This document shows, piece after piece, positions 1 through 64,000 of a stretch of 64,000 nucleotides of DNA. Within the stretch, counting starts at the first letter, position 1, and each line of letters starts with the position of its first letter. The notes below the pieces were generated by a model. That model was given only the letters and a program-made list of their open reading frames with translations, made no database searches and was not told where the DNA came from. Origin of the DNA: Shinella fusca (GTDB lineage Bacteria; Pseudomonadota; Alphaproteobacteria; Rhizobiales; Rhizobiaceae); assembly GCF_014203155.1 (NCBI RefSeq), contig NZ_JACHIK010000004.1, positions 248,001 through 312,000 on the forward strand, read 5' to 3'. Made by a program: the position numbers and the translations under genes.

Positions 1-291
1 GGATTTTTCGGCCATGCGCCTGTTGGCGGCGTCGAGCTCTTCCCGCCGGAGGGAAACCGGCTTTTCCGCCGGGGGCTCCCGAACCTCCGATATGGCGGCC
101 GGCTCCGAGCCGTCCTCCGCCATCTTCGTCAGCGCCGCGACGGCCTCGTCTATCGCCGCGATGCACAGTTCGGTGACCCTGTTCTCGCTCTCGGGATCGG
201 CCTCGGAATGGCGCTTGCCCTTCCTGCCGATATCGACCGAAAGCGACGTATGGACGCCGAGCCGGCGGGTATTCTGCGGAATGAAGTTCAT
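1..291 (-). CDS. Hypothetical protein, N-terminal part only
   Basis: The frame opens with ATG at 291 and stays open to the left edge, so 97 residues are visible. A GGGGAGGGG ribosome site lies just before the start. The product is hydrophilic, with no signal peptide or membrane segment; the stretch from about residue 33 to 60 is acidic and probably helical. It follows the stop of the upstream repeat protein by 17 bases on the same strand, so the two are probably co-transcribed. I do not recognise the family and assign no function. Confidence 0.6.
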   Translation of the reverse strand, partial: MNFIPQNTRRLGVHTSLSVDIGRKGKRHSEADPESENRVTELCIAAIDEAVAALTKMAEDGSEPAAISEVREPPAEKPVSLRREELDAANRRMAEKS

Positions 292-308
292 GGGTCCCCT
301 CCCCGGTC

Positions 309-2333
309 TCAGGCAACCACGGTCTGCATGGCATCGGACGGCATGGCGGTGTTCCATGAATAGTCATGGCCGGACGTGATGGCGCCGTCCGCCGCATCCG
401 GGTTGTCGTCGCCGGCGTCGTCGAGGAAGGCAATCACCTCGTTGGCGAGCCGCGTTTCGACCGGCTGGGGCTGCGTGTCGTCCTCCTCGATCAGTCCGCC
501 CTGGATGAGGATGGCATCCGTATAGAGGCCGCCGCCCAGATAGGTGGTGGAACCGAAAGCGTCGTAGTCGACGATTTCTGCGATGTTGACGACGGCATTG
601 TTGCCGGTCCGAACCGTGACCTCCGCATCGTCGTTTTCGGCGAGATATTCCACCGCCGCCTGGCTGACATGGTCGGCATCGCCGAGGACGCTCACCTGGC
701 TGACATAGTTCAGCTTGTAGAAATCGCCGGTGATGTAGAGCACGCTCAGCGTCTGCTGGCCCTCGAACAGGCTGTCGCCCGCAAGGCCCTTCGGCATGTC
801 GACATCGCGGTCGTCGATGGCCTGGACGACATTCTGCATGTAGTCCGGCATGGCCTCGAAACGGTCGCCCGCACCCACATTGGTGATGGAGGCCTGGTTC
901 CAGAGGAGATTGCCGCTGGAATCGAACGTGGTCGCGCTCGGCGTTTGCCCTTCGCGCACCAGCCAGTCGTTGTCGTAGAGGACGGCGACCTGGTTGATGA
1001 CGTTCATGTCGTAGACGTCGCCGCCGATGATCACGAGATCGTAGTACATGCTCATGCCGAAGAAGGTCGACACGTTGATCGCGGTGTTGCCGCCGGTCAG
1101 GATGGTCACGTCGCTGCCCGTCGACGTGATGACGAGCTGGTCGTTGTCGGTGACGAAATTGTACTGTTCGATCCACTCCATGAAGCAGACGTCGCCGTCG
1201 ATCCGGCTGACGATCCAGTCGGTCGGGAAGACCGGCGCCCCGCCGTCGCCCGCCTCGCCGCCGCCGGCCTCGAAGAGTACCTCCTGGAAGGAGGCGATGT
1301 TGAACGCCTGCGTGGTCGAGCCGCCGTGGCCTGCCGCCACGCCACCGGCATCGCGGCTGTCGTCGTCCACGTCGCTGTAGATCGTCGCCTGGGCGATCAC
1401 GTCGACCTGATGGTAGTTGCCCATCACGCTCATGACCGGGGTCACGATGCCGACATTGGTGACGGCGGCGACGTTGGCGACGACGTTCGCGCCGGCATCG
1501 ATGACGAGGTTGTCGGCCGGGGGAGCGGTTTCGGCAAGCTCCGTCTCTTCATCCTCCTCGTCCGGATCTTCCGGCGGTTCGGCAAGGCCCCGATCGGGCA
1601 GGAGGTCCTCGAGCGAAGGGATTACCTCGCGCAGCTCGCCGTTGACATGGATGCCGGCGACATCCGCGCCGGTCGCGACGAACTCGCTGCCGGCGCCCTC
1701 GTGGATCGGCGGGCGGTCCTGCCTCGCCAGGTCGTCCTCCAGCGTATCGAGGAAGCCTGCGATCCTGCCGAAGGTCTCGTAGCTGTCGGTCCGCAGGAAG
1801 GTGGTCCGGTCGGTGTAAACGGATGCCTCGTCGACATATTCGAGCATGCGCTCGTGCACGAAGGCCGTGCTCACCAGCGGATGCGGCTCGCCGGTCATGT
1901 TGACGTAATCGTTGTCGAAAAGCAGGTTGACCTGGATCATGTGCGTATGCGCCGAACCGGGGCCTGCGAAGATGAAGAGCTCGGGCGTCGGCATTTCGAT
2001 CACCGGCAGCGGCAGGCGAAGGCTGGGCAGGTCGAGATCGGCAAGCTCCAGCGGCTGCCACTTGAAGCTGAGGCTCATATGGGAGCCGTGGAAATGGCTG
2101 CCGCCGTAAAACCCGTAGGCAACGCCCCTGTAGGGCACGTCGGGGATATATCCCTTGAGGTCGAAGTCCGAGGCGAAGCCGGGCGCAAGCGCCTCGAAAT
2201 CCGCCACGGGCCTGTCGTTTTCGACGACGACGGCGCCTTCGGTCTGGCGGATGCGCAGCCGCGCCTCCTCGATCACCATGTCGAAATAGCCGATGAAATG
2301 GGCGATGGTCTGTGAAGTCCTGTCGAGCAGCAT
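309..2333 (-). CDS. Large acidic repeat-rich protein, function unknown
   Basis: 674 residues starting MLLDRTSQTIAHF at 2333, chosen because AGGGAGATCGAC precedes it; an in-frame start at 2444 has no such support. There is no classical signal peptide. Residues 1-240 form a mixed domain, about 245-275 an Asp/Glu linker, and about 275-640 consist of irregular repeats rich in Asn, Val, Ile, Gly and Asp (for example NVINQVAVLYDND and KLNYVSQVSVLGDAD) that look beta-rich. Low cysteine, high Asp and repeats suit a protein exported by a type I (RTX-like) route, but I see no canonical GGxGxD nonapeptides. That role is inference. It is probably co-transcribed with the small gene downstream. Confidence 0.7.
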   Translation of the reverse strand: MLLDRTSQTIAHFIGYFDMVIEEARLRIRQTEGAVVVENDRPVADFEALAPGFASDFDLKGYIPDVPYRGVAYGFYGGSHFHGSHMSLSFKWQPLELADLDLPSLRLPLPVIEMPTPELFIFAGPGSAHTHMIQVNLLFDNDYVNMTGEPHPLVSTAFVHERMLEYVDEASVYTDRTTFLRTDSYETFGRIAGFLDTLEDDLARQDRPPIHEGAGSEFVATGADVAGIHVNGELREVIPSLEDLLPDRGLAEPPEDPDEEDEETELAETAPPADNLVIDAGANVVANVAAVTNVGIVTPVMSVMGNYHQVDVIAQATIYSDVDDDSRDAGGVAAGHGGSTTQAFNIASFQEVLFEAGGGEAGDGGAPVFPTDWIVSRIDGDVCFMEWIEQYNFVTDNDQLVITSTGSDVTILTGGNTAINVSTFFGMSMYYDLVIIGGDVYDMNVINQVAVLYDNDWLVREGQTPSATTFDSSGNLLWNQASITNVGAGDRFEAMPDYMQNVVQAIDDRDVDMPKGLAGDSLFEGQQTLSVLYITGDFYKLNYVSQVSVLGDADHVSQAAVEYLAENDDAEVTVRTGNNAVVNIAEIVDYDAFGSTTYLGGGLYTDAILIQGGLIEEDDTQPQPVETRLANEVIAFLDDAGDDNPDAADGAITSGHDYSWNTAMPSDAMQTVVA

Positions 2334-2428
2334 GTCGATCTCCCTCGCCTTGGGACAAGGGGGGCAATGATCTGGCCGCAGTCGGCGGCCGCTGCTCTCA
2401 CCCCTTGACGCCAGGCCTACATGCCATG

Positions 2429-2458
2429 GAGGTCGCGCCGGCACGCCGGCGCGACCTC
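2429..2458 (-). terminator. Perfect GC hairpin between the two repeat-protein genes
   Basis: Fourteen-base arms (2429-2442 and 2445-2458) separated by two bases form a perfect GC-rich dyad in the 144-base gap between the genes starting at 3470 and 2333. On the transcribed strand no run of T follows, so it may be an attenuator, a weak terminator or an mRNA-stability structure. Confidence 0.5.
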
Positions 2459-2477
2459 GTCTTCGGATGAGATGTCA

Positions 2478-3470
2478 TCAGGAACCGGATGTGTCTTCGC
2501 CGACATTGGTGACGTAGTGGTCGGCACCGACGACGCTGCTGTCGATGGAGTTGGTGAGCAGGTTGGCGCCCTGCACCAGCTCGAAGTGGAAGCCCGAATT
2601 GGCGAGGATCGCCGAGGCATCCGCGGTGCTGGCCCCGGAGACGTCGTCGCCCGCTCCCAGATCCCAGCCCTTGCCGTCCATGTTCATACCTTCGTCGCCA
2701 AAGGCGGTGCCGCCGTCGGCCTTCAGGTTGTTGTCGGCATCCTCGTTGTTCATGCGCAGGTCATAGGCGACGTCCTGGTCGGCCAGGTGGTTCGCCTGGA
2801 TCGCGCTGAAGCCGGAATCGTTGCCGGCGCCGTTCAGGGAATCGTTGAGGATCCGGTCCACGTCGAGCGTGAACGAGAAGTCGTCGCCGATGTCGAAGGT
2901 CAGGTCGCGGCCGGCGATGCCGAGATTGTCGAAGTCCTTGACGTCGTCGAGGATCGCGAAGTCGGTATCGGTGTGGTTGAAGCTGTCGGCCGTGTTCGTG
3001 GTGACCGTCTTGGTATCGTTGTCCGAGACGGTCTTGCTGTCATTGTCGGAGACCGTCTTGATGTCGGTGTCGACGTCCGTCACGGTCTTCGTGTCGTTGT
3101 CCGAATAGGACTTGCTGTCGTAGCTCCAGTCATATTCGGACGAATTGTAGCTGCCTTTCACGGACTTCATGTCCGTGTCGATGTCGGTGTCGATATCCGT
3201 CACGGTCTTCGTGTCGGTGTCGTTCAGCGTCGTGGTCTTGCTGTCGTAATCCCAGTCGTAGGAATTGTTGCGGTCGTTGCCGTTGTTGGCATCCACATCG
3301 ACCTTGGCGTCCACGTCGACGTCGGTGTTGTTGCGGTTGTCGCCATTGGCGAGGCCGCCGACATAGCCGGTCGAATCGTCGCTGATCTCGGTTTCGTTGA
3401 TGGCGCTGTTGGCAAAGCCTTCAGCGAGTGCGCCGACATTGGTTTCGTCGCCTTTCGGATCGTAGGACAT
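2478..3470 (-). CDS. Asp/Thr-rich repeat protein, function unknown
   Basis: 330 residues from ATG at 3470, preceded by GGAGAAAGTC; a start at 3482 is possible. The protein is very acidic with almost no Cys. Its middle part (about residues 60-190) is a low-complexity array of units such as NDTDTKTVTD and NDSKTVSD. The C-terminal third is non-repetitive and ends near FHFELVQGANLLTNSID. There is no signal peptide, so export would need a type I-like route. The Asp-Thr array resembles flexible stalks of surface adhesins in composition only. It is the first gene of a same-strand run with the 674-residue repeat protein, next to a LuxR-type regulator. Function unknown. Confidence 0.7.
   Translation of the reverse strand: MSYDPKGDETNVGALAEGFANSAINETEISDDSTGYVGGLANGDNRNNTDVDVDAKVDVDANNGNDRNNSYDWDYDSKTTTLNDTDTKTVTDIDTDIDTDMKSVKGSYNSSEYDWSYDSKSYSDNDTKTVTDVDTDIKTVSDNDSKTVSDNDTKTVTTNTADSFNHTDTDFAILDDVKDFDNLGIAGRDLTFDIGDDFSFTLDVDRILNDSLNGAGNDSGFSAIQANHLADQDVAYDLRMNNEDADNNLKADGGTAFGDEGMNMDGKGWDLGAGDDVSGASTADASAILANSGFHFELVQGANLLTNSIDSSVVGADHYVTNVGEDTSGS
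3007..3108 (-). repeat. 24-base coding tandem repeat (8-residue units)
   Basis: Units of 24 bases at 3007-3030, 3031-3054, 3055-3078 and, after a 6-base insertion, 3085-3108 encode the KTV(S/T)DND(S/T) motif. A second, more degenerate block lies at about 3200-3250. Copy number is likely to vary between strains. Confidence 0.75.
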
Positions 3471-3920
3471 GACTTTCTCCATTCGGAAAGAAATGGAGCC
3501 GCTCACGAAATCCCTCTCATCTCAAATGGGATTTACTCGCGCCTGCTCCAGGTTTGCCCAATGCAGAGGAACTTTAGACATCTCCCCTGCAGCGAATAGC
3601 CGATCAGGAAGAACCTTTGCGAACCGCAAGCATCCTCCCTTGCCGCGAAACTATTCAAAGCTCCGCAGCGATAATCTTTTCAGATCTCAGCTAGAAAACG
3701 CGACCTCGGTTTCTGTTTATCTGTCGAAGGCCGGTTCACGGTACGAAATAAATACGAAACAGATATGCAATCCTAGACCCGAATTGGGATTAGTCTCTTG
3801 AGGTCTAATCCCTTCACCTCACCCTTCGGGAGCGTTACTGCCGTCTAATCCATTCAGGCGGCACCCGTTTCAATGGCTGCGGATGCATGCAGCCTGGCGG
3901 CCCTGGCAGGAGGCACCGGG
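3471..3920. promoter_or_regulatory. Intergenic region with GGGATTAG/CTAATCCC dyad
   Basis: This 450-base gap must hold the promoter of the repeat-protein genes. At 3786-3793 and 3805-3812 stand GGGATTAG and its exact complement CTAATCCC, 11 bases apart; a further copy of the half-site, TCTAATCC, lies at about 3844, and AATCC at about 3769. Repeated half-sites next to a luxR gene suggest a binding region for that regulator, but this is inference. No protein-coding gene is supported here. Confidence 0.45.
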
Positions 3921-4715
3921 CTACTCCTTTTCCGTTCCGGGAACGGCGTGCCGCGCATTCCGGGTCTGGGGGCCGTCGAAGCACCGCAGGGCCGCCTCGG
4001 TCCGGTTGCGGACATGCAGCTTCCTGTAGATGTTGCGGACATGCGCCTTGATGGTGTTTTCCGACAGGTTCAGGCGATGCGCGATAAGCTTGTTCTGCGT
4101 GCCCTTGCACAGGAGGTCGAGGATCTCGACTTCCCGCGTCGTCAGGTGCGATTCATGGGAGCCGATCTGTTCGATTTCGATATTGGCGTAGCGTGTCAGG
4201 AGATCGGACACGCTCCGCGCGCCGGGGGGCCCCGGGGAGGTCCTCGCCGCCTTCAATCGCCGCAGCAAGGCCGACGGGAAATGTTCTCCCCCCTTCACCA
4301 GGAGGTCGACGCCCGCAAGGAACACGTCGAGCCGCACATCGAGCGGCAGGATGCCATCGATATGCAGGCCTTCGACCAGAAGGTTCAAAAGCGGGTCGAG
4401 CGAGCCCGGATCGTCGATCAGTACGCCGACAGCCGTCGAAGGCGCGTAGGCCTCGATACCGCGCAGCACCCTTGCGATGTCCCGCGCGTCCTTGCGATGG
4501 AAGAGCACCAGGCGAACGTCGGCCGTGTGGTGCTTGAGCACGTCGCCGGCATCTTCGGCGACGATGATGTCGTGATCGGGAAAGCGGCGCTCGAGCACCT
4601 CTGCGAGGCACTCCACCAGAAAATCCGGTTCCGCCACGACGAAAATAAGCTGCTGTTCACTTTCTCCATGCCCAGGTCTCGAAAGACCCGGCCTGGGTGT
4701 CTCGGTCGCAAGCAT
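3921..4715 (-). CDS. LuxR-family regulator with degenerate receiver domain
   Basis: 264 residues. Residues about 20-140 have the size and alternating strand/helix pattern of a receiver domain, but where the phosphorylated Asp should follow the third strand the sequence reads LVLFHRKD, so phosphorylation at the usual site looks impossible. Residues about 190-255 are a GerE-type helix-turn-helix (LTTREVEILDLLCKG, then NTIKAHVRNIYRKL). It is separated by an intergenic region with repeated dyads from the repeat-protein genes on the same strand, which are plausible targets. Known relatives with pseudo-receivers control surface polysaccharide or adhesin genes; that link is inference. Confidence 0.85.
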   Translation of the reverse strand: MLATETPRPGLSRPGHGESEQQLIFVVAEPDFLVECLAEVLERRFPDHDIIVAEDAGDVLKHHTADVRLVLFHRKDARDIARVLRGIEAYAPSTAVGVLIDDPGSLDPLLNLLVEGLHIDGILPLDVRLDVFLAGVDLLVKGGEHFPSALLRRLKAARTSPGPPGARSVSDLLTRYANIEIEQIGSHESHLTTREVEILDLLCKGTQNKLIAHRLNLSENTIKAHVRNIYRKLHVRNRTEAALRCFDGPQTRNARHAVPGTEKE

Positions 4716-5180
4716 TGTGTCACCTCAACGCAACTCGGGTCGCTTGTCACAGGCGGGATTATCCCACCTCACCATTTGAGCAGTGCTTTAAAAGTACAGT
4801 ATTAATTAAATTGAAGTCAAATAACCCTTTCGGATGAATCCAGGTACCTTGACGAGCATTCACGTCGACTTCAAATGCGATTCCAATATACCATATGGCC
4901 ATGTATCGCATCTGTTGATTGCCATATGTAAATTTCCAGAAGCGGAAAATATTCAATATTCCACTAAATAAGTGTTTTTACTTGGCTTAGTATATGAAAC
5001 GATACACTACAGCCAACACTTTGGTTTCGTTTCGCTTTCGCTGCACTATATCCGGATATACATTTATGGAAATGATCGCGATCAAGCCGCCGGGCATGCA
5101 CGGCCGGCCGGCGTCTTCACTCTAACGTTTGACGCGGCCGATTCCATCCAGCGGTCCATGACGATTGCGTCGTTTTGCCT
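4716..5180. other. AT-rich intergenic region
   Basis: 465 bases without a credible gene. From about 4780 to 5070 the base composition is strikingly AT-rich compared with the rest of the window, with several short palindromic patches (around 4890-4910 and 5050-5060). It should contain the luxR promoter. The only frame of any length (4972-5262) lacks a ribosome site and overlaps the TauE-type gene, so I do not call it. Confidence 0.5.
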
Positions 5181-5888
5181 TCAGCGGACGATAAGGAACA
5201 AGCCGCTGACGATGGCAAAGCTCAGGACGGCGATGCGCAGGCCCCTGCCGCCGATACGGTGATGTGCGAGCCGGGAGACCGCGCTTCCGAGCAGGACCGC
5301 GGGCGCGAGATAGAGGGCGGCGAGGAGCTGCTCGGAGCCGATACGCCCGGAGATCGCCAGCACGATCAGCGACATCACCTCCCCGACGAGAAAGCACAGC
5401 GCCACGGTCGCCCGGAGAACCGGGGCCTTGGCATGCTGGTAAAGCAGGGCGAGCGGGGGGCCGCCGATGCCGGTCGCGGTTTCGGTGATGCCCGTGAAGA
5501 GGCCGACGCCGAGCGCGCTCGGCCTGTTCGGCGTGAACGGCGGGGCGACAAGGGCGGCGCCGGCGGCAACCACCGTGAAGACCCCGACGGCAAGATCGAG
5601 CTGGTCCAGCGAAAGCGCGGCCAGAAGCCAGAGCCCGGCGAACGTGCCCGCCAGGCGACCGACCGTGATCCAGGTCGCGCCCGGCCAGTCGACATGCTCG
5701 CGCTCGCGCACCGCCACATGCAGGTTGAGCGGCAGCATCAGGAGAAGCAGCGTGACCGGAAGCAGTTCGGGCTTCAGCATGCCGACGACGGGGGCGACGA
5801 TCAGCGCGAAGCCGATACCGAGGGAACCCTGGATGAAGGCCGACACGAAGGTCACCACGGCCAGGATGGAGAGAAGTTCAAAGCTCAT
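5181..5888 (-). CDS. TauE/SafE-family membrane exporter
   Basis: 235 residues, almost entirely hydrophobic, with about eight predicted membrane segments arranged as the two-repeat TauE/SafE fold (GSLGIGFALIVAPVVGML near the N-terminus and GLFTGITETATGIGGPPLALL in the second half, the family's paired Gly/Pro motifs). Members move small anions such as sulfite, sulfoacetate or organic acids across the inner membrane. The start overlaps the stop of the deaminase gene by four bases, so it is the third gene of the permease-deaminase operon. Its cargo is not evident; export of an organic acid or removal of a catabolic end product is possible. Confidence 0.85.
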   Translation of the reverse strand: MSFELLSILAVVTFVSAFIQGSLGIGFALIVAPVVGMLKPELLPVTLLLLMLPLNLHVAVREREHVDWPGATWITVGRLAGTFAGLWLLAALSLDQLDLAVGVFTVVAAGAALVAPPFTPNRPSALGVGLFTGITETATGIGGPPLALLYQHAKAPVLRATVALCFLVGEVMSLIVLAISGRIGSEQLLAALYLAPAVLLGSAVSRLAHHRIGGRGLRIAVLSFAIVSGLFLIVR

Positions 5889-7285
5889 TTATAGTGTCCG
5901 AGACCACGATATACTTCAGAAAGCGGATGAATGCGCTGGATCGGCGCCTTGGCGATGGCCGCGGCGGCATCGCCCCGCACTTCGGCCAGCAGCGCGCGCG
6001 CATCCCAGTCGACCGGCCAGCCCTGCCAGAGCCGGAGCCGGCCGTCGGTGAAGACGGCATCGATCTGGTCGCGGTTGCCGTAGCGCACGAGCTCCCAGGA
6101 AAGATCGTAGGACGGGGTGAATTCCGGCCGGTCGAGATCGACCAGTAGGAAGTCCGCGGCAAGGCCTTCCGCAATGGCGCCGGTGATGCCCGAAAGCCCA
6201 GCCGCATCGGCCGCGGCGGACGTGGCATGGTCGAGCCAGAGCCAGCCGCCGCCGGCCGAGGAATCGCCCGTCGCAAGGCCGAAGCCCGCACGCTGCAGCC
6301 CCTCGCCCGCATCCATCAGGCGGAACCCGTCCGCGCGCGTTCCGTCCGTGCCCAGCCCGAAGCGGATGCCGAGCGCCGCCATCTGCAGCGCCGGTGCCAC
6401 CGCATTGCCCTTCCAGAGGCTCGCCACCGGATTGTAGGCGACGGCCGTGCCCGTTTCCTTCAGGAGATTGAGCTCATGCGGCGTGACGAGCGTGGAATGG
6501 GCCAGCAGGACCTGGGGGCCGAGAGCCCCCAGATGCGCCAGATGCTCGATCGGCCGTCGGCCCCGCGCCACGAGCGAACGTTCGACGGCGACGAGGTGCT
6601 CGTTGACATGGGTCTGGAACACGACGCCGGCCGCGGCCGCCATGTCGGAGACCGCCTTCAGCATCCTGTCGCTCGCCGCTTCCGGAATGGAGATGGCGAG
6701 CGAAGGATGGATCAGCGGGTCGTCCCTCAGGGCGGCTAGGTGCTCTTCGGCCTGACGCAGGATGGTGTCCGGTTCCGGCACTTGCGCGGTGCCGCCGAGA
6801 TCGTTGCAGATGAAGCCGACGACGCTGCGAAGCCCCGTCTCCCGCGCCGCCCGCACCAGCGCGCCGACATGGCCTTGCGAGCGCGTGCCGGCATCGACGG
6901 CGGTGGTGAAGCCGCCGCGCAGGCATTCGAGGGCCGCGAGCTTTGCGGAAAGATAGACCATGCGCTCGTCGAGGCTGCCTTCCAGCGGCACCCAGATCCG
7001 CCGGAAGATCTCCGACGGCTCGCCGAAGACCAGCGCCTTGCCGAGCGACTGGGTGAGATGCGTGTGCGTGTCGACGAAGCCGGGCATCAGGAGATGATCC
7101 GGCAGGTCGAGCGGCGTCAGGCCGGGGAATTCCTCCGCCACCGCCTCGGCCATACCGATCCGGTGGAAAGTCCCGGCCCGCACGACGACGCCCATGCCCG
7201 CGCGCGGCCCCTCCGGCAGGAGGACTTGGCCGGGGCGCAGAAACAGGTCCCCGGCCTTGGACAGTTGCTCGCGGATTGCAGTCAC
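5885..7285 (-). CDS. TRZ/ATZ-type amidohydrolase (nucleobase-like deaminase)
   Basis: 466 residues from a GTG at 7285 that overlaps the permease stop as GTGA, with CAGGGAG upstream; upstream in-frame starts lie inside the permease gene. Metal ligands of the amidohydrolase superfamily are visible: HTHL after strand 1, HVNEH, HSTLV and GTDG. Together with the N-terminal beta domain this fits the TRZ/ATZ/SAH-deaminase branch, which hydrolyses amino or chloro groups from purines, pyrimidines or triazines. Its place behind a nucleobase permease points to deamination of an imported base or base-like compound in the cytoplasm. I cannot name the substrate. Confidence 0.85.
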   Translation of the reverse strand: MTAIREQLSKAGDLFLRPGQVLLPEGPRAGMGVVVRAGTFHRIGMAEAVAEEFPGLTPLDLPDHLLMPGFVDTHTHLTQSLGKALVFGEPSEIFRRIWVPLEGSLDERMVYLSAKLAALECLRGGFTTAVDAGTRSQGHVGALVRAARETGLRSVVGFICNDLGGTAQVPEPDTILRQAEEHLAALRDDPLIHPSLAISIPEAASDRMLKAVSDMAAAAGVVFQTHVNEHLVAVERSLVARGRRPIEHLAHLGALGPQVLLAHSTLVTPHELNLLKETGTAVAYNPVASLWKGNAVAPALQMAALGIRFGLGTDGTRADGFRLMDAGEGLQRAGFGLATGDSSAGGGWLWLDHATSAAADAAGLSGITGAIAEGLAADFLLVDLDRPEFTPSYDLSWELVRYGNRDQIDAVFTDGRLRLWQGWPVDWDARALLAEVRGDAAAAIAKAPIQRIHPLSEVYRGLGHYK

Positions 7286-8649
7286 TCGTTTGCTCCCTGG
7301 ACAGAAGATTGCAGCGAAGGCGCGGCATCCAGCGGCTGCTCGCCCGCACCGTTGTGGGAAAAGAGGGCATTGACCACGACGGCGGTGATCGTGCCCGCGG
7401 CAAGCCCGTTGCCGAGGATCATCTGGACCCATTGCGGGAACTGGCTGTAGACGCCCGGCACGAGGATCGGCAGCAGGCCGATCGAAAGGGCCGAGCCGAG
7501 CGTGAACATCGGGCCGTGCTCGCGCAGGTCCACCCGGCGCAGGAGGTTGATGCCGATGACGCCGATGATGGAGAAGACCATGACCGCCGTTCCGCCGACG
7601 ACCGCGCCGGGCAGCGCCGTCGCAAGGCGGCCGATGGGCGCGAAGAGCGCGATGACCACGAGGATCGCCCCGGCCATCGCCGTCACATAGCGCGACTTGA
7701 CGCTGGTCGCCCGCACGATGCCGACGTTCTCGCCGCTGGTGATGATCAGCGAGGTGCCGAACAGGCCGCCGACCAGCGACATCAGCGCATCGCCGCGGAT
7801 GGTTGCGGGAACCATGGCATGGGCGTCGCCGCGCCGCCCGACGATCTCGGCCGTCGCGATGGTCTGGCCGGTCGCCTCCGCCATCGAGATGATCGAGAAG
7901 ACGATGAGCGGAATGGCGGCGACGACGTCGAACTTCGGCATGCCGAACGGAAACAGTTGCGGCACGACGACGACCGGGCCGGAAAGGACCCCGGACAGGT
8001 CCATATGGCCGAGGGCGAGCGCGACGAGCGAGCCGCCCACCAGGCCGAGCATGACCGCAAGCCTGCGCAGCGTGCCGCTGAAGACCCGCGCGGCGGCGAT
8101 CGTCAGGACAATGGTGAGAAGGGCAAGCCCCACCTCGACCGGCGCGGCGAAACCGTCGGTCCCCGGCCGGCCCGTGATCGTCACGCCGTAGATGCGCACG
8201 AGGTTGACCGAGACCAGCAGCAGCATCGTCCCGACGACGATGGGCGGGAAATAGCGCAGCAGCCGGCGGAAGACCGGCAGCGCGAGAAAATAGAACAGCG
8301 CGGTCATGATGACGGCGCCGACCGCCGTCTGCACGTCCGACTGCTGGGCGATCGCCAGGAAGATCGCGATGGGCGCGCCGCCCGGCACCATGACGAAGGG
8401 CAGCCGCGCGCCAAAACCCTTCGGCCCGAAACTCTGCAGCATCGAGCCGATGCCGCAGACGAAAAAGGTCGCGCTGATCAGCGAGACCGTCAGCGCATCG
8501 GAAAAACCGAGCGCCTTGCTGACAAGGAACACGGCGGTGATCGGCGATGCCGCCATGACCAATACGTGCTGCAGGCCGAACAGGAACAGGCTGCGCAGGG
8601 GCAGCCGCTCGTCGACCGGATCGATCGTCAAATTCATCTCATGTTGCAT
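7282..8649 (-). CDS. NCS2-family nucleobase:cation symporter
   Basis: 455 residues with about 12 to 14 membrane segments. The N-terminus carries the family's QH motif (LFLFGLQHVLVM), and the second half has IVFSIISMAEATGQ, which matches the conserved region around the substrate-binding Glu of xanthine/uracil permeases. NCS2 proteins import purines or pyrimidines with protons or sodium. GGGAGGAGGAAATC precedes the ATG at 8649. It is the first gene of the permease-deaminase-exporter operon, transcribed divergently from the LacI gene across a region with two operators. Confidence 0.9.
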   Translation of the reverse strand: MQHEMNLTIDPVDERLPLRSLFLFGLQHVLVMAASPITAVFLVSKALGFSDALTVSLISATFFVCGIGSMLQSFGPKGFGARLPFVMVPGGAPIAIFLAIAQQSDVQTAVGAVIMTALFYFLALPVFRRLLRYFPPIVVGTMLLLVSVNLVRIYGVTITGRPGTDGFAAPVEVGLALLTIVLTIAAARVFSGTLRRLAVMLGLVGGSLVALALGHMDLSGVLSGPVVVVPQLFPFGMPKFDVVAAIPLIVFSIISMAEATGQTIATAEIVGRRGDAHAMVPATIRGDALMSLVGGLFGTSLIITSGENVGIVRATSVKSRYVTAMAGAILVVIALFAPIGRLATALPGAVVGGTAVMVFSIIGVIGINLLRRVDLREHGPMFTLGSALSIGLLPILVPGVYSQFPQWVQMILGNGLAAGTITAVVVNALFSHNGAGEQPLDAAPSLQSSVQGANE

Positions 8650-8681
8650 GATTTCCTCCTCCCGGCCTCCTCAAGCCGCTA

Positions 8682-8697
8682 TGCAAAACGATTTGCA
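8682..8697. promoter_or_regulatory. LacI-type operator 1
   Basis: TGCAAAACGATTTGCA, a near-perfect palindrome centred on CG as in LacI/GalR-family operators, 33 bases upstream of the permease start. Flanking bases extend it to an 18-base ATGC...GCAT site. Confidence 0.8.
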
Positions 8698-8728
8698 TGA
8701 CGCAATTCCTAACACGGTTTTTGTGTTT

Positions 8729-8744
8729 TGCAAATCGTTTTGCA
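8729..8744. promoter_or_regulatory. LacI-type operator 2
   Basis: TGCAAATCGTTTTGCA, the exact reverse complement of operator 1, centred 47 bases away and 42 bases upstream of the regulator start. Two matched sites in a divergent promoter suit joint repression of regulator and operon. Confidence 0.8.
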
Positions 8745-8785
8745 GCCCCCCCGGCCGCGTGCTAAGGAGGGCGACGGGAGAAACC

Positions 8786-9774
8786 ATGAGCAAACCGACA
8801 ATCGCCGACCTCGCGAAGGCGGCGGGCGTATCGCCCACCACCGTCTCGCACGCCTTCAGCGGCCGCCGCTATGTGGACCCGGAAACGCGCAAGCGCATCG
8901 AGGCGCTCGCCGAGACGATGGGCTATCGGCCGAACCACCGGGCGCGGCGGCTGCGCACCGGCGGGGCCGGCTCGATCGCCCTCGTCTCCTCGATGCCCTT
9001 CGCGGTCGCCGCCGGCCCGTCGCGGCTCGGCTTCCTGATGGAGATCGCGGCGGCGGCGGCGGTCGCCGCCTTTTCGCGTGACATCGCCCTTTGCCTCGTG
9101 CCGCCGCTCGGGCCGCGCGACCGCCTCGACGCGCTCGAAGTGGACGGCGCCATCGTCGTCGAACCGGAACGGAACGATCCGGTGCTGGATTTCTTTTCCG
9201 ACCGCGGCGTCGAGGTCGTCTCCATCGGGCGGGCGCCCGGGCGGGAAGACCTTCCCTTCGTCGATCTCCAGAGCGGCACGACGGCCCGCCTCCTCCTCGA
9301 TCACCTGTTTGCGGGCGGAGGGCAGATCGGCCTCATGACCGGGCTGCAAAGGCGCAATTCCTATCTCGAAGTGGAAGCGGCCTATGCGGCCTTCGCCGCC
9401 GAAGCGGGCTTTGCCCCGCTCGCCGTCCGCGTGGACGAACGGGGCGGCGAGCAGGCGGCAGCCGCCGCGGCCGAAACGCTGCTGCGGGAGAACCCCGCCC
9501 TTTCGGCGCTCTGCGTTCCGGTCGATGCCTTCGCGGCCGGCGCCCTCGAAGCGGCACGGATCGTCGGACGCAGGGTGCCGGAGGATCTTCGGCTCGCGAC
9601 CCGCTATGACGGCATGCGCGCCAAGCTCGCCAAGCCGCCCCTCACCGCGGTCGACCTCCACCTCGACCAGGTGGCCGCCGCCGCCGTCGATCTCCTCCTG
9701 GCCCGCCTCGGGCAGCCCTGCCCCGAACCGAGCCTGCCCCCGCCGCCGAGCCTGGTGCTGCGCGCATCGTCGGC

Positions 9775-9790
<16 letters not shown>
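8786..9790 (+). CDS. LacI-family transcriptional repressor
   Basis: 334 residues from ATG at 8786, with GGGAG upstream. Residues 1-50 are the LacI helix-turn-helix and hinge (TIADLAKAAGVSPTTVSHAFSG, then MGYRPNHRARRLR). The rest is a periplasmic-binding-like effector domain ending near LVLRASSA. The hinge and recognition helix are intact, and the two operators just upstream have the CG-centred form expected for this family. It probably represses the divergent nucleobase permease operon and itself, with a purine- or pyrimidine-like effector by context. Its 3' end overlaps the convergent DHFR-like gene by 16 bases. Confidence 0.9.
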
Positions 9791-10305
<515 letters not shown>

Positions 10306-10497
10306 GGCCACATCCTTTCCATAGATGGCATGTCCGCGCGGAAACCGATTGCGCTTGGCAATCGGTTACAGGCTAGATTGACTGCTTTCAATTCGCAAGC
10401 GGTTTCTGGAACGCGGTGGGCCCGATGCCGGGGTCGGCCTTTCGTCCTCTTGTGCAGCGCAAGGAAATTGTCCGAAATCCGCGGCGACCGAAACAAG

Positions 10498-10527
10498 TTG
10501 ACAAAACCGGCATCGGCTCGGTAATTT
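10498..10527 (+). promoter_or_regulatory. Sigma-70-type promoter of the amide operon
   Basis: TTGACA at 10498 and TAATTT at 10522, 18 bases apart, in the gap before the AmiC-like gene. Transcription should start near 10534, placing the hairpin at 10555-10585 in the transcribed leader. Confidence 0.6.
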
Positions 10528-10554
10528 TCGGGAAATTTTCCAATTGGCATTTGG

Positions 10555-10591
10555 GCCCTCCCGGAACCGACCGTTCCGGCGGGGCTTTTTT
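10555..10591 (+). terminator. Leader terminator before the AmiC-like gene (putative ANTAR target)
   Basis: CCGGAAC and GTTCCGG form a perfect 7-base stem around a 5-base loop, extended outward after one C-C mismatch by a G-T wobble and four further pairs (10555-10558 with 10582-10585), and followed by six T at 10586-10591. It lies between the promoter and the start codon at 10607. Only 15 bases separate the T run from that ATG, so transcription of the operon must read through it. ANTAR proteins such as AmiR act by preventing such termination. An upstream CCAA/TTGG dyad at about 10540-10554 could be the first hairpin of the two-hairpin ANTAR target, but I cannot confirm the conserved loop bases. 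Confidence 0.7.
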
Positions 10592-10606
10592 GTTTGGTGG
10601 TCGAGC

Positions 10607-11776
10607 ATGGTTGCAGACGGCAGAAAGACCATCCCCGTGGGGGTGCTTTTCTCACATTCCGGCCCCTACGCGAAGCTGGGGCACGAGGGGTATTGCGGCG
10701 CCGTGGCCGCGATAGAGGCCGTCAACGCGCATAATCTGCCGTTCGAGCTGAAGCCGGTCCCCGCCGATCCCGGCGGCAACACCGATCGCTATGCCGGCCT
10801 GTGCGACGACCTCATCGTGCGCCACGGCGTGCGCCACATCGTCGGCTGCACAACCTCCTGGAGCCGCAAGGAGGTCATTCCCGTCGTCGAGAAGCGCGAT
10901 GCGGTGCTCTGGTATCCGTGCGTCTACGAAGGTTTCGAGGCGAGCGACCGGGTCGTCTATGTCGCAGCCTGCGCGAACCAGCATCTGGTGCCCCTGATGG
11001 AATTCATCATGCCGCGCTTCGGCAAGCGGGCGATCCTGCTCGGCTCGAACTACATCTGGGGCTGGGAGACCAACCGGCTGGCGCGCGAGATGCTGCATGC
11101 CGCCGACGGCGAGGTGCTGGGCGAGCGCGCCATCGCCATCGGCGACACGGATATCGGCCACCTGATCCGCGAGATCGAGGCGAAGAAGCCGGACTTCATC
11201 CTCAACAACCTCATCGGCGAATCCTCCTACGCCTTCCTGAAGGCCTATGCCGAACTGGGCCGGCGCGATCCCGATTTCCGCTCCTCCGTCCGGCCCGTCG
11301 TGAGCTGCAATTTCTACGAAAGCGAGCTCGAACGGGTGGGACTGGATGCGCAGGACAATTTCACCGTGAGCTGCTACTTCCGCTCGCTGCCCGGCGAAGC
11401 CAACCGGACCTTTGTCGAGGCGGCGCGGACGCGCGGGGCCGATAGCGGAATTTCCGCCTTCTTCGCCCAGAGTTATGCCAGTATCCTGCTGATCGCCGCC
11501 GGCATCGCGCACGCCGGAACCGACGCCATCGAGCCGGTGCTTGCGGCCGCCAAGACCCATGCGACCGGCACGCCGCTCGGCGACATCATCGTGGATGCCC
11601 GCACCAACCATATCGCCTTGCCCGCCCATATCGGACGGGCGCGCGGGGACGGCGGGTTCGATATCGTGCATCAGGCAGACCATGCGATCCAGCCGGACCC
11701 GTTCATGGCCCGGACCTATCTCCAGACTTCCGCGGACAAGGGCCAGCAGCCCGGTTTCCTGAGGCTCGTCAAATGA
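10607..11776 (+). CDS. AmiC-like cytosolic amide sensor (type 1 binding-protein fold)
   Basis: 389 residues from ATG at 10607. The sequence is a type I periplasmic-binding domain of the AmiC/UrtA branch (IPVGVLFSHSGPYAKLGHEGYCGAV at the start; GCTTSWSRKEVIPVVEKRDAVLWYP in the middle; LGSNYIWGWETNRLAREML later). It lacks a signal peptide, as expected for the cytoplasmic sensor AmiC rather than a transporter subunit. In Pseudomonas, AmiC binds amides and restrains the antiterminator AmiR. The next gene is AmiR-like and overlaps by four bases. The downstream formamidase and Dpp-type transporter suggest a short amide or amidated peptide as ligand. Confidence 0.85.
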   Translation: MVADGRKTIPVGVLFSHSGPYAKLGHEGYCGAVAAIEAVNAHNLPFELKPVPADPGGNTDRYAGLCDDLIVRHGVRHIVGCTTSWSRKEVIPVVEKRDAVLWYPCVYEGFEASDRVVYVAACANQHLVPLMEFIMPRFGKRAILLGSNYIWGWETNRLAREMLHAADGEVLGERAIAIGDTDIGHLIREIEAKKPDFILNNLIGESSYAFLKAYAELGRRDPDFRSSVRPVVSCNFYESELERVGLDAQDNFTVSCYFRSLPGEANRTFVEAARTRGADSGISAFFAQSYASILLIAAGIAHAGTDAIEPVLAAAKTHATGTPLGDIIVDARTNHIALPAHIGRARGDGGFDIVHQADHAIQPDPFMARTYLQTSADKGQQPGFLRLVK

Positions 11777-12396
11777 CCAAGACAGACCGACCCTCCGCCT
11801 TCCCGACCTGGGGCGCCTTCGAAAACTGGACGGCGCTGATCGTCCACCGCCGCCATGCCAATGTCGACGCCATCACGCAGCAATTGCAGCGCATCGGCGT
11901 CGATGCCGTGGAGTGCTGGCCAGACGTGCCGGAAAACGCCGACATCACGCCGTTCAACATCGTCTTCTTCGATGTGGACATGGGCTACGACGGGCAGTTC
12001 CCCTGGCAGCCGCAGCAGGCGCCGGTGCCGACCGTGGCGCTGATCGGCTCGGAGGCCCCCGGCCGCATCGACTGGGCGCTCCGCCAGGGCGCGGACGCGC
12101 AGCTCATCAAGCCGATCGGCAGCGCCGGCGTCTACAGCGCGCTGGTCATCGCCATGCACAATTTCCACCGGCGGCATGCGCTGGCGACCGAGATCGGCGC
12201 GCTCCGCGAAAGCCTCGACCAGCGCGAGGCGGTGGCGCAGGCGACCGCGATCGTGATGCTGGCGGAGAACCTCTCGCCGAAACAGGCCTACCAGAAGCTG
12301 CGCCTTGCCGCGATGGCCGAACGCATCAGCGTCGAAGCCGCGGCACGGCGCTTCCTGAACGAACAGCAGGCAGGACCCGACCGTGAGCGCGCTTGA
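11773..12396 (+). CDS. AmiR-like ANTAR-domain antiterminator
   Basis: 207 residues. Residues about 20-130 have a receiver-like fold without a convincing phosphorylation pocket. Residues about 140-200 form the ANTAR RNA-binding module, a long helix followed by the conserved helical bundle (AVAQATAIVMLAENLSPKQA, then YQKLRLAAMAERISVEAAARRFL). The start overlaps the AmiC-like stop by four bases, and the stop overlaps the next permease gene by 14, so all are translated from one message. Partner and target are the classic pair: the sensor just upstream and the leader terminator at 10555-10591. Regulation by RNA antitermination is an inference from family and layout. Confidence 0.9.
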   Translation: MTKTDRPSAFPTWGAFENWTALIVHRRHANVDAITQQLQRIGVDAVECWPDVPENADITPFNIVFFDVDMGYDGQFPWQPQQAPVPTVALIGSEAPGRIDWALRQGADAQLIKPIGSAGVYSALVIAMHNFHRRHALATEIGALRESLDQREAVAQATAIVMLAENLSPKQAYQKLRLAAMAERISVEAAARRFLNEQQAGPDRERA

Positions 12397-13276
12397 GACC
12401 CTTCCCGGCAACCGGAAAAAGGCCGAGCGCGGCGTCTTCGCCCGCATCGTGCGCCGGCCGCTGGCGGCATTCGGCCTCTTCGTCATCGTCCTGACGATAG
12501 CCGCGGCGGTCTTCGCGCCGTGGATCATGCCCTTCGACCCGAACGAGCAGTTCTTCGACGGGCTGACGCTCGAGGGCGCACCGCTTCCGCCCGACGGCAA
12601 GTTCTGGTTCGGCACCGATCTCGTCGGCCGCGACCTCTTCTCGCGGCTGATCTTCGGCGCGCAGACCTCGCTGATCATCGGCGTCGTGGCGAACGGCATC
12701 GCCGTGCTGATCGGCTCGACGGTCGGCATCTGCGCCGGCTATTTCCGCGGCCTGGTCGAAACCGTGCTGATGCGCTTCACCGACCTGATGATGGCCTTTC
12801 CAGCCCTTCTCCTCGCCATCGTGCTCGCCGCGATCTTCACGCCGAGCCTGTGGATCGTCGCCATGGTGATCGCCATGGTCAACTGGGTGCAGATCGCGCG
12901 CGTGCTCTACACCGAGACGCGCTCGCTCTCCGAGCGCGATTTCATCGAGGCCGAGCGGGCGATGGGCGCGGGCGCGCCGCGCATCATCCTCAAGCATATC
13001 CTGCCGCACCTCTTTTCCACGATGATCGTCTGGGCGACGCTCGGCATCGCCACCACGGTGCTGCTGGAGGCGACGCTCTCCTTCCTCGGCATCGGCGTCC
13101 AGCCGCCGACCCCTTCCTGGGGCAACATCATCTTCGAGAACCAGACCTATTTCACCAGCGCGCCCTGGCTGGTCTTCATTCCCGGCGCGGCGATCCTGCT
13201 TCTGGCGCTGGCCTTCAACCTCGTCGGCGATGCCCTGCGCGACGTGCTCGACCCGACCCAGCAGGGACACCACTGA
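12383..13276 (+). CDS. Dpp/Opp-type ABC permease (DppC-like)
   Basis: 297 residues from GTG at 12383. Hydrophobic segments occur near residues 30-50, 95-120, 130-160, 205-225 and 255-275. The C-terminal half holds the BPD_transp_1 domain with the EAA-type coupling loop (RDFIEAERAMGAGAPRIILKHILPH). The segment PNEQFFDGLTLEGAPLPPDGKFWFGTDLVGRD is typical of DppC/OppC. Partner of the permease that follows with a one-base overlap (TGATG). Together they form the channel for a peptide, amide or similar small organic solute. Confidence 0.9.
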   Translation: MSALETLPGNRKKAERGVFARIVRRPLAAFGLFVIVLTIAAAVFAPWIMPFDPNEQFFDGLTLEGAPLPPDGKFWFGTDLVGRDLFSRLIFGAQTSLIIGVVANGIAVLIGSTVGICAGYFRGLVETVLMRFTDLMMAFPALLLAIVLAAIFTPSLWIVAMVIAMVNWVQIARVLYTETRSLSERDFIEAERAMGAGAPRIILKHILPHLFSTMIVWATLGIATTVLLEATLSFLGIGVQPPTPSWGNIIFENQTYFTSAPWLVFIPGAAILLLALAFNLVGDALRDVLDPTQQGHH

Positions 13277-14196
13277 TGCTAGCCTATATCGCCCGACGGC
13301 TGCTCCAGACGCTGATGATCCTGATCGGCATCAGCTTCGTGACCTTCATCCTGCTCTATCTGGTGCCGGCCGATCCGGCGCGCCAGATCGCGGGCCGCAG
13401 CGCCACGGCGCAGACCGTCGAGAACATCCGCGAGCAGCTCGGGCTGAACCTGCCCTTCTACGAGCAGTATCTGCGCTACCTGAAGGACCTCGTCCACGGC
13501 GACCTCGGGCGCTCCTACCTGCAGAAGACGGAGGTCGCCTCGCTCATCTGGTCGCGCCTTCCGGCAAGCCTGCTGCTGATGGCCGGGGCGATCGTCAGCG
13601 AACTCCTCATCGGCATCACCATGGGCGTCATCGCCGCCACCCGGCGCGGCAGCCGCACGGACAACGCGCTGATGATCTTCTCCTTCGTCGGCGTCTCGGC
13701 GCCGCAATTCGTCATCGGCATCCTGATGCTCTACGTCTTCGCGGTGCGGCTCGGCTGGTTCCCCATCGGCGGATACGGCACGTTCCAGCACATGGTCCTG
13801 CCGTCGCTGACGCTCGGCCTTCTCGGCGCGGGCTGGTATTCGCGCATGATGCGCTCGTCGCTTCTCGACGTGCTGCGCCAGGACTATATCCGCACCGCCC
13901 GCGCCAAGGGCCTCGCCCGCTGGACGATCCTCGTGCGCCACGCCATGCCCAACGCCATCCTGCCGATCGTCGCCATGATCGGCATCGATATCGGCCTGTT
14001 CATGTCGGGCATCGTGGTGGTGGAAAGCGTGTTCGGATGGCCGGGCATCGGCCAGCTCGCCTGGCAGGCCATCCAGCGCGTCGACATACCCATCATCATG
14101 GGCGTCACCATCGTCTCCGCCTTCGCCATCGTTCTCGGCAACCTCCTTGCGGACCTCATCACTCCGCTGATCGACCCGCGCATCAAGCTGCGGTGA
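13276..14196 (+). CDS. Dpp/Opp-type ABC permease (DppB-like)
   Basis: 306 residues starting MLAYIARRLLQTLMILIGISF, the canonical DppB N-terminal membrane segment. It carries GLNLPFYEQYLRYLKDLVHGDLG in the periplasmic loop and an EAA-type motif (QDYIRTARAKGLARWTILVRHAMPNA) in the cytoplasmic coupling loop. Six membrane segments are expected. Gene order C before B is reversed from the usual dppBC, which is seen in some alphaproteobacterial amide clusters. It starts within the stop of the DppC-like gene and is followed after 29 bases by the binding protein. Confidence 0.9.
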   Translation: MLAYIARRLLQTLMILIGISFVTFILLYLVPADPARQIAGRSATAQTVENIREQLGLNLPFYEQYLRYLKDLVHGDLGRSYLQKTEVASLIWSRLPASLLLMAGAIVSELLIGITMGVIAATRRGSRTDNALMIFSFVGVSAPQFVIGILMLYVFAVRLGWFPIGGYGTFQHMVLPSLTLGLLGAGWYSRMMRSSLLDVLRQDYIRTARAKGLARWTILVRHAMPNAILPIVAMIGIDIGLFMSGIVVVESVFGWPGIGQLAWQAIQRVDIPIIMGVTIVSAFAIVLGNLLADLITPLIDPRIKLR

Positions 14197-14225
14197 AAAA
14201 ACACTCCAGAGAGAAAGGGACAGAC

Positions 14226-15851
14226 ATGAAGAAATCGCTTCTCATCGGCGCCTCGGCGCTTGCACTCATCCTTGCCGCCCCGCTCGGCGCGGCAGCCGAA
14301 ACCGCCAAGCAGGGCGGCTCGATGATCGTCACCTACAAGGACGACGTGTCCACGCTCGACCCGGCCATCGGCTACGACTGGCAGAACTGGTCGATGATCA
14401 AGTCGCTGTTCGACGGCCTGATGGACTACGAGCCCGGCACCACGAACCTGCGCACGGAAATCGCGCAGGACTACACGATCGCCGAGGACGGCAAGACCTT
14501 CACCTTCACCCTGCGCAAGGGCGTGAAGTTCCACAACGGCCGGGAGCTGACAGCCGACGACGTCAAGTATTCCATCGAGCGCGTGGTGAACCCGGCAACG
14601 CAAAGCCCCGGCGCCGGCTTCTTCGGCTCCATCGCCGGCTTCGAGGAGGCATCGGCCGGCAAGGCCGATCACCTCTCCGGCATCACCGTGGTCGATCCCT
14701 ACACGATCAAGTTCGAGCTGAGCCGCCCCGACGCGACCTTCCTGCATGTGCTGGCGCTGAACTTCGCCCATGTGGTCCCCAAGGAGGAAGTCGAGAAATA
14801 CGGCGCGGACTTCGGCAAGCATCCGGTCGGCTCCGGCGCCTTCAAGCTGGCCGAATGGACGCTCGGCCAGCGCATCGTCTTCGAACGCTTCAAGGACTAT
14901 TACAATCCCGAGCTGCCCAAGCTCGACCAGATCACCTTCGAGGTCGGCCAGGAGCCGGTCGTCGCGCTGCTGCGCCTGCAGAACGGCGAGATCGACATTC
15001 CCGGCGACGGCATTCCGCCGGCCAAGTTCATCGAGGTCACCAAGGATCCGAAGTTCAAGGACCTGATCATCCAGGGCGGGCAGCTCCACACCGGCTACGT
15101 GACCATGAACGTCAAGATCAAGCCGTTCGACGACGTGAAGGTGCGCCAGGCCGTCAACATGGCCATCAACAAGGATCGCATCGTCCGCATCATCAACGGC
15201 CGCGCCCTGCCGGCCAACCAGCCGCTGCCGCGCTCCATGCCGGGCTATGCGGAAGACTACAAGGGCTATCCCTACGATCCGGAAAAGGCCAAGGCGCTGC
15301 TCGCCGAAGCCGGCCTTGCCGACGGCTTCGAGACCGAGCTCTTCGCCGCCAACACCGACCCGCAGCCGCGCATTGCGCAGGCCATCCAGCAGGACCTCGC
15401 CGCCATCGGCATCAAGGCGTCGATCAAGTCGCTGGCGCAGGCCAACGTCATCGCGGCCGGCGGCGAGCCGGACGGCGCGCCGATGATCTGGTCGGGCGGC
15501 ATGGGCTGGATCGCCGACTTCCCCGATCCGTCCAACTTCTACGGCCCGATCCTCGGCTGCGGCGGCGCGGTCCAGGGCGGCTGGAACTGGTCGTGGTACT
15601 GCAACGAGGACCTCGACAAGAAGGCGCAGGAAGCCGACTCGATGGTCGACCCCGCAAAGAAGGCGGAGCGCGAAGCGCTGTGGCGCGACATCTACCTGAA
15701 GATCATGGACGACGCGCCGTGGGCGCCGATCTTCAACGAGGAACGCTTCTCCGTGCGCTCCGAACGCCTTGGCGGCCCGGATGCGATCTTCGTCGATCCC
15801 GTCCACATCCCGGTCAATTACGACGAGGTCTATGCAAAAGATGTGCAGTAA
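14226..15851 (+). CDS. ABC solute-binding protein, DppA/SBP_bac_5 family
   Basis: 541 residues from ATG at 14226 with GAGAAAGGGACAG upstream. The first 28 residues are a Sec signal peptide (MKKSLLIGASALALILAA, cleaved after GAAA). The mature part is a family 5 binding protein: STLDPAIGYDWQNW, then the hallmark LRKGVKFHNGRELTADDVKYSIERV, and PYDPEKAKALLAEAGL. It would capture the solute in the periplasm for the permease pair upstream and the fused ATPase downstream. Within an amidase operon, the cargo may be a short amide, a formamide derivative or an amidated peptide. Its end overlaps the amidase start. Confidence 0.9.
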   Translation: MKKSLLIGASALALILAAPLGAAAETAKQGGSMIVTYKDDVSTLDPAIGYDWQNWSMIKSLFDGLMDYEPGTTNLRTEIAQDYTIAEDGKTFTFTLRKGVKFHNGRELTADDVKYSIERVVNPATQSPGAGFFGSIAGFEEASAGKADHLSGITVVDPYTIKFELSRPDATFLHVLALNFAHVVPKEEVEKYGADFGKHPVGSGAFKLAEWTLGQRIVFERFKDYYNPELPKLDQITFEVGQEPVVALLRLQNGEIDIPGDGIPPAKFIEVTKDPKFKDLIIQGGQLHTGYVTMNVKIKPFDDVKVRQAVNMAINKDRIVRIINGRALPANQPLPRSMPGYAEDYKGYPYDPEKAKALLAEAGLADGFETELFAANTDPQPRIAQAIQQDLAAIGIKASIKSLAQANVIAAGGEPDGAPMIWSGGMGWIADFPDPSNFYGPILGCGGAVQGGWNWSWYCNEDLDKKAQEADSMVDPAKKAEREALWRDIYLKIMDDAPWAPIFNEERFSVRSERLGGPDAIFVDPVHIPVNYDEVYAKDVQ

Positions 15852-16785
15852 CTGCCAGTACACCATCCATGGCCGGCACCATCACTTCGGCTGGGACAAT
15901 TCGTTCCAGCCGGCAGAGACGGTGGCGCCGGGCTCGACGCTGAAATTCGAATGCCTCGACAGCGGCGCCGGGCACTATCATCCCGGCAGCACGGTCGCGG
16001 ATGTGTCGACGATGGACTTCTCCAAGGTCAATCCGGTCAGCGGCCCCATCTACGTGGATGGGGCCAGGCCCGGCGACGTCCTGAAGATCACCATCCACCA
16101 GTTCGAGCCCTCGGGCTTCGGCTGGACGGCCAACATTCCCGGCTTCGGGCTTTTGGCCGACGACTTCAAGGAACCGGCGCTGGCGCTGTGGAACTACGAC
16201 GCCTCGACGCTGGAACCGGCCCTCTTCGGCAAGCACGCCCGCGTGCCGCTGAAGCCCTTTGCCGGCACCATCGGCCTCGCGCCGGCCGAAAAGGGCCTGC
16301 ACTCCGTCGTGCCGCCGCGGCGCGTCGGCGGCAATCTCGACATCCGCGACCTTGCGGCGGGAACGACGCTCTACCTGCCGGTCGAGGTGGAGGGCGCGCT
16401 GTTCTCCATCGGCGACACGCACGCCGCACAGGGCGACGGCGAAGTCTGCGGCACGGCGATCGAAAGCCGGATGGACGTCGCGCTCACGCTCGACCTCATC
16501 CGCGACACGCCGCTGAAGATGCCGCGCTTCACCACGCCCGGCCCCGTGACCCGTCATCTCGACACCAAGGGCTACGAGGTCACGACCGGCATCGGCCCGG
16601 ACCTGTGGGAAGGCGCGAAGGCGGCCCTTTCCAACATGATCGACCTTCTCTGCCAGACGCAGAACCTCGATCCGGTGGACGCCTACATGCTCTGCTCGGT
16701 CTGCGGCGACCTGCGCATCAGCGAGATCGTCGACCAGCCGAACTGGGTCGTGTCCTTCTACTTCCCGCGCTCGGTCTTCGAATAG
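15841..16785 (+). CDS. Acetamidase/formamidase family protein
   Basis: 314 residues from ATG at 15841 (MCSNCQYTIHG), with GAGG 12 bases upstream; an in-frame ATG at 15832 is possible. Conserved blocks of the FmdA/AmdA family are present: GHYHPGSTVADV, GPIYVDGARPGDVL and IGDTHAAQGDGEVCGTAIES. These enzymes hydrolyse formamide or acetamide to ammonia and the acid, in the cytoplasm. The gene overlaps the binding-protein gene by 11 bases inside the AmiC/AmiR-led operon, so the transporter presumably delivers its substrate. Ammonia release suggests a nitrogen-scavenging role. Confidence 0.9.
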   Translation: MCSNCQYTIHGRHHHFGWDNSFQPAETVAPGSTLKFECLDSGAGHYHPGSTVADVSTMDFSKVNPVSGPIYVDGARPGDVLKITIHQFEPSGFGWTANIPGFGLLADDFKEPALALWNYDASTLEPALFGKHARVPLKPFAGTIGLAPAEKGLHSVVPPRRVGGNLDIRDLAAGTTLYLPVEVEGALFSIGDTHAAQGDGEVCGTAIESRMDVALTLDLIRDTPLKMPRFTTPGPVTRHLDTKGYEVTTGIGPDLWEGAKAALSNMIDLLCQTQNLDPVDAYMLCSVCGDLRISEIVDQPNWVVSFYFPRSVFE

Positions 16786-16838
16786 CCATGCACGGGGCGG
16801 CTCCGGCCGCCCCGCCCCACGACTTGGAAAGCATAGAC

Positions 16839-18626
<1,788 letters not shown>

Positions 18627-18680
18627 GCTTCCGCGATATCCATCAGGAAATTCGCTTCAGCCCTCCGGCAGCGGTTGATC

Positions 18681-18699
18681 GTATCAAAATCTCTGATAC
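18681..18699. promoter_or_regulatory. Operator GTATCA-N7-TGATAC before the ArsR-type gene
   Basis: GTATCA (18681-18686) and TGATAC (18694-18699) are perfect complements 7 bases apart; TGATC (18676-18680) and GATCA (18701-18705) extend the dyad outward with one extra base on the right. The site ends 27 bases before the regulator start. The same core recurs at 19711-19727. Confidence 0.65.
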
Positions 18700-18726
18700 A
18701 GATCAGATGCAATGCCTGGAGGACAT

Positions 18727-19647
18727 ATGAGCACGCGATTTCTGATGATCGGCCCGGAAGACGGCAAGGAGGTGCTGAAATGCCTTGCGGCACCGGCGCG
18801 GGTTTCCATGCTGGAGCTGCTGCATATCCGCGGGCCGCTGAACGTCAACGAGATCGCCGAGGCGCTGGACCTGCCGCAATCGACCACGTCGACGCATCTC
18901 AACCTGCTCGAAGAGGCGGGCCTGATCCGCACCGAGGTCTCGAAGGCGCGCAAGGGCAGCCAGAAGGTCTGCCATGCCGTGCACGAGGAGATCGTCCTTT
19001 CGTTCGGCAGCCATGCCCGCACCGCCGAGGAGGCGATCGAGGTGGCCATGCCCGTCGGGCTCTATAGCGGCTACGAGGTCTTCGCGCCCTGCGGCATGTG
19101 CTCGCGCGAGAGCATCATCGGCTATCTCGACAGTCCCGACACGTTCCTGGCGCCCGACCGCATGAAGGCCGGCCTCCTTTGGTTTACAAGGGGTTATGTC
19201 GACTACCAGTTTCCCAACAACGCCCGCATCAAGGGGGCGGAGGTGAAGGAGCTGGAGGTCGTCCTGGAACTCTCCTCGGAAGTGCCGGGGACCTCGGACA
19301 ACTGGCCGTCCGACATCACGCTCTCCATCAACGGCAAGAGCATCGGCGCCTGGACCTCGCCCGGCGATTTCGGCGACCGCCGGGGCAAGTATACGCCCGA
19401 CTGGTGGAAGCTGCGCGGCAGCCAGTACGGCGTGCTCAAATGTTTCCGCGTGACGGAAAACGGCACCTTCATCGACGGCATGCACGTTTCCGAGACCAGT
19501 CTTTCGGATCTGAACCTGCTTGAGCACCGCTCGATCCGCCTGCGGATCGAAGTGCCGGAAACGGCCGAACATCCCGGTGGAATCAATATCTTCGGCCGCG
19601 GCTTCGGCAATTACGATCAGGACATCGTGCTGCGATTGAAGACCTGA
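18727..19647 (+). CDS. ArsR-type winged-helix regulator with C-terminal sensor domain
   Basis: 306 residues from ATG at 18727, placed by GGAGG four bases upstream. Residues about 15-95 are an ArsR-type winged helix (VLKCLAAPARVSMLELLHIRGP, then NVNEIAEALDLPQSTTSTHLNLLEEAGLI). There is no obvious ArsR metal-binding cysteine motif. The following 200 residues form a beta-rich domain that includes two closely spaced cysteines (APCGMCS near residue 120). Long ArsR proteins of this build usually sit beside glycoside hydrolases and sense sugars; this is inference. It precedes a GH51 enzyme and sugar transporter that carry the same operator core. Confidence 0.8.
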   Translation: MSTRFLMIGPEDGKEVLKCLAAPARVSMLELLHIRGPLNVNEIAEALDLPQSTTSTHLNLLEEAGLIRTEVSKARKGSQKVCHAVHEEIVLSFGSHARTAEEAIEVAMPVGLYSGYEVFAPCGMCSRESIIGYLDSPDTFLAPDRMKAGLLWFTRGYVDYQFPNNARIKGAEVKELEVVLELSSEVPGTSDNWPSDITLSINGKSIGAWTSPGDFGDRRGKYTPDWWKLRGSQYGVLKCFRVTENGTFIDGMHVSETSLSDLNLLEHRSIRLRIEVPETAEHPGGINIFGRGFGNYDQDIVLRLKT

Positions 19648-19710
19648 TCACTCCCCGATCGCGCTTTGCCGCTCGAAGGCGGCTTGACGCTCGCCCCTTC
19701 CTGTGCAAAT

Positions 19711-19727
19711 TATCATACTAATTGATA
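19711..19727. promoter_or_regulatory. Operator TATCA-N7-TGATA before the arabinofuranosidase operon
   Basis: TATCA (19711-19715) and TGATA (19723-19727), 7 bases apart, repeat the core and spacing of the site before the regulator gene. It lies 34 bases before the GH51 start. Confidence 0.65.
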
Positions 19728-19748
19728 TATATCTGGTTTCCAGATATA
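19728..19748 (+). promoter_or_regulatory. Perfect 9-base inverted repeat at the GH51 ribosome site
   Basis: TATATCTGG and CCAGATATA flank TTT immediately before the GGGAGG ribosome site of the GH51 gene. It could be a second operator or an mRNA hairpin limiting translation; the sequence does not decide. Confidence 0.55.
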
Positions 19749-19761
19749 CAGGGAGGCAAGC

Positions 19762-21270
19762 ATGCGCGCAGTCGGTACCGCCCACAGCGGTTACGTCATC
19801 AGTACCATCGATCCCCGTCTTTACGGTTCCTTCGTCGAGCATCTCGGCCGCGCCGTCTATACGGGCATCTACGAGCCGGACCATCCGACCGCCGACGAGA
19901 ACGGCATGCGCCGGGACGTCATCGATCTGGTGCGCGAGGCCGATGTTCCGATCGTGCGCTATCCCGGCGGCAACTTCGTCTCGGCCTACAATTGGGAAGA
20001 CGGCATCGGTCCGCGCGAGGAGCGCCCGGTGCGCCTCGACCTCGCCTGGCATAGCTCCGAGAGCAACCATGTCGGCATCCACGAATTCGCCGACTGGGCG
20101 GAAGCGGCCGGCACCGACATGATGCTCGCCGTCAACCTCGGCTCGCGCGGCCTCGATTCCGCCCGCGCCTTCCTCGAATACGTCAACCATCCGGGCGGCA
20201 GCTACTGGTCGGACCTTCGCCGCAAGAACGGCCGCGAAGAGCCCTGGAACGTCAAGATGTGGTGCCTCGGCAACGAGATGGACGGCCCCTGGCAGATCGG
20301 CCAGAAGACGGCGGAGGAATACGGCCGCATCGCCTTCGAGACCGCCAAGGCCATGCGCGCCTTCGACACGTCGATCGAGCTCGTCGTCTGCGGCTCGTCC
20401 TCACCGAAGATGCCGACCTACCCGGCCTGGGAAGCGACCGTCCTCGACTACACCTACGATTCCATCGATTACATCAGCCTGCACATGTATTTCGACAACC
20501 ATGCGGGCAACACGGCGGACTACCTCGCGCAGAACGCCCGCCTCGACGATTACATCGCCACCATCGCCGGCGTCATCACCTATACCAAGGCCAAGAAGCG
20601 CTCGAAGAAGGATGTCTATATCAGCTTCGACGAGTGGAACGTCTGGTATCACTCCCGCGAGGCGGACCGGAAGGTGCTGGAAGGCAATGACGGCTGGCCG
20701 CATGCCCCGGCGCTGCTGGAAGACATCTACAATTTCGAGGACGTGCTTCAGGTCGGCTGCATCCTCAACACCTTCATCCGCCGCTCGGATGTGGTGAAGG
20801 TCGGCTGCCTGGCGCAGCTCGTCAACGTCATCGCCCCGATCATGACCGTTCCGGGCGGCCCGGCCTGGCGCCAGACCACGTTCTTCCCCTATGCCTATGC
20901 CTCGAAATACGGGCGCGGCAAGGCCCTGAACCTGTCGCTCGACTGCCCCGGCTATTCGACCGACTTCGCCGCGAACGTGCCCTATCTCGACGTTTCCGCC
21001 GTCGAGACCGAGGCCGACGGCGCTCTCACTTTCTTCATCGTCAACCGCCACCAGAGCGAGGCGGTCGACCTCGATCTCGCGCTCGAAGGCTTCGGCGAGC
21101 GCAAGGTTATCATGGACAAGGTCATGGAAGGTCACGACCTTCGCGCCGTCAACGGCCCCGGCGCCGAGACGATCGCGCCGAGGGACGGCGCGGGCGCATC
21201 GGTCGTCGACGGCCGCCTTGCCGCCGGCATCGCGCCGCTCAGCTACCGGATGATCCGGCTCGGCGCGTAA
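19762..21270 (+). CDS. GH51 alpha-N-arabinofuranosidase
   Basis: 502 residues, the usual length for bacterial GH51. The (beta/alpha)8 domain holds the acid/base Glu in WCLGNEMDGPW and the nucleophile Glu in ISFDEWNVWYH; a C-terminal beta domain follows from about residue 400. There is no signal peptide, so it acts in the cytoplasm, removing arabinofuranosyl groups from imported short arabino-oligosaccharides. GGGAGG precedes the start. It is the first gene of an operon with a sugar ABC transporter, behind an operator shared with the upstream ArsR-type regulator. Confidence 0.93.
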   Translation: MRAVGTAHSGYVISTIDPRLYGSFVEHLGRAVYTGIYEPDHPTADENGMRRDVIDLVREADVPIVRYPGGNFVSAYNWEDGIGPREERPVRLDLAWHSSESNHVGIHEFADWAEAAGTDMMLAVNLGSRGLDSARAFLEYVNHPGGSYWSDLRRKNGREEPWNVKMWCLGNEMDGPWQIGQKTAEEYGRIAFETAKAMRAFDTSIELVVCGSSSPKMPTYPAWEATVLDYTYDSIDYISLHMYFDNHAGNTADYLAQNARLDDYIATIAGVITYTKAKKRSKKDVYISFDEWNVWYHSREADRKVLEGNDGWPHAPALLEDIYNFEDVLQVGCILNTFIRRSDVVKVGCLAQLVNVIAPIMTVPGGPAWRQTTFFPYAYASKYGRGKALNLSLDCPGYSTDFAANVPYLDVSAVETEADGALTFFIVNRHQSEAVDLDLALEGFGERKVIMDKVMEGHDLRAVNGPGAETIAPRDGAGASVVDGRLAAGIAPLSYRMIRLGA

Positions 21271-21296
21271 GGCCATAGCGACAGGGAGGAGGCACC

Positions 21297-22394
21297 ATGT
21301 CGGCATCGATCGAAATCACCAACGTCACCAAGCGCTACGGCGCGCTCACCGTGCTGGACGACGTTTCCCTGTCCATCGAGGCGGGCGAGTTCGTCGTCTT
21401 CCTCGGCCCCTCGGGCTGCGGGAAGTCGACGCTGCTCAGGATGATCGCCGGCCTCGAGGACGTGACGGCCGGCACGATCGCCGTCGGCGGGGAGCGCGTC
21501 GACACGCTGCCGCCGGGAAAACGCGGCGTCGCCATGGTCTTCCAGTCCTATGCGCTCTATCCGCATATGACGGTCGCGCAGAACATGTCCTTCGGCCTCG
21601 AGAATATCGGCATGGCGAAGGCCGAGATCGGGCGCCGCGTGGAGCAGGCGGCGGCAACGCTCGAGATCGCCCATCTCCTCGACCGCAAGCCGGCGAAACT
21701 CTCCGGCGGCCAGCGCCAGCGCGTCGCGATCGGCCGCGCCATCGTCAAGGAGCCGAAGGCCTTCCTGTTCGACGAGCCGCTGTCGAACCTCGACGCGGCG
21801 CTTCGCGGCCGCACGCGGCTGGAGCTTGCCCAGCTCCACGCCCGGCTCGGCAGCACGATGATCTTCGTGACGCACGACCAGGTGGAGGCTATGACGCTTG
21901 CCGACCGCATCGTCATCATGCACGACCGCAAGATCGAGCAGATCGGCACGCCGATGGAGATCTACCAGCGCCCGGCAAGCCGCTTCGTCGCAGGCTTCGT
22001 CGGCTCGCCGGCGATGAACTTCGTGCCGGTCAAGGGCGTGAATGAGAATGGCGGCACGCTGAGAATAGAAACCTGCGGCCTCGGCGACGTCGCCGCCGCC
22101 ATTCGCCTGCCCGCCCGCTTTTCCCCGGAAGGGGGATGCCTCGGCATCCGCGCCGAGGACGTCACCGTGCTGCCGGCGGGTGAAGCGGGCATTCCGCTGA
22201 AAGCCGACGTCGTCGAGCGGCTCGGCGACCGCACCCTGATCTACGGCCAGCTCGCCGACGGCACGAAACTTGCCGCCGAAACGGACGGGCGCAGCGAAGC
22301 GCGCAGCGGCGACACGCTGCAGATCGCACTCGACACCTCGGCCCTGCATCTTTTCGACGCCGCCGGCATCGCCCACCATGCGGGGGGCGATTGA
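21297..22394 (+). CDS. Sugar ABC transporter ATPase (MsmK/UgpC type)
   Basis: 365 residues; GGGAGGAGG stands before the ATG. Walker A GPSGCGKS lies near residue 42, the Q-loop in MVFQSYALYPHMTV, signature LSGGQRQRV near 137, Walker B FLFDEPLSNLDAALR and the H-loop VTHDQVEAMTLADR. The C-terminal 120 residues form the regulatory OB-fold domain typical of carbohydrate importers. It follows the GH51 gene by 26 bases and is followed at once by the two permeases, so it energises arabino-oligosaccharide uptake by inference. Confidence 0.93.
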   Translation: MSASIEITNVTKRYGALTVLDDVSLSIEAGEFVVFLGPSGCGKSTLLRMIAGLEDVTAGTIAVGGERVDTLPPGKRGVAMVFQSYALYPHMTVAQNMSFGLENIGMAKAEIGRRVEQAAATLEIAHLLDRKPAKLSGGQRQRVAIGRAIVKEPKAFLFDEPLSNLDAALRGRTRLELAQLHARLGSTMIFVTHDQVEAMTLADRIVIMHDRKIEQIGTPMEIYQRPASRFVAGFVGSPAMNFVPVKGVNENGGTLRIETCGLGDVAAAIRLPARFSPEGGCLGIRAEDVTVLPAGEAGIPLKADVVERLGDRTLIYGQLADGTKLAAETDGRSEARSGDTLQIALDTSALHLFDAAGIAHHAGGD

Positions 22395-22395
22395 C

Positions 22396-23277
22396 ATGGC
22401 CGAGAGCTATCGCCGCAGCCAGTGGAGCAACGGCCTTTTCGTTCTCCCCTATCTCGCCGTCTTCCTGGTCCTGCTCGTCTTCCCGCTCGTCTGGGGCGCG
22501 TGGCTGAGCCTGCACAAGGTCGACCTCTTCGGCCCCGGCCGCTTCGTCGGGCTGGCGAACTACGGCCGCGTTCTGGCCGATCCGGTGTTCCTTCAGGCGC
22601 TGCGCAACACCGTCGTCTTCGTGCTGGTCAGCGTTCCCTCGCTGGTGGCGCTCGGGCTCTTCCTCGCGCTCGCGCTCAACAAGACGACGCGCGCGACCTC
22701 GTTCCTGCGCGCCCTGTTCTTCTCCTCCTCGGTGCTGTCGGTCACCATCGTGACGCTGATCTGGCGCTTCGTCTTCATCCCCGGCGACGGGCTGCTCGCG
22801 GTGATCAGCGAACAGCTCGGCATTGCGCCGGTCAATTTCCTGTCGACGAGCGGCTGGTCGCTGTTTTCCGTCGGCGTCGCCACCGTCTGGTGGTGCCTCG
22901 GCCTGCCGATGATGCTGTTCCTCGCCGCCCTCCAGCAGATCCCGAGCGATCTCTACGAGGCCGCCGCCCTCGACAATGCCGGCCCCTGGCGCGTCCTGAC
23001 CCGCGTGACGCTGCCCTCCATCGCCCGCACCATCATGCTGGTGACGATCATCCAGATCGTCATGCAGTTCCAGCTCTTCGGCCAGGCGCAGCTCATGACC
23101 AACGGCGGCCCGAACGGCACGTCGCGCCCGCTGGTCATGTACATCTACGAGGTCGGCTTCGTGCGCTGGGATGTCGGCAAGGCGGCGGCGGCCTCCGAGT
23201 TCCTGTTCCTCATCATCCTCGTCGCGGCCATGGCCCAGTACCTGGTGTCGACCCGCAAGTCGGAGGTGTCCGAATGA
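22396..23277 (+). CDS. Sugar ABC permease (MalF/UgpA type)
   Basis: 293 residues from ATG at 22396, directly after the ATPase stop. Six membrane segments and an EAA-type loop (DLYEAAALDNAGPWRVLTRVTLPSI) identify a CUT1 carbohydrate permease. It pairs with the next permease, whose start overlaps its stop by four bases. Part of the GH51-linked importer. Confidence 0.92.
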   Translation: MAESYRRSQWSNGLFVLPYLAVFLVLLVFPLVWGAWLSLHKVDLFGPGRFVGLANYGRVLADPVFLQALRNTVVFVLVSVPSLVALGLFLALALNKTTRATSFLRALFFSSSVLSVTIVTLIWRFVFIPGDGLLAVISEQLGIAPVNFLSTSGWSLFSVGVATVWWCLGLPMMLFLAALQQIPSDLYEAAALDNAGPWRVLTRVTLPSIARTIMLVTIIQIVMQFQLFGQAQLMTNGGPNGTSRPLVMYIYEVGFVRWDVGKAAAASEFLFLIILVAAMAQYLVSTRKSEVSE

Positions 23278-24125
23278 GCCAGGATCAAACGACCTACCGC
23301 CCCGAAGGCCTGACCGCCAACCGTACCCTGCTGACGATCTCCATCATCCTCTCCATCGTGATGATGGCGCCGGTCGCATGGCTCGTCGGCCTGTCGATCA
23401 AGGACAACAAGGAGCTGATGCTCGGGACGGAATCCGTCTTCGCGTTCCCCTACACGCTCGTCAACTACCTCAACATCCTCTATTCCTCGCAGGCCTTCGG
23501 CTGGTTCTTCAACAGCCTCGTAGTGGCGGTCGGCCAGACCATCGGCGTGCTCGTCCTGTCGTCGCTCGCCGGCTATGCCTTCGCCCGCCTCGAATTTCCG
23601 TTCCGCAGGACGATCTTCGTCATCGTGCTCTTCGGGCTCGCCGTGCCGGAGCAGGCGGTGATCATCGCCCGTCACCAGATGTTCAACTGGTTCGGCCTGC
23701 ACAATTCCTATCTCGGCCTGATCCTGCCGGACCTGTCGTCCGCCTTCGGCGTCTTCCTGATGACGCAGTTCTTCAGGGCGATCCCCCGCGAGATCGACGA
23801 AGCGGCCCTGCTCGACAATGCCTCGCCGCTTCGCATCTTCTGGAAGGTGCTCCTGCCCCTGACGCTGCCCGCCCAGGCGACGCTCGGCATCTTCACCTTC
23901 CTGCATGCCTGGAACGACTACTGGTGGCCGCTCATCTCCGCCACGAAGAAGGAGATGTTCACGCTCACCATCGGCATCGCCTCGTCCCAGACCAATTTCG
24001 CCCAGAGCGAAGGGCTCGGCTTCCTCAGCGCCCAGGCGGTCTTCGCCAGCCTGCCGGTTCTGATCGTCTACGTGATTTTCCAGCGCCATATCGTCACCGC
24101 GGTTTCAGGTGGCGCTGTGAAGTGA
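23274..24125 (+). CDS. Sugar ABC permease (MalG/UgpE type)
   Basis: 283 residues with six membrane segments; the coupling loop reads IPREIDEAALLDNASPLRIFWKVLLPLT, and the C-terminus ends in RHIVTAVSGGAVK, a form very common in MalG-type subunits. The start overlaps the preceding permease by ATGA. The binding protein follows after 77 bases. Together the two permeases form the CUT1 channel. Confidence 0.92.
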   Translation: MSQDQTTYRPEGLTANRTLLTISIILSIVMMAPVAWLVGLSIKDNKELMLGTESVFAFPYTLVNYLNILYSSQAFGWFFNSLVVAVGQTIGVLVLSSLAGYAFARLEFPFRRTIFVIVLFGLAVPEQAVIIARHQMFNWFGLHNSYLGLILPDLSSAFGVFLMTQFFRAIPREIDEAALLDNASPLRIFWKVLLPLTLPAQATLGIFTFLHAWNDYWWPLISATKKEMFTLTIGIASSQTNFAQSEGLGFLSAQAVFASLPVLIVYVIFQRHIVTAVSGGAVK

Positions 24126-24202
24126 CTGCCGCTGCGGCCGGGAGGGATTTGGCCGCAGCATGTTCAACCGGGGCAAGGCCCCTTCAATGGGAGAGACAGA
24201 CC

Positions 24203-25513
24203 ATGAGACGTTTTCTACTGAGCACGGCGGCCCTGGTCGCGCTGGCCTGCAGCGCTCCGGCGCACGCCGAAACGAAGATCGAGCTGCAGCGCTTCTTCGG
24301 CGCCTGCGACGCCGACTACGGGAAGGTCACCGACGTTTCCAAGGCGGTCGGCGAATGCGGCATCATCACCTCGCTCGTCAACAAGTTCGAGGCGGAAAAC
24401 CCGGATATCGACGTCAACGTCACCACGGTCGAATGGCCGGGCTACGACCAGCTCAACGCCCAGCTTGCCTCGGGCGCCGCGCCGGACGTCGTGTCGATGC
24501 ACTATTCGGCGATCTCCGACTACCAGTCGCGCGGCCTGATCGACCCGGTCGACGATATCCTCTCCGCCGAGGGCATCTCGCCCGACAGCTTCACCGACGC
24601 CGCCCGCGGCGGCGTGACCAAGGACGGCCAGATGTTCGGCCTGCCCTTCGACAACTGGACGATGCTCTTCCACATCAACATGAACCTGATGAAGCAAGCC
24701 GGCCTCGTCAACGCCGACGGCACGCCGATCCTGCCGAAATCGGCCGACGAGCTGATCGCCCAGGGCAAGCAGTTCCGGGAGAAGACCGGCAAGCCGTATC
24801 TCGTCCAGATCCTCGCCAACGAGACGGCCGCCTATGCCCGCATCCTCTACACGCTGCTCCAGCAGCAGAAGTCCGACTTCTTCGCCGATCCGACGAAGAT
24901 CAAGCTCGATACGCCGGAAGCCCGCAACGCCATCGAACTGATGAAGCGCATCAAGGACGAGGGCCTGTCGACGACCGGCCTCGACTATGCCGCGGCCGTG
25001 ACGGCCTTCACCCATGGCGACGGCGGCATCGCCGTCAACGGCACCTGGCTGATCGGCGATTTCGTCGCCCAGTCGGAAAAGGACGGCACGGCGCTCGCCA
25101 AGGGCTATGCCGTCTATCCGGTTCCCCAGCTCTATCCGGGCCAGGACAGCACCTATGCGGACGGCCATAGCTGGGTCCTGCCGCACAAGGACCGCACGCC
25201 CGAACAGACGGCGGCCATCGGCAAGCTCTTCAAGTTCCTCGCCGACAACGACTACGAATGGGCGCGCACCGGCCACCTGCCGGCGGTCAAGGCCGTCTTC
25301 GACAAGCCGGAATTCAAGGCGCTGCCGCATCGCGAGAGCATCGCGAAGATCGCCGAGACCGGCCGTTCGCTGCCGGGCGCCGTCCAGCGCCAGTTCGCGA
25401 TCCAGGACATCATCGGCGAAGAGGTCGGCGCAGCCGTCAACGGTGACAAGTCCGTCGACGAGGCCCTGAGCAGCGCGGAAAGCCGCATCAACGACCTGCT
25501 CGCCAACATCTGA
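24203..25513 (+). CDS. Sugar ABC transporter solute-binding protein
   Basis: 436 residues from ATG at 24203, with GGGAGAGACAGACC upstream. The first 22 residues are a Sec signal peptide (MRRFLLSTAALVALACSAPA, cleaved after AHA). The mature protein is a family 1 extracellular solute-binding protein (VTTVEWPGYDQLNAQLASGAAPDVV). It is last in the GH51 operon and would bind arabino-oligosaccharides or arabinose-containing fragments in the periplasm; the ligand is inferred only from context. A strong hairpin follows at 25538. Confidence 0.92.
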   Translation: MRRFLLSTAALVALACSAPAHAETKIELQRFFGACDADYGKVTDVSKAVGECGIITSLVNKFEAENPDIDVNVTTVEWPGYDQLNAQLASGAAPDVVSMHYSAISDYQSRGLIDPVDDILSAEGISPDSFTDAARGGVTKDGQMFGLPFDNWTMLFHINMNLMKQAGLVNADGTPILPKSADELIAQGKQFREKTGKPYLVQILANETAAYARILYTLLQQQKSDFFADPTKIKLDTPEARNAIELMKRIKDEGLSTTGLDYAAAVTAFTHGDGGIAVNGTWLIGDFVAQSEKDGTALAKGYAVYPVPQLYPGQDSTYADGHSWVLPHKDRTPEQTAAIGKLFKFLADNDYEWARTGHLPAVKAVFDKPEFKALPHRESIAKIAETGRSLPGAVQRQFAIQDIIGEEVGAAVNGDKSVDEALSSAESRINDLLANI

Positions 25514-25537
25514 GGCAGGCGTGATCACTCCCAAGAC

Positions 25538-25569
25538 GGCGTGCGGGATGGACAGCCGTCCCGCACGCC
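25538..25569. terminator. Bidirectional terminator-like hairpin
   Basis: GGCGTGCGGGA (25538-25548) and its complement TCCCGCACGCC (25559-25569) form an 11-base stem between two convergent genes. No clear T run follows on either strand. Confidence 0.6.
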
Positions 25570-25581
25570 GGCCCGTATCGA

Positions 25582-26967
25582 TCAGACGGCCTGATTGAGG
25601 CTCATCGCGGTTTCCTTCTCGTCGCGGCCGGTCTTCATGCGCTCGGCAAGGAGGAAGGCGAGCTCCAGCGCCTGGTCGGCGTTGAGGCGCGGGTCGCAAT
25701 GGGTGTGGTACCGGTCGGCGAGATCGGCCCCCGTCACGGCGCGCGCACCGCCGGTGCACTCCGTCACGTCCTTGCCGGTCATCTCGATATGGATGCCGCC
25801 CGGGTGCGTGCCTTCCGACCGATGGATCTGGAAGAAGCTCTCGACCTCCGACAGGATCCGCTCGAACGGGCGGGTCTTGTAGTTGTTGAGCGTGATCGTG
25901 TTGCCATGCATCGGATCGCAGGACCAGACGACCTTGCGGCCTTCCTTCTCGACGGCGCGGACGAGCTTCGGCAGGCAGTCGGCGACCTTGTCGGAACCGA
26001 AGCGGCAGATCAGCGTCAGGCGGCCGGCCTCGTTGGCCGGGTTCAGCGCGTCGATCAGCGCGATCAGGTTGTCGGGCTGGAGCGACGGGCCGCATTTGAG
26101 GCCGATCGGGTTCTTGATGCCGCGGAAATATTCGACATGGGCATGATCGAGCTGGCGCGTGCGGTCGCCGATCCAGATCATGTGGCCGGAGGTCGCATAC
26201 CAGTCGCCCGAGGTGGAATCGATACGGGTCAGCGCTTCCTCGTAGCCGAGCAGCAGCGCCTCGTGGCTGGTGAAGAAATCCGTCTCGCGCAGGCTCGCAT
26301 TGTTTTCCGCGGTGATGCCGATGGCCTTCATGAAGTCCATGGTCTCGGAAATCCGCCCCGCCAGCGTGCGATAGCGCGCGGCCTGCGGTGAATCCTTGAC
26401 GAAGCCGAGCATCCAGCGATGCACGTTTTCGAGATTGGCATAGCCGCCCATAGCGAAGGCGCGCAGGAGATTGAGCGTCGCGGCCGACTGGCGGTAGGCC
26501 ATCATCTGGCGCTCCGGGTCCGGCGTGCGGGCAGCCCCGGAGAAATCGGTGCCGTTGACGATGTCGCCGCGATAGGTCAGCAGCGTCTCGCCGTCCTGCG
26601 TCTCGTGCGAATTGCTGCGCGGCTTGGCGAACTGGCCGGCGATGCGCCCGACCTTGACGACCGGAAGGCGTGCGCCATAGGTCAGGACGACGGCCATCTG
26701 CAGGAACGAGCGGAAGAAGTCGCGGATATTGTCCGCGCCGTGCTCGGCAAAGCTCTCGGCGCAGTCGCCGCCCTGAAGCAGGAAGGCCTTGCCTTCCGCG
26801 ACGTCCGCGAGCTGCTTCTTCAGGCGGCGCGCCTCGCCGGCGAAGACGAGCGGCGGAAAGGTCGCAAGCTGCGCTTCCGTCGCGGCAAGCGCCGCCCTGT
26901 CCGGATAGTCCGGAACCTGCTGGATCGGTTTGCCCCGCCAGCTGCTCGGGGTCCAGTTCTGTGCCAT
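25582..26967 (-). CDS. Class II 3-deoxy-7-phosphoheptulonate (DAHP) synthase
   Basis: 461 residues when started at [11 protein letters not shown] (26967), the usual start of rhizobial members; GGGAG lies closer to an ATG at 26976, which adds three residues. Family blocks are [44 protein letters not shown] and [10 protein letters not shown]. It condenses phosphoenolpyruvate and erythrose 4-phosphate, the first step of the shikimate pathway. It is single and downstream of the molybdenum-hydroxylase operon by 63 bases; no pathway partner is adjacent, so the neighbourhood is probably incidental. Confidence 0.95.
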
Positions 26968-27030
26968 TATCGTCATGCTCCCTGCGCCGGCGCCCGCCCT
27001 GATGACGGCCGCGCCGAACTCCTTGTCCGA

Positions 27031-27846
27031 TCAGAGTATATACGTTCGGCCGAGATTTTCGACAGCCCGCCGGCTCATCACGGCGACGAGATGGGCGCGG
27101 TAGTCAGCCGGCGCATGCATGTCCCCCATCATCAGCGACGGATCGAGGGCCAGTCCGTCGAGCGCCGCCGGCGTGAGGTCGTCGGCAAGCCGCTCCTCCG
27201 CCTCGCTCCAGCGGAAGACGCCGCCATTGCCCGCCCCGGTGATCGCCACGCGGACCTTCCCGTCTCGATGCCTGCTGACGAAGGCCGCCGCCATGGAATA
27301 GCGGGAAGCGGGATTGCGGAACTTCGCATAGCCGGCGATTTCCGGGATCCTGAATTCGATGCGGACGAGAATCTCGCCCGGCGCCAGCGCTGTCGTATAG
27401 AGCCCCTGGAAGAAGTCGTCCGCGGCAAGGACGCGCCGGTCGGTGTGGACGACAGCGTCGAGCGACAGGACGGCGGAGGGATAGTCGGCGGCCGGATCGT
27501 TGTTGGCCGTCGAGCCGCCGATCGTGCCCATGTGGCGCACCTGGACATCGCCGATGGAGCCGGCAAGGCCGCAGAGCGCGGGGATGGCCGCCTTCACGTC
27601 CTCGCACGCCGCAACGGCGGCATGGCGCGTCGCCGCGCCGATGACGACCCGGTCCGCCGTCACCGCGATGCCGGAAAGCTCGGGGATGGCGCGGACGTCG
27701 ATGAGATGCTGCGGAGCGGCAAGGCGGTTCTTGAGCGCAGGGATCAGCGTATGGCCGCCGGAAAGATAGGAGGCGTCCTCGGAGCCTTCGTAGAGGGCGA
27801 CGGCTTCGGCGATGGTCTTCGGCCTGTGATATGTCGTTGCGTACAC
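27031..27846 (-). CDS. Molybdenum hydroxylase FAD subunit (CoxM type)
   Basis: 271 residues. The FAD-binding motifs are YLSGGHTLIPALKNRL and TIGGSTANNDPAADYPSAVL, followed by the CO-dehydrogenase flavoprotein C-terminal domain. It passes electrons from the iron-sulfur subunit to the final acceptor. It is the last of five genes transcribed together: large subunit, binding-like protein, CoxG, FeS subunit and this one, with gaps of only 12 to 21 bases. Confidence 0.92.
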   Translation of the reverse strand: MYATTYHRPKTIAEAVALYEGSEDASYLSGGHTLIPALKNRLAAPQHLIDVRAIPELSGIAVTADRVVIGAATRHAAVAACEDVKAAIPALCGLAGSIGDVQVRHMGTIGGSTANNDPAADYPSAVLSLDAVVHTDRRVLAADDFFQGLYTTALAPGEILVRIEFRIPEIAGYAKFRNPASRYSMAAAFVSRHRDGKVRVAITGAGNGGVFRWSEAEERLADDLTPAALDGLALDPSLMMGDMHAPADYRAHLVAVMSRRAVENLGRTYIL

Positions 27847-27860
27847 GGGTTTCCCTCCCC

Positions 27861-28352
27861 TTACTCGGCGGCCGCGGCGTGGGCCGCGCGATGCTTTTCC
27901 GCAGCGTCCAGCACCGCCTTGACGATGTTGTGGTAGCCCGTGCAGCGGCAGATATTGCCTTCGAGCTCGTGGCGGACGGTCGCCTCGTCGAGCACGCCGT
28001 CATGACGGCGGATCATGTCGACGCTCGCCATGATCATGCCCGGCGTGCAATAGCCGCACTGCAGGCCGTGATGCTCGTGGAAGGCCTGCTGGACGGGGTG
28101 CAGGGTCCCGCCCTCGGCAAGGCCCTCGATGGTCGTCACCGCCGCGCCGTCGGCAGCGACGGCGAGCACGGTACAGCTCTTCACCGCGACGCCGTCGAGA
28201 TGGACCGTGCAGGCGCCGCACTGGGTCGTGTCGCAGCCGACATGGGTGCCGGTGAGCCCGACATGCTCGCGGATGAACTGGACGAGCAGCGTACGGTCCT
28301 CGACCTCCCGCGTTTCCGGCTTGCCGTTGATCGTGATGGTCACTTGGGACAT
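27861..28352 (-). CDS. Molybdenum hydroxylase 2Fe-2S subunit (CoxS type)
   Basis: 163 residues from ATG at 28352, with AAGGAAG upstream; an in-frame ATG at 28367 is less well placed. The plant-type cluster is seen in HVGCDTTQCGACTVHLDG, and the second cluster in CGYCTPGMI and NICRCTGYHNI. It carries electrons from the molybdenum site to the FAD subunit, whose gene follows after 14 bases. Confidence 0.95.
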   Translation of the reverse strand: MSQVTITINGKPETREVEDRTLLVQFIREHVGLTGTHVGCDTTQCGACTVHLDGVAVKSCTVLAVAADGAAVTTIEGLAEGGTLHPVQQAFHEHHGLQCGYCTPGMIMASVDMIRRHDGVLDEATVRHELEGNICRCTGYHNIVKAVLDAAEKHRAAHAAAAE

Positions 28353-28368
28353 GGGGCTTCCTTTCACG

Positions 28369-28953
28369 CTACCGGACGATCAGCGCCGCGACGATGACGA
28401 CGGCGACAACCGCAAGGCCGACGAGGAGATAGGGCGAGCGGCCTTGCGGCGGCACGGCCTCCACGGACGGGGCGGCCTCGACGACAGCAGCGGGAGCCAC
28501 ATCGTCCTGCGCCGCCGATGCCGCCTGCGCGGCCAGCTTCTCGAAGAATTCGTCGGCCAGCTTCTTGGCGGTGGAATCGATGAGCCGCGCGCCGAGCTGG
28601 GCGAGCTTGCCGCCGACCTGCGCCTTGGCGAGATAGGTCAGCACGGTCTGCGCGCCGTCTTCGGCAAGGTGCACGTCCGCACCGCCCTTGGCGAAACCGG
28701 CGACGCCCCCTTTTCCCTCGCCGGAGATCGTCAGGCTTTCCGGCGCGTTGACGTTGGAAAGCGCGACATTGCCGGCGAACGTCGCCTTGACCGGGCCGAT
28801 CTTCGTCGTGACGCGGGCGGCAAAGCCGGTCTCCGGCGTGCCTTCCAGGCTGTCGCAGCCCGGGATGCAGGCGCGAAGCACGGCGGGATCGTTGATGAGC
28901 GCCCAGACCTCTTCGCGCCGGGCGGCGATGCGGTATTCGCCCTTCATATCCAT
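28369..28953 (-). CDS. CoxG-like SRPBCC protein with C-terminal membrane anchor
   Basis: 194 residues. Residues 1-145 are the SRPBCC/CoxG domain (MDMKGEYRIAARREEVWALI, then VLRACIPGCDSLEG). An Ala/Pro linker leads to one membrane segment at about 172-191 (YLLVGLAVVAVVIVAALIV). In CO dehydrogenase clusters, CoxG recruits the enzyme to the cytoplasmic membrane. Here it probably anchors the hydroxylase encoded in the same operon so that electrons reach the respiratory chain. Confidence 0.88.
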   Translation of the reverse strand: MDMKGEYRIAARREEVWALINDPAVLRACIPGCDSLEGTPETGFAARVTTKIGPVKATFAGNVALSNVNAPESLTISGEGKGGVAGFAKGGADVHLAEDGAQTVLTYLAKAQVGGKLAQLGARLIDSTAKKLADEFFEKLAAQAASAAQDDVAPAAVVEAAPSVEAVPPQGRSPYLLVGLAVVAVVIVAALIVR

Positions 28954-28974
28954 GGACTGTTCTCCTCCGTCACG

Positions 28975-29910
28975 TCACTTGCCGCCGGCGACCGCCTCGA
29001 AGAACGAGAGGTCGAGGTATTTTTCGATATCGGTGAGCGTCTCGCCGCCCTTGCCGTAGCGCGAGCGCAGGTCGAGGACCGTCCTCATGCCGTCCGGCAG
29101 GATGTGCGCGCCGGGGGTGAGGCCGGATCGCGGCGAAAGCAGGCTCGCCATGATCGACGGCACCGCCGCCGGCTGGATATCCGGCATCCGGCTCTGGAGG
29201 AGCGCGGCACCGGCCTCGCGGTTCGCCGGATCGAGCGTCCAGGCAAGCCCCTTCAGATAGGCGCGGATGAACGCCTTCACCGTTTCCGGGTTTTCCGCGG
29301 CATAGGCGCGCCGGGCGGCGATGGTCCCGCCCTGGTAGCTGGCGAAATGGTTCGAGGAGACGTCAAGCACGTTGAAGCCCGAGCGCCGGGCGATGCTGGT
29401 GAAGGGCTCGATGGTGAGGGTCGCGGCATGGTCGCCGGCCTTGACCGACTGCCAGCGCTGCGGCGTCGCGCCGACGGCGGCGAAGGTCACGTCGTCACGG
29501 CCAAGGCCGCTCTTCTCCATCATGTCGAAGAGCACGAAGGCAAAGCCGGTGGTCAGCGCATCGAGCGCGATCGAGCGGCCCTTCAGGTCCGCATAGGCCT
29601 TGACCTCGGGCGCCGTGACGATGGCGAGCTCGAGCTGGGTCGCGCCCGTCAGCACCACGTAATCAGGATCGACGCCGTCCGCTGCCGCGCCCTGCCCTTC
29701 CCCGTAGGCGACGACATTGTCGAAGGCGGTGAAGACGATGTCGAATTCGCCGGCGGCGGTCCGTTCCGCCTGCGCGACGGAACTTGCGGTCAGCGCCAGT
29801 TCGACCGCAAGGCCCTCGTCGGCGAAATAGCCCTTCTCGATGGCGGCGAAGGTCGGCAGGTTCGGCGCGCCCGGAAACGCGATGATGCGGACGGGCTTCA
29901 GGTCACTCAT
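28975..29910 (-). CDS. NMT1/SsuA-like binding protein without signal peptide
   Basis: 311 residues starting MSDLKPVRIIAFPGAPNLPT. The whole length matches the NMT1/THI5-like binding-protein fold (IEKGYFADEGLAVELAL, then KGRSIALDALTTGFAFVLFDMM). The signal peptide found in true transporter subunits is missing: the start has a strong GAGGAGGAC site, and the preceding gene ends only 12 bases away, so a longer N-terminus is ruled out. It sits between the large subunit and CoxG. I infer a cytoplasmic protein that binds the pathway substrate, as a sensor, carrier or feeder of the hydroxylase. A role with no ligand is also possible. Confidence 0.85.
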   Translation of the reverse strand: MSDLKPVRIIAFPGAPNLPTFAAIEKGYFADEGLAVELALTASSVAQAERTAAGEFDIVFTAFDNVVAYGEGQGAAADGVDPDYVVLTGATQLELAIVTAPEVKAYADLKGRSIALDALTTGFAFVLFDMMEKSGLGRDDVTFAAVGATPQRWQSVKAGDHAATLTIEPFTSIARRSGFNVLDVSSNHFASYQGGTIAARRAYAAENPETVKAFIRAYLKGLAWTLDPANREAGAALLQSRMPDIQPAAVPSIMASLLSPRSGLTPGAHILPDGMRTVLDLRSRYGKGGETLTDIEKYLDLSFFEAVAGGK

Positions 29911-29922
29911 TCAAAGTCCTCC

Positions 29923-32349
29923 TCAGGACGCGTTGCGTCCAGTGTTCATGGCGCGCCAGACGGTCGCCGGCGTGACCGGCATCTGGATGTCCGTGACGCC
30001 GAATTCCGAAAGCGCGTCGACGACGGCGTTGACGACGGTGGCGAGCGCCGGCGTCGTGCCGCCCTCGCCGCCGGCCTTGATGCCGAGCGGGTTGGTCGGC
30101 GAGAAGACCTCGGCGATCTCGCAGGTGAAGCTCGGCATGGTATCGGAACGCGGCATGCCGTAGTCCATCAACGAGCCGGCCAGCGGCTGGCCGCTCTCCG
30201 CATCGATGGCGCAGAGCTCCCACATGGCCTGGCCGACGCCCTGCGCGATGCCGCCATGGGTCTGGCCGTGGACGATCAGCGGATTGATGCAGCGCCCGAC
30301 ATCGTCGATCGACGTGTAGCGGACGATCTGCACATGGCCGGTTTCACGGTCGACCTCGACCTCGCAGATCGCCGCGCCGTTCGGGAAGACCGGTGTGTGC
30401 ATCTCGTTGTCGCGCACGACGCGCAGCGTGCCGTGGCTGGCGCGGGTGCGCCGGCCGAGCTCAAAGATATCGACCGCATGATTGGTGTTGCGCTGCCTGA
30501 AGACGCCGCCCTCGAAATCGATCTCGCCGGGCGTGGTGCCAAGCAGCTCGGCGGAGCGCCTGCGGCCTTCCGCCAGAAGATCGGCCGAGGCCATGGCCAT
30601 GACCGTGCCGGCATGGCGCATCGAGCGGCCGGAATGCGAGCCGCCGCCGACGCTGACGATGTCGGTGTCGCCGATGACGATCCAGACCTTCTCGACCGGG
30701 ACCTGCAGCATATCCGCCACGACCTGGGCAAAGCTCGTCTCATGGCCCTGCCCGCTCGGCTGGGTGCCGATGACGACCTCGACGGTTCCGTCGTCCTTGA
30801 TCTCGATCTCGGCGCGCTCCTTCGGCGTGCCGATGGAGGATTCAACATAGTTGGCGAAACCCCGGCCGAGCAGCTTGCCGCGGGTGGCGGCCTCCGCCTT
30901 GCGGGCCTCGAACGTCGACCATTCGGCAAGCTCGAGCGCCCGATCCATGTTCTTTTCGTATTCGCCGCTGTCGTAGACCGAGCCGACCGCATTGACATAG
31001 GGCATGGCGGAGGGCGGAACGAGGTTCATGCGGCGCAGTTCCAGCTTGTCGAAACCGAGCTGGTCGGCAGCAAGCTCGCACATGCGCTCGATGGCGAAGG
31101 TCACTTCCGGGCGGCCGGAGCTGCGGTAGGCCTGCGTGCACATCGTATTGGAGAACACGGCGCGGGCACGCAGCGTCGCATAGGGAATGTCGTAGGAGCC
31201 GGTGATCAGGCCGGAGCCCTTGCTGAGCGGCGAGAGCGAGACGGCCCGGCCGCCGACATTCGACAGGTTGTCGGCGCGCATCGCCAGGAACCTGCCGTCC
31301 TTGCGGATCGCCAGTTCCACCTTGGTCACGAGGTCGCGGCCCTGATAGTCGGTCAGGAAGGATTCCGAGCGGGTGGCGGTGAACTTCACCGGCCGGCCGA
31401 GCTTACGGGAAGCCCAGAGCACGAGGCCGAATTCCACATAGACGCGGTTGCGGGTGCCGAAATTGCCGCCGACGTCGAAGGACAGGACGCGCAGGTCCTT
31501 CGGCTCGATGCCGAGGACCTTGGAAAGCTCGTTCTTCTGGCGCACCGCCCCGCCGCTGCCGGCATAGAGCGTGTAGCGCTTCGTCTCCGGATCGTAGGAG
31601 CCGAGCGAGGCGCGCGGCTCCATCGTCACGCCGGTGACGCGATGGATGTGGAATTCCGCCTTGACCACATGGTCCGCCGCGGCGAAGGCGGCATTGGTGC
31701 CCTCGACGTCGCCGAAGGTCGTGTCGATGAAGACGTTGCCCGGAACCTCGTCCCAGACGGCCGGCGCGCCCGGCTCGGCGGCCTTGGCCGTATCCGTCAC
31801 GAAGGGCAGCTCCTCCCAGTCGACCATCACCTTTTCCGCGCCGTCGGCGGCCTGCGCCGCCGTCTCGGCGACGACGATCGCCACCGCCTCGCCGACATGG
31901 CGGGCCTTGTCGGCAGGCAGGAGGTAATGCGGGCCGGTAAAGGCGTGGCTGCCGTCCTTGGCCCTCAGCTTCATGTCGAAATTGGTGGAGGGGACCGGAT
32001 TGTGCGGGATCGGCAGGATGTTGTCGGCAAGGATGTCCTCGCCCGTCAGCACGAGAAGGACGCCGGGGCTTTCCAGGGCTTCCGTCTTGTCGATGCCGTT
32101 GATGCGCGCATGCGGATAGGGCGAGCGGACGATGGCCGCATAGGTCTGGCCGGGCAGCGAGAAATCGTCGGAAAACCGGCCCTTGCCGGTGATCAGGCGG
32201 CCGTCCTCCTTGCGCGGGAGGGGCTTGCCGACGTGGCGGAACAGCGCCTCCTGCACCAGCTTCATCTCCGGCGAAAGCTCGGCCGGCTTCGGCTGTTTCA
32301 GCGGATGCACGACCTCGCCGGCCGAGGCGGTGTTCTGCAGACTGCTCAT
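29923..32349 (-). CDS. Molybdenum hydroxylase large subunit (xanthine dehydrogenase family, not CO dehydrogenase)
   Basis: 808 residues with both molybdopterin-binding domains. After a 35-residue N-terminal extension it reads VGKPLPRKEDGRLITGKGRFSDD. The substrate-site loop is CTQAYRSSGRPE; form I CO dehydrogenases have AYxCSFR there and form II AYRGAGR, so CO oxidation is unlikely. Near the C-terminus, GIKAGGEGGTTPA carries the Glu expected of the hydroxylase active site (GxGE). The enzyme should hydroxylate an aromatic or N-heterocyclic carbon. It leads the five-gene operon and diverges from the UbiD-type gene. Confidence 0.92.
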   Translation of the reverse strand: MSSLQNTASAGEVVHPLKQPKPAELSPEMKLVQEALFRHVGKPLPRKEDGRLITGKGRFSDDFSLPGQTYAAIVRSPYPHARINGIDKTEALESPGVLLVLTGEDILADNILPIPHNPVPSTNFDMKLRAKDGSHAFTGPHYLLPADKARHVGEAVAIVVAETAAQAADGAEKVMVDWEELPFVTDTAKAAEPGAPAVWDEVPGNVFIDTTFGDVEGTNAAFAAADHVVKAEFHIHRVTGVTMEPRASLGSYDPETKRYTLYAGSGGAVRQKNELSKVLGIEPKDLRVLSFDVGGNFGTRNRVYVEFGLVLWASRKLGRPVKFTATRSESFLTDYQGRDLVTKVELAIRKDGRFLAMRADNLSNVGGRAVSLSPLSKGSGLITGSYDIPYATLRARAVFSNTMCTQAYRSSGRPEVTFAIERMCELAADQLGFDKLELRRMNLVPPSAMPYVNAVGSVYDSGEYEKNMDRALELAEWSTFEARKAEAATRGKLLGRGFANYVESSIGTPKERAEIEIKDDGTVEVVIGTQPSGQGHETSFAQVVADMLQVPVEKVWIVIGDTDIVSVGGGSHSGRSMRHAGTVMAMASADLLAEGRRRSAELLGTTPGEIDFEGGVFRQRNTNHAVDIFELGRRTRASHGTLRVVRDNEMHTPVFPNGAAICEVEVDRETGHVQIVRYTSIDDVGRCINPLIVHGQTHGGIAQGVGQAMWELCAIDAESGQPLAGSLMDYGMPRSDTMPSFTCEIAEVFSPTNPLGIKAGGEGGTTPALATVVNAVVDALSEFGVTDIQMPVTPATVWRAMNTGRNAS

Positions 32350-32449
32350 GGCTCCTCCCTATTCCGTATGCGCGGCGGCCGGGCCGTTTCCGGCATCCAC
32401 CGCCTTCTTGCACACGGCATGCGCTATGCCGTTGCTCTTCGTATTAATG

Positions 32450-32470
32450 TATGACAGTATGGCGGTCATA
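32450..32470. promoter_or_regulatory. GntR-type operator 1
   Basis: TATGAC at 32450-32455 and GTCATA at 32465-32470 are perfect complements separated by 9 bases, in the 202-base divergent region between the hydroxylase large subunit and the UbiD-type gene. The site shares TATGACA-N5-GCGGTCA with the one before the gntR gene. Confidence 0.75.
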
Positions 32471-32551
32471 ATGCAAACGAAAAGATCGCCCTTGACAGGA
32501 GGGCGATTGCCATAGCCGGCTCGGCGCTTCGGAAAGGTTTGGGAGAACAAC

Positions 32552-34180
32552 ATGACAGCATCCGCGCGCAAGGCGCCGCTCGACTTGCAGGAGCATATCG
32601 AGAGACTGGAGGCCAAGGGCCTCATCACCCGGATCCAGGTTCCGATCGACAAGGACAGCGAGCTGCATCCGCTGGCGCGCTGGCAGTTCCAGGGCGGCCT
32701 GCCGGACGAGCAGCGCCGCGGCTTCCTCTTCACCGACGTGAAGGGCGCCAGGGGCGAGAACTACGATATCCCGGTCGCCGTCGGCGTCCTTGCCGCTTCG
32801 CCCGCCATCTACGCCGCCGGCCTCGGCGTTTCCGAAGAGGAAATCGGCGACGTCTGGGTCAATGCCATGGAACACCCCATCGACCCGGTCACGGTCGAGG
32901 ACGCGCCCTGCCAGGAAGTCGTCATCACCGGCGACGAGTTGAGGCAGGAGGGCAAGGGCCTCGGCTCGCTGCCCGTGCCGGTCTCCACGCCCGGCTTCGA
33001 CAGTGCCCCCTATTTCACCGCCACGCTCTGCATCACGCGGGACCCGGAAAACGGCATCCGCAACATGGGCACCTACCGCGCCGCCCTCAAGGCGGAAGAC
33101 CGCCTCGGCGTGCGCATGGCGAGCCGCCTGTCCGGCGCCGGCGGCTACCAGCACTGGCTGAAATACCAGAAGATGGGCAAGCCCATGCCCTGCGCCATCG
33201 TCATCGGCTGCGCGCCCGCCGTCCTCTTCACCGGCCCGCAGAAGTTGCCGATCGACCAGGACGAGCTCGGCGTCGCCGGCGGCCTGATCGGCCAGCCGAT
33301 CCGCATCGTCAAGTGCAAGACCATCGACCTCGAGGTGCCGGCCGACGCGGAAATCGTCATCGAGGGCCTGATCGACCCGGTCCTGCTGGAACCGGAAGGC
33401 CCGTTCGGCGAAAGCCACGGCCATGTCGCGCTGGAAGACTTCAACATGTCCATGCAGGTGACGGCGATCACCCGCAAGAAGAAGCCGGTCCTCGTCTCCA
33501 TCGTCAGCCAGGTCACGCCGAGCGAATCGAGCGTGCTCAAGCGCGTGGCCTACGAGCCCCTGTTCCTCAACCACCTGAAGAAGGTGCTGAACGTCAAGGG
33601 CATCAAGCGCGTCGTCATGCATGAGCCGCTCACCAACATCCGCAAGGTGATCTTCCTGGAATTCGACCGCTCGGCGCCGCAATCGGAAATCTGGCGCGGC
33701 CTGCAGGGCGCGGCGACGCTGCAGGCCCAGTGCGGCAAGATCGTCATCGCCGTTTCCGACGATATCGACAGCCGCAACGCGGACGCCGTCTTCTGGTCGC
33801 TCGCCTACCGGGCCAACATGATCGACGACGTGCATGTCACGCCCTACCGCTCCGGCGGCCACGGGCCGAAATCCGGCTCGAAGAACGCCGAGGGCACGCT
33901 GCTGATCGACGCGACGCTGAAGGCGCCCATGCCGCCGCTGGCGCTTCCGGCCGAGCCCTACATGGTCAGGGCGCGCAGGATCTGGGAGGACCTCCAGCTT
34001 CCCCGCCTCTCGCCGCAGCCGCCGTGGCACGGCTATTCGCTGGGCGACTGGAGCGACCTGTGGACCCGGTTCGCCGATGCGGCCGTTGCCGGCGACTGGC
34101 GCGAGACGGGCGAGAACACGCTGGCGCGCCGACAAGGCGGCATGAAGCCGGAAACGCCGGTGCGCGACATCGAAAAATAG
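32552..34180 (+). CDS. UbiD-family prenyl-FMN decarboxylase
   Basis: 542 residues, longer than E. coli UbiD. The prenylated-FMN-binding region is clear: LLEPEGPFGESHGHV, preceded by IVKCKTIDLEVPADAE and a typical N-terminal part (DLQEHIERLEAKGLITRI). UbiD enzymes reversibly decarboxylate aromatic, heteroaromatic or unsaturated acids. The cofactor maker UbiX is two genes downstream and a GntR regulator lies between. It is divergent from the molybdenum hydroxylase with a GntR-type operator in the gap. Because of this catabolic setting I do not read it as the ubiquinone enzyme. Substrate unknown. Confidence 0.92.
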   Translation: MTASARKAPLDLQEHIERLEAKGLITRIQVPIDKDSELHPLARWQFQGGLPDEQRRGFLFTDVKGARGENYDIPVAVGVLAASPAIYAAGLGVSEEEIGDVWVNAMEHPIDPVTVEDAPCQEVVITGDELRQEGKGLGSLPVPVSTPGFDSAPYFTATLCITRDPENGIRNMGTYRAALKAEDRLGVRMASRLSGAGGYQHWLKYQKMGKPMPCAIVIGCAPAVLFTGPQKLPIDQDELGVAGGLIGQPIRIVKCKTIDLEVPADAEIVIEGLIDPVLLEPEGPFGESHGHVALEDFNMSMQVTAITRKKKPVLVSIVSQVTPSESSVLKRVAYEPLFLNHLKKVLNVKGIKRVVMHEPLTNIRKVIFLEFDRSAPQSEIWRGLQGAATLQAQCGKIVIAVSDDIDSRNADAVFWSLAYRANMIDDVHVTPYRSGGHGPKSGSKNAEGTLLIDATLKAPMPPLALPAEPYMVRARRIWEDLQLPRLSPQPPWHGYSLGDWSDLWTRFADAAVAGDWRETGENTLARRQGGMKPETPVRDIEK

Positions 34181-34283
34181 CGCCGGCACGAAAAAACACG
34201 GCAGGCGGCCCGCCGGTCGCCTGCATCGCGGCTTGCCCGGTTCCCCGAATATGGCAAGAGATGACGAAAGCGTGATTTTCTCG

Positions 34284-34304
34284 TATGACAATCATGCGGT
34301 CACA
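34284..34304. promoter_or_regulatory. GntR-type operator 2
   Basis: TATGAC at 34284-34289 and GTCACA at 34299-34304, 9 bases apart, 29 bases before the gntR start. It agrees with operator 1 at TATGACA, GCGGTCA and the final A. Confidence 0.75.
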
Positions 34305-34332
34305 CCGAGATGAGCCCCGTCACGAGGACACC

Positions 34333-35016
34333 ATGAGCACACCGTTTGAAGAAACCTTGAACCCGCTGGTCCACGAACCTGCTCCCTTGCGCAACAAGAT
34401 CATGAATTCGCTGCGCAAGGCGATCGAGACCGGCGCGCTGGAGCCGGGCACGCACCTGGTCGAGAAGGACCTGTGCGAGAAGCTCAATGTCAGCCGCACC
34501 TCGCTTCGCGAGGCGCTGCGCCAGCTTCAGGCCGAAGGTGTCCTCACCGACCACAACAACCGCGGCCTGACCGTGGTGACGGTGACCCGCACCGATGCGG
34601 ACAACATCTACCGCATCCGCGGCGTGCTGGAGCCGCTCATCGTCGAGCAGTTCATCGAAAACGCCCCGGACGAGGAAATCGAGGCCCTGAAAAAGCAGAG
34701 CGAACGGCTGAAGAAAGCCTATCTGGAAGGCAATGCCGAAGAGATCGTCGCCACCAAGCGGGAGTTCTACGACCGCATCTGCACGGGAGCGCGCAATCCC
34801 ATCGCCTTCGACCTTCTGAAGAAGCTCACCCTGCTGACCTCTCCTCTTCGCCGCAGCTCGGTCGTGCGCCCGGAGCGCCGGAACCAGAGCATTCAGGAAA
34901 TCGACGCGATCGTGGCGGGCATCGCCGCGCGCGACAAGGCCGCGGCCAAGGCGGCCGCCGAGGCGCATGTCGCCAATGCGGCCGTGTCGGCCTTCCGCGT
35001 CGCCTATACGTCGTAA
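34333..35016 (+). CDS. GntR/FadR-type regulator with FCD domain
   Basis: 227 residues from ATG at 34333 with GAGGACACC upstream. The N-terminal winged helix reads LRNKIMNSLRKAIETGALEPG then LCEKLNVSRTSLREALRQLQAEGVL. The C-terminal helical FCD domain (about 95-220) contains the acidic and His/Arg positions of organic-acid sensors (DADNIYRIRGVLEPLIVEQF). It lies between the UbiD and UbiX genes and carries the operator shared with the UbiD promoter, so it probably governs the pathway and itself. The effector is likely an aromatic acid or breakdown product. Confidence 0.9.
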   Translation: MSTPFEETLNPLVHEPAPLRNKIMNSLRKAIETGALEPGTHLVEKDLCEKLNVSRTSLREALRQLQAEGVLTDHNNRGLTVVTVTRTDADNIYRIRGVLEPLIVEQFIENAPDEEIEALKKQSERLKKAYLEGNAEEIVATKREFYDRICTGARNPIAFDLLKKLTLLTSPLRRSSVVRPERRNQSIQEIDAIVAGIAARDKAAAKAAAEAHVANAAVSAFRVAYTS

Positions 35017-35031
35017 CCGCAGGACAATCGC

Positions 35032-35598
35032 ATGCGCCGCTTCATCGTCGCCATCACCGGAGCTTCCGGCATCATCTACGGCGTGCGGGCGCTGCAACTG
35101 CTTCGCGCGGTCGAGGATATCGAGACCCATGCGGTGATCTCGCCCTCGGCCTACCGCACCGCGCAGGACGAGATCGACATGAGCGCCGACGCGCTCAAGG
35201 GACTTGCCGACGTGGTCTACAGCCACAAGGACATCGGCGCGGCCATCTCCTCCGGTTCGTTCCGCACCGCCGGCATGCTGGTCGCTCCCTGCTCGGTGAA
35301 GACCCTGAGCGGGATCGCCAACTGCTACAACGACGAGCTGATCGTGCGGGCTGCGGATGTCTGCCTCAAGGAGCGCCGGCGCGTCGTGCTGCTCTTCCGC
35401 GAAACGCCGCTCCATGCCGGCCATATCGCGCTGATGGACCAGGCGACCCGCAACGGCGCGATCGTCATGCCGCCGGTCCCCGCCTTCTATACGATGCCGA
35501 AGACCATCGACGACATGGTCACGCAGACGGTCGGGCGGGCGCTCGACCTCTTCGACATTCACCTGCCCGCCGTCAGACGCTGGAAGGACGACGGCTGA
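35032..35598 (+). CDS. ubiX: UbiX/Pad1 flavin prenyltransferase
   Basis: 188 residues, the normal length. FMN-binding motifs are ITGASGIIYGVR at the start, APCSVKTLSGIANCYNDELIVRAADV in the middle and LLFRETPLHAGHIALM later. The enzyme attaches a dimethylallyl group to FMN, making the prenyl-FMN cofactor of UbiD-type decarboxylases. It follows the gntR gene by 15 bases and belongs to the UbiD transcription unit. Presence of a dedicated copy supports a catabolic rather than housekeeping role. Confidence 0.93.
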   Translation: MRRFIVAITGASGIIYGVRALQLLRAVEDIETHAVISPSAYRTAQDEIDMSADALKGLADVVYSHKDIGAAISSGSFRTAGMLVAPCSVKTLSGIANCYNDELIVRAADVCLKERRRVVLLFRETPLHAGHIALMDQATRNGAIVMPPVPAFYTMPKTIDDMVTQTVGRALDLFDIHLPAVRRWKDDG

Positions 35599-35614
35599 CC
35601 GTAAGCCCGGGGTG

Positions 35615-36112
35615 TTACAGCGCGGCGAGCGCGCCCTCGATGACGGCAAGGGCCTGCCGCGCCTGCGCATCCGGCTCGCCCTCGCGGAAATGACGCAGGA
35701 CGAGGGAAAGATTGTCCCCGGCCGGGCCCGGCGCGGCGCCGGCAAGCGCGGCGCCCTCGGCCTCCAGAAGCGCAAGCGCGATCTTTTCCGACGCAAGCTC
35801 CACGGCCTTGACGCCGTTGCGCAGGTTCTCGGTCTGCGGGCCCGGGGCGGGATGGGGGCCGGTCTTCAGCCGGCGGCGCACCGCCCGCAAGGGCTTGATC
35901 ACCTCGTCGCGCCAGGCCTTCACGAGGCCGTCGATCCGTGCGAGTTCGCTTGGCGTCAACGCCACGGAGGAGCTGGCAAGCCAGGCGGAGAACAGAAGGA
36001 CCGGCACGTCGACGCCGCTTTCGTCCTGAAGGACGAGGCAGGCGTCGCTGACGCCCGGGGCGCCGTAAAGGCGCAAGGCAAAGGCCCAAAGCCCCTCATT
36101 CTCGCTCGACAT
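35615..36112 (-). CDS. TIGR02444-like protein of unknown function
   Basis: 165 residues, starting MSSENEGLWAFALRLYGAPGVSDACLVLQDESGVDVPVLLF in pattern (short helical domain with GV-DACLVLQD-GVDV), which matches the uncharacterised TIGR02444 family. Soluble, no signal peptide. It converges on the ubiX gene, with 16 bases between the stops. It lies 63 bases downstream of the XdhC-like gene on the same strand. Members are widespread in proteobacteria without a known role. Confidence 0.75.
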   Translation of the reverse strand: MSSENEGLWAFALRLYGAPGVSDACLVLQDESGVDVPVLLFSAWLASSSVALTPSELARIDGLVKAWRDEVIKPLRAVRRRLKTGPHPAPGPQTENLRNGVKAVELASEKIALALLEAEGAALAGAAPGPAGDNLSLVLRHFREGEPDAQARQALAVIEGALAAL

Positions 36113-36175
36113 GATATCCCTCCCCTGCTGCGCCCGATGTACCAGACCCGCTTGCGGCAGGAAAGGATCTCCCGC

Positions 36176-37084
36176 CTATGCCGCTTCTACCTGCGCAAGT
36201 TCGGCAAGGATGGAGAGCGCGATGTCGCCGGCGCTCTTGCTTCCGGCGAAAAGGCCCGCGGGCCCATGGATCCGCTCGCGGCTCGCGCGGTCGAAGCCCA
36301 GCGCCTCCAGCTTTTCAAGGCGCAGGCGATGGGTCGCATGGCTTCCCATCGCGCCGAGATAGAAGGCATCGGTCGCAAGCGCGGCGGGAAGCAGCGCCAT
36401 CTCCCAGTCGTGGTCGTGGAACATGAAGACGATTGCCGTCAGCGCATCGGCTTCGAGGGGCGGCGTGCGGCCGTGCCCCGTCAGGCGCACCGTCGCAGCG
36501 CCGAGCGCTGCCAGCCGCTCCAGCGTCGGTTCATCATAGGACCAGCCGATCACCTCGAAGCCCGCGACCTGCGCCATCCGGGCGAGCTGGACGGTCGCCG
36601 GCCCGACACCGGCGATAATCAGCCGCTTGCGCGGCCGGTAGAGACGGACCATGCGGGCATTGAAGCGATTGTCGGGATCGATGGGAAGCTCCGCCGTCTG
36701 GCGCTGCTTCAGCCGCCTGTCGATGGCGATCAGGCTCTCCGCGCCGATGCCGACGTCGAAGAAGAGTTCGATCGCGCTGCCGCAGGGAAGCTGGATATCG
36801 AAATATTTCGATCCGCGGCCGTAGCGGACCAGCCGGTTCCCGCTGGCGGCGATGGCATCGAGCGCTTCGGCGACGACGGCCCGTTCGATGCAGCCGCCGG
36901 AGAGATAGCCCACCCAGTCGCCCGTTTCGGATACGGCCATCTGCGCGCCGGGAAAGCGCGGCGAGGAGCCCTCGATCCTGACGAGCGTGACAAGGGCCAG
37001 CCTCTCGCCGCGCGAGAGCCGTTCGATCGCGAAATCGAGGACGTAGTCATCGAAGACGTCCCATTCGCCCTGCCCGTTTCGCAT
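36176..37084 (-). CDS. XdhC/CoxI-family molybdenum cofactor maturation protein
   Basis: 302 residues. The N-terminal XdhC domain has VRIEGSSPRFPGAQMAVS and YLSGGCIERAVVAEAL; the C-terminal Rossmann domain (about 160-285) begins RKRLIIAGVGPATVQLARMA. XdhC-type proteins bind molybdenum cofactor, promote its sulfuration and insert it into xanthine-dehydrogenase-family enzymes. The client here should be the hydroxylase at 27031-32349. It is downstream of the alpha/beta hydrolase by 16 bases, forming an operon with the hydrolase and isochorismatase-like genes. Confidence 0.9.
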   Translation of the reverse strand: MRNGQGEWDVFDDYVLDFAIERLSRGERLALVTLVRIEGSSPRFPGAQMAVSETGDWVGYLSGGCIERAVVAEALDAIAASGNRLVRYGRGSKYFDIQLPCGSAIELFFDVGIGAESLIAIDRRLKQRQTAELPIDPDNRFNARMVRLYRPRKRLIIAGVGPATVQLARMAQVAGFEVIGWSYDEPTLERLAALGAATVRLTGHGRTPPLEADALTAIVFMFHDHDWEMALLPAALATDAFYLGAMGSHATHRLRLEKLEALGFDRASRERIHGPAGLFAGSKSAGDIALSILAELAQVEAA

Positions 37085-37100
37085 CGCCGTCAGCTCCCGT

Positions 37101-37904
37101 TCAGGCCACGAGGTCTTTCAGCGCGGCGGCGATGCGCTCCGGAACCTCCAGCGGCGAGAAATGCCGCACGCCGTCCATCACCTCGATGCGGGCGCCCCTG
37201 ATATTGTCGGCAAGATAGCCGGCCATGTCCGGCGGCGTGGCGTAGTCTTGCGAGCCGACGCGGATTTCGCAGGGGAAGGTAAAGCCCGGGAGGAACGCCC
37301 GCAGGTCCGCCGCGCCGAGCATGGCGCAGGTCGCCGCATAGGCCGGCAGGTCGTTGGCGAGGAAGACGCCCACGGCCTGCTCCACGACGGCCGGGTTCGC
37401 CTCGCGGAAGGCATCGCCGAACCAGCGCGTCTTCTGGAAGCCGACCAGTGCGGAAAGGCCTTCGTTCCTCGCTTTTTCGGCGCGCTCGGCCCAGGCGGCC
37501 GGAGCGTTCTCGCCATACCAGGCGGTGGTGTCGAAAAGACCGAGCCCTCGCACCCGCCCGGAGTGCCGGCCGGCAAAGGCCAGAGAGACGCAGCCCCCCA
37601 TCGAGGCGCCGGCGACGATGGCCGAAGGCCAGCCGACATGGTCCATCAGGTCGGCGATGTCGTCGGCGAACTGCTCGACGCTGTAGGGGCCTTCCGGCTT
37701 GTCCGACCGGCCATGGCCGCGGCAGTCGAAGGTGAGCACGCTCGCCGTTCCCTCCAGCGCCTTGACGGTCGCGTCCCAGAACGTCTTGTCCATGGCGAGC
37801 GAGTGGACGAGGACGATGCGGCCGGAGCCGCTCCCCGGCACGAGGCGGTAGGAAAGGCGCGCGCCGTCCCGCGCCGTTGCGAAATCGGATCCTGCATTGG
37901 ACAT
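37101..37904 (-). CDS. Alpha/beta hydrolase (enol-lactonase or deformylase like)
   Basis: 267 residues. The nucleophile elbow is GASMGG (Ser near residue 100), the oxyanion region HSLAMD, and the C-terminal His lies in DGVRHFSPLEVP. The size and sequence resemble 3-oxoadipate enol-lactonases (PcaD), but the same fold includes N-formylmaleamate deformylases (NicD). With an amidohydrolase next door and a heteroaromatic hydroxylase nearby, hydrolysis of a ring-cleavage product such as an enol-lactone or N-formyl amide is plausible. Cytoplasmic. Confidence 0.85.
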   Translation of the reverse strand: MSNAGSDFATARDGARLSYRLVPGSGSGRIVLVHSLAMDKTFWDATVKALEGTASVLTFDCRGHGRSDKPEGPYSVEQFADDIADLMDHVGWPSAIVAGASMGGCVSLAFAGRHSGRVRGLGLFDTTAWYGENAPAAWAERAEKARNEGLSALVGFQKTRWFGDAFREANPAVVEQAVGVFLANDLPAYAATCAMLGAADLRAFLPGFTFPCEIRVGSQDYATPPDMAGYLADNIRGARIEVMDGVRHFSPLEVPERIAAALKDLVA

Positions 37905-37977
37905 TCTGGATTTCCTCTGTCGTCGTTGTGTCGATCCTGCCGGCGGCCGCTGCGGCCGCCGGTCCGGGCCCGGCGGA

Positions 37978-38724
37978 TCAGCCGGCCGCCGCGTGGGGCG
38001 CGCCCTTGGGAAGGTCGAACAGGCCGCGCGGCAGGCTTTCCATGAAGGCCAGCACTTCCGGGCTTTCGATCACGTCGGCGTATTTGGCGTTGAGGTCGCA
38101 GAGCGCCATCGCATGGCTCGCCTCGGACCGCTCGAAGCAGGCGTCCTCCACCATCGTCACCCGGTAATTGTGGCTGAAGGCGTCGACGACCGTCGCACGC
38201 ACGCAGCCGCTCGTCGCCGTGCCCGTGACGATGAGGCTGTCGCAGCCGAGCTGGGTGAGGTAGCCGAGGAGATTGGTACCGTGGAAGCCGCTCGGCTTCT
38301 GTTTATAGACCACGATATCCTGCGCACCCGGCGCGACCTGCGGCATGATCTCGTTGCCCTTCCGGTTCGACCCGGCGGGCTTTTCCCCGGTGCGGGCATT
38401 CTTCCACGCCCAGGCGCCGGCATCCCAGTTGTCGTCGCGGCGGATCCCGGTCGTGTAGATCACCGGCAGCTCGCGGTCGTGCGCGACGTCGATCAGCTTG
38501 CGGATGACCGGCAGGGCATCCCACGCCGCCTCCCCGCCGGACTGGCGCCAGCGCTTGATGGATTCGAGAACCGGCTCGCGCCGGTCGCCGCAGAAGGCGT
38601 AGTTCACGTCGATGACGAGCAGGGCGGGCCTTTTTCCAAATCCCTGCCGCACGCCGTAGCCGGCAAGCGCGAAGACCTGTTTATCCCGCTCCGTCAGGAA
38701 CTTGTCCCAGATTCTCTCAGCCAT
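37978..38724 (-). CDS. Isochorismatase-type cysteine amidohydrolase (maleamate or N-carbamoylsarcosine amidase like)
   Basis: 248 residues. The Asp-Lys-Cys triad is seen in LLVIDVNYAFCGD, YKQKPSGFHGTNL and GTATSGCVRATVVDA. The GCVRAT sequence around the cysteine is characteristic of N-carbamoylsarcosine amidase and maleamate amidohydrolase (NicF) rather than nicotinamidase. It should release ammonia from a small amide or carbamoyl compound. It is the first gene of a same-strand run with the alpha/beta hydrolase and XdhC genes and diverges from the transporter. Confidence 0.85.
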   Translation of the reverse strand: MAERIWDKFLTERDKQVFALAGYGVRQGFGKRPALLVIDVNYAFCGDRREPVLESIKRWRQSGGEAAWDALPVIRKLIDVAHDRELPVIYTTGIRRDDNWDAGAWAWKNARTGEKPAGSNRKGNEIMPQVAPGAQDIVVYKQKPSGFHGTNLLGYLTQLGCDSLIVTGTATSGCVRATVVDAFSHNYRVTMVEDACFERSEASHAMALCDLNAKYADVIESPEVLAFMESLPRGLFDLPKGAPHAAAG

Positions 38725-38799
38725 TCAATCCTCCCGAAACATGGACAAAACCGGGCAAGGCACGCCCTGCGCGCCTGCCGACTTGACTTATGCCACAGA

Positions 38800-38820
38800 T
38801 GTGTTTGTATGGCAAACACA
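38800..38820. promoter_or_regulatory. Inverted repeat TGTGTTTG-N5-CAAACACA in divergent promoter
   Basis: Perfect 8-base arms (38800-38807 and 38813-38820) in the 190-base gap between the amidohydrolase and transporter genes. TTGACT at 38783 could be a -35 element for the transporter. A lone TATGACA half-site of the GntR operator follows at 38824. Confidence 0.5.
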
Positions 38821-38914
38821 CATTATGACAAGCCTACATTGATGAGGCGATGTCGTGTGGCTCCGGCCCTCGAGGGCCCGAGGAACGATTCAAGGCTTTT
38901 GGGAGGAGGCGCAT

Positions 38915-39910
38915 ATGGTGTCCAGGATAGTTGTCGGCAGCCGCTGGTTCGCAATCGCGGGAGGCTTCGCCGCCGCGCTCGCATTCACCCCGGCTCATGC
39001 AGGAGAGGTCTGGAAACACGGCATCGTCGAGGCCAAGGGAGACTCGGGCTTCCTGTTCCAGGCCGCCGAAGGGGGCTTCGGCGAGAAGCGCGGCCTCGAT
39101 ATCGACATGGTCGAGTTTACCGGCGGGCCGACGGCCCTCAAGGCGCTCATCGCCGGCGAGCTCGACAGTTTCGAGGCAAGCCCCGTCGTGGCCTTCGCCG
39201 CCATGCACCAGAACGCCGACATCAAGATCATCGGCTGCGACTGGCCGGGCATGACCTACACGGTCTTCGCCGCCAGGGACATCAACTCGCCGGCCGATCT
39301 CAAGGGCAAGGCGATCGGCGTTTCGGCGCCGGGTTCGCTGCCGGCGCTCTTTGCGCAGCTCGCGCTGGAAGCGGCCGGGGTTGCCGCCACGGACGTGACC
39401 TATGCCAATGCCGGCGGCAGCGCGGACCGCGTGCGCGCCATCAGCTCCGGCGTCGTCGCCGCCGCGGCGAGCTCCAGCGAATTTGCCGTCAGCGCCGATA
39501 CGCTCAACGTCAAGCCGCTGCTCGCCGGCGCGGAAGTGACGCCCAAATTCGTCAAGGTCTGCATCATGACGACCGGTGCCAAGATCGCCGAGCGCCGCGC
39601 CGACATGGTGAACTTCCTCGCCGCCGAGATGGAGGGCCTTGCCCACGCCATCGGGAGCAAGGAGGCGATGGTCGCGCTGGCGCGCAAGGTCGCACACCTG
39701 CCCGAAGACGACAAGACGGCCGAATTCATCTACGATGAGGCGATAAAGTACAACGCGGTCTCCGCGACCCTCGATATCCCGCTGGAGAACCTGCAATGGA
39801 CGGACGACCAGATGGTCCGTCTCGGCGCGCTGCCGGAAAAGGCCGACGTCAGCACCTTCGTCGATACGAGCCTGCGCGAGGAAGCGCTGGCGGCCGTCGA
39901 AAAGAAGTAA
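38915..39910 (+). CDS. ABC solute-binding protein, SsuA/NMT1 family
   Basis: 331 residues from ATG at 38915, with GGGAGGAGG upstream. Unlike its relative at 28975-29910 it has a signal peptide (residues 1-29, cleaved after AHA). The mature part is SsuA/TauA-like (FQAAEGGFGEKRGLDIDMV, then DLKGKAIGVSAPGSLPALFA). Such proteins bind sulfonates, pyrimidine precursors or aromatic acids. It leads the three-gene importer and is likely to feed the neighbouring catabolic enzymes; the ligand is not identifiable from sequence. Confidence 0.92.
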   Translation: MVSRIVVGSRWFAIAGGFAAALAFTPAHAGEVWKHGIVEAKGDSGFLFQAAEGGFGEKRGLDIDMVEFTGGPTALKALIAGELDSFEASPVVAFAAMHQNADIKIIGCDWPGMTYTVFAARDINSPADLKGKAIGVSAPGSLPALFAQLALEAAGVAATDVTYANAGGSADRVRAISSGVVAAAASSSEFAVSADTLNVKPLLAGAEVTPKFVKVCIMTTGAKIAERRADMVNFLAAEMEGLAHAIGSKEAMVALARKVAHLPEDDKTAEFIYDEAIKYNAVSATLDIPLENLQWTDDQMVRLGALPEKADVSTFVDTSLREEALAAVEKK

Positions 39911-39935
39911 CGCGTTCATTCGAGGAGGATCCTGC

Positions 39936-40712
39936 ATGGCCCATCTGGAAGTGCAGAATATCGTCAAGACCTTCAGCACACGATCCGGCGTTGCGTTCGC
40001 ACGCGCGCTGGACGGGGTCTCATTCGACGTCGAGAAGGGCGAGATCATCGCGCTGATCGGCCCCAGCGGCTGCGGGAAGACGACCTGTCTGCGCATCATC
40101 ATGGGCCTCGAAACCGCATCGTCCGGCCAGGTTCGCGTGGCCGGGCGCGCGGTCTCGGGCTGCGGCTACGACCGCGGCATGGTCTTCCAGCACGCCGAGC
40201 TCCTGCCCTGGCGCAACACGCTCAGCAATGTCGGCTACGGCCTCGAGATGAAGGGCGTCAGGGAGCCGGAACTGTCGAAGGCGTCCAGCCACTATCTCGA
40301 GCTCGTCGGCCTTGGCCATGCCGCCAGGCGCAGGCCGCACCAGCTTTCGGGCGGCATGAAGCAGCGCGCCGGCATCGCCCGGGCGCTCGCCATCGACCCC
40401 GAGGTCCTGCTGATGGACGAGCCGTTCGGCGCGCTCGATTCCCAGACGCGCGAGACGCTTCACGGCGAGCTCCTGTCGATCCACGGCAAGACGGGCAAGA
40501 CGATCATCATCGTCACCCACGACCTCGACGAGGCCGTCATGCTGGCCGACCGCGTCATCGTGATGCAGAAGGGCGCGGTCAGCGAGATCGTCCCCATCGA
40601 GATCGGCCGCGACCGGCAGGACATGCGCGCCGTGCGCACGTCCGCGGAATATTCCAAGAAACGCACGTTGATCTGGGAAGCCCTCCACGATCACGAGACC
40701 CAGGCAGCCTGA
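39936..40712 (+). CDS. ABC transporter ATPase, SsuB/TauB type
   Basis: 258 residues. Walker A is GPSGCGKT near residue 43, Q-loop [14 protein letters not shown], signature LSGGMKQRA near 138, Walker [17 protein letters not shown] and H-loop [28 protein letters not shown] precedes the start. It lies 25 bases after the binding-protein gene and 13 before the permease gene. Energises the importer of the catabolic island. Confidence 0.93.
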
Positions 40713-40725
40713 GAGGATCGATACC

Positions 40726-41559
40726 ATGTCCACAGCAACGCAGCCCGACGGCGCGCTGTCCTCCGGGCAGGCCGAAACCGTAAACCGCCGCTGGTCCGTG
40801 CCGAACTGGATGATCACGACCATTTCCGTGGTCATCGCCCTCCTGATCTGGGAATATTTCGGCCGGCACGCCAATCCGCTGCTCGCCACCTACCCCACCG
40901 CGATCCTGGTGGCCGCCGGCAACATGTTCAGCGACGGACGGCTTCTCTCCGCGCTTCTCCAAAGCAGCCAGCCCTTCGTCGCCGGCTATATCGCCGCGGT
41001 CGTCCTCGGCATTCCGGCGGGCCTGCTGCTCGGCCGCTACCGCCTGTTCGAGGCCGGCTTCGGCATCTATGTCACCGCCGGCTACGCGACGCCGCTGATC
41101 GCCCTCGTCCCGCTGATGATCCTCTGGTTCGGGCTGGGCTTTGCGGTCAAGGCGGTCATCGTCTTCCTGCTCTCCTTCTTCCCGATCTGCCTGAATACGT
41201 GGTTCGGCGTGAAGGCCGTGCCGAAGACGCTGATCGAGGTGGGCACGGCCTTCTGCGCGCCGCAGTCGCAGATCATGCGCGGCATCATCCTGCCGGCGAC
41301 GATCCCCTATATCATGGCGGGCCTCAGGCTCGGGATCGGCAAGGCCGTGATCGGCATCGTGATCGCGGAATTCCAGACGGCGATCTCGGGCCTCGGCGGC
41401 ATCATCATCACCTCGGCCAACGCCTTCAGGACCGCCGAGATGTTCGTGCCGATCGTCCTGATCATGGTCATCGCGGTCGTCCTCACGGAACTCGTCGGCT
41501 CGCTCGAACGGATCGTCGCGCCCTGGCAGAGCGAGATCACGGGACAGGATTCCGCATAA
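40726..41559 (+). CDS. ABC transporter permease, SsuC/TauC type
   Basis: 277 residues with six membrane segments, the first at about 25-45. The coupling loop reads PKTLIEVGTAFCAPQSQIMRGIILPATIP. BPD_transp_1 domain of the nitrate/sulfonate/taurine group. Last gene of the importer operon, ended by a perfect terminator at 41590. Confidence 0.92.
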   Translation: MSTATQPDGALSSGQAETVNRRWSVPNWMITTISVVIALLIWEYFGRHANPLLATYPTAILVAAGNMFSDGRLLSALLQSSQPFVAGYIAAVVLGIPAGLLLGRYRLFEAGFGIYVTAGYATPLIALVPLMILWFGLGFAVKAVIVFLLSFFPICLNTWFGVKAVPKTLIEVGTAFCAPQSQIMRGIILPATIPYIMAGLRLGIGKAVIGIVIAEFQTAISGLGGIIITSANAFRTAEMFVPIVLIMVIAVVLTELVGSLERIVAPWQSEITGQDSA

Positions 41560-41589
41560 GCACCATCGGCCAACGCAACACGGACTGAA

Positions 41590-41629
41590 GGAAGAGCGGG
41601 AAGGTGACCTTCCCGCTCTTCCTCTTTTT
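41590..41629 (+). terminator. Strong Rho-independent terminator
   Basis: A perfect 15-base stem (41590-41604 with 41608-41622), three-base loop, then TCTTTTT. It ends the importer operon and reads partly as a terminator for the convergent MFS gene, whose stop is at 41634. Confidence 0.92.
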
Positions 41630-41633
41630 GCAC

Positions 41634-43154
41634 CTACCGCTTCGGGCCCGTCTGCACGCGGATATCCTTCAGGCAGACGGCCGCAAGCAGCCCCAGCGCG
41701 ATGGTGCCGGCCATGGTGAGGAACACCGGATGGAAGGCATCCGTATAGGCGGCGGCGACCAGCGCGCGGGCCCGTTCCGGCAGGGTCGCAAGTTCCGCGG
41801 GCGTCAGGCCCTCGATGCTCGCGACGCCCGGTATGGCGCCTGCCTTTCCGGTCACGAAGGCGGTCAGGATGGCGCCGTAGATGCTGATGGCGATCGAGGC
41901 GCCCGCCATGCGGGTCAGCGTGACGGCGCCGGTCGCCGCGCCGAGATCGGCCGTGCTGGCGGCATTCTGCACCCCGATCACCGGCACCTGCTGGCCGAAA
42001 CCGACGCTGACGCCCTGGAGGAGCATCAACAGGCCGATCAGGTAGACCGGCGTGCCGGGATGGACCGTGGTGAACAGGGAGAAGGTGAGAAGGCTGCCGG
42101 TCGTGCTGATGATCGAGAAGATCTTGTAGCGGCCGGTCAGCGAGATCAGCCGCCCCGCCGTCAGCGAGCCGGCGGCGATGCCGCCCGTGAGCGCCATGAA
42201 GAGGAGGCCGGCCTGCGAGGGCGTGAGGCCCGTGGTGGTCTGCAGGAAGAGCGCGATATAGTTGACCGAGCCGATGCCGATCGCCCCGCTCACCAGGGAG
42301 ACGACCAGCAGCAGGCTGACGGTCGGGTTGGCGAACAGGCCGAGCGGGATGATCGGCTCGGGCACCCGGCGCTCGACCTGGACCCAAGCGATAAGGCAGG
42401 CCGCGCCGAAGCACACCACCGCAAGGCTCTGCGGGGCGACCAGCGAACCGAAGATCTCGCGGCTGTCGGCCCAGAGCACCATGCTCGCCACCGCGCCGGC
42501 CAGAAGGATCGCGCCGGCATAGTCGATCTTCGGCCGGCGGCTCGGCTTGCGGTAGGGCAGGATGAAGGCAAGGCCCGTGAGCACGACAATGCCGATGGGC
42601 AGGTTGACGAGGAAGATCGAGCGCCAGCCGAAAAGGTCCGAGAGCACCCCGCCCAGCGTCGGGCCGACCGCGCCGGCCGCCATCAGCATCAGGCTGGAAT
42701 AGCTCTGGTAGCGCGCCCGCACGCGCGGCTCGAAGAGATCGGCATTGATCGAGAAGATCGAGACCATGATGCCGCCGCCGCCGAGGCCCTGCAGCACGCG
42801 GGCGGCGATCAGCGTGTTCATCGACACCGCAAGGCCGCAGGCGAGCGAGCCGAGCGTGAAGATGAAGATCGCCGTCATCATCACGTATTTGCGGCCGAAG
42901 AGATCGCCCAGCTTGCCGTAGACCGGCATGACGGCGCTGGTCGCCAGCAGGTAGGCCGAGCCCACCCAGCCGAACCGCTCCAGCTCGCCGAACTCCCCGA
43001 CGATGGTCGGAAGCGCGGTCGAGACGATCTGGTTGTCGAGGGCCGCCATGAACATGCCGGACATGAGCAGGCAGACGACCAGCATCCGACGGCGCGGATC
43101 GGGCACGAGCGAGGCATAGGCGGCATCGTCGTCGGTACGGAGGCGGGAATCCAT
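41634..43154 (-). CDS. DHA2-family multidrug efflux pump (EmrB/QacA type)
   Basis: 506 residues with about 14 membrane segments. The DHA2 motifs are SGMFMAALDNQIVSTALPTI in the first segment, VYGKLGDLFGRK between segments 2 and 3 and VLQGLGGGGIMVSIFS. It exports drugs or toxic organic compounds with proton exchange. There is no EmrA-like gene beside it. The divergent MarR gene and three palindromes in the gap indicate drug- or phenolic-responsive control. A possible partner to the aromatic-acid island, but transcribed separately. Confidence 0.92.
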   Translation of the reverse strand: MDSRLRTDDDAAYASLVPDPRRRMLVVCLLMSGMFMAALDNQIVSTALPTIVGEFGELERFGWVGSAYLLATSAVMPVYGKLGDLFGRKYVMMTAIFIFTLGSLACGLAVSMNTLIAARVLQGLGGGGIMVSIFSINADLFEPRVRARYQSYSSLMLMAAGAVGPTLGGVLSDLFGWRSIFLVNLPIGIVVLTGLAFILPYRKPSRRPKIDYAGAILLAGAVASMVLWADSREIFGSLVAPQSLAVVCFGAACLIAWVQVERRVPEPIIPLGLFANPTVSLLLVVSLVSGAIGIGSVNYIALFLQTTTGLTPSQAGLLFMALTGGIAAGSLTAGRLISLTGRYKIFSIISTTGSLLTFSLFTTVHPGTPVYLIGLLMLLQGVSVGFGQQVPVIGVQNAASTADLGAATGAVTLTRMAGASIAISIYGAILTAFVTGKAGAIPGVASIEGLTPAELATLPERARALVAAAYTDAFHPVFLTMAGTIALGLLAAVCLKDIRVQTGPKR

Positions 43155-43190
43155 GGGGCAACTCGGTCTGGAGTTTTGTCGGAGGCAGCT

Positions 43191-43209
43191 TATGTGCTTT
43201 CAGCACATA
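43191..43209. promoter_or_regulatory. MarR-type operator 1
   Basis: TATGTGCT and AGCACATA, perfect 8-base arms around TTC, 37 bases before the efflux-pump start on the other strand. Confidence 0.75.
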
Positions 43210-43230
43210 TATGTCAATCGCACATATGTG
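43209..43230. promoter_or_regulatory. MarR-type operator 2
   Basis: ATATGT (43209-43214) and ACATAT (43222-43227), 7 bases apart; the right arm also lies in a perfect CACATATGTG palindrome (43221-43230). It abuts operator 1 and repeats its TATGTG/CACATA half-site. Confidence 0.65.
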
Positions 43231-43285
43231 ACAAAGACACGAAATTTGTTTGGCACCGGGCGGAAATCTGCTAATGCTCGTGGCC

Positions 43286-43795
43286 ATGAGCAGCGATGAC
43301 GACGAAAAGACCGGCCCAAGCGCCTTCGCCCGCATCGGCGCGGCGATGGGGCGGATGCGCATCATGACCGGCCGGCGCTATATCGGGCGCCTTGCCATTT
43401 CGCGCGTCGGCGCGGGCCTGGAGCTTTCCCATCTCGACGTCCTCTCGCTGGTGCGGCGCCTCGGCCTCGAACAGGAGGTCACGGTCGGCGCGGTCGCCGA
43501 GCAACTGCGCATCGACCATTCGCGCGCAAGCCGCATCGTCACGGATCTCGTCAAGCGGGGCGTCGTGCGCCGCGCCGCCTCGCAGGAAGACGGCCGCCGC
43601 ACCATCGTCACCCTGACGGAGGACGGCATGCAGCTTCTCGCCAGGGTGAACGGCGTCAAGGAAGAGGTCCTTGCGAAGGTCCTCGGCGACTGGTCGCAGG
43701 AAGACATGGCTGCCTTCGCGACCCTCTACACCCGCTTCATCGAAGGGCTCGAGGCACAGGCGCGGGATTTCGACGCCGAGAATGCCGGCAAATAA
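43286..43795 (+). CDS. MarR-family transcriptional repressor
   Basis: 169 residues from ATG at 43286 (MSSDDDEKTG); no good ribosome site is seen before it, so the message may be leaderless or start at 43274. The winged helix is in VTVGAVAEQLRIDHSRASRIVTDLVKRGVVRRAASQEDGRRTIV. It is divergent from the efflux pump and probably represses both genes from the palindromes between them, with release by a small aromatic ligand. Confidence 0.9.
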   Translation: MSSDDDEKTGPSAFARIGAAMGRMRIMTGRRYIGRLAISRVGAGLELSHLDVLSLVRRLGLEQEVTVGAVAEQLRIDHSRASRIVTDLVKRGVVRRAASQEDGRRTIVTLTEDGMQLLARVNGVKEEVLAKVLGDWSQEDMAAFATLYTRFIEGLEAQARDFDAENAGK

Positions 43796-43813
43796 GGCTG
43801 CTTCCCAACAACT

Positions 43814-44257
43814 CTAGCCGGACGCCGTGTCCAGCCAGATCGTCACGGGGCCGTCATTGGCAAGCTCCACCCGCATGTCCGCCCCGAAGATGCCGTTCGC
43901 AACGGGAATGCCGAGGGCCGCGACATTCGCGGAGAAGGTCTCGTAAAGACGCTTCCCCTCCTCCGGCGGCGCGGCCGTGGAAAAGCCCGGCCTGTTGCCC
44001 TTCGTCTCGGCGGCCAGCGTGAACTGGCTGACGATGAGCGCGGCGCCGCCCACATCGGCAAGCGAGCGGTTCATGCGGTCCGCCTCGTCCCTGAAAATGC
44101 GCAGGTTGACGAGCTTGCGCGCCAGTCACTCGCTCTCCTTTTCCGTGTCGCCCCTCATCGCGCAGATGAAGACCAGAAGGCCGTTGCCGATCTCCCCCGT
44201 CACCGCCCCGTCGACGACGACCCGCGCGGACGAAACCCGCTGGACAAGCGCTCTCAT
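43814..44257 (-). pseudogene. dtd: D-aminoacyl-tRNA deacylase (dtd) with in-frame TGA
   Basis: A frame from ATG at 44257 reads [17 protein letters not shown] and continues in register to the stop at 43814, giving the family's usual length of about 147 residues, but codon 44 (44128-44126) is TGA. Relatives have Trp (TGG) there in the motif [13 protein letters not shown]. After the stop the catalytic VSQFTLAA and the C-terminal [10 protein letters not shown] are intact. No frameshift or other damage is visible. A restart at 44074 would give only the last 86 residues. Dtd removes D-amino acids from tRNA. It overlaps the dpaL stop by ATGA. Confidence 0.85.
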
Positions 44258-45459
44258 GGCAAAGCCCTTCCTATCGCCTGCGGGCTCCTGCCGACGATCT
44301 TCTCGTAGAGCGCCGGGTCCGTCGCGCCTTCGGTGTTGACCACGAGGACCCGGGCGTCACGCCCGATGCCGAGCCTGCCGGCAAGCACCGGATCCCTGAG
44401 GACCGTCAGGAGGCCGGCAAGGCCCGCGCCGCCGCTTTCGCCGGCGACGATCGCGGGATCGCCGGGCAAGGGATCGGCAAGCCGGCGCATGACTGTAACG
44501 GCGACATCCTCGTCGACCGTCATGAAGCCGTCGGCCACCCGCTCGAGAATGCGGAAGGCTACCGGCGACGGCTCGTAGCATTCCAGCATGGCCATGATCG
44601 TCGGCTGCGTCTCCTCGACCTTCAGGGGCCTGCCCTGCCTTGCGCTCTCGTAGAGGCAGGCGGCGCGGGCCGGATCCACCACCGTCACATGCGGCCGCCT
44701 GTCGCCCAGCACGATGGCAAGATGCCCCGCCACGGCCGCTGCGAAGCCGCCGACACCGGCCTGGAGGAAGACATGGGTCGGCGGCTCGTCCAGTTCGGCA
44801 AGGATTTCGCGGACCAGCGCGGTATAGCCCTGCGCCACGAGGCCGGGGATCGTTTCGTAGCCGGGCCAGGACGTATCGGAAAGAACCGTCCAGCCGCGCT
44901 CGACCGAGACGCGGGCGGCCTCGGCGACGGAATCGTCGTAGTTCCCGGCGACGCGGACCATCTCCGCACCGAACCGCGCGATCGCCGCGACCCGCCCCTC
45001 GCTGACGCCGGCATGGACGAAGATGACGGCTTTCGCGCCCATGAGCTGCGCGCCCTGCGCGACGGAGCGGCCGTGGTTGCCGTCGGTGGCGCAGGCGAAC
45101 GTCATGCTTTGCGCGACCGCGCGCACCTCGTCGGAGAGCAGCTCCCCGATCTGAACGGCACGGCCGAGACGGCGGCTCGCCTCCTCCTGCACGAGGATCA
45201 TCAGGGCATAGGCGCCGCCGAGGGCCTTGAAGCTGCCGAGCCCCAGCCGCAATCCCTCGTCCTTGAGGTGAAGCGACCTCAGCCCCAGTTCGCCGGCAAG
45301 CCCCGGCAGCGCGTGCAGCGGCGTCGCCGCGCTGTTCTCGCGCAGCGCAAGGACCTTCGCGACGCGGTCGGCGGCCTCCACGGAGAGCGTTTCGGCATCC
45401 TGCGGCGTCAGCGGCTTGCCGTATGTTGCAAGCGTATTCGTAAGATAGGGGTCGGCCAT
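44254..45459 (-). CDS. dpaL: Diaminopropionate ammonia-lyase
   Basis: 401 residues from ATG at 45459 (MADPYLTN), with GGAG upstream; an ATG at 45483 is an alternative. The PLP Lys is in [14 protein letters not shown], and the phosphate-binding glycines in [12 protein letters not shown]. The order of motifs ([40 protein letters not shown]) matches diaminopropionate ammonia-lyase, which converts D- or L-2,3-diaminopropionate to pyruvate and ammonia. It is co-transcribed with the dtd gene; both deal with amino acids of unusual form. Confidence 0.88.
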
Positions 45460-45783
45460 GGCAACGGCACTCCGGATCGGCATTGCGCAAATCTAGTGCA
45501 ACGCGCGGGAAAGTGCGGCCGTATTTCCATTATCCACACCTCATTGCGAAGGCCTCGCAAAGGCGCCGGACGACGCGGGCACGCGCGACGCGTTTCCCTC
45601 AATCCGGGCAATTATTTGGCAAACCGGCCCTTCGGAACTTTACTTAATTGTAACATGACCCGCGCCGGAATCCGGGTTTATAGATGATGCCGGGCTGGAT
45701 GCCGCCGGCGGGAAGGAAGCCGCGACGCAACGACACCGGACAGCCCGGAGGGACGCACCGTCCCGTCATCGAGGATACGCATC
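45460..45783. other. Divergent intergenic region
   Basis: About 324 bases between dpaL and the exported small protein, transcribed away from each other. It must hold two promoters. A GGAAC at about 45636 is not followed by a GTT at the EcfG spacing. I see no gene, RNA fold or clear dyad. Confidence 0.4.
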
Positions 45784-46197
45784 ATGCGCTCGACACTCAA
45801 AACCATCACCTTCGCAACCATCGCCCTTTCGCTCGCCGCCGGCGGCGCCTTCGCTGCCGGCAAGCCCCATCAGATCATCAGGTCCGATTCCGACCATGGC
45901 GACGACATGTCGATCTCCCGGCCGATGCCGGTGGAAACGCCGATGATGGTCCGCAAGCCGCATCTCGACCAGATTCTCGCCGGTCTGCACTCGGCGGAAC
46001 GGAAGATCGAGCACGGCGAAGCCGCCCACAGGCTTTCGGCCAGCGCCGCGCGCAAGCTCGAAGGCGAGGCCGGCGGCATCCGCCACCACGCCATGACCGT
46101 CGCCGACGCCCATCACGGCGCGATCCCCAACGCCACCTTCCAGCGCCTGCGGGGCGACATCCGCAAGCTCGACCGGGATATCGTCCGGATGAGCTGA
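45784..46197 (+). CDS. Small exported His/Met-containing protein, function unknown
   Basis: 137 residues with a Sec signal peptide (residues 1-24: MRSTLKTITFATIALSLAAG, cleaved after AFA). The mature part is helical and charged, with several His and Met (HGDDMSISRPMPVETPMM, and HHAMTVADAHHG) that could bind metal, though no known motif is present. It lies 142 bases upstream of the DegP-type protease on the same strand. I do not recognise a family; periplasmic location is the only firm inference. Confidence 0.75.
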   Translation: MRSTLKTITFATIALSLAAGGAFAAGKPHQIIRSDSDHGDDMSISRPMPVETPMMVRKPHLDQILAGLHSAERKIEHGEAAHRLSASAARKLEGEAGGIRHHAMTVADAHHGAIPNATFQRLRGDIRKLDRDIVRMS

Positions 46198-46339
46198 TCG
46201 TTCCGGCGGCGGGCAACACCCTATCCGCCTTCCCTACCCTCCCAACGAGAGACCGGCCGCGTTGCACCGGCGGCCCGGTCTCGTGCGCTCCGGCGCCTGC
46301 AAGAACCGGCACCGGAGCGCTGAACAAAGGAAAACGACC

Positions 46340-47854
46340 ATGACCAGAATCCTTGCAAAGCATCGTGTCGCCGCGCTTCTCGGCGTGGCCCTGCTGGTGG
46401 TGCCGATGGCCGCCTCCGGCCTTCTTGCCACCGGCGCCGCACAGGCCGCCGCCCCGCAAAGTTTCGGCTCCGCCCTCGCAGGCGGCTCCTTCGCCACCAT
46501 CGTTTCGGCAGACAAGCCCGCCGTCGTCACCATCACGACGGTGCTGAAGGCCGAGAACGCCTCGAGCGACGGCATATCCCCCTTCGGCGAGGATTCGCCC
46601 TTCGACCAGCAGTTCCGCGATTTCTTCGGCGAGCGGCAGATGCCGATGCCGCAGCAGCGCCCGAGCGGCAAGGCCGAGGCGCTCGGCTCCGGCTTCGTGC
46701 TGACGAGCGACGGCTACATCGTCACCAACAACCACGTCATCGACAAGGCGAGCACGATCAAGGTGACGCTGGACGACGGCACGGAACTGCCCGCCAGGCT
46801 GATCGGCACCGATCCGAAATCCGACCTCGCCGTCCTGAAGATCGACAGCGACAAGCCGCTCTCGACCATCGGTTGGGGCGATTCCGACAAGCTGCGCGCC
46901 GGCGATCCGATCCTTGCCATCGGCAATCCCTTCGGCATCGGCACGACGGTGACGGCCGGCATCGTCTCGGCCCGCGGGCGCGACCTGCACAGCGGCCCCT
47001 ATGACGACTTCATCCAGATCGACGCGCCGATCAACCACGGCAATTCCGGCGGCCCGCTCGTCGGCATCGACGGCAAGGTGGTCGGCATCAACACGGCGAT
47101 CTATTCGCCGAACGGCGGCAGCGTCGGCGTCGGCTTCGCCATCCCCTCCGACCAGGCGCAGCGCGTCGTCGCCAAGCTGATGAAGGACGGCTCGATCGAG
47201 CACGGCTTCATCGGCGTGCAGATCCAGCCGGTGACCGCGGACGTCGCCGAGGCGATCGGCCTTGCCAAGCCGGCCGGCGCACTCGTCGCACGCGTCGATG
47301 ACGGCACGCCCGCCGCCAAGGCCGGCATCCGCTCCGGCGACGTCATCACCGCGCTCGGCGGCAAGGCGGTCGCCTCGCCGCGCGACCTCTCGCGCATGGT
47401 GGCCGATCTGTCGCCCGGCGAGAAGCAGGACCTGAAGGTCTGGCGCGACGGCAGCGACAAGGACCTGTCGATCACCATCGGCGCCAACGACGACGGCAGC
47501 GGCCAGGTTCTTGCCGATGCCGGCGGCGGCAAATCCGGCAGCGCCGCGCAGCATGTGCCGACCATCGGCATCCAGCTCGGCGACATCACGGCGGACATGC
47601 GCCAGTCGCTCGGCCTGCCGAAGGGCGAAGCCGGCGCGGTCGTCGAGGACGTCAACCCGGACAAGCCGGCCGCTGACGCGGGCCTTGAGCCCGGCGACGT
47701 CATCCTCTCGGTGAACCAGAAGACGGTGACCTCGGCAAGCGAGGCCAAGGCCGCCGTCGCCGAAGCCGGCAAGGAAGGCCGCAAGGCCGTACTGCTCCTC
47801 GTGCAGCGCCAGGACGAGCAGAGCTTCGTCACCGTGCCCTTCGCTGCCGGCTGA
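46340..47854 (+). CDS. degP: DegP/HtrA-type periplasmic serine protease
   Basis: 504 residues from ATG at 46340 with AAAGGAAAACGACC upstream. A signal peptide covers residues 1-36 (ending AAQA). The protease triad is His in VTNNHVID, Asp in SDLAVLKID and Ser in HGNSGGPLVG. Two PDZ domains follow, about residues 285-380 and 400-500 (AGIRSGDVITALGG; AGLEPGDVILSVNQ). It degrades or refolds damaged proteins in the periplasm. It stands between the small exported protein and the glucoamylase-like gene, with no link beyond envelope quality control. Confidence 0.93.
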   Translation: MTRILAKHRVAALLGVALLVVPMAASGLLATGAAQAAAPQSFGSALAGGSFATIVSADKPAVVTITTVLKAENASSDGISPFGEDSPFDQQFRDFFGERQMPMPQQRPSGKAEALGSGFVLTSDGYIVTNNHVIDKASTIKVTLDDGTELPARLIGTDPKSDLAVLKIDSDKPLSTIGWGDSDKLRAGDPILAIGNPFGIGTTVTAGIVSARGRDLHSGPYDDFIQIDAPINHGNSGGPLVGIDGKVVGINTAIYSPNGGSVGVGFAIPSDQAQRVVAKLMKDGSIEHGFIGVQIQPVTADVAEAIGLAKPAGALVARVDDGTPAAKAGIRSGDVITALGGKAVASPRDLSRMVADLSPGEKQDLKVWRDGSDKDLSITIGANDDGSGQVLADAGGGKSGSAAQHVPTIGIQLGDITADMRQSLGLPKGEAGAVVEDVNPDKPAADAGLEPGDVILSVNQKTVTSASEAKAAVAEAGKEGRKAVLLLVQRQDEQSFVTVPFAAG

Positions 47855-47999
47855 CGGACGATCCCGCTCCCGGCATCGCCGGGGGCGGCCCATCCCACGG
47901 GGCACCAGACGGGTTGCGTTCAGGTGGCCCGTTGGTATGGTGGGCTTCACCCTTCCGGCCGGGTCTCCGGCTGCTTCATTCACCTTCAGGACAAGCGCG

Positions 48000-49283
48000 A
48001 TGGGCTTGAGGCACCTTTCGGACGAGGCGCTGGTCCGCCGGCTTCAGCGCGCGGCCTTCTCCTATCTGATCGACTATGCGGACCCGGACACCGGCCTCGT
48101 CGCCGACACCTCCCGCGACGGCTCGCCCTGTAGCATCGCCGTCGTCGGCTTTGCCCTGTCCGCCTATCCGGTCGCGGTGGAAAACGGCTGGCTTTCCCGC
48201 AAGGAGGCGGCGGACCGGACCCTCAAGGTGCTGCGCTTCTTCCTGAACAGCGTCCAGAGCGCGGCGGCGGATGCGACCGGCTACAGGGGTTTCTACTATC
48301 ACTTCCTCGACATGCGGTCCGGCAGGCGCGTCTGGCAATGCGAGCTCTCGCTGATCGACACCGCGCTGCTGATCGCCGGCGTCCTGGTGGCGGCAGGCTA
48401 TTTCGACGGCGATGGCGAGGAAAGCGAGATCCGCGACCACGCCGATGCCCTCTACCGCCGGGTGGACTGGCACTGGGCGCAGAACGGCACCTCCGGCCTC
48501 TCGCAGGGCTGGAAGCCGGAATGCGGCTTCCTCCATTACGGCTGGGAGGGATACAACGAGGCGACGATCCTCTACATCCTCGGGCTCGGATCGCCGACCT
48601 TTCCGCTCTCGGCCAGTTGCTTCGAGACCTGGAGCCTCACCTACCAGTGGGAGAACCTGCTGGACCGCGACGTCCTTTATTGCGGCCCGCTGTTCACGCA
48701 TCTGTTCTCCCATGCATGGATCGATTTCCGCGGCATCCGCGATGCCTTCATGCGCGAGAAGGACAGCGACTATTTCGAGAACACGAAGAGCGCGATCGCC
48801 ATCCACCGCGAGTACGGCGAGCGCAACCCTTACGAATTCGAGGGCTATTGCCGCGATTTCTGGGGCGTGACGGCCGGCGACGGGCCCTCCGTCCCGGCAC
48901 TGCGCCAGAACGGCAGGGACCGCCGCTTCTTCGGCTACATGTCGCGCGGCGTGCCCTATGGCCCGGACGACGGCACGATCTCCCCCTGGGCGATGCTGGC
49001 AACGCTGCCCTTCACCCCCGAGGCCGCGCTTTCCGGCACGCGATACCTGCTCGAACATTACCCTGAGGTCTGCCCCGGCGACAGGTTTTCGAGCGGCTTC
49101 AACCCGACACTGCATTCGGCCCCCGGCGGGTGGCTTTCGGAAGGCTGGTACGGGCTCGACCAGGGCCTTCTTGCCGTAAGCATCGAAAACCATCGCTCGG
49201 GGCTTATCTGGGATATCATGCGGCGCTGCCGCTATATACGCGCCGGCCTTGCGCATGCCGGGTTCACCGGCGGATGGTTATAG
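48000..49283 (+). CDS. Glucoamylase-like hydrolase (PF10091 / GH144-like)
   Basis: 427 residues from ATG at 48000, with AGGA upstream; the frame also opens at 47937. The (alpha/alpha)6 barrel sequence matches the Glycoamylase_C domain: FYYHFLDMRSG, CELSLIDTALLIAGVL, WGWEGYNEA-type HYGWEGYNEATILYI, and SGFNPTLHS near the end. This domain occurs in endo-beta-1,2-glucanases and in the cyclic beta-1,2-glucan synthase of rhizobia. There is no signal peptide, so it may act on cytoplasmic beta-1,2-glucan or leave by another route. The next gene begins two bases after its stop, suggesting co-transcription. Confidence 0.8.
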   Translation: MGLRHLSDEALVRRLQRAAFSYLIDYADPDTGLVADTSRDGSPCSIAVVGFALSAYPVAVENGWLSRKEAADRTLKVLRFFLNSVQSAAADATGYRGFYYHFLDMRSGRRVWQCELSLIDTALLIAGVLVAAGYFDGDGEESEIRDHADALYRRVDWHWAQNGTSGLSQGWKPECGFLHYGWEGYNEATILYILGLGSPTFPLSASCFETWSLTYQWENLLDRDVLYCGPLFTHLFSHAWIDFRGIRDAFMREKDSDYFENTKSAIAIHREYGERNPYEFEGYCRDFWGVTAGDGPSVPALRQNGRDRRFFGYMSRGVPYGPDDGTISPWAMLATLPFTPEAALSGTRYLLEHYPEVCPGDRFSSGFNPTLHSAPGGWLSEGWYGLDQGLLAVSIENHRSGLIWDIMRRCRYIRAGLAHAGFTGGWL

Positions 49284-49285
49284 AC

Positions 49286-50794
49286 ATGCAACGCACCGCA
49301 CCCGAGGCAAGGCCCGACGACGAAGCCCGCTTTCTTGAGCGGGTGCGCCCCGGCAACTGGCGCAATCCCCGGCCGAAAGGCCTCTACGATCTTGCCGTCA
49401 TCGGCGCCGGTCCGGCGGGGCTTGCGGCGGCCGAACATGCGGCAAGGCGCGGCTTTTCCGTCGCCCTCGTCGAGCGCGCGCATCTCGGCGGCAACTCCCT
49501 CAATGCCGGCTCCGTGCCGTCGAAGGCGATCATCCGCACCGCCCATGCCTATGACGCGATGCGCGATGCCGGCGAATTCGGCGCGCCGGAGGTAGAGGAC
49601 CCCGCCCTCGATTTTACCGCCGCCATGGCGCGCATGCGCCGCATCCGCACGCGCATCTCGGTCTATCACTCCGCCCATGACCTTGCGGCGCTGGGCATCG
49701 ATCTCTTCTTCGGCGAGGCGCGCTTTGCCGGCGCCAACGCGCTCTTCGTCGACGATGAGCGCCTCGCCTTCAGGAAGGCGCTCATCGCCACGGGCGCACG
49801 CCCGCGGATCCCCGATATCCCGAACCTCGAACGGACAGGCTACCGCACGAGCGCGACGATCTTCGAGATGACCGCGCTGCCGAAGCGCCTTGCCGTCATC
49901 GGCGGCGGGCCGCTCGGCTGCGAGCTGGCGCAGGCCTTCTGCCGGCTCGGCGCGCATGTGACCATCGTGCAGAACAATCCGAAATTCCTGCCGCGCGAGG
50001 AGCGCGACGCCGCCGAGATCCTCTCCTGGTCGATGGCGCGCGACGGCATGGAGATCCGCCTGAACACCACCGCCACCGGCACCCGGCGCAAGGGCGACAC
50101 GAAGATCCTCGAAACCCTCAACAACGATGTCAGCGGCGAGATCGAGGCCGACGAGATCCTGGTCTGCACCGGGCGGGTGCCCAATATCGAGACGCTCGAC
50201 CTTGCGGCGGCCGGCATCGCCGCCGATCCCCGGCGGGGCGTCACCGTCGACGAGTTCCTGCGCAGCAGCAATCCCGACGTCTATGCCGCGGGCGATGCCT
50301 GCCTGCCGCTGAAATTCACCAATGCCGCGCAATCCTCGGCGCGCATGGCCGTCGGCAACGCGCTGCTGGGGACTCGCCAGCGGCACGACAATTCGGTCAT
50401 TCCCTGGTGCACCTTCTGCGATCCCGAGATCGCCCATATCGGCCTGCAGGTCTGGGATGCCCGCCGGCAGGCCATCCCGATCAAGAGCTATACGGTCATG
50501 CTGAACGATGTCGACCGTGCCATCACGGACGGCCAGGAGACCGGCTTCGTCAAGATCCACGTCGCCGAGGGCAGCGACAGGATTCTCGGCGCGACCATCG
50601 TCGCCTCGCGGGCAAGCGAGCTGATCAACGAGATGGCCGTGATCATGAGCGCCGGCATCGGCATGCAGGCGCTCGCCGACGTCGTCCACACCTATCCCGC
50701 ACAGTCCGGCGCGATCATGCTGGCCGCGCAGGCCTACAGGCGCGACACCGACGGCACCGTCCGGAACGATCCGTCCCGAAAGCCCCTTGCCTGA
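49286..50794 (+). CDS. Flavoprotein of the pyridine nucleotide-disulfide reductase fold lacking redox cysteines
   Basis: 502 residues from ATG at 49286; 49274 is an alternative start inside the previous gene. FAD motif GAGPAGLAAAEHAARRG, NAD(P) motif GGGPLGCELAQAFCRLG and FAD motif VYAAGDAC are intact, and the length matches mercuric reductase or lipoamide dehydrogenase. At the place of the redox pair (GGxCxxxGCxPSK) it reads GGNSLNAGSVPSK, with Ser codons TCC at both positions. The C-terminal HxxxxE is HTYPAQSG, lacking Glu. It should bind FAD and NAD(P)H but cannot do disulfide chemistry in the usual way. Confidence 0.88.
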   Translation: MQRTAPEARPDDEARFLERVRPGNWRNPRPKGLYDLAVIGAGPAGLAAAEHAARRGFSVALVERAHLGGNSLNAGSVPSKAIIRTAHAYDAMRDAGEFGAPEVEDPALDFTAAMARMRRIRTRISVYHSAHDLAALGIDLFFGEARFAGANALFVDDERLAFRKALIATGARPRIPDIPNLERTGYRTSATIFEMTALPKRLAVIGGGPLGCELAQAFCRLGAHVTIVQNNPKFLPREERDAAEILSWSMARDGMEIRLNTTATGTRRKGDTKILETLNNDVSGEIEADEILVCTGRVPNIETLDLAAAGIAADPRRGVTVDEFLRSSNPDVYAAGDACLPLKFTNAAQSSARMAVGNALLGTRQRHDNSVIPWCTFCDPEIAHIGLQVWDARRQAIPIKSYTVMLNDVDRAITDGQETGFVKIHVAEGSDRILGATIVASRASELINEMAVIMSAGIGMQALADVVHTYPAQSGAIMLAAQAYRRDTDGTVRNDPSRKPLA

Positions 50795-50800
50795 CCCGGA

Positions 50801-52525
50801 TCAGCCGCTCACGAGGCGCAGCGTGCGGGAAAACAGGTCGCCGTGCCCCTCTCCGGCCCCCATCGCGATGATCGCGGCGGACGCCAGGTCGTCGCGGAAT
50901 ATGGCAGCGACCCGCGCGCCGTTCTCGCCGTCGGTCAGGTCGTCGACATCGTCGATCACGATCCAGCCGGGGCGTTGCAGCAGCACCCGGACGAGGCTCA
51001 GCATCCGGCGTTCCGCGTTGCCGAACTCGTGCTCCCAGCGGGCGCTGCGGTCGAGCCACGGCGACAGGCGCTCCAGCCCGGCCCTCGTGAGGCCCGCGAC
51101 GATCGCCTCGCTCGAACAGGCCTCGGCCGTGCGCGGGTAGCAAAGCGCCGCGCGCAGCGTGCCGGGCGGCATGTAGGGATCGCGCACCACGAAGGCGATG
51201 CCGCCCTCCTGCGGCAGGCGGACGACGCCCTTGCCCCGGCGCCAAAGCCCGGCGATGGTGTGCGTCAGAAGCGTCTTGCCCGCCCCCATGGGGCCGGTGA
51301 CGAGCACCCGGTCGCCCGGGTGGACCACCACATGCGGCTGCGACAGCCGCACCGGCCCGGAGGGCGCATCCATCTCCAGATTGTCGAGGACCATGGCGGG
51401 TGCGGGCGATGCGACGAAGGCGATGCGGTCCGCCGCCCCGTCTTCCGCGCCGGCCTCGACCAACGCGAGGCGGAAGGCGGCGACGCGGCGGAGCGTTGCG
51501 CGCCAGTCGGCGATGGAGCCGATATTGTCGACGAACCAGCGCAGCGAGGCATGGAACTGGTTGAAGGCGCCGACGGCCATCATCAGCCCGCCGAAGGTCA
51601 TGTCGCCGCCGAAATAGACCGGCGCATCGATGATGATCGGCGCGACGATCGTCACCCAGCCGTAACCCGACGTCACCCAGGCAAGGCGCACCATCGCCGA
51701 GACGATGCGGCGCGTGGCGGCGATGACCGCGCCGAGATCGCCCTCCAGCCGCCTCGCCTCGTCCGCCTCGCCGCCGGAAACGGCAATCGCGTCGAGCTGC
51801 TCGTTGACCCGCACCAGCGAATAGCGCAAGTCCGCCTCGCGGGCATAGCGGTCGCCGTTGAGGGCGATCAGCGGGCGGCCGACCATCCAGCTCAGCGAGG
51901 ATGCCGTGCCCGAATAGAGGATCGCGGCCCAGACCATGTAGCCCGGGATCTGGAAGGCCGCACCCCAGACATGGAAGACGAAGCCGGACGAAAGCGCCCA
52001 CAGCACGCCGACGAAGCTGACGAGCAGCACGCCCGCCTGCAAGAGGCCGACGCCGAGATCGACCGACAGGTCGCAGAGGTGGCGGACGTCCTCGTGCAGC
52101 CTCTGGTCGGGATTGGCGCCGATCTGACCGCGCTGCGCCACGCTGAAGGCGCGCCCGGGCTTCAGCCATTCCTCGATCATGTCCCGCGTCAGCGCCTCGC
52201 GCAGCTTCAGGTGCAGCATCTGGTTGAGCCAGAGCTGCGCGACGTTGAGCACGAGCAGCGCGCCGGCGATCTCGAAGAACACCAGGAGCTGGGCGAGGAA
52301 GGCCTGCTCGTCGCGGTGCTGCAGCGCATCGTAGAACGGCTTGTTCCAGCCGTTGAGCACGATCTGCCCGTAGGCGGTAGCGAGGATGACGGCGAATATG
52401 CCCGCGGCCAGCCCTATCAGGACGCGCCGCAACGGCGAGGCCCCGAACGCGGCCGCCATGGTCGCCACATACCGGCGCAACGGCCGTTCCTCCACACCGT
52501 CGCGCATCCGTTTCAGATCGGCCAT
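50801..52525 (-). CDS. BacA/SbmA-like ABC exporter with degenerate ATPase domain
   Basis: 574 residues from ATG at 52525 (a GTG at 52534 is possible). Residues about 20-330 are the SbmA/BacA-like membrane domain (GQIVLNGWNKPFYDALQHRD, then RDMIEEWLKPGRAFS, LHEDVRHLCDLSVDLGVGLL). Residues about 365-570 are a nucleotide-binding domain with a good Walker A (GPMGAGKT). The signature is FGNAERRML, Walker B reads WIVIDDVDD with Asp for the catalytic Glu, and the switch His is not seen (AIIAMGAGEGH). ATP may bind, but normal hydrolysis is doubtful. Peptide or very-long-chain fatty acid handling is known for relatives. Confidence 0.88.
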   Translation of the reverse strand: MADLKRMRDGVEERPLRRYVATMAAAFGASPLRRVLIGLAAGIFAVILATAYGQIVLNGWNKPFYDALQHRDEQAFLAQLLVFFEIAGALLVLNVAQLWLNQMLHLKLREALTRDMIEEWLKPGRAFSVAQRGQIGANPDQRLHEDVRHLCDLSVDLGVGLLQAGVLLVSFVGVLWALSSGFVFHVWGAAFQIPGYMVWAAILYSGTASSLSWMVGRPLIALNGDRYAREADLRYSLVRVNEQLDAIAVSGGEADEARRLEGDLGAVIAATRRIVSAMVRLAWVTSGYGWVTIVAPIIIDAPVYFGGDMTFGGLMMAVGAFNQFHASLRWFVDNIGSIADWRATLRRVAAFRLALVEAGAEDGAADRIAFVASPAPAMVLDNLEMDAPSGPVRLSQPHVVVHPGDRVLVTGPMGAGKTLLTHTIAGLWRRGKGVVRLPQEGGIAFVVRDPYMPPGTLRAALCYPRTAEACSSEAIVAGLTRAGLERLSPWLDRSARWEHEFGNAERRMLSLVRVLLQRPGWIVIDDVDDLTDGENGARVAAIFRDDLASAAIIAMGAGEGHGDLFSRTLRLVSG

Positions 52526-52601
52526 GGCCGGCACCTATGCATGTCTATGCCATAAAGCCCGCTCCGCGCCCGAAGCGGAGAGCGGCAACGGAAGGTCTCG
52601 T

Positions 52602-52626
52602 GGAACAAACGCTGGAATCTCTTGTT
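52602..52626 (+). promoter_or_regulatory. EcfG-type stress promoter 1
   Basis: GGAAC (52602-52606), 16 bases, then TGTT (52623-52626). One base differs from the alphaproteobacterial general stress consensus GGAAC-N16/17-CGTT. It stands upstream of a small frame and the amidohydrolase-like gene. Confidence 0.65.
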
Positions 52627-52672
52627 GAACTCCGGGCCGACCGCCGGCGCTTTTTGCAACGAGGAGACTGCA

Positions 52673-52738
52673 ATGCCCACGCGGGCAATGGAAGACCTCT
52701 TTGCCGGCCGGGTCAAGGATATCCGCCGCGCGGCCTGA
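52673..52738 (+). CDS. Possible 21-residue peptide
   Basis: ATG at 52673 with GAGGAG six bases upstream opens a frame MPTRAMEDLFAGRVKDIRRAA ended by TGA at 52736. It lies about 40 bases after an EcfG-type promoter and 35 bases before the amidohydrolase-like gene, so it could be a real stress peptide or a leader peptide. The ribosome site and promoter are the only support. Confidence 0.35.
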   Translation: MPTRAMEDLFAGRVKDIRRAA

Positions 52739-52773
52739 GCACGCGGGGCGAACCGATTTAAGCGAGTGCCGTC

Positions 52774-53361
52774 ATGTTCGGAAACTGGCGCCATATCTGC
52801 GTCGACATGCAGCGAATGTTCGCCGAGGAAACGCCATGGCGCGTCGCCTGGATGGAAGCGGTGTCGCCGCAGGTCATCGAGGTGGCGGAGCGTCACGCCG
52901 CCCGCACGACGTTCTCGCGGTTCTGCCCGCCGGCCCGGCCATCCGACGCGCCCGGCATGTGGCGGACCTATTACGAGAAATGGTGGATGATGACGGGCGA
53001 GCACCTTCCCCCCGACATGCTCGCTCTCGTTCCCGAACTTGCGCGCTATTGCCCGCCCGCCACGATATTCGACAAGCGGGCCTATTCGCCCTGGATCGAC
53101 GGCCGGCTGCACGCCTTTCTCGCGATGCAGGCCGTCGATACGCTCGTCGTCACCGGAGGCGAGACGGATGTGTGCGTCCTGGCGACGGCGCTCGGCGGCA
53201 TCGATCTCGGCTACCGCGTCATCGTCCTCAAGGACGCGGTGTGCAGCGGGGCCGACGAGACGCATGACGCATCGCTCACCCTGCTCGGCAACCGCTTCTC
53301 CGCGCAGGTGGAATTGATGCTCACCGAGGATTTCCTGTCATCCGAACAGGAAAGCCGCTGA
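52774..53361 (+). CDS. Isochorismatase-family cysteine hydrolase
   Basis: 195 residues. The catalytic Asp, Lys and Cys lie in HICVDMQRMFAEETPW, FDKRAYSPW and GGETDVCVLATAL, as in isochorismatase/nicotinamidase-type amidohydrolases. The sequence between the Asp and the Lys, including two Trp-rich stretches (MWRTYYEKWWMM), is not typical of nicotinamidases, so the substrate is open. The ribosome site is poor. It is 35 bases downstream of the possible 21-residue frame and behind EcfG-type promoter 1, which suggests stress induction. Confidence 0.85.
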   Translation: MFGNWRHICVDMQRMFAEETPWRVAWMEAVSPQVIEVAERHAARTTFSRFCPPARPSDAPGMWRTYYEKWWMMTGEHLPPDMLALVPELARYCPPATIFDKRAYSPWIDGRLHAFLAMQAVDTLVVTGGETDVCVLATALGGIDLGYRVIVLKDAVCSGADETHDASLTLLGNRFSAQVELMLTEDFLSSEQESR

Positions 53362-53389
53362 GCGGCCCCGTGTCATCGGGCAAGCGGCA

Positions 53390-53414
53390 GGAACAAGTCC
53401 GGGCCTTCCCCGTT
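53390..53414 (+). promoter_or_regulatory. EcfG-type stress promoter 2
   Basis: GGAAC (53390-53394), 16 bases, then CGTT (53411-53414), an exact match to the alphaproteobacterial EcfG consensus. It should drive the iron-permease-like gene at 53490. Confidence 0.8.
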
Positions 53415-53489
53415 TCCAGCGATGCACCGGGACCGGACGCCGCGTCATCGGCCTGCGCAGACCATCCTCAAGCCGCCGAGGTCCCCTGA

Positions 53490-53900
53490 ATGGATCAATT
53501 TTTCGCACGATTCGCCACGGCGACAGCCCATGCGACGGGAAGCCCCATCACCTTCATCCTGTGCGTGGCCGCCGTCCTCCTCTGGGCGATATCCGGCCCG
53601 CTCTTCGGCTTCTCCGAGACGTGGCAACTGGTGATCAACACGGGAACGACGATCGTGACGTTCCTCATGGTGTTCCTCATCCAGAACACGCAGAACCGCG
53701 ACAGCGCGGCAATCCAGGCCAAGCTCGACGAGATCATCCTGTTCTCCGATGCCGAAAACGATTTCGTCGGCATCGAGCGGCTGACGGACAAGGAGCTGGA
53801 AGAGCTTCACGCCCGTTGCGAGAAGGCGGCCGAGCGCTCGCAGGCGATGCTGCAAAACACCCACGCCGAAAGAAAAGCGAGGAAGAGCCGGCAACCGTAA
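53490..53900 (+). CDS. Low-affinity iron permease family membrane protein
   Basis: 136 residues with two membrane segments (about 22-42 and 47-70) and a charged helical C-terminus (ELEELHARCEKAAERSQAML). Motifs GSPITFILCVAAVLLWAISGPLFGFS and INTGTTIVTFLMVFLIQNTQNRD define the PF04120 family, named for fungal low-affinity iron permeases, although bacterial members may not transport iron. An exact EcfG promoter lies 76 bases upstream, and genes of this family are often stress-induced in rhizobia. Confidence 0.88.
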   Translation: MDQFFARFATATAHATGSPITFILCVAAVLLWAISGPLFGFSETWQLVINTGTTIVTFLMVFLIQNTQNRDSAAIQAKLDEIILFSDAENDFVGIERLTDKELEELHARCEKAAERSQAMLQNTHAERKARKSRQP

Positions 53901-53932
53901 CCGTTTTCGCGCGGACCAAATGAAGGAGCCGG

Positions 53933-53957
53933 GGAACATCCGGCGCGTCTTCCTGTT
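53933..53957 (+). promoter_or_regulatory. EcfG-type stress promoter 3
   Basis: GGAAC (53933-53937), 16 bases, then TGTT (53954-53957), the same variant as promoter 1. The gene it precedes starts at 53989. Confidence 0.65.
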
Positions 53958-53988
53958 GGAAAGGAATATCCACGCAAAGGAGAATGGC

Positions 53989-54438
53989 ATGGCCACGACC
54001 GAGGATACCTATCCACCCGCCCTCCACCGCCATACCCCGCAGGAACTGATCGCGGCCTTCGCCATCGCCTGCATGATCGGCGGGCTGCTGACGGATATCG
54101 CCTACTGGAAAAGCGCCGAGTTCCTCTGGGCCGATTTTTCCGCCTGGCTGGTTTCGACGAGCGCGGTGGCCGCCGTCGTCGCGATCCTCGCCGCGCTCAT
54201 CGGCCATCTCGTCGCCCGCCCGCGGCGACGGCTCGTGCCGCGCCTGCCCTATCTTCTCGCCGGCATCCTCGTCGTGGTGCTCGCCGTCTTCAACACGCTG
54301 ATCCACAGCCGCGACGCCTGGACCTCGGTCGTCCCGTGGGGGCTGACGCTCTCGGCGGCCACGGTCTTCGTGCTGCTGCTGACGGCCATCTGGCGCATGG
54401 TCGAACTTCGCCGCGCCGACCGGGAGGTCCAGCCATGA
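53989..54438 (+). CDS. DUF2231-like four-helix membrane protein
   Basis: 149 residues from ATG at 53989 with AAAGGAGAATGGC upstream. Four membrane segments lie at about 22-40, 53-75, 86-106 and 115-137. The first loop and helix (HRHTPQELIAAFAIACMIGGLLTDIAYW in part) match DUF2231-type inner-membrane proteins of unknown role. Its stop overlaps the sorbosone-dehydrogenase-like gene by four bases, a pairing that also occurs elsewhere and suggests that the membrane protein serves the periplasmic enzyme. EcfG-type promoter 3 is directly upstream. Confidence 0.8.
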   Translation: MATTEDTYPPALHRHTPQELIAAFAIACMIGGLLTDIAYWKSAEFLWADFSAWLVSTSAVAAVVAILAALIGHLVARPRRRLVPRLPYLLAGILVVVLAVFNTLIHSRDAWTSVVPWGLTLSAATVFVLLLTAIWRMVELRRADREVQP

Positions 54439-55751
54439 CATCGCTCCGCAACGCTCTCCTGCTCCTGCCCCTCCTCGGGCTGGCCTCGGCCTGCAGCGAC
54501 GACGATTTCGACCCGCAAACGCAGATCGGCGCCGATCCTGAACTGCCCGAACAGCAGCAATATCTGTTTCCGCCCATGCATATCGCCTCGGTCGTCGGCT
54601 GGAAGAAGGACGAGACGCCGGCGGTCGCGCCGGGCCTCAAGATCACCGCCTTCGCCACCGGCCTGCAGCATCCGCGCTCCGTCTACGTTCTGCCGAACGG
54701 CGACGTGCTGGCGGTGGAATCCAAGGGGCCGGGAACGGAACCCGCCCGCCGGCCGAAGGACCTCGTCATGGGCTGGATCCAGTCGCTCTCGACCGGCGGC
54801 GGCGGCGACCAGCCGAGCAACCGCATCACCCTGCTTCGCGACGCCGATGGCGACGGCGTGCCGGAGGTGAAGAGCGTCTTCCTCGACCATCTCGATTCGC
54901 CCTTCGGCGTCGCCCTCGTCGGCAACGATCTCTATGTCGCCAACACCAACGCGATCATGCGCTATCCCTACCGGACCGGCGAGACCGCGATCACCGCCAA
55001 GCCGACGATGCTGACCGCGCTTCCCGGCGGGCCGATCGATCACCACTGGACGAAGAGCCTCGTCGCCAGCCCCGACGGCACCAAGCTCTATGTCGGCGTC
55101 GGCTCCAACAGCAACATCACCGAGAACGGCATACAGGCCGAGGAAAACCGCGCCGCCGTCTGGGAGATCGACCGGACGACCGGGGCCTGGCGCATCTTCG
55201 CCAGCGGCCTGCGCAACCCGAACGGCCTCAGCATCGAGCCGGTGACGAAACAGCTCTGGGCCGTGGTGAACGAGCGCGACGAGCTCGGCCCGAACCTCGT
55301 TCCCGACTATATGACCTCGGTCCGCGACGGCGCCTTCTACGGTTGGCCCTATAGCTACTACGGCCAGCACGTCGATCCCCGCGTCATGCCGCAGCGGCCC
55401 GATCTCGTCGAGAAGGCCATCGCGCCGGATTATGCGCTCGGCTCCCATGTCGCGCCCCTGGGGATGACCTTCTACGCGGCCGGGGCCCTGCCGGAGAAAT
55501 ATCGCGGCGGTGCCTTCGTCGGCGAGCACGGCAGTTGGAACCGCCAGAAGTTCAACGGCTACAAGGTCGTCTTCGTGCCCTTCGAGGACGGCCGTCCGAG
55601 CGGCAAGGCCGAGGACGTGGTGACCGGCTTCCTCGACAAGGACGACGAGGCCCGCGGACGCCCGGTCGGCGTCGGTGTCGATGCGAAGGGGGCGCTGCTG
55701 ATCGCCGACGACGTCGGCAACACCGTCTGGCGCGTCACGGCCGGCTCCTGA
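54435..55751 (+). CDS. PQQ-dependent sorbosone dehydrogenase-like protein
   Basis: 438 residues. The N-terminus (MTSLRNALLLLPLLGLASAC) resembles a lipoprotein signal with Cys 20. The rest is a six-bladed beta-propeller of the soluble glucose/L-sorbosone dehydrogenase family (GLQHPRSVYVLPNGDVLAVES; SGLRNPNGLSIEP; SYYGQHVDPR; GEHGSWNRQKFNGYKV). Members oxidise sugars in the periplasm with PQQ. Its ATG overlaps the DUF2231-like stop, so both share EcfG-type promoter 3. Substrate unknown. It ends one base before the respiratory operon, transcribed towards it. Confidence 0.87.
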   Translation: MTSLRNALLLLPLLGLASACSDDDFDPQTQIGADPELPEQQQYLFPPMHIASVVGWKKDETPAVAPGLKITAFATGLQHPRSVYVLPNGDVLAVESKGPGTEPARRPKDLVMGWIQSLSTGGGGDQPSNRITLLRDADGDGVPEVKSVFLDHLDSPFGVALVGNDLYVANTNAIMRYPYRTGETAITAKPTMLTALPGGPIDHHWTKSLVASPDGTKLYVGVGSNSNITENGIQAEENRAAVWEIDRTTGAWRIFASGLRNPNGLSIEPVTKQLWAVVNERDELGPNLVPDYMTSVRDGAFYGWPYSYYGQHVDPRVMPQRPDLVEKAIAPDYALGSHVAPLGMTFYAAGALPEKYRGGAFVGEHGSWNRQKFNGYKVVFVPFEDGRPSGKAEDVVTGFLDKDDEARGRPVGVGVDAKGALLIADDVGNTVWRVTAGS

Positions 55752-56021
55752 TCAGGCAAGCCCGCGCGTCAGATAGTCGGCGGTGACGAAGGCGAGGAGC
55801 ACGAACACCCAGAAGAGCGCGCCGAGCGCTGCGATCCGCAGCAGACCCGAGGCTTCCCGCAGGTGCATGTAGCGCCAGAAGACGAGGCCGGATTTCACGC
55901 TCGCGACAGCCAGCGCGACGGTGAGCCCGATCATGCCGCTGAGGACGAAGCTCGCCGCGAGGGTCAGCCCGAGCAGGGCGAGCAGCACGATCCAGACGAC
56001 GACGGGGGACGCGGTGCGCAT
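55752..56021 (-). CDS. ctaF: Cytochrome c oxidase subunit IV (prokaryotic type)
   Basis: 89 residues from ATG at 56021, after GAGGTGAGGCC. Three membrane segments (about 6-26, 30-48 and 65-84) and the KSGLVFWRYMHLRE motif match the short fourth subunit of caa3-type oxidases (COX4_pro, PF03626). Last gene of the respiratory operon; it stabilises the oxidase. Confidence 0.85.
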   Translation of the reverse strand: MRTASPVVVWIVLLALLGLTLAASFVLSGMIGLTVALAVASVKSGLVFWRYMHLREASGLLRIAALGALFWVFVLLAFVTADYLTRGLA

Positions 56022-56025
56022 GGCC

Positions 56026-56649
56026 TCACCTCGCAAGATAGAAGACGGGATAGAGGAAGATCCAGATCACGTCGACGAGGTGCCAGTAGAGCCCGGCATT
56101 CACCATCACGATGCTGCGCTCCGGCAGGGGCAGCGTGCCGCGCAGCAGCCGCACCGCCAGCGTCGCCAGGAGGCCGAGGCCGATGGAAAGGTGCACGGCA
56201 TGCAGCGCCGTCGCGATCAGGTAGAGGTTCATGAAGGCGTGCCGGGCCGGCGACGAAAATTCCGTCACGGCGCCCGGCAGCGGCAGGATGCCTTCCGCAT
56301 ACTCCATCCGGTATTCCACCGCCTTCAGGGCGAGGAAGCCGAGGCCGAGCAGGATGGCCGTGGCCAGCACCGCCGGGCGGGCGCGGCCCTCGCGCGCCGC
56401 CTCCACCGCCAGCGCGACCAGCAGGCTCGATGTCAGGAGCAGCGCCGTGTTCGCCGCGCCGATGAAATAATGCATCTGCCGCGAGGCGGCGACGACTTCC
56501 GGCGCATGTTCCAGCCGTAGATGGAGCGCGACGAGGAAGAGGCCGGAAAACAGCATCGTCTCGCTGGCGAGGAAGATGTACATGCCCATCATCGCCGCCT
56601 CGCGCTGCTGGCCGGGCGCGGCATAGGGCTCGCGGACGCGGTCAGCCAT
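56026..56649 (-). CDS. ctaE: Cytochrome c oxidase subunit III
   Basis: 207 residues from ATG at 56649, whose GGAGGGAGACG site lies in the end of the subunit I gene (8-base overlap). Five membrane segments, as in short caa3-type subunit III. Conserved blocks are [60 protein letters not shown] and [18 protein letters not shown]. It supports proton uptake and stability of the oxidase core. Confidence 0.92.
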
Positions 56650-58309
56650 CCTCGTCTCCCTCCATCTCGACATGGTAGTCGTAGGGCGGGCCGTCGACGA
56701 CCGGCACGGCGTCGAAATTGTGCTTGGGCGGCGGCGAGCGGGTCTGCCATTCGAGGCCCGTCACGCCCCAGGGATTGTCGCCGGCCGGCGGGCCGTAGCG
56801 CAGGGCGTAGAAGAGATAGGCGAAGGGCATGAGATAGGCGAGGCCGAGAATGCCCGCGCCCGCCGAGGACAGGACATGCAGCACCTGGAATTCCGGCGGA
56901 TAGACGTGGTAGCGGCGCGGCATGCCGAGATAGCCGAGCAGGAACTGCGGGAAGAAGGTGAGGTTGAAGCCGAGGAAGATGAGGAGTGCCGACAGCCGCC
57001 CCCAGACCAGCGAATAGCGGCGGCCGAACATCTTCGGCCACCAGAAATGCAGCGCCCCGAAGAAGGCGGAAACGGCGCCGCCCACCATGATGTAGTGGAA
57101 ATGCGCCACCACGAAATAGGTATCGTGCACATGCACGTCGACCGCCAGCATGGCGAGGATGAGGCCGGTGAGCCCGCCGACCACGAAGAGGCCGATGAAG
57201 GCCATGGCGAAGAGGAAGGGCGGGTCGAGCGAGATGTGGCCCTTATAGAGCGTCGCCGTCCAGTTGTAGACCTTGACGCCCGAGGGAATGGCGACGGCGA
57301 TGCTGAGGAAGGAGAAGACGGCGCTCGCATACATCGACTGGCCGGAGACGAACATGTGGTGCCCCCAGACGAAAAAGCCGAGGACGGCAATCGCCATGGA
57401 GGAGCCGGCGACGAAGGCATAGCCGAAGATCGGCTTGCGGGCGGCGGCCGCCACCAGCTCGCTCACCACGCCGAGCGCCGGCAGCACCATGATGTAGACG
57501 GCCGGATGGCTGTAGAACCAGAAGAGGTGCTGGTAGAGCAGCGGATCGCCGCCGACCGCGGGATCGAAGACGCCGAGGCCGAACAGCCGTTCGGCGGCGA
57601 TCAGCGCCAGCGTGATCGACAGCACGGGCGTCGCCAGCACGAGGATCAGCGACGTGGCGTAGATCGACCAGACGAAGAGCGGCAGCCGGCCCCAGGTCAT
57701 GCCGGGGCAGCGCAGCTTGTGCACCGTGACGATGAAGTTCAGCCCCGTCAGGATCGAGGAGAAGCCGGCGACGAAGACGGCGGTCGCCGCGAGCACCACC
57801 TGGCCGTGGGCGAACATCGAGGAGAGCGGCGTGTAGAAGGTCCAGCCGGTATCGACGCCGCCGAGGATCAGCACCGCCAGGGTTAAGAGCCCGGCCAGCA
57901 TGAAGATGTACCAGCTGAGGAGATTGAGCCGCGGAAAGGCGAGGTCGCGGGCGCCGATCATCAGCGGCAGGAGGAAGTTGCCGAAGGTGTTGGGGATCGA
58001 CGGGATCAGGAAGAACCAGACCATGATCACGCCATGCAGCGTGAAGGCGCGGTTGTAGCCCTCGTTGCTGAGGAGGTCGCCCGCCGGGGTCAGGAGATCG
58101 AGGCGCACCAGCGCCGCCGCCGCCCCGCCGACGAAAAAGAAGAAGGTGATCGAGATCAGGTAGAGGATGGCGATGCGCTTGTGATCGGTGGTCAGGAGCC
58201 AGGATTTCAGCGTATGGCCGGCGCGCAGGTAGCTGACGCGCTCCGCCGGGGTTTCCGACAGGCCGGTATCGGCGAGGTTTTCCCGGTCTGGCCGTTCCTG
58301 CAGGGTCAT
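56642..58309 (-). CDS. ctaD: Cytochrome c oxidase subunit I, A2-type
   Basis: 555 residues from ATG at 58309, which overlaps the subunit II stop by four bases. Twelve membrane segments. Copper and heme ligands are present: [10 protein letters not shown] (low-spin heme), [14 protein letters not shown] (CuB and the cross-linked Tyr), [10 protein letters not shown] and [18 protein letters not shown]. The D-channel Glu of the HPEVY form is replaced by Ala, and YS stands just before, the signature of A2-type heme-copper oxidases. It reduces oxygen to water and pumps protons. Confidence 0.95.
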
Positions 58310-59250
58310 TGCCGCTCCTTTCCGCCCTTCAGCGACTGGATATAGGCCACGAGCTTCAGCACCTCCTCCTCGTCGAGGACGTTGGCGAAGGTCGGCATGA
58401 TCGGCGGATAGCCGGCCGCGATCTGCGCTTGCGGCAGGAGGATGCTGTCGCGCAGGTATTGCGCATCGGCGATCACCGTCCCGCCGCTTTCCAGCGGCAC
58501 GGGGCGCATGTAGAGGCCGGCAAGATCCGGCGCGTGCACCGTGGATGCCGGGTCGTGGCAGCCGCTGCAGCCGCGCTGGCGGAAGAGCACGGCGCCCTCG
58601 GCGGCGAGCGTCCGGTCGGTGCCCGTCTCCTCCAGCCAGCGGGCATAGTCGGCCGGTTCCATGACGACGACGCTGCCCCCCATCACCGAATGGTCCGCGC
58701 CGCAGAATTCCGCGCAGGCGAGGCGGTAGGTGCCCGGCGTATCCGCCGTGAACCACATCGACGTATAGCGCCCCGGCACGACGTCCTGCTTCAGCCGCAG
58801 CGCCGGCACGAAGAGGCTGTGCACCACGTCCTGCGAGGCCATGACGAGGCGCACGGGCTCGCCGGCCGGCACATGCAGTTCGTTGATCTCGCCCTGCCCT
58901 TCGGGGTGCCTGAACTTCCACATCCATTGCTTTGCGATGACGTCGATCTCCAGCGCTTCGGCCGGCGGATGGTAGAGCCCGGCGAAGAGATGGGTCGACC
59001 AGATATAAAAGCCGATCAGCAGCAGGAAGGGGACCAGCGTCCAGGAGACCTCCAGCCAGACGTTGCGGTCCGGCGCATGCCGGCGGTTCGCCGGCTTGCC
59101 GCGGCGATACTTCGTGGCAAAGACGACGATGAGGATGAAGACGGGCGCCGAGAGCGCGACGATCAGCACCGTGAAGGCGCCGATCAGCAGATCGACCTCG
59201 CGGCTGTAGGCGGAGGCCGCGCCGGGCCAGAGCGCGATGAAATCGCTCAT
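58306..59250 (-). CDS. ctaC: Cytochrome c oxidase subunit II with fused cytochrome c (caa3 type)
   Basis: 314 residues from ATG at 59250. Two membrane helices (about 18-45 and 62-85) precede the CuA domain, whose ligands lie in [14 protein letters not shown]. The C-terminal 95 residues are a cytochrome c domain with the heme site [10 protein letters not shown] and a distal Met in [11 protein letters not shown]. Fusion of a cytochrome c to subunit II defines caa3 oxidases. The start overlaps the SCO stop by four bases. Confidence 0.94.
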
Positions 59251-60035
59251 GCCCCCTCCTTCCGCGCCTTGCAGCGCTCCCGCCGGAAAGCGGCCGCCAG
59301 CGCCAGCCCGCCGGCCCCGACCGTCACGCCGCCGGCGAGCCGCAGCGCCGTCCAGACCAGCGGCGAATAGCGGCCTGTCTCTGGATCGTAGTGGTAGCAC
59401 AGGAGCAGCAGTTTTTCGGCAAGGCCGCCGATGGCGCCTTCGCCGGCTTCCGTCAGGGCCAGTTGCACATCGTCCGGCGCGGGGGCGAGGCCATAGAGCC
59501 AGCAGCTCAGCCGCCCGTCCGGCGTCAGCACGGCGACGGCGGCGACATGGGCGTACTGGCCGATCCCGTCATCCCATTGGTAGCGGTAGCCGAGCGCATC
59601 GGTGACCGCCCGGATATCCGCCCTGCTGCCGGTCAGGGCATGAACGCCGCTTTCGAGGAGCGCCGGAAAGCGCAGGCGCAACTCCCGCAGGGATGCGGCA
59701 GCGGCGTCCGGGCCTTCTTCAGGGTCGATGCCGAAGGCGACGAGGGTAAAATCCTGCCCCGGCCGGTATTTCTGGGCGGAGATCGCTTGCATCAGGCCCG
59801 AAAGGGTGACGCCGCAAATATTGGGGCAGCGGTGCAGCACGGGGGCGAGCACGATCGGCTTGCCGTTGGCAAGGGCGCGCAGGCTCGTCCGCGTGCCATC
59901 GGCCTGCGTGAAAGGAAGATCGAGCGGCACGGCAGCGGCGGGTTTCTCATCGATGCCGGCCGCCTGGAACGGGTCGAAGGCATGGGCGGCACCGCCGATG
60001 GCGAGAAACGCGATGATGAGGAGGAGGCGGATCAT
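59247..60035 (-). CDS. SCO1/SenC-family copper chaperone
   Basis: 262 residues with a signal peptide (residues 1-19, ending AHA). The copper site is the CxxxC in HRCPNICG with the His in QYAHVAAV, within a thioredoxin-like fold. A hydrophobic segment near the C-terminus ([20 protein letters not shown]) suggests a second anchor, which is unusual. It delivers copper to the CuA site of the oxidase encoded immediately downstream. The overlap with the next gene is ATGA. Confidence 0.9.
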
Positions 60036-60400
60036 GGCCCGCCCTCCTTCGGCTTGTCGGCGGTCTCGTCCGGCCAGCCGCGTTCGGCAAGAAGATCCAT
60101 CGCCCTTTCGATCGGGATATGGACGCGGCCGGCGGAGGCGTCGGTCCAGCCGTAGCCGGCGAGCCGCGCGGCCGCCTTCTCCTGCAGGCGCCGGCGCTCC
60201 CCGGCGGGATCGACCTGCAGGCGGATGCCTTCCCTGACCTCGCCGCGGCCCCTGGAAGGCGCCGGCTGGAAGGCATGGACGATCCAGCCGACGAAGGCGA
60301 AGGAGACGATCAGCCCCGCCGTCACGGCCGCGCCGAAGAGCAGGATCCGGCCGGCGCCGACATCACGCTTCTCGAAAGCGGGTTGGGATCGTTCGGTCAT
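60032..60400 (-). CDS. Small membrane protein of the ACIII-caa3 operon, unknown function
   Basis: 122 residues from ATG at 60400, overlapping both neighbours by four bases. It has one membrane segment (about 19-44, ILLFGAAVTAGLIVSFAFVG) and a hydrophilic C-terminal part rich in Arg and Glu (GERRRLQEKAAARLAGYGW, then DLLAERGWP). No cofactor motif is seen. Position between actF and the SCO gene suggests an assembly or linking subunit of the supercomplex. I do not recognise a named family. Confidence 0.8.
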   Translation of the reverse strand: MTERSQPAFEKRDVGAGRILLFGAAVTAGLIVSFAFVGWIVHAFQPAPSRGRGEVREGIRLQVDPAGERRRLQEKAAARLAGYGWTDASAGRVHIPIERAMDLLAERGWPDETADKPKEGGP

Positions 60401-61374
60401 CGCATCCCTCCCCTGATCAGGCCGAGGAGTGACAGGGCGAAGGCGGCGAACGCGATGCCGCCGCCTTCCGGCAGCGAAGGCAGGACCAGCCAGAGATATT
60501 CGAGCGCGTTCGCCAGGAGGCTCGCCGCCGCGATGAGGCGCAGGAGGCCGATATCCCCACGCACGGGCGGAAAGAGCAGCGCAAGGAGCGCGACAAGACG
60601 AAGCCCGGTGAAGACCTCTGCCGCTACCGCCCAGGGCCCGGCGCCGCGGGCCAGATACCATTGCGCCAGCTTGGGCAGGTTGTCCGACCAGACGATGAAA
60701 TATTGCATGAAGGCGAAATAGGGCCAGAGCAGTTGCACCGAGAGGAACAGCGCACCCAGCAGGCGGACGTTCTCCGCCGGCGGATCGGGCTCGGTTACCA
60801 GCACGATGAAGCTGAAGGCGGTGAGGACCTGAAGCGCCAGAACGTAGAGCCCGAAGCCCGAGGAATGGAAATCCGTGTCGAGCGACATCAGCCAGTCGAC
60901 GGCAAGCACGCCGTCGAGAAGCACGAAGGCGACCAAGGCGATCACCGCAGCGCCCTTGCTCGCGGTTCTGAGCGCAAGGCCGAGCACGATAAAAAGCGCA
61001 AGGACGGCAACGCCGCGCAGGCCGAAGAACAGCGGCGTCAGGTAGACCGCCTTGAACCCGTCCAGATCGTTCGCCCCGGCCCAGGGATAGAGCCACGCCG
61101 CTCCGGCAAGGATCGGCAGCGCCGCCGGCAGCGCGAACGGAAGCAAGGACAGTCCGCTCTCCGCCTCTCGGCCCATCGCCGTGCGCCATTTTCCCGGCAC
61201 GAGCCGCATGACCGCGACGAAGAGGAAGCAGCCGAACGGCACGCCGATTGCCAGACAAAGCGCCGCCAGCCATCCGGCAAGCGCCGCCCGCAGGTCCGCA
61301 AGCCCGAGCAGCAGCGCCGCGGCCAGGGCCACGGTCGCCGACATCGGGCGGGGAAAAGCGAGCCCGGCCCTCAT
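60397..61374 (-). CDS. actF: Alternative complex III subunit ActF (NrfD-like)
   Basis: 325 residues from ATG at 61374. About nine to ten membrane segments. The sequence around VDWLMSLDTDFHSSGFGLYVL and LLWPYFAFMQYFIVWSDNLP is characteristic of ActF, the smaller polytopic subunit of the quinol:cytochrome c oxidoreductase ACIII. It is shorter than many ActF proteins (usually near 400 residues). The four-base overlaps with actE and the 122-residue gene show tight coupling. Confidence 0.9.
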   Translation of the reverse strand: MRAGLAFPRPMSATVALAAALLLGLADLRAALAGWLAALCLAIGVPFGCFLFVAVMRLVPGKWRTAMGREAESGLSLLPFALPAALPILAGAAWLYPWAGANDLDGFKAVYLTPLFFGLRGVAVLALFIVLGLALRTASKGAAVIALVAFVLLDGVLAVDWLMSLDTDFHSSGFGLYVLALQVLTAFSFIVLVTEPDPPAENVRLLGALFLSVQLLWPYFAFMQYFIVWSDNLPKLAQWYLARGAGPWAVAAEVFTGLRLVALLALLFPPVRGDIGLLRLIAAASLLANALEYLWLVLPSLPEGGGIAFAAFALSLLGLIRGGMR

Positions 61375-61898
61375 GATCCCGCCTTTCCGAGCTTGCGGCG
61401 CTCGTCCTTGGAGAGCTCCGAGGCTGCCGCGTCCTGGCTGAGTTGCAGGGCGCGGATATAGGCGGCGATGGCCCAGCGGTCGGCCGGGGAAACGCGGTTC
61501 GCATAGGAATACATGACGCCGTGGCCATGGGTGATGACATCGACGAAATGGCGCGACGGCGCGGTGCGCAGCCGGGCGATATGAAAACTCGGCGGCTGCG
61601 GAAAGCCCCGTGCCGGCACCGTGCCTTCGCCGAAACCGGCGGCATCGTGACAGGGCGTGCAATAGATGCCGTAGCGCTCGCGGCCGCGCACCAGCAGGGC
61701 CGCGGTCAGCGGCGGCCGCTCTGCCAGCGCGCGCTGCTGCTCCGCCGCATCGCGCGCCACCGTGCCCTCGGGCGGCGCCTGCAGCGCCTTGCCGTCGGCG
61801 AAGAGCTTGCTCTCCTCGTAGGAATCGTAGCGCGGCTGGTGGCGCATGTCGTCGCAACCGGCGAGAAGGAGAGCGATCAGCGGCAGGAGCAGCCTCAT
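61371..61898 (-). CDS. actE: Alternative complex III subunit ActE, lipoprotein cytochrome c
   Basis: 175 residues. Lipobox LLAGC gives Cys 15 as the lipid anchor. One heme site, YCTPCHD, and a distal Met in HGVMYSYANRVSP are visible. ActE is the single-heme periplasmic subunit that takes electrons from the complex. Overlaps actD and actF by four bases each. Confidence 0.93.
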   Translation of the reverse strand: MRLLLPLIALLLAGCDDMRHQPRYDSYEESKLFADGKALQAPPEGTVARDAAEQQRALAERPPLTAALLVRGRERYGIYCTPCHDAAGFGEGTVPARGFPQPPSFHIARLRTAPSRHFVDVITHGHGVMYSYANRVSPADRWAIAAYIRALQLSQDAAASELSKDERRKLGKAGS

Positions 61899-62455
61899 TC
61901 CGGCTCCTCCGTCGATTGGATCGCCTCGACGCGGAGCGGCTCCAGCGATTGGAGGAAGGCGGCCGTTTCCGCGATTTCGAAACGGGGATCGTTGCAGAAG
62001 ATGGCGAGGAAGAAGCGGTCGGCGCTCGCGCGGTGGAAATCCGTGACCCCGAAGACCGGATGGTGCAGGCGCGGCAGGTGGTTCAGCACCAGCATGCCGG
62101 CAATCGCGAAGCCGACCGCGAACAGCACCATCAGCTCGAAGGTGATCAGCATGAAGGGCTGCCAGGCAAAGAGCGGCCGCCCGCCGATGGCGATCGGATA
62201 GGCGTCGTTCGTGTAGAGCTGCAACCCGTAGCCTGCCGCCGCGCCCAGCACGCCGCCGGTGAGGCAGAGCCAGGGTACGACGTTCCCGGTCATTCCGAGC
62301 GCTTGCCGCATCTCCTCGAGCGGATAGGGCGAATAGGCATCGAGCGAGCGGTAGCCGGCCTCGCGGCTCCGGCGGACCGCATCGACCAGTTGCTCCGGCG
62401 CGCGGAATTCCGCCATCAGCCCGAAGGGTTCCTTGTCGGCGGAGGGCTCACGCAT
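61895..62455 (-). CDS. actD: Alternative complex III subunit ActD (DUF3341)
   Basis: 186 residues with two membrane segments (about 58-78 and 100-122). The family blocks FGLMAEFRAPEQLVDAVRRSREAGY and DAYSPYPLEEM at the N-terminus identify DUF3341/ActD. Structural membrane subunit; function in electron flow unclear. Overlaps actC by eight bases. Confidence 0.93.
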   Translation of the reverse strand: MREPSADKEPFGLMAEFRAPEQLVDAVRRSREAGYRSLDAYSPYPLEEMRQALGMTGNVVPWLCLTGGVLGAAAGYGLQLYTNDAYPIAIGGRPLFAWQPFMLITFELMVLFAVGFAIAGMLVLNHLPRLHHPVFGVTDFHRASADRFFLAIFCNDPRFEIAETAAFLQSLEPLRVEAIQSTEEPE

Positions 62456-63779
62456 GGCGGAGATCCCCCGTTTCGCGCAGCGCTTCCTTCACCTCGAAGG
62501 CCGAGATCACCGGCAGGAAGCGGACGAAGAGCAGGAAGGGCGCAAGGAAGACGCCGATCATGCCGGCAAACAGCAGCCATTCCCACAAGCTCGCGTGGTA
62601 CTCGCCCCAGGAGGAAACGAGATAGTCCCGGTAGAGCGCCGTCATCAGCAGCATGTAGCGCTCGTACCACATGCCGACGACGACGGAGGTGGCGATGAGG
62701 AAGAGCACGGCCGGCCTTGCACGGATGCCGCGGAACCACAGCAGTTGCAGCGGCACGAAATTGAAGATCACCGCGCCCCAGTAGCTATAGGCGTAAAGGC
62801 CGGTGAAACGGTCGTGCAGCGTGGCGAGGTCCTGCTTTTCCCCGCCGTAGAGCGCGTCGAACACCTCGTAGACGTAGCCGTAGGCCGTCATCAGGCCGGT
62901 GGCCAGCAGGAAGCGGGCGAGCAGGTCGAGATGCCGTTCGGTGACGATATCCCGGAGCGACAGCGCATGGCGCAGCGTTACCGCGATCATCAGCACGACG
63001 GCAAAGCCGGAAAAGGCGGCGCCCATGACGAAATAGGCCGGGAAGACCGTGGAGGTCCAGCCGGGAATGGGCCCGGCGGCAAAGAGCAGCGAGATTTCCG
63101 AATGCACCGAGACGACGAGCGGCACGGCGATCGCCGCCGTCAGCCGATAGGCCTGCTGCCAGCGCGCCCAATGCCGGCCCGAGCCGCGCCAGCCGAGCGC
63201 CGCAAGCCCGTAGAGGACCTGGGCGCGGCGGGTCTTCGCCCGGTCACGCACGGAAGCGAGATCGGGCACGATGCCGATATACCAGAAGAGCAGCGACACG
63301 GTGAGATAGGTCAGCACCGCGAAGAAATCCCAGCTCAGGGGGCTCTTGAACTGCGGATAGAGCGTCATCGTGTTGGGATAGGGCGCCATCCAGTAGAACA
63401 GCCAGGGACGCCCGAGATGCAGGATCGGATAGAGCCCGGCGCAGACGACGGCAAACAGCGTCATCGCCTCGGCGAAGCGGTTGAGGGAATTGCGCCAATG
63501 GGCATTGGTGATCAGGAGCAGCGCGGAGATCAGCGTTCCGGCATGGCCGATGCCGAGGAACCAGACATAGTGAGAGATCGCCAGTCCCCAATTGACCGGA
63601 ATATTGTTGCCCCACATGCCGACGCCGTTGAGGAAGAGCGCGCCGGCCGCGACGAAGAAACAGCCGAGCAGGAGCAGGGACAGGCCGAAGAGCAGCCACC
63701 AGTTGCGCATATGCGGATGGTGAAGCGGGATGCGCGTGATCTCGGCGGTGATGCGGGTATCGGAGGCGGTCTCGCTCAT
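62448..63779 (-). CDS. actC: Alternative complex III subunit ActC (NrfD-like quinol subunit)
   Basis: 443 residues with about ten membrane segments. NrfD/ActC motifs are NWGLAISHYVWFLGIGHAGTLISA, RPWLFYWMAPYPN and VSVHSEISLLFAAGPIPGW. It carries a quinol site and couples to the ActB iron-sulfur subunit, whose C-terminus is encoded just upstream. Its start overlaps the actB stop by four bases. Confidence 0.94.
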   Translation of the reverse strand: MSETASDTRITAEITRIPLHHPHMRNWWLLFGLSLLLLGCFFVAAGALFLNGVGMWGNNIPVNWGLAISHYVWFLGIGHAGTLISALLLITNAHWRNSLNRFAEAMTLFAVVCAGLYPILHLGRPWLFYWMAPYPNTMTLYPQFKSPLSWDFFAVLTYLTVSLLFWYIGIVPDLASVRDRAKTRRAQVLYGLAALGWRGSGRHWARWQQAYRLTAAIAVPLVVSVHSEISLLFAAGPIPGWTSTVFPAYFVMGAAFSGFAVVLMIAVTLRHALSLRDIVTERHLDLLARFLLATGLMTAYGYVYEVFDALYGGEKQDLATLHDRFTGLYAYSYWGAVIFNFVPLQLLWFRGIRARPAVLFLIATSVVVGMWYERYMLLMTALYRDYLVSSWGEYHASLWEWLLFAGMIGVFLAPFLLFVRFLPVISAFEVKEALRETGDLRHA

Positions 63780-64000
63780 CCCTTCTCCTCCGCAGGATCG
63801 GATATCCGCGCCAGGTAGGTGGTGCGCGGCCGGGTGTTCGCCTCGGCAAGCAGGGTGTAGTTGCGCGGATCGGCCTTGCCTTTCGAGACGGCGGAGGCGT
63901 TGTCGGCGATATTGCCGAACACGATCGCCTTCGTCGGGCAGGCCTGCTGGCAGGCGGTGACCACCTCGCCCTCGCGGATATCGCGGCCTTCCCTGTCGGC
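63776..64000 (-). CDS. actB: Alternative complex III subunit ActB, C-terminal fragment
   Basis: Only the last 74 residues lie in the window. They contain the end of an iron-sulfur domain (CQQACPTKAIVFGNI) and the tail KADPRNYTLLAEANTRPRTTYLARI, which is typical of the C-terminus of ActB and its molybdopterin-oxidoreductase-like relatives. Earlier clusters and the catalytic-like domain are beyond the right edge. Confidence 0.88.
   Translation of the reverse strand, partial: ADREGRDIREGEVVTACQQACPTKAIVFGNIADNASAVSKGKADPRNYTLLAEANTRPRTTYLARISDPAEEKG

Follow-up and report, generated by a model that had tools for sequence, protein, structure and literature searches.

Some 16 genes of the soil-type bacterium Shinella fusca form a block that probably serves the import and breakdown of a ring-shaped acid. 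It is one coherent catabolic unit with a patchy distribution, and its activities fit the breakdown of a heteroaromatic carboxylate. Our preferred reading, to which we give a probability of about 0.4, is that the cluster takes up and degrades a carboxylated heteroaromatic acid, likeliest one with a five-membered (furan- or pyrrole-type) ring, without CoA or an oxygenase. No description of the gene set was found in the open-access literature searched.

Gene content of the cluster

The first-pass annotation of the window, the whole 64-kb stretch of DNA that was analysed, had named a molybdenum hydroxylase, CoxG, XdhC, UbiD, UbiX, a GntR regulator, a hydrolase, an amidase and an importer, and profile matches bore out each of these at its position (Table 1). 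It had missed the SBP1, DUF2390 and DAHP synthase genes, the last of which lies outside the start it gave at 27031.

Table 1. Genes and promoter boxes of the cluster, with positions in the window.
Feature	Position	Strand	Evidence
Class II DAHP synthase, additional copy, probably closing the CoxL operon	25582..26976	-	TIGR01358 above cut-off
CoxM-type FAD subunit of Mo hydroxylase	27031..27846	-	
CoxS-type 2Fe-2S subunit	27861..28367	-	51% to Hmf-type subunit of Caballeronia
CoxG-family protein	28369..28953	-	PF06240 E 5e-37
SBP1, leaderless NMT1/THI5-type binding-fold protein, predicted cytosolic	28975..29910	-	PF09084; AF2 pLDDT 93.5
CoxL-type Mo-binding large subunit, AYRSSGR motif	29923..32349	-	
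GTATTAATGTATG box, CoxL/UbiD divergent promoter	32441..32453	+	Best box match in 64-kb window
UbiD-family prFMN decarboxylase, invariant-TPSES clade	32552..34180	+	PF01977 E 5e-53; R176, E282, E287 present
GntR/FCD regulator, candidate regulator of the cluster	34333..35016 (ORF open from 34285)	+	PF07729, PF00392
UbiX flavin prenyltransferase	35032..35598	+	NF004685 and TIGR00421 above cut-off
DUF2390/TIGR02444 all-helical protein, UbiX-linked	35615..36112	-	TIGR02444 above cut-off; AF2 pLDDT 93.9
XdhC-type Mo-hydroxylase maturation factor	36176..37084	-	PF13478, PF02625
Alpha/beta hydrolase nearest to 3-oxoadipate enol-lactonase	37101..37904	-	TIGR02427 197 bits; best PDB match 2xua
Isochorismatase-fold amidase (D39, K141, C174; GCVRAT)	37978..38724	-	PF00857
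GTCATAATGTGTG box, amidase/importer divergent promoter	38817..38829	-	Second-best non-overlapping box match in 64-kb window
SBP2, exported SsuA/TauA-type binding protein	38915..39910 (ORF open from 38855)	+	
ABC importer ATPase	39936..40712	+	
ABC importer permease	40726..41559	+	

The Mo hydroxylase has the hallmarks of the xanthine oxidase family, with large, FAD and 2Fe-2S subunits and a GEGGT motif in the region of the catalytic Glu, while its identity as a carbon monoxide dehydrogenase was rejected, the scores of 462 and 438 bits falling short of the respective cut-offs, 950 and 991. CoxG matches the C-terminal domain of the Hmf-type large subunit. SBP1 adjoins CoxL in all 35 called loci, and its 35 members lack a leader-like hydrophobic start, as judged from the hydrophobicity of the first 40 residues (0.89-1.76) rather than by a signal-peptide program; the conserved domain starts near residue 10. 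By the same measure SBP2 reaches at least 1.99 in 7/12 members and TctC at least 1.74 in 18/21, in contrast to SBP1. Its pairing with CoxL points to an as yet unstudied substrate- or product-handling partner for some Mo hydroxylases. At the other end of this operon, 54 bp from CoxM and on the same strand, the DAHP synthase is apparently of foreign origin; a second copy, 86% identical, is encoded elsewhere in the genome, and a tree indicates that the enzyme was recruited into the CoxL operon at least twice.

The UbiD has the Arg/Glu/Glu network: R176, E282 and E287 line up with their counterparts in 6h6x, in the Hmf-type enzymes and in the E. coli sequence, where the last of the three is Asp. 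Within the PDB it matches 6h6x best (156 bits), which we take to be HmfF, and it also matches VdcC- and dihydroxybenzoate-decarboxylase-type enzymes. With the two remaining UbiD-like genes of this genome it shares just 31 and 35% identity, a distance that supports the view that the cluster genes belong together. An Arg of HmfF that presumably has a substrate-binding role is replaced by Tyr in 55/59 members of the UbiD clade. The nearby His position is Ser in 59/59; in HmfF this His (H297) is a substrate-binding residue according to PMC7976604. The alpha/beta hydrolase keeps GxSMGG, D and H, and its TIGR02427 score of 197 bits falls below the 256-bit cut-off for PcaD, which is nevertheless its nearest family.

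Recurrence in other genomes

The core of the unit, in which CoxL-SBP1-(CoxG)-CoxS-CoxM faces UbiD-GntR-UbiX, often with DUF2390, was found at dozens of other loci, in many Alphaproteobacteria and a few metagenome bins labelled Beta- or Gammaproteobacteria; this UbiD, at 63-95%, is encoded in 67 loci of named genomes. Among the 26 SBP1 loci with full flanks, CoxL is present in 26, CoxM, CoxS and GntR in 22 each, UbiX in 20, DUF2390 and the alpha/beta hydrolase in 15 each, TctC in 14 and a TPP enzyme in 12, while the amidase occurs in 8 and SBP2 with both ABC genes in 9. The amidase, the lactonase-like hydrolase and the SsuABC-type importer are a variable part of the unit, joining the core in a subset of loci. 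The hydrolase is not within 10 kb in 11/26, and in N. petrolearium it lies farther out. In a relative of the same genus, a 57% UbiD is accompanied by the hydrolase, XdhC, DUF2390, a TPP enzyme and a protein of 485 aa that resembles an aldehyde dehydrogenase at its start. In an empty-site test for an inserted island, the flanking genes proved rare in the genus (the MFS gene in 3/21, the upstream binding protein in 1/21), the flanks being missing in most. As to the question raised by the first-pass annotation, whether the set co-occurs elsewhere, the genes are found together in related genomes.

A widespread catabolic unit is thereby defined, in which the UbiD forms a clade marked by a TPSES signature, and the substrate question is testable in laboratory rhizobia. 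One such strain, Sinorhizobium fredii NGR234, has the cluster on pNGR234b. DUF2390 is associated with UbiX even outside such clusters, and it is not dedicated to the cluster, being present in 116/367 sampled genomes of the class.

A shared promoter box

A 13-bp box is common to the amidase/importer and CoxL/UbiD divergent promoters. In a model built from nine unique sites at loci other than this one, the two promoters hold the two best non-overlapping matches in the 64 kb, with scores of 27.75 bits at CoxL/UbiD and 17.69 at amidase/SBP2; the best unrelated match scores 9.7. The box was also present in 6/6 other amidase/SBP2 promoters found, at 17.7-20.6. It was not found in 3/23 CoxL/UbiD promoters (L034, L038, L039), and the L019 region is partial sequence. 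Both promoters would be co-regulated through this box, probably by the GntR protein. Together with co-occurrence, the common box supports the earlier proposal that the genes belong together.

Proposed pathway

In the preferred reading, decarboxylation would be followed by hydroxylation beside the heteroatom and then by hydrolytic opening of an enol lactone or lactam. UbiX would make prenylated FMN for UbiD, which would remove the ring carboxylate. CoxLMS, with XdhC for its maturation, CoxG as its anchor and cytosolic SBP1 as its partner, would then put a water-derived oxygen on the carbon adjoining the heteroatom, and the hydroxylated five-membered ring would tautomerise to an enol lactone (or lactam). 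With 2-furoate as substrate, this enol lactone would be the one-carbon-shorter homologue of the substrate of 3-oxoadipate enol-lactonase. The PcaD-like hydrolase may open it by water alone, giving a 2-oxo acid, so that neither a ring-cleaving oxygenase nor CoA activation would be needed. In many relatives the 2-oxo acid may be taken over by the TPP-dependent enzyme. The amidase and the SsuABC-type importer would form a substrate-entry module, through which an amide is imported and hydrolysed to the acid. Several observations count against this route. The hydrolase scores below the PcaD cut-off and is not within 10 kb in 11/26 full-flank SBP1 loci, and the window cluster has no TPP enzyme. UbiD departs from HmfF at each of the two positions compared, and from HudA at the single reported position. 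Further points are the unrelated settings of the amidase relatives, the dioxygenase gene near UbiD in Phyllobacterium zundukense (see below) and the CoxL/UbiD promoters in which the box was not found.

A more detailed version is doubtful. It combines a CoA-free and oxygenase-free route with SBP1 as an obligate partner of the Mo hydroxylase, DUF2390 as a UbiX-linked maturation factor of prFMN enzymes beyond the cluster, and a spare DAHP synthase that would shield the synthesis of aromatic amino acids against the substrate or an intermediate.

The first-pass annotation had left a choice between an incomplete and a different route. The pathway looks different, and incompleteness unlikely, because Hmf-type ligase and hydrolase are absent and no ring-cleaving oxygenase recurs. 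Neither the 64-kb window nor the 32 SBP1 loci tested yielded a homologue of the Hmf-type ligase or hydrolase; only L070 showed a weak homologue of the ligase. Moreover, neither a ring-cleaving oxygenase nor a CoA ligase is among the 20 families that recur in at least 5 of the 35 SBP1 loci, in which rarer genes are partly annotated.

Alternative explanations

Breakdown of a benzenoid or phenolic acid is unlikely. UbiD would act on a hydroxyaryl acid and the Mo hydroxylase on an aldehyde or ring, with ring cleavage encoded elsewhere, for example in a pca branch. The UbiD matches to VdcC- and dihydroxybenzoate-decarboxylase-type enzymes and the PcaD-like hydrolase would suit such a route, as would pca genes about 20 kb away in N. 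petrolearium, a PcaC-like protein in more distant UbiD loci and a degenerate-looking locus of Phyllobacterium zundukense in which a gene for an intradiol dioxygenase lies roughly 1 kb from UbiD. However, homologues of that dioxygenase are absent from the 67 loci, from the window and from three further plasmid loci, and no aromatic ring-cleaving oxygenase recurs. Mo hydroxylases of the CoxLMS family, moreover, act mainly on N- and O-heterocycles, aldehydes and CO.

A pyridine-carboxylate pathway of the Nic/Pic type is improbable. It would proceed by hydroxylation, decarboxylation, dioxygenolytic opening by the product of a gene elsewhere, a deformylase (the hydrolase) and a maleamate amidase. 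The alpha/beta hydrolase does adjoin the amidase, which matches 4l07 (E 6e-26) and 3ot4 (E 3e-23), both labelled only isochorismatase family and both, we assume, of maleamate-amidase type. The best PDB match of the amidase, however, is N-carbamoylsarcosine amidohydrolase, and D39, K141 and C174, presumably an Asp-Lys-Cys catalytic triad, align with 1nba, a match at the family level; the hydrolase is nearest to PcaD. The amidase is also missing from 18/26 full-flank SBP1 loci. No dioxygenase was seen in the window cluster or the recurring families, and neither 2,5-dihydroxypyridine dioxygenase nor maleate isomerase is among the annotated genes of the one or among the other. The substrate of the amidase cannot be read from context because its relatives at 55-66% sit in unrelated settings, beside many different transporters and enzymes; these neighbours proved too varied to be informative.

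Equally hard to credit is that two unrelated units adjoin, a UbiD/Mo-hydroxylase pathway and a separate operon for amide import and hydrolysis. The restriction of amidase and importer to 8-9/26 full-flank SBP1 loci would agree with this, as would more distant amidase relatives elsewhere without UbiD and the orientation of the block, which in the window is the reverse of that seen in R. jaguaris and at three Rhizobium loci. Against it stand the box in 7/7 amidase/SBP2 promoters found, window included, and the block itself, since the same amidase, hydrolase, XdhC and importer genes abut DUF2390/UbiX in L010, L011, L061, R. jaguaris and the window.

It is very improbable that the cluster encodes a diverged form of the Hmf pathway for furan-2,5-dicarboxylate and 2-furoate, working on CoA thioesters and relying on ligase and thioesterase genes located elsewhere: 6h6x is the best match of UbiD, and the Mo hydroxylase with CoxG has the parts of the Hmf-type enzyme, but UbiD identity is only 30-31%, the two HmfF residues are replaced throughout most or all of the clade, the fused CoxL-CoxG is here two genes, and the window holds no such ligase or hydrolase. 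Membership in the Hmf or Nic pathways, which the first-pass annotation had offered for comparison, was thus rejected on residues (the HmfF His and Arg), architecture and missing genes.

Comparison with known systems

The Hmf pathway likewise pairs UbiD and UbiX with a three-part Mo hydroxylase carrying a CoxG domain, and opens the ring hydrolytically after hydroxylation, as proposed here. In its lower part, the hydroxylated furan is opened as a CoA thioester by a putative hydrolase, according to PMC12064950. Of three comparison clusters with Hmf gene content, all have the CoxL-CoxG fusion and two, those of Caballeronia and D. shibae, show genes for furoyl-CoA synthetase, the CoA ligase, and an enoyl-CoA-hydratase-like hydrolase, the third being a partial piece. 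The cluster described here has neither of these last genes; its CoxL and CoxG are separate, its large subunit is 31-34% identical, and SBP1, GntR, amidase and DAHP synthase are added.

Nic/Pic pathways use a Mo hydroxylase, an alpha/beta hydrolase and an isochorismatase-fold amidase, as in the cluster, which differs from them in its UbiD-type decarboxylase, its PcaD-like hydrolase and the absence of a ring-cleaving dioxygenase. The pyrrole-2-carboxylate decarboxylase HudA/PA0254 also performs prFMN-dependent decarboxylation of a five-membered heteroaromatic acid, but it matches the cluster UbiD at 74 bits only. The position of HudA Asn318 is Ser in the cluster UbiD, and the Ser variant of HudA keeps activity, as reported in PMC7976604.

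SBP1 resembles Thi5 and DszB, cytosolic enzymes with a binding-protein fold, in its fold and missing leader, but it shares only 12-15% identity with them, shows invariant motifs of its own and is linked to a Mo hydroxylase. Lastly, the prFMNH2 chaperone LpdD is small and its gene adjoins that of UbiX, which is often true of DUF2390 as well. DUF2390 differs in being all-helical, with no significant match in the PDB (best E 2.2), and its putative role as a prFMN chaperone is suggested by genomic linkage. The link between UbiX and DUF2390 bears on a question raised by the authors of the LpdD study (PMC10865409): what further proteins assist in loading or maturing prenylated FMN.

Gene Organization and a Shared Promoter Box

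The cluster is a real, coherent catabolic unit, apparently undescribed to date as far as the literature found shows, with a heteroaromatic acid as its putative substrate. The first-pass annotation had described a candidate island for the breakdown of a heteroaromatic acid, and every gene that it named was found in the window annotation at the coordinates it gave. Judged from strand and spacing, the region comprises four likely transcription units (see table), which include three genes absent from that annotation: SBP1 (a leaderless NMT1/THI5-type binding-fold protein), DUF2390, and DAHP synthase. An MFS/MarR pair after 41634 had no counterpart in 67 related loci at the thresholds used and was therefore left out of the cluster. 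Also downstream (44254-45483) is a diaminopropionate ammonia-lyase family gene, for which no link to the cluster was found.

Transcription units and additional genes of the cluster region (window positions)
Feature	Position	Strand	Basis or context
Unit i: CoxL-SBP1-CoxG-CoxS-CoxM-DAHP synthase	32349 down to 25582	minus	strand and spacing
Unit ii: UbiD-GntR-UbiX	32552 to 35598	plus	strand and spacing
Unit iii: amidase-hydrolase-XdhC-DUF2390	38724 down to 35615	minus	strand and spacing
Unit iv: SBP2-ATPase-permease importer	ends 41559	plus	strand and spacing
Class II DAHP synthase, extra copy	25582-26976	minus	end of CoxL operon
SBP1, leaderless binding-fold protein	28975-29910		adjoins CoxL, in a few loci even where UbiD is lacking
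DUF2390/TIGR02444	35615-36112		UbiX-linked in many Alphaproteobacteria, even without UbiD nearby

A 13-bp box links the UbiD/CoxL unit with the amidase and the importer. The window was scanned with a model of the box derived from 18 other loci, whose CoxL/UbiD promoters supplied nine unique sites. The window's own CoxL/UbiD promoter was the top match (27.75 bits, at 32441) and the amidase/SBP2 promoter the second non-overlapping one (17.69 bits, at 38817); a score of 12.85 came from a site overlapping that at 32441, and the best unrelated match reached 9.7. The amidase/SBP2 promoters of six other loci, all that could be extracted, scored 17.7-20.6. A longer, 24-bp version of the box did not single out the amidase/SBP2 promoter in the window scan, and among 23 CoxL/UbiD regions no site was found in four loci (L034, L038, L039, and L019, the last of these regions being shortened by the called start). 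The GntR protein is the presumptive binder of the box.

Conservation and Spread

Scanning named genomes with the UbiD protein yielded the 67 loci (63-95% identity), with a bias to close relatives because the scan depends on exact short peptides. Gene calling and clustering made a conserved core evident, and co-occurrence in other genomes, proposed earlier as a check on the whole set, was borne out for the core genes in the 67-locus comparison. By tblastn at fixed thresholds, SBP1 was present in 35 of the 67 loci, 26 of them with full 10-kb flanks. These 26 contained CoxL (26), CoxM, CoxS, and GntR (22 each), UbiX (20), DUF2390, hydrolase, and CoxG (15 each), a TctC-type binding protein (14), a TPP enzyme (12), SBP2, ATPase, and permease (nine each), amidase and TctA (eight each), XdhC of the window type (three), and DAHP synthase (two). 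A Mo hydroxylase large subunit of some kind lay near UbiD in 34/37 full-flank loci; L035 and L070 were without one, and L046 had a partial match at the locus end.

Two forms of the cluster recur. One has the amidase and SsuABC-type importer (the window, several Rhizobium and Phyllobacterium, and Paracoccus), and the other a tripartite tricarboxylate transporter and TPP enzyme, often with a second CoxL (Neorhizobium and roseobacters); S. fredii NGR234 carries both. Beta- and Gammaproteobacteria instances are metagenome bins bearing those labels. Within the window's own family, UbiD was found in only 1/297 sampled genomes, the window's own (E up to 1e-100), and within its genus in 2/21 (its own and one at 57%), while Sinorhizobium, Neorhizobium, Xaviernesmea, and Rhizobium have it at 93-95% identity. 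This distribution points to horizontal spread.

Individual loci showed further variation. A P. zundukense plasmid locus looks degenerate: the match to UbiD falls into three pieces and the Mo hydroxylase does not adjoin it, GntR and DUF2390 are kept, and an intradiol dioxygenase gene lies ~1 kb off. In R. jaguaris (L116) the match to UbiD reaches only residue 438, with two additional ORFs between it and GntR, which suggests an insertion in the UbiD gene. A modABC molybdate importer adjoins the N. petrolearium cluster (L071, 8790-11411), fitting a molybdenum-dependent pathway. In L063 (13704-16061), as in L054, L055, and L060, a TPP enzyme and a small protein come after UbiD-CoxL; in L063 these two have a twin-arginine-like start and a cytochrome-c-like character, respectively. 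A further heterocycle pathway may be encoded in Ensifer canadensis (L152), where another UbiD/UbiX pair is accompanied by a Zn-dependent hydrolase and a dihydroorotase-family protein.

Catalytic Residues and a Proposed Route

The UbiD catalytic Arg/Glu/Glu network is kept (R176, E282, E287). Its nearest solved relatives are 6h6x (156 bits), which we take to be HmfF, then E. coli UbiD (119) and the 6da6 decarboxylase (110). In alignment, the HmfF specificity His corresponds to Ser326 (Ser in 59/59 clade members) and the following Arg to Tyr334 (Tyr in 55/59). Ser326 matches Asn318 of HudA, and excerpts of the HudA study describe a Ser variant at that position that is still considerably active and converts furan and thiophene acids to a higher degree (PMC7976604); by this analogy Ser326 appears compatible with a five-membered ring substrate, while not proving one. 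CoxL bears an AYRSSGR motif; CO dehydrogenase was rejected as its identity, scores being far below family cut-offs. The hydrolase is nearest to the PcaD family, and its nucleophile motif, Asp, and His do not vary among the 20 members aligned, the other two of the 22 being truncated and therefore excluded. The amidase carries D39, K141, and C174 and is nearest to N-carbamoylsarcosine amidohydrolase and two isochorismatase-family entries, presumably maleamate amidases.

In the proposed route, the ring of a five-membered heteroaromatic carboxylate would be hydroxylated beside the heteroatom and tautomerise, and the hydrolase would open the resulting enol lactone or lactam with water. The lactone derived from 2-furoate is a one-carbon-shorter homologue of the PcaD substrate. 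Ring opening would give a 2-oxo acid; this agrees with the TPP-dependent enzyme seen in many relatives and with a 485-aa protein encoded next to it in a genus relative, a protein that resembles aldehyde dehydrogenase, judged from its N-terminus only. Decarboxylation and hydroxylation would both take part, in either order, and the amidase would most simply provide the entry step.

Candidate Accessory Proteins

SBP1 had a leader-like start in 0/35 members, judged by hydrophobicity rather than with a signal-peptide program, and directly adjoined a CoxL gene in 35/35 called loci. FPGAPNLP, TAFDN, EPFT, and YQGG are invariant in 24 aligned members, and binding proteins are the best matches of the AlphaFold model (pLDDT 93.5), which also matches the cytosolic enzymes Thi5 and DszB. 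A profile search not seeded by UbiD gave 14 matches in 12/385 genomes of the class. Outside the window, 13 matches remained: five adjoin a CoxL of 57-64%, UbiD being present at just one of these, and eight, for the most part less closely related and including one on a 4-kb piece, are not beside such a CoxL. SBP1 thus goes with the cluster-type Mo hydroxylase more than with UbiD.

DUF2390 was called next to UbiX in 25/31 loci having both. In 61 relatives, a family search found six copies in four genomes, four of them ≤5 kb from a UbiD gene (two with unrelated UbiDs) and two not. The family is common in the class (116/367 genomes). Among 20 places chosen from the class list, not at random (16-18 kb pieces), UbiX was present in nine, in eight of these within ~3.2 kb, and UbiD was detected in none; UbiX occurred in none of 28 control pieces (Fisher P 1e-4, the control being unmatched and fetched for other reasons). 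The predicted structure consists of helices only, a structure search of the PDB gave no significant match, and DUF2390/TIGR02444 is scarcely mentioned in the literature searched. We consider it a candidate accessory protein handling prenylated FMN, in line with excerpts of the LpdD paper in which further prFMN chaperones are to be expected (PMC10865409).

The window DAHP synthase is a second copy, 86% identical to the genome's other one, which lies outside the cluster. Among 28 cluster-bearing genomes searched, three had two copies, the second within the cluster in 3/3, and one had none; the NGR234 cluster also holds a copy. As a baseline, two matches occurred in 2/297 family genomes (list read by eye), one being the window's own. 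The tree places the window copy with S. fredii cluster copies and with single-copy Neorhizobium and allied Rhizobium genes (99/96), and two Rhizobium cluster copies form a separate clade (100/100). A foreign DAHP synthase was thus apparently recruited into this cluster type at least twice; that it serves target protection is a guess.

Comparison With Hmf Clusters

With the 6h6x sequence as query, plasmid clusters were found in Caballeronia, Cupriavidus necator, and Dinoroseobacter shibae, termed Hmf (furan-2,5-dicarboxylate/2-furoate pathway) from gene content, not from record annotation. Those of Caballeronia and D. shibae encode UbiD, UbiX, three Mo-hydroxylase subunits, an AMP-binding ligase, and an enoyl-CoA-hydratase-like protein, and that of D. 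shibae also DUF2390; the C. necator piece ends before the place where the ligase and hydratase-like genes could show. The Hmf-type large subunit is a fusion, matching CoxL over residues 1-800 (31-34%) and CoxG at its C-terminus (37-40%). Searches of the window, the 67 loci, and four plasmid loci gave one weak match for the Hmf ligases (L070, a locus without SBP1), none for the hydratase-like protein, and only the self-match for the P. zundukense intradiol dioxygenase. Neither a CoA ligase nor a ring-cleaving oxygenase was among the 20 gene families, all identified, that recur in at least five of 35 SBP1 loci (32 of the 67, L071, L074, and the window), a count made mostly within 10 kb and with rarer genes annotated in part. 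Both enzymes thus seem to be missing from the lineage, so that, of the incomplete pathway or different route allowed for by the first-pass annotation, a different route is favoured. The likeness to Hmf drawn there holds for the protein parts of hydroxylation, which are common to both systems; the window cluster lacks the CoA ligase and hydratase-like steps.
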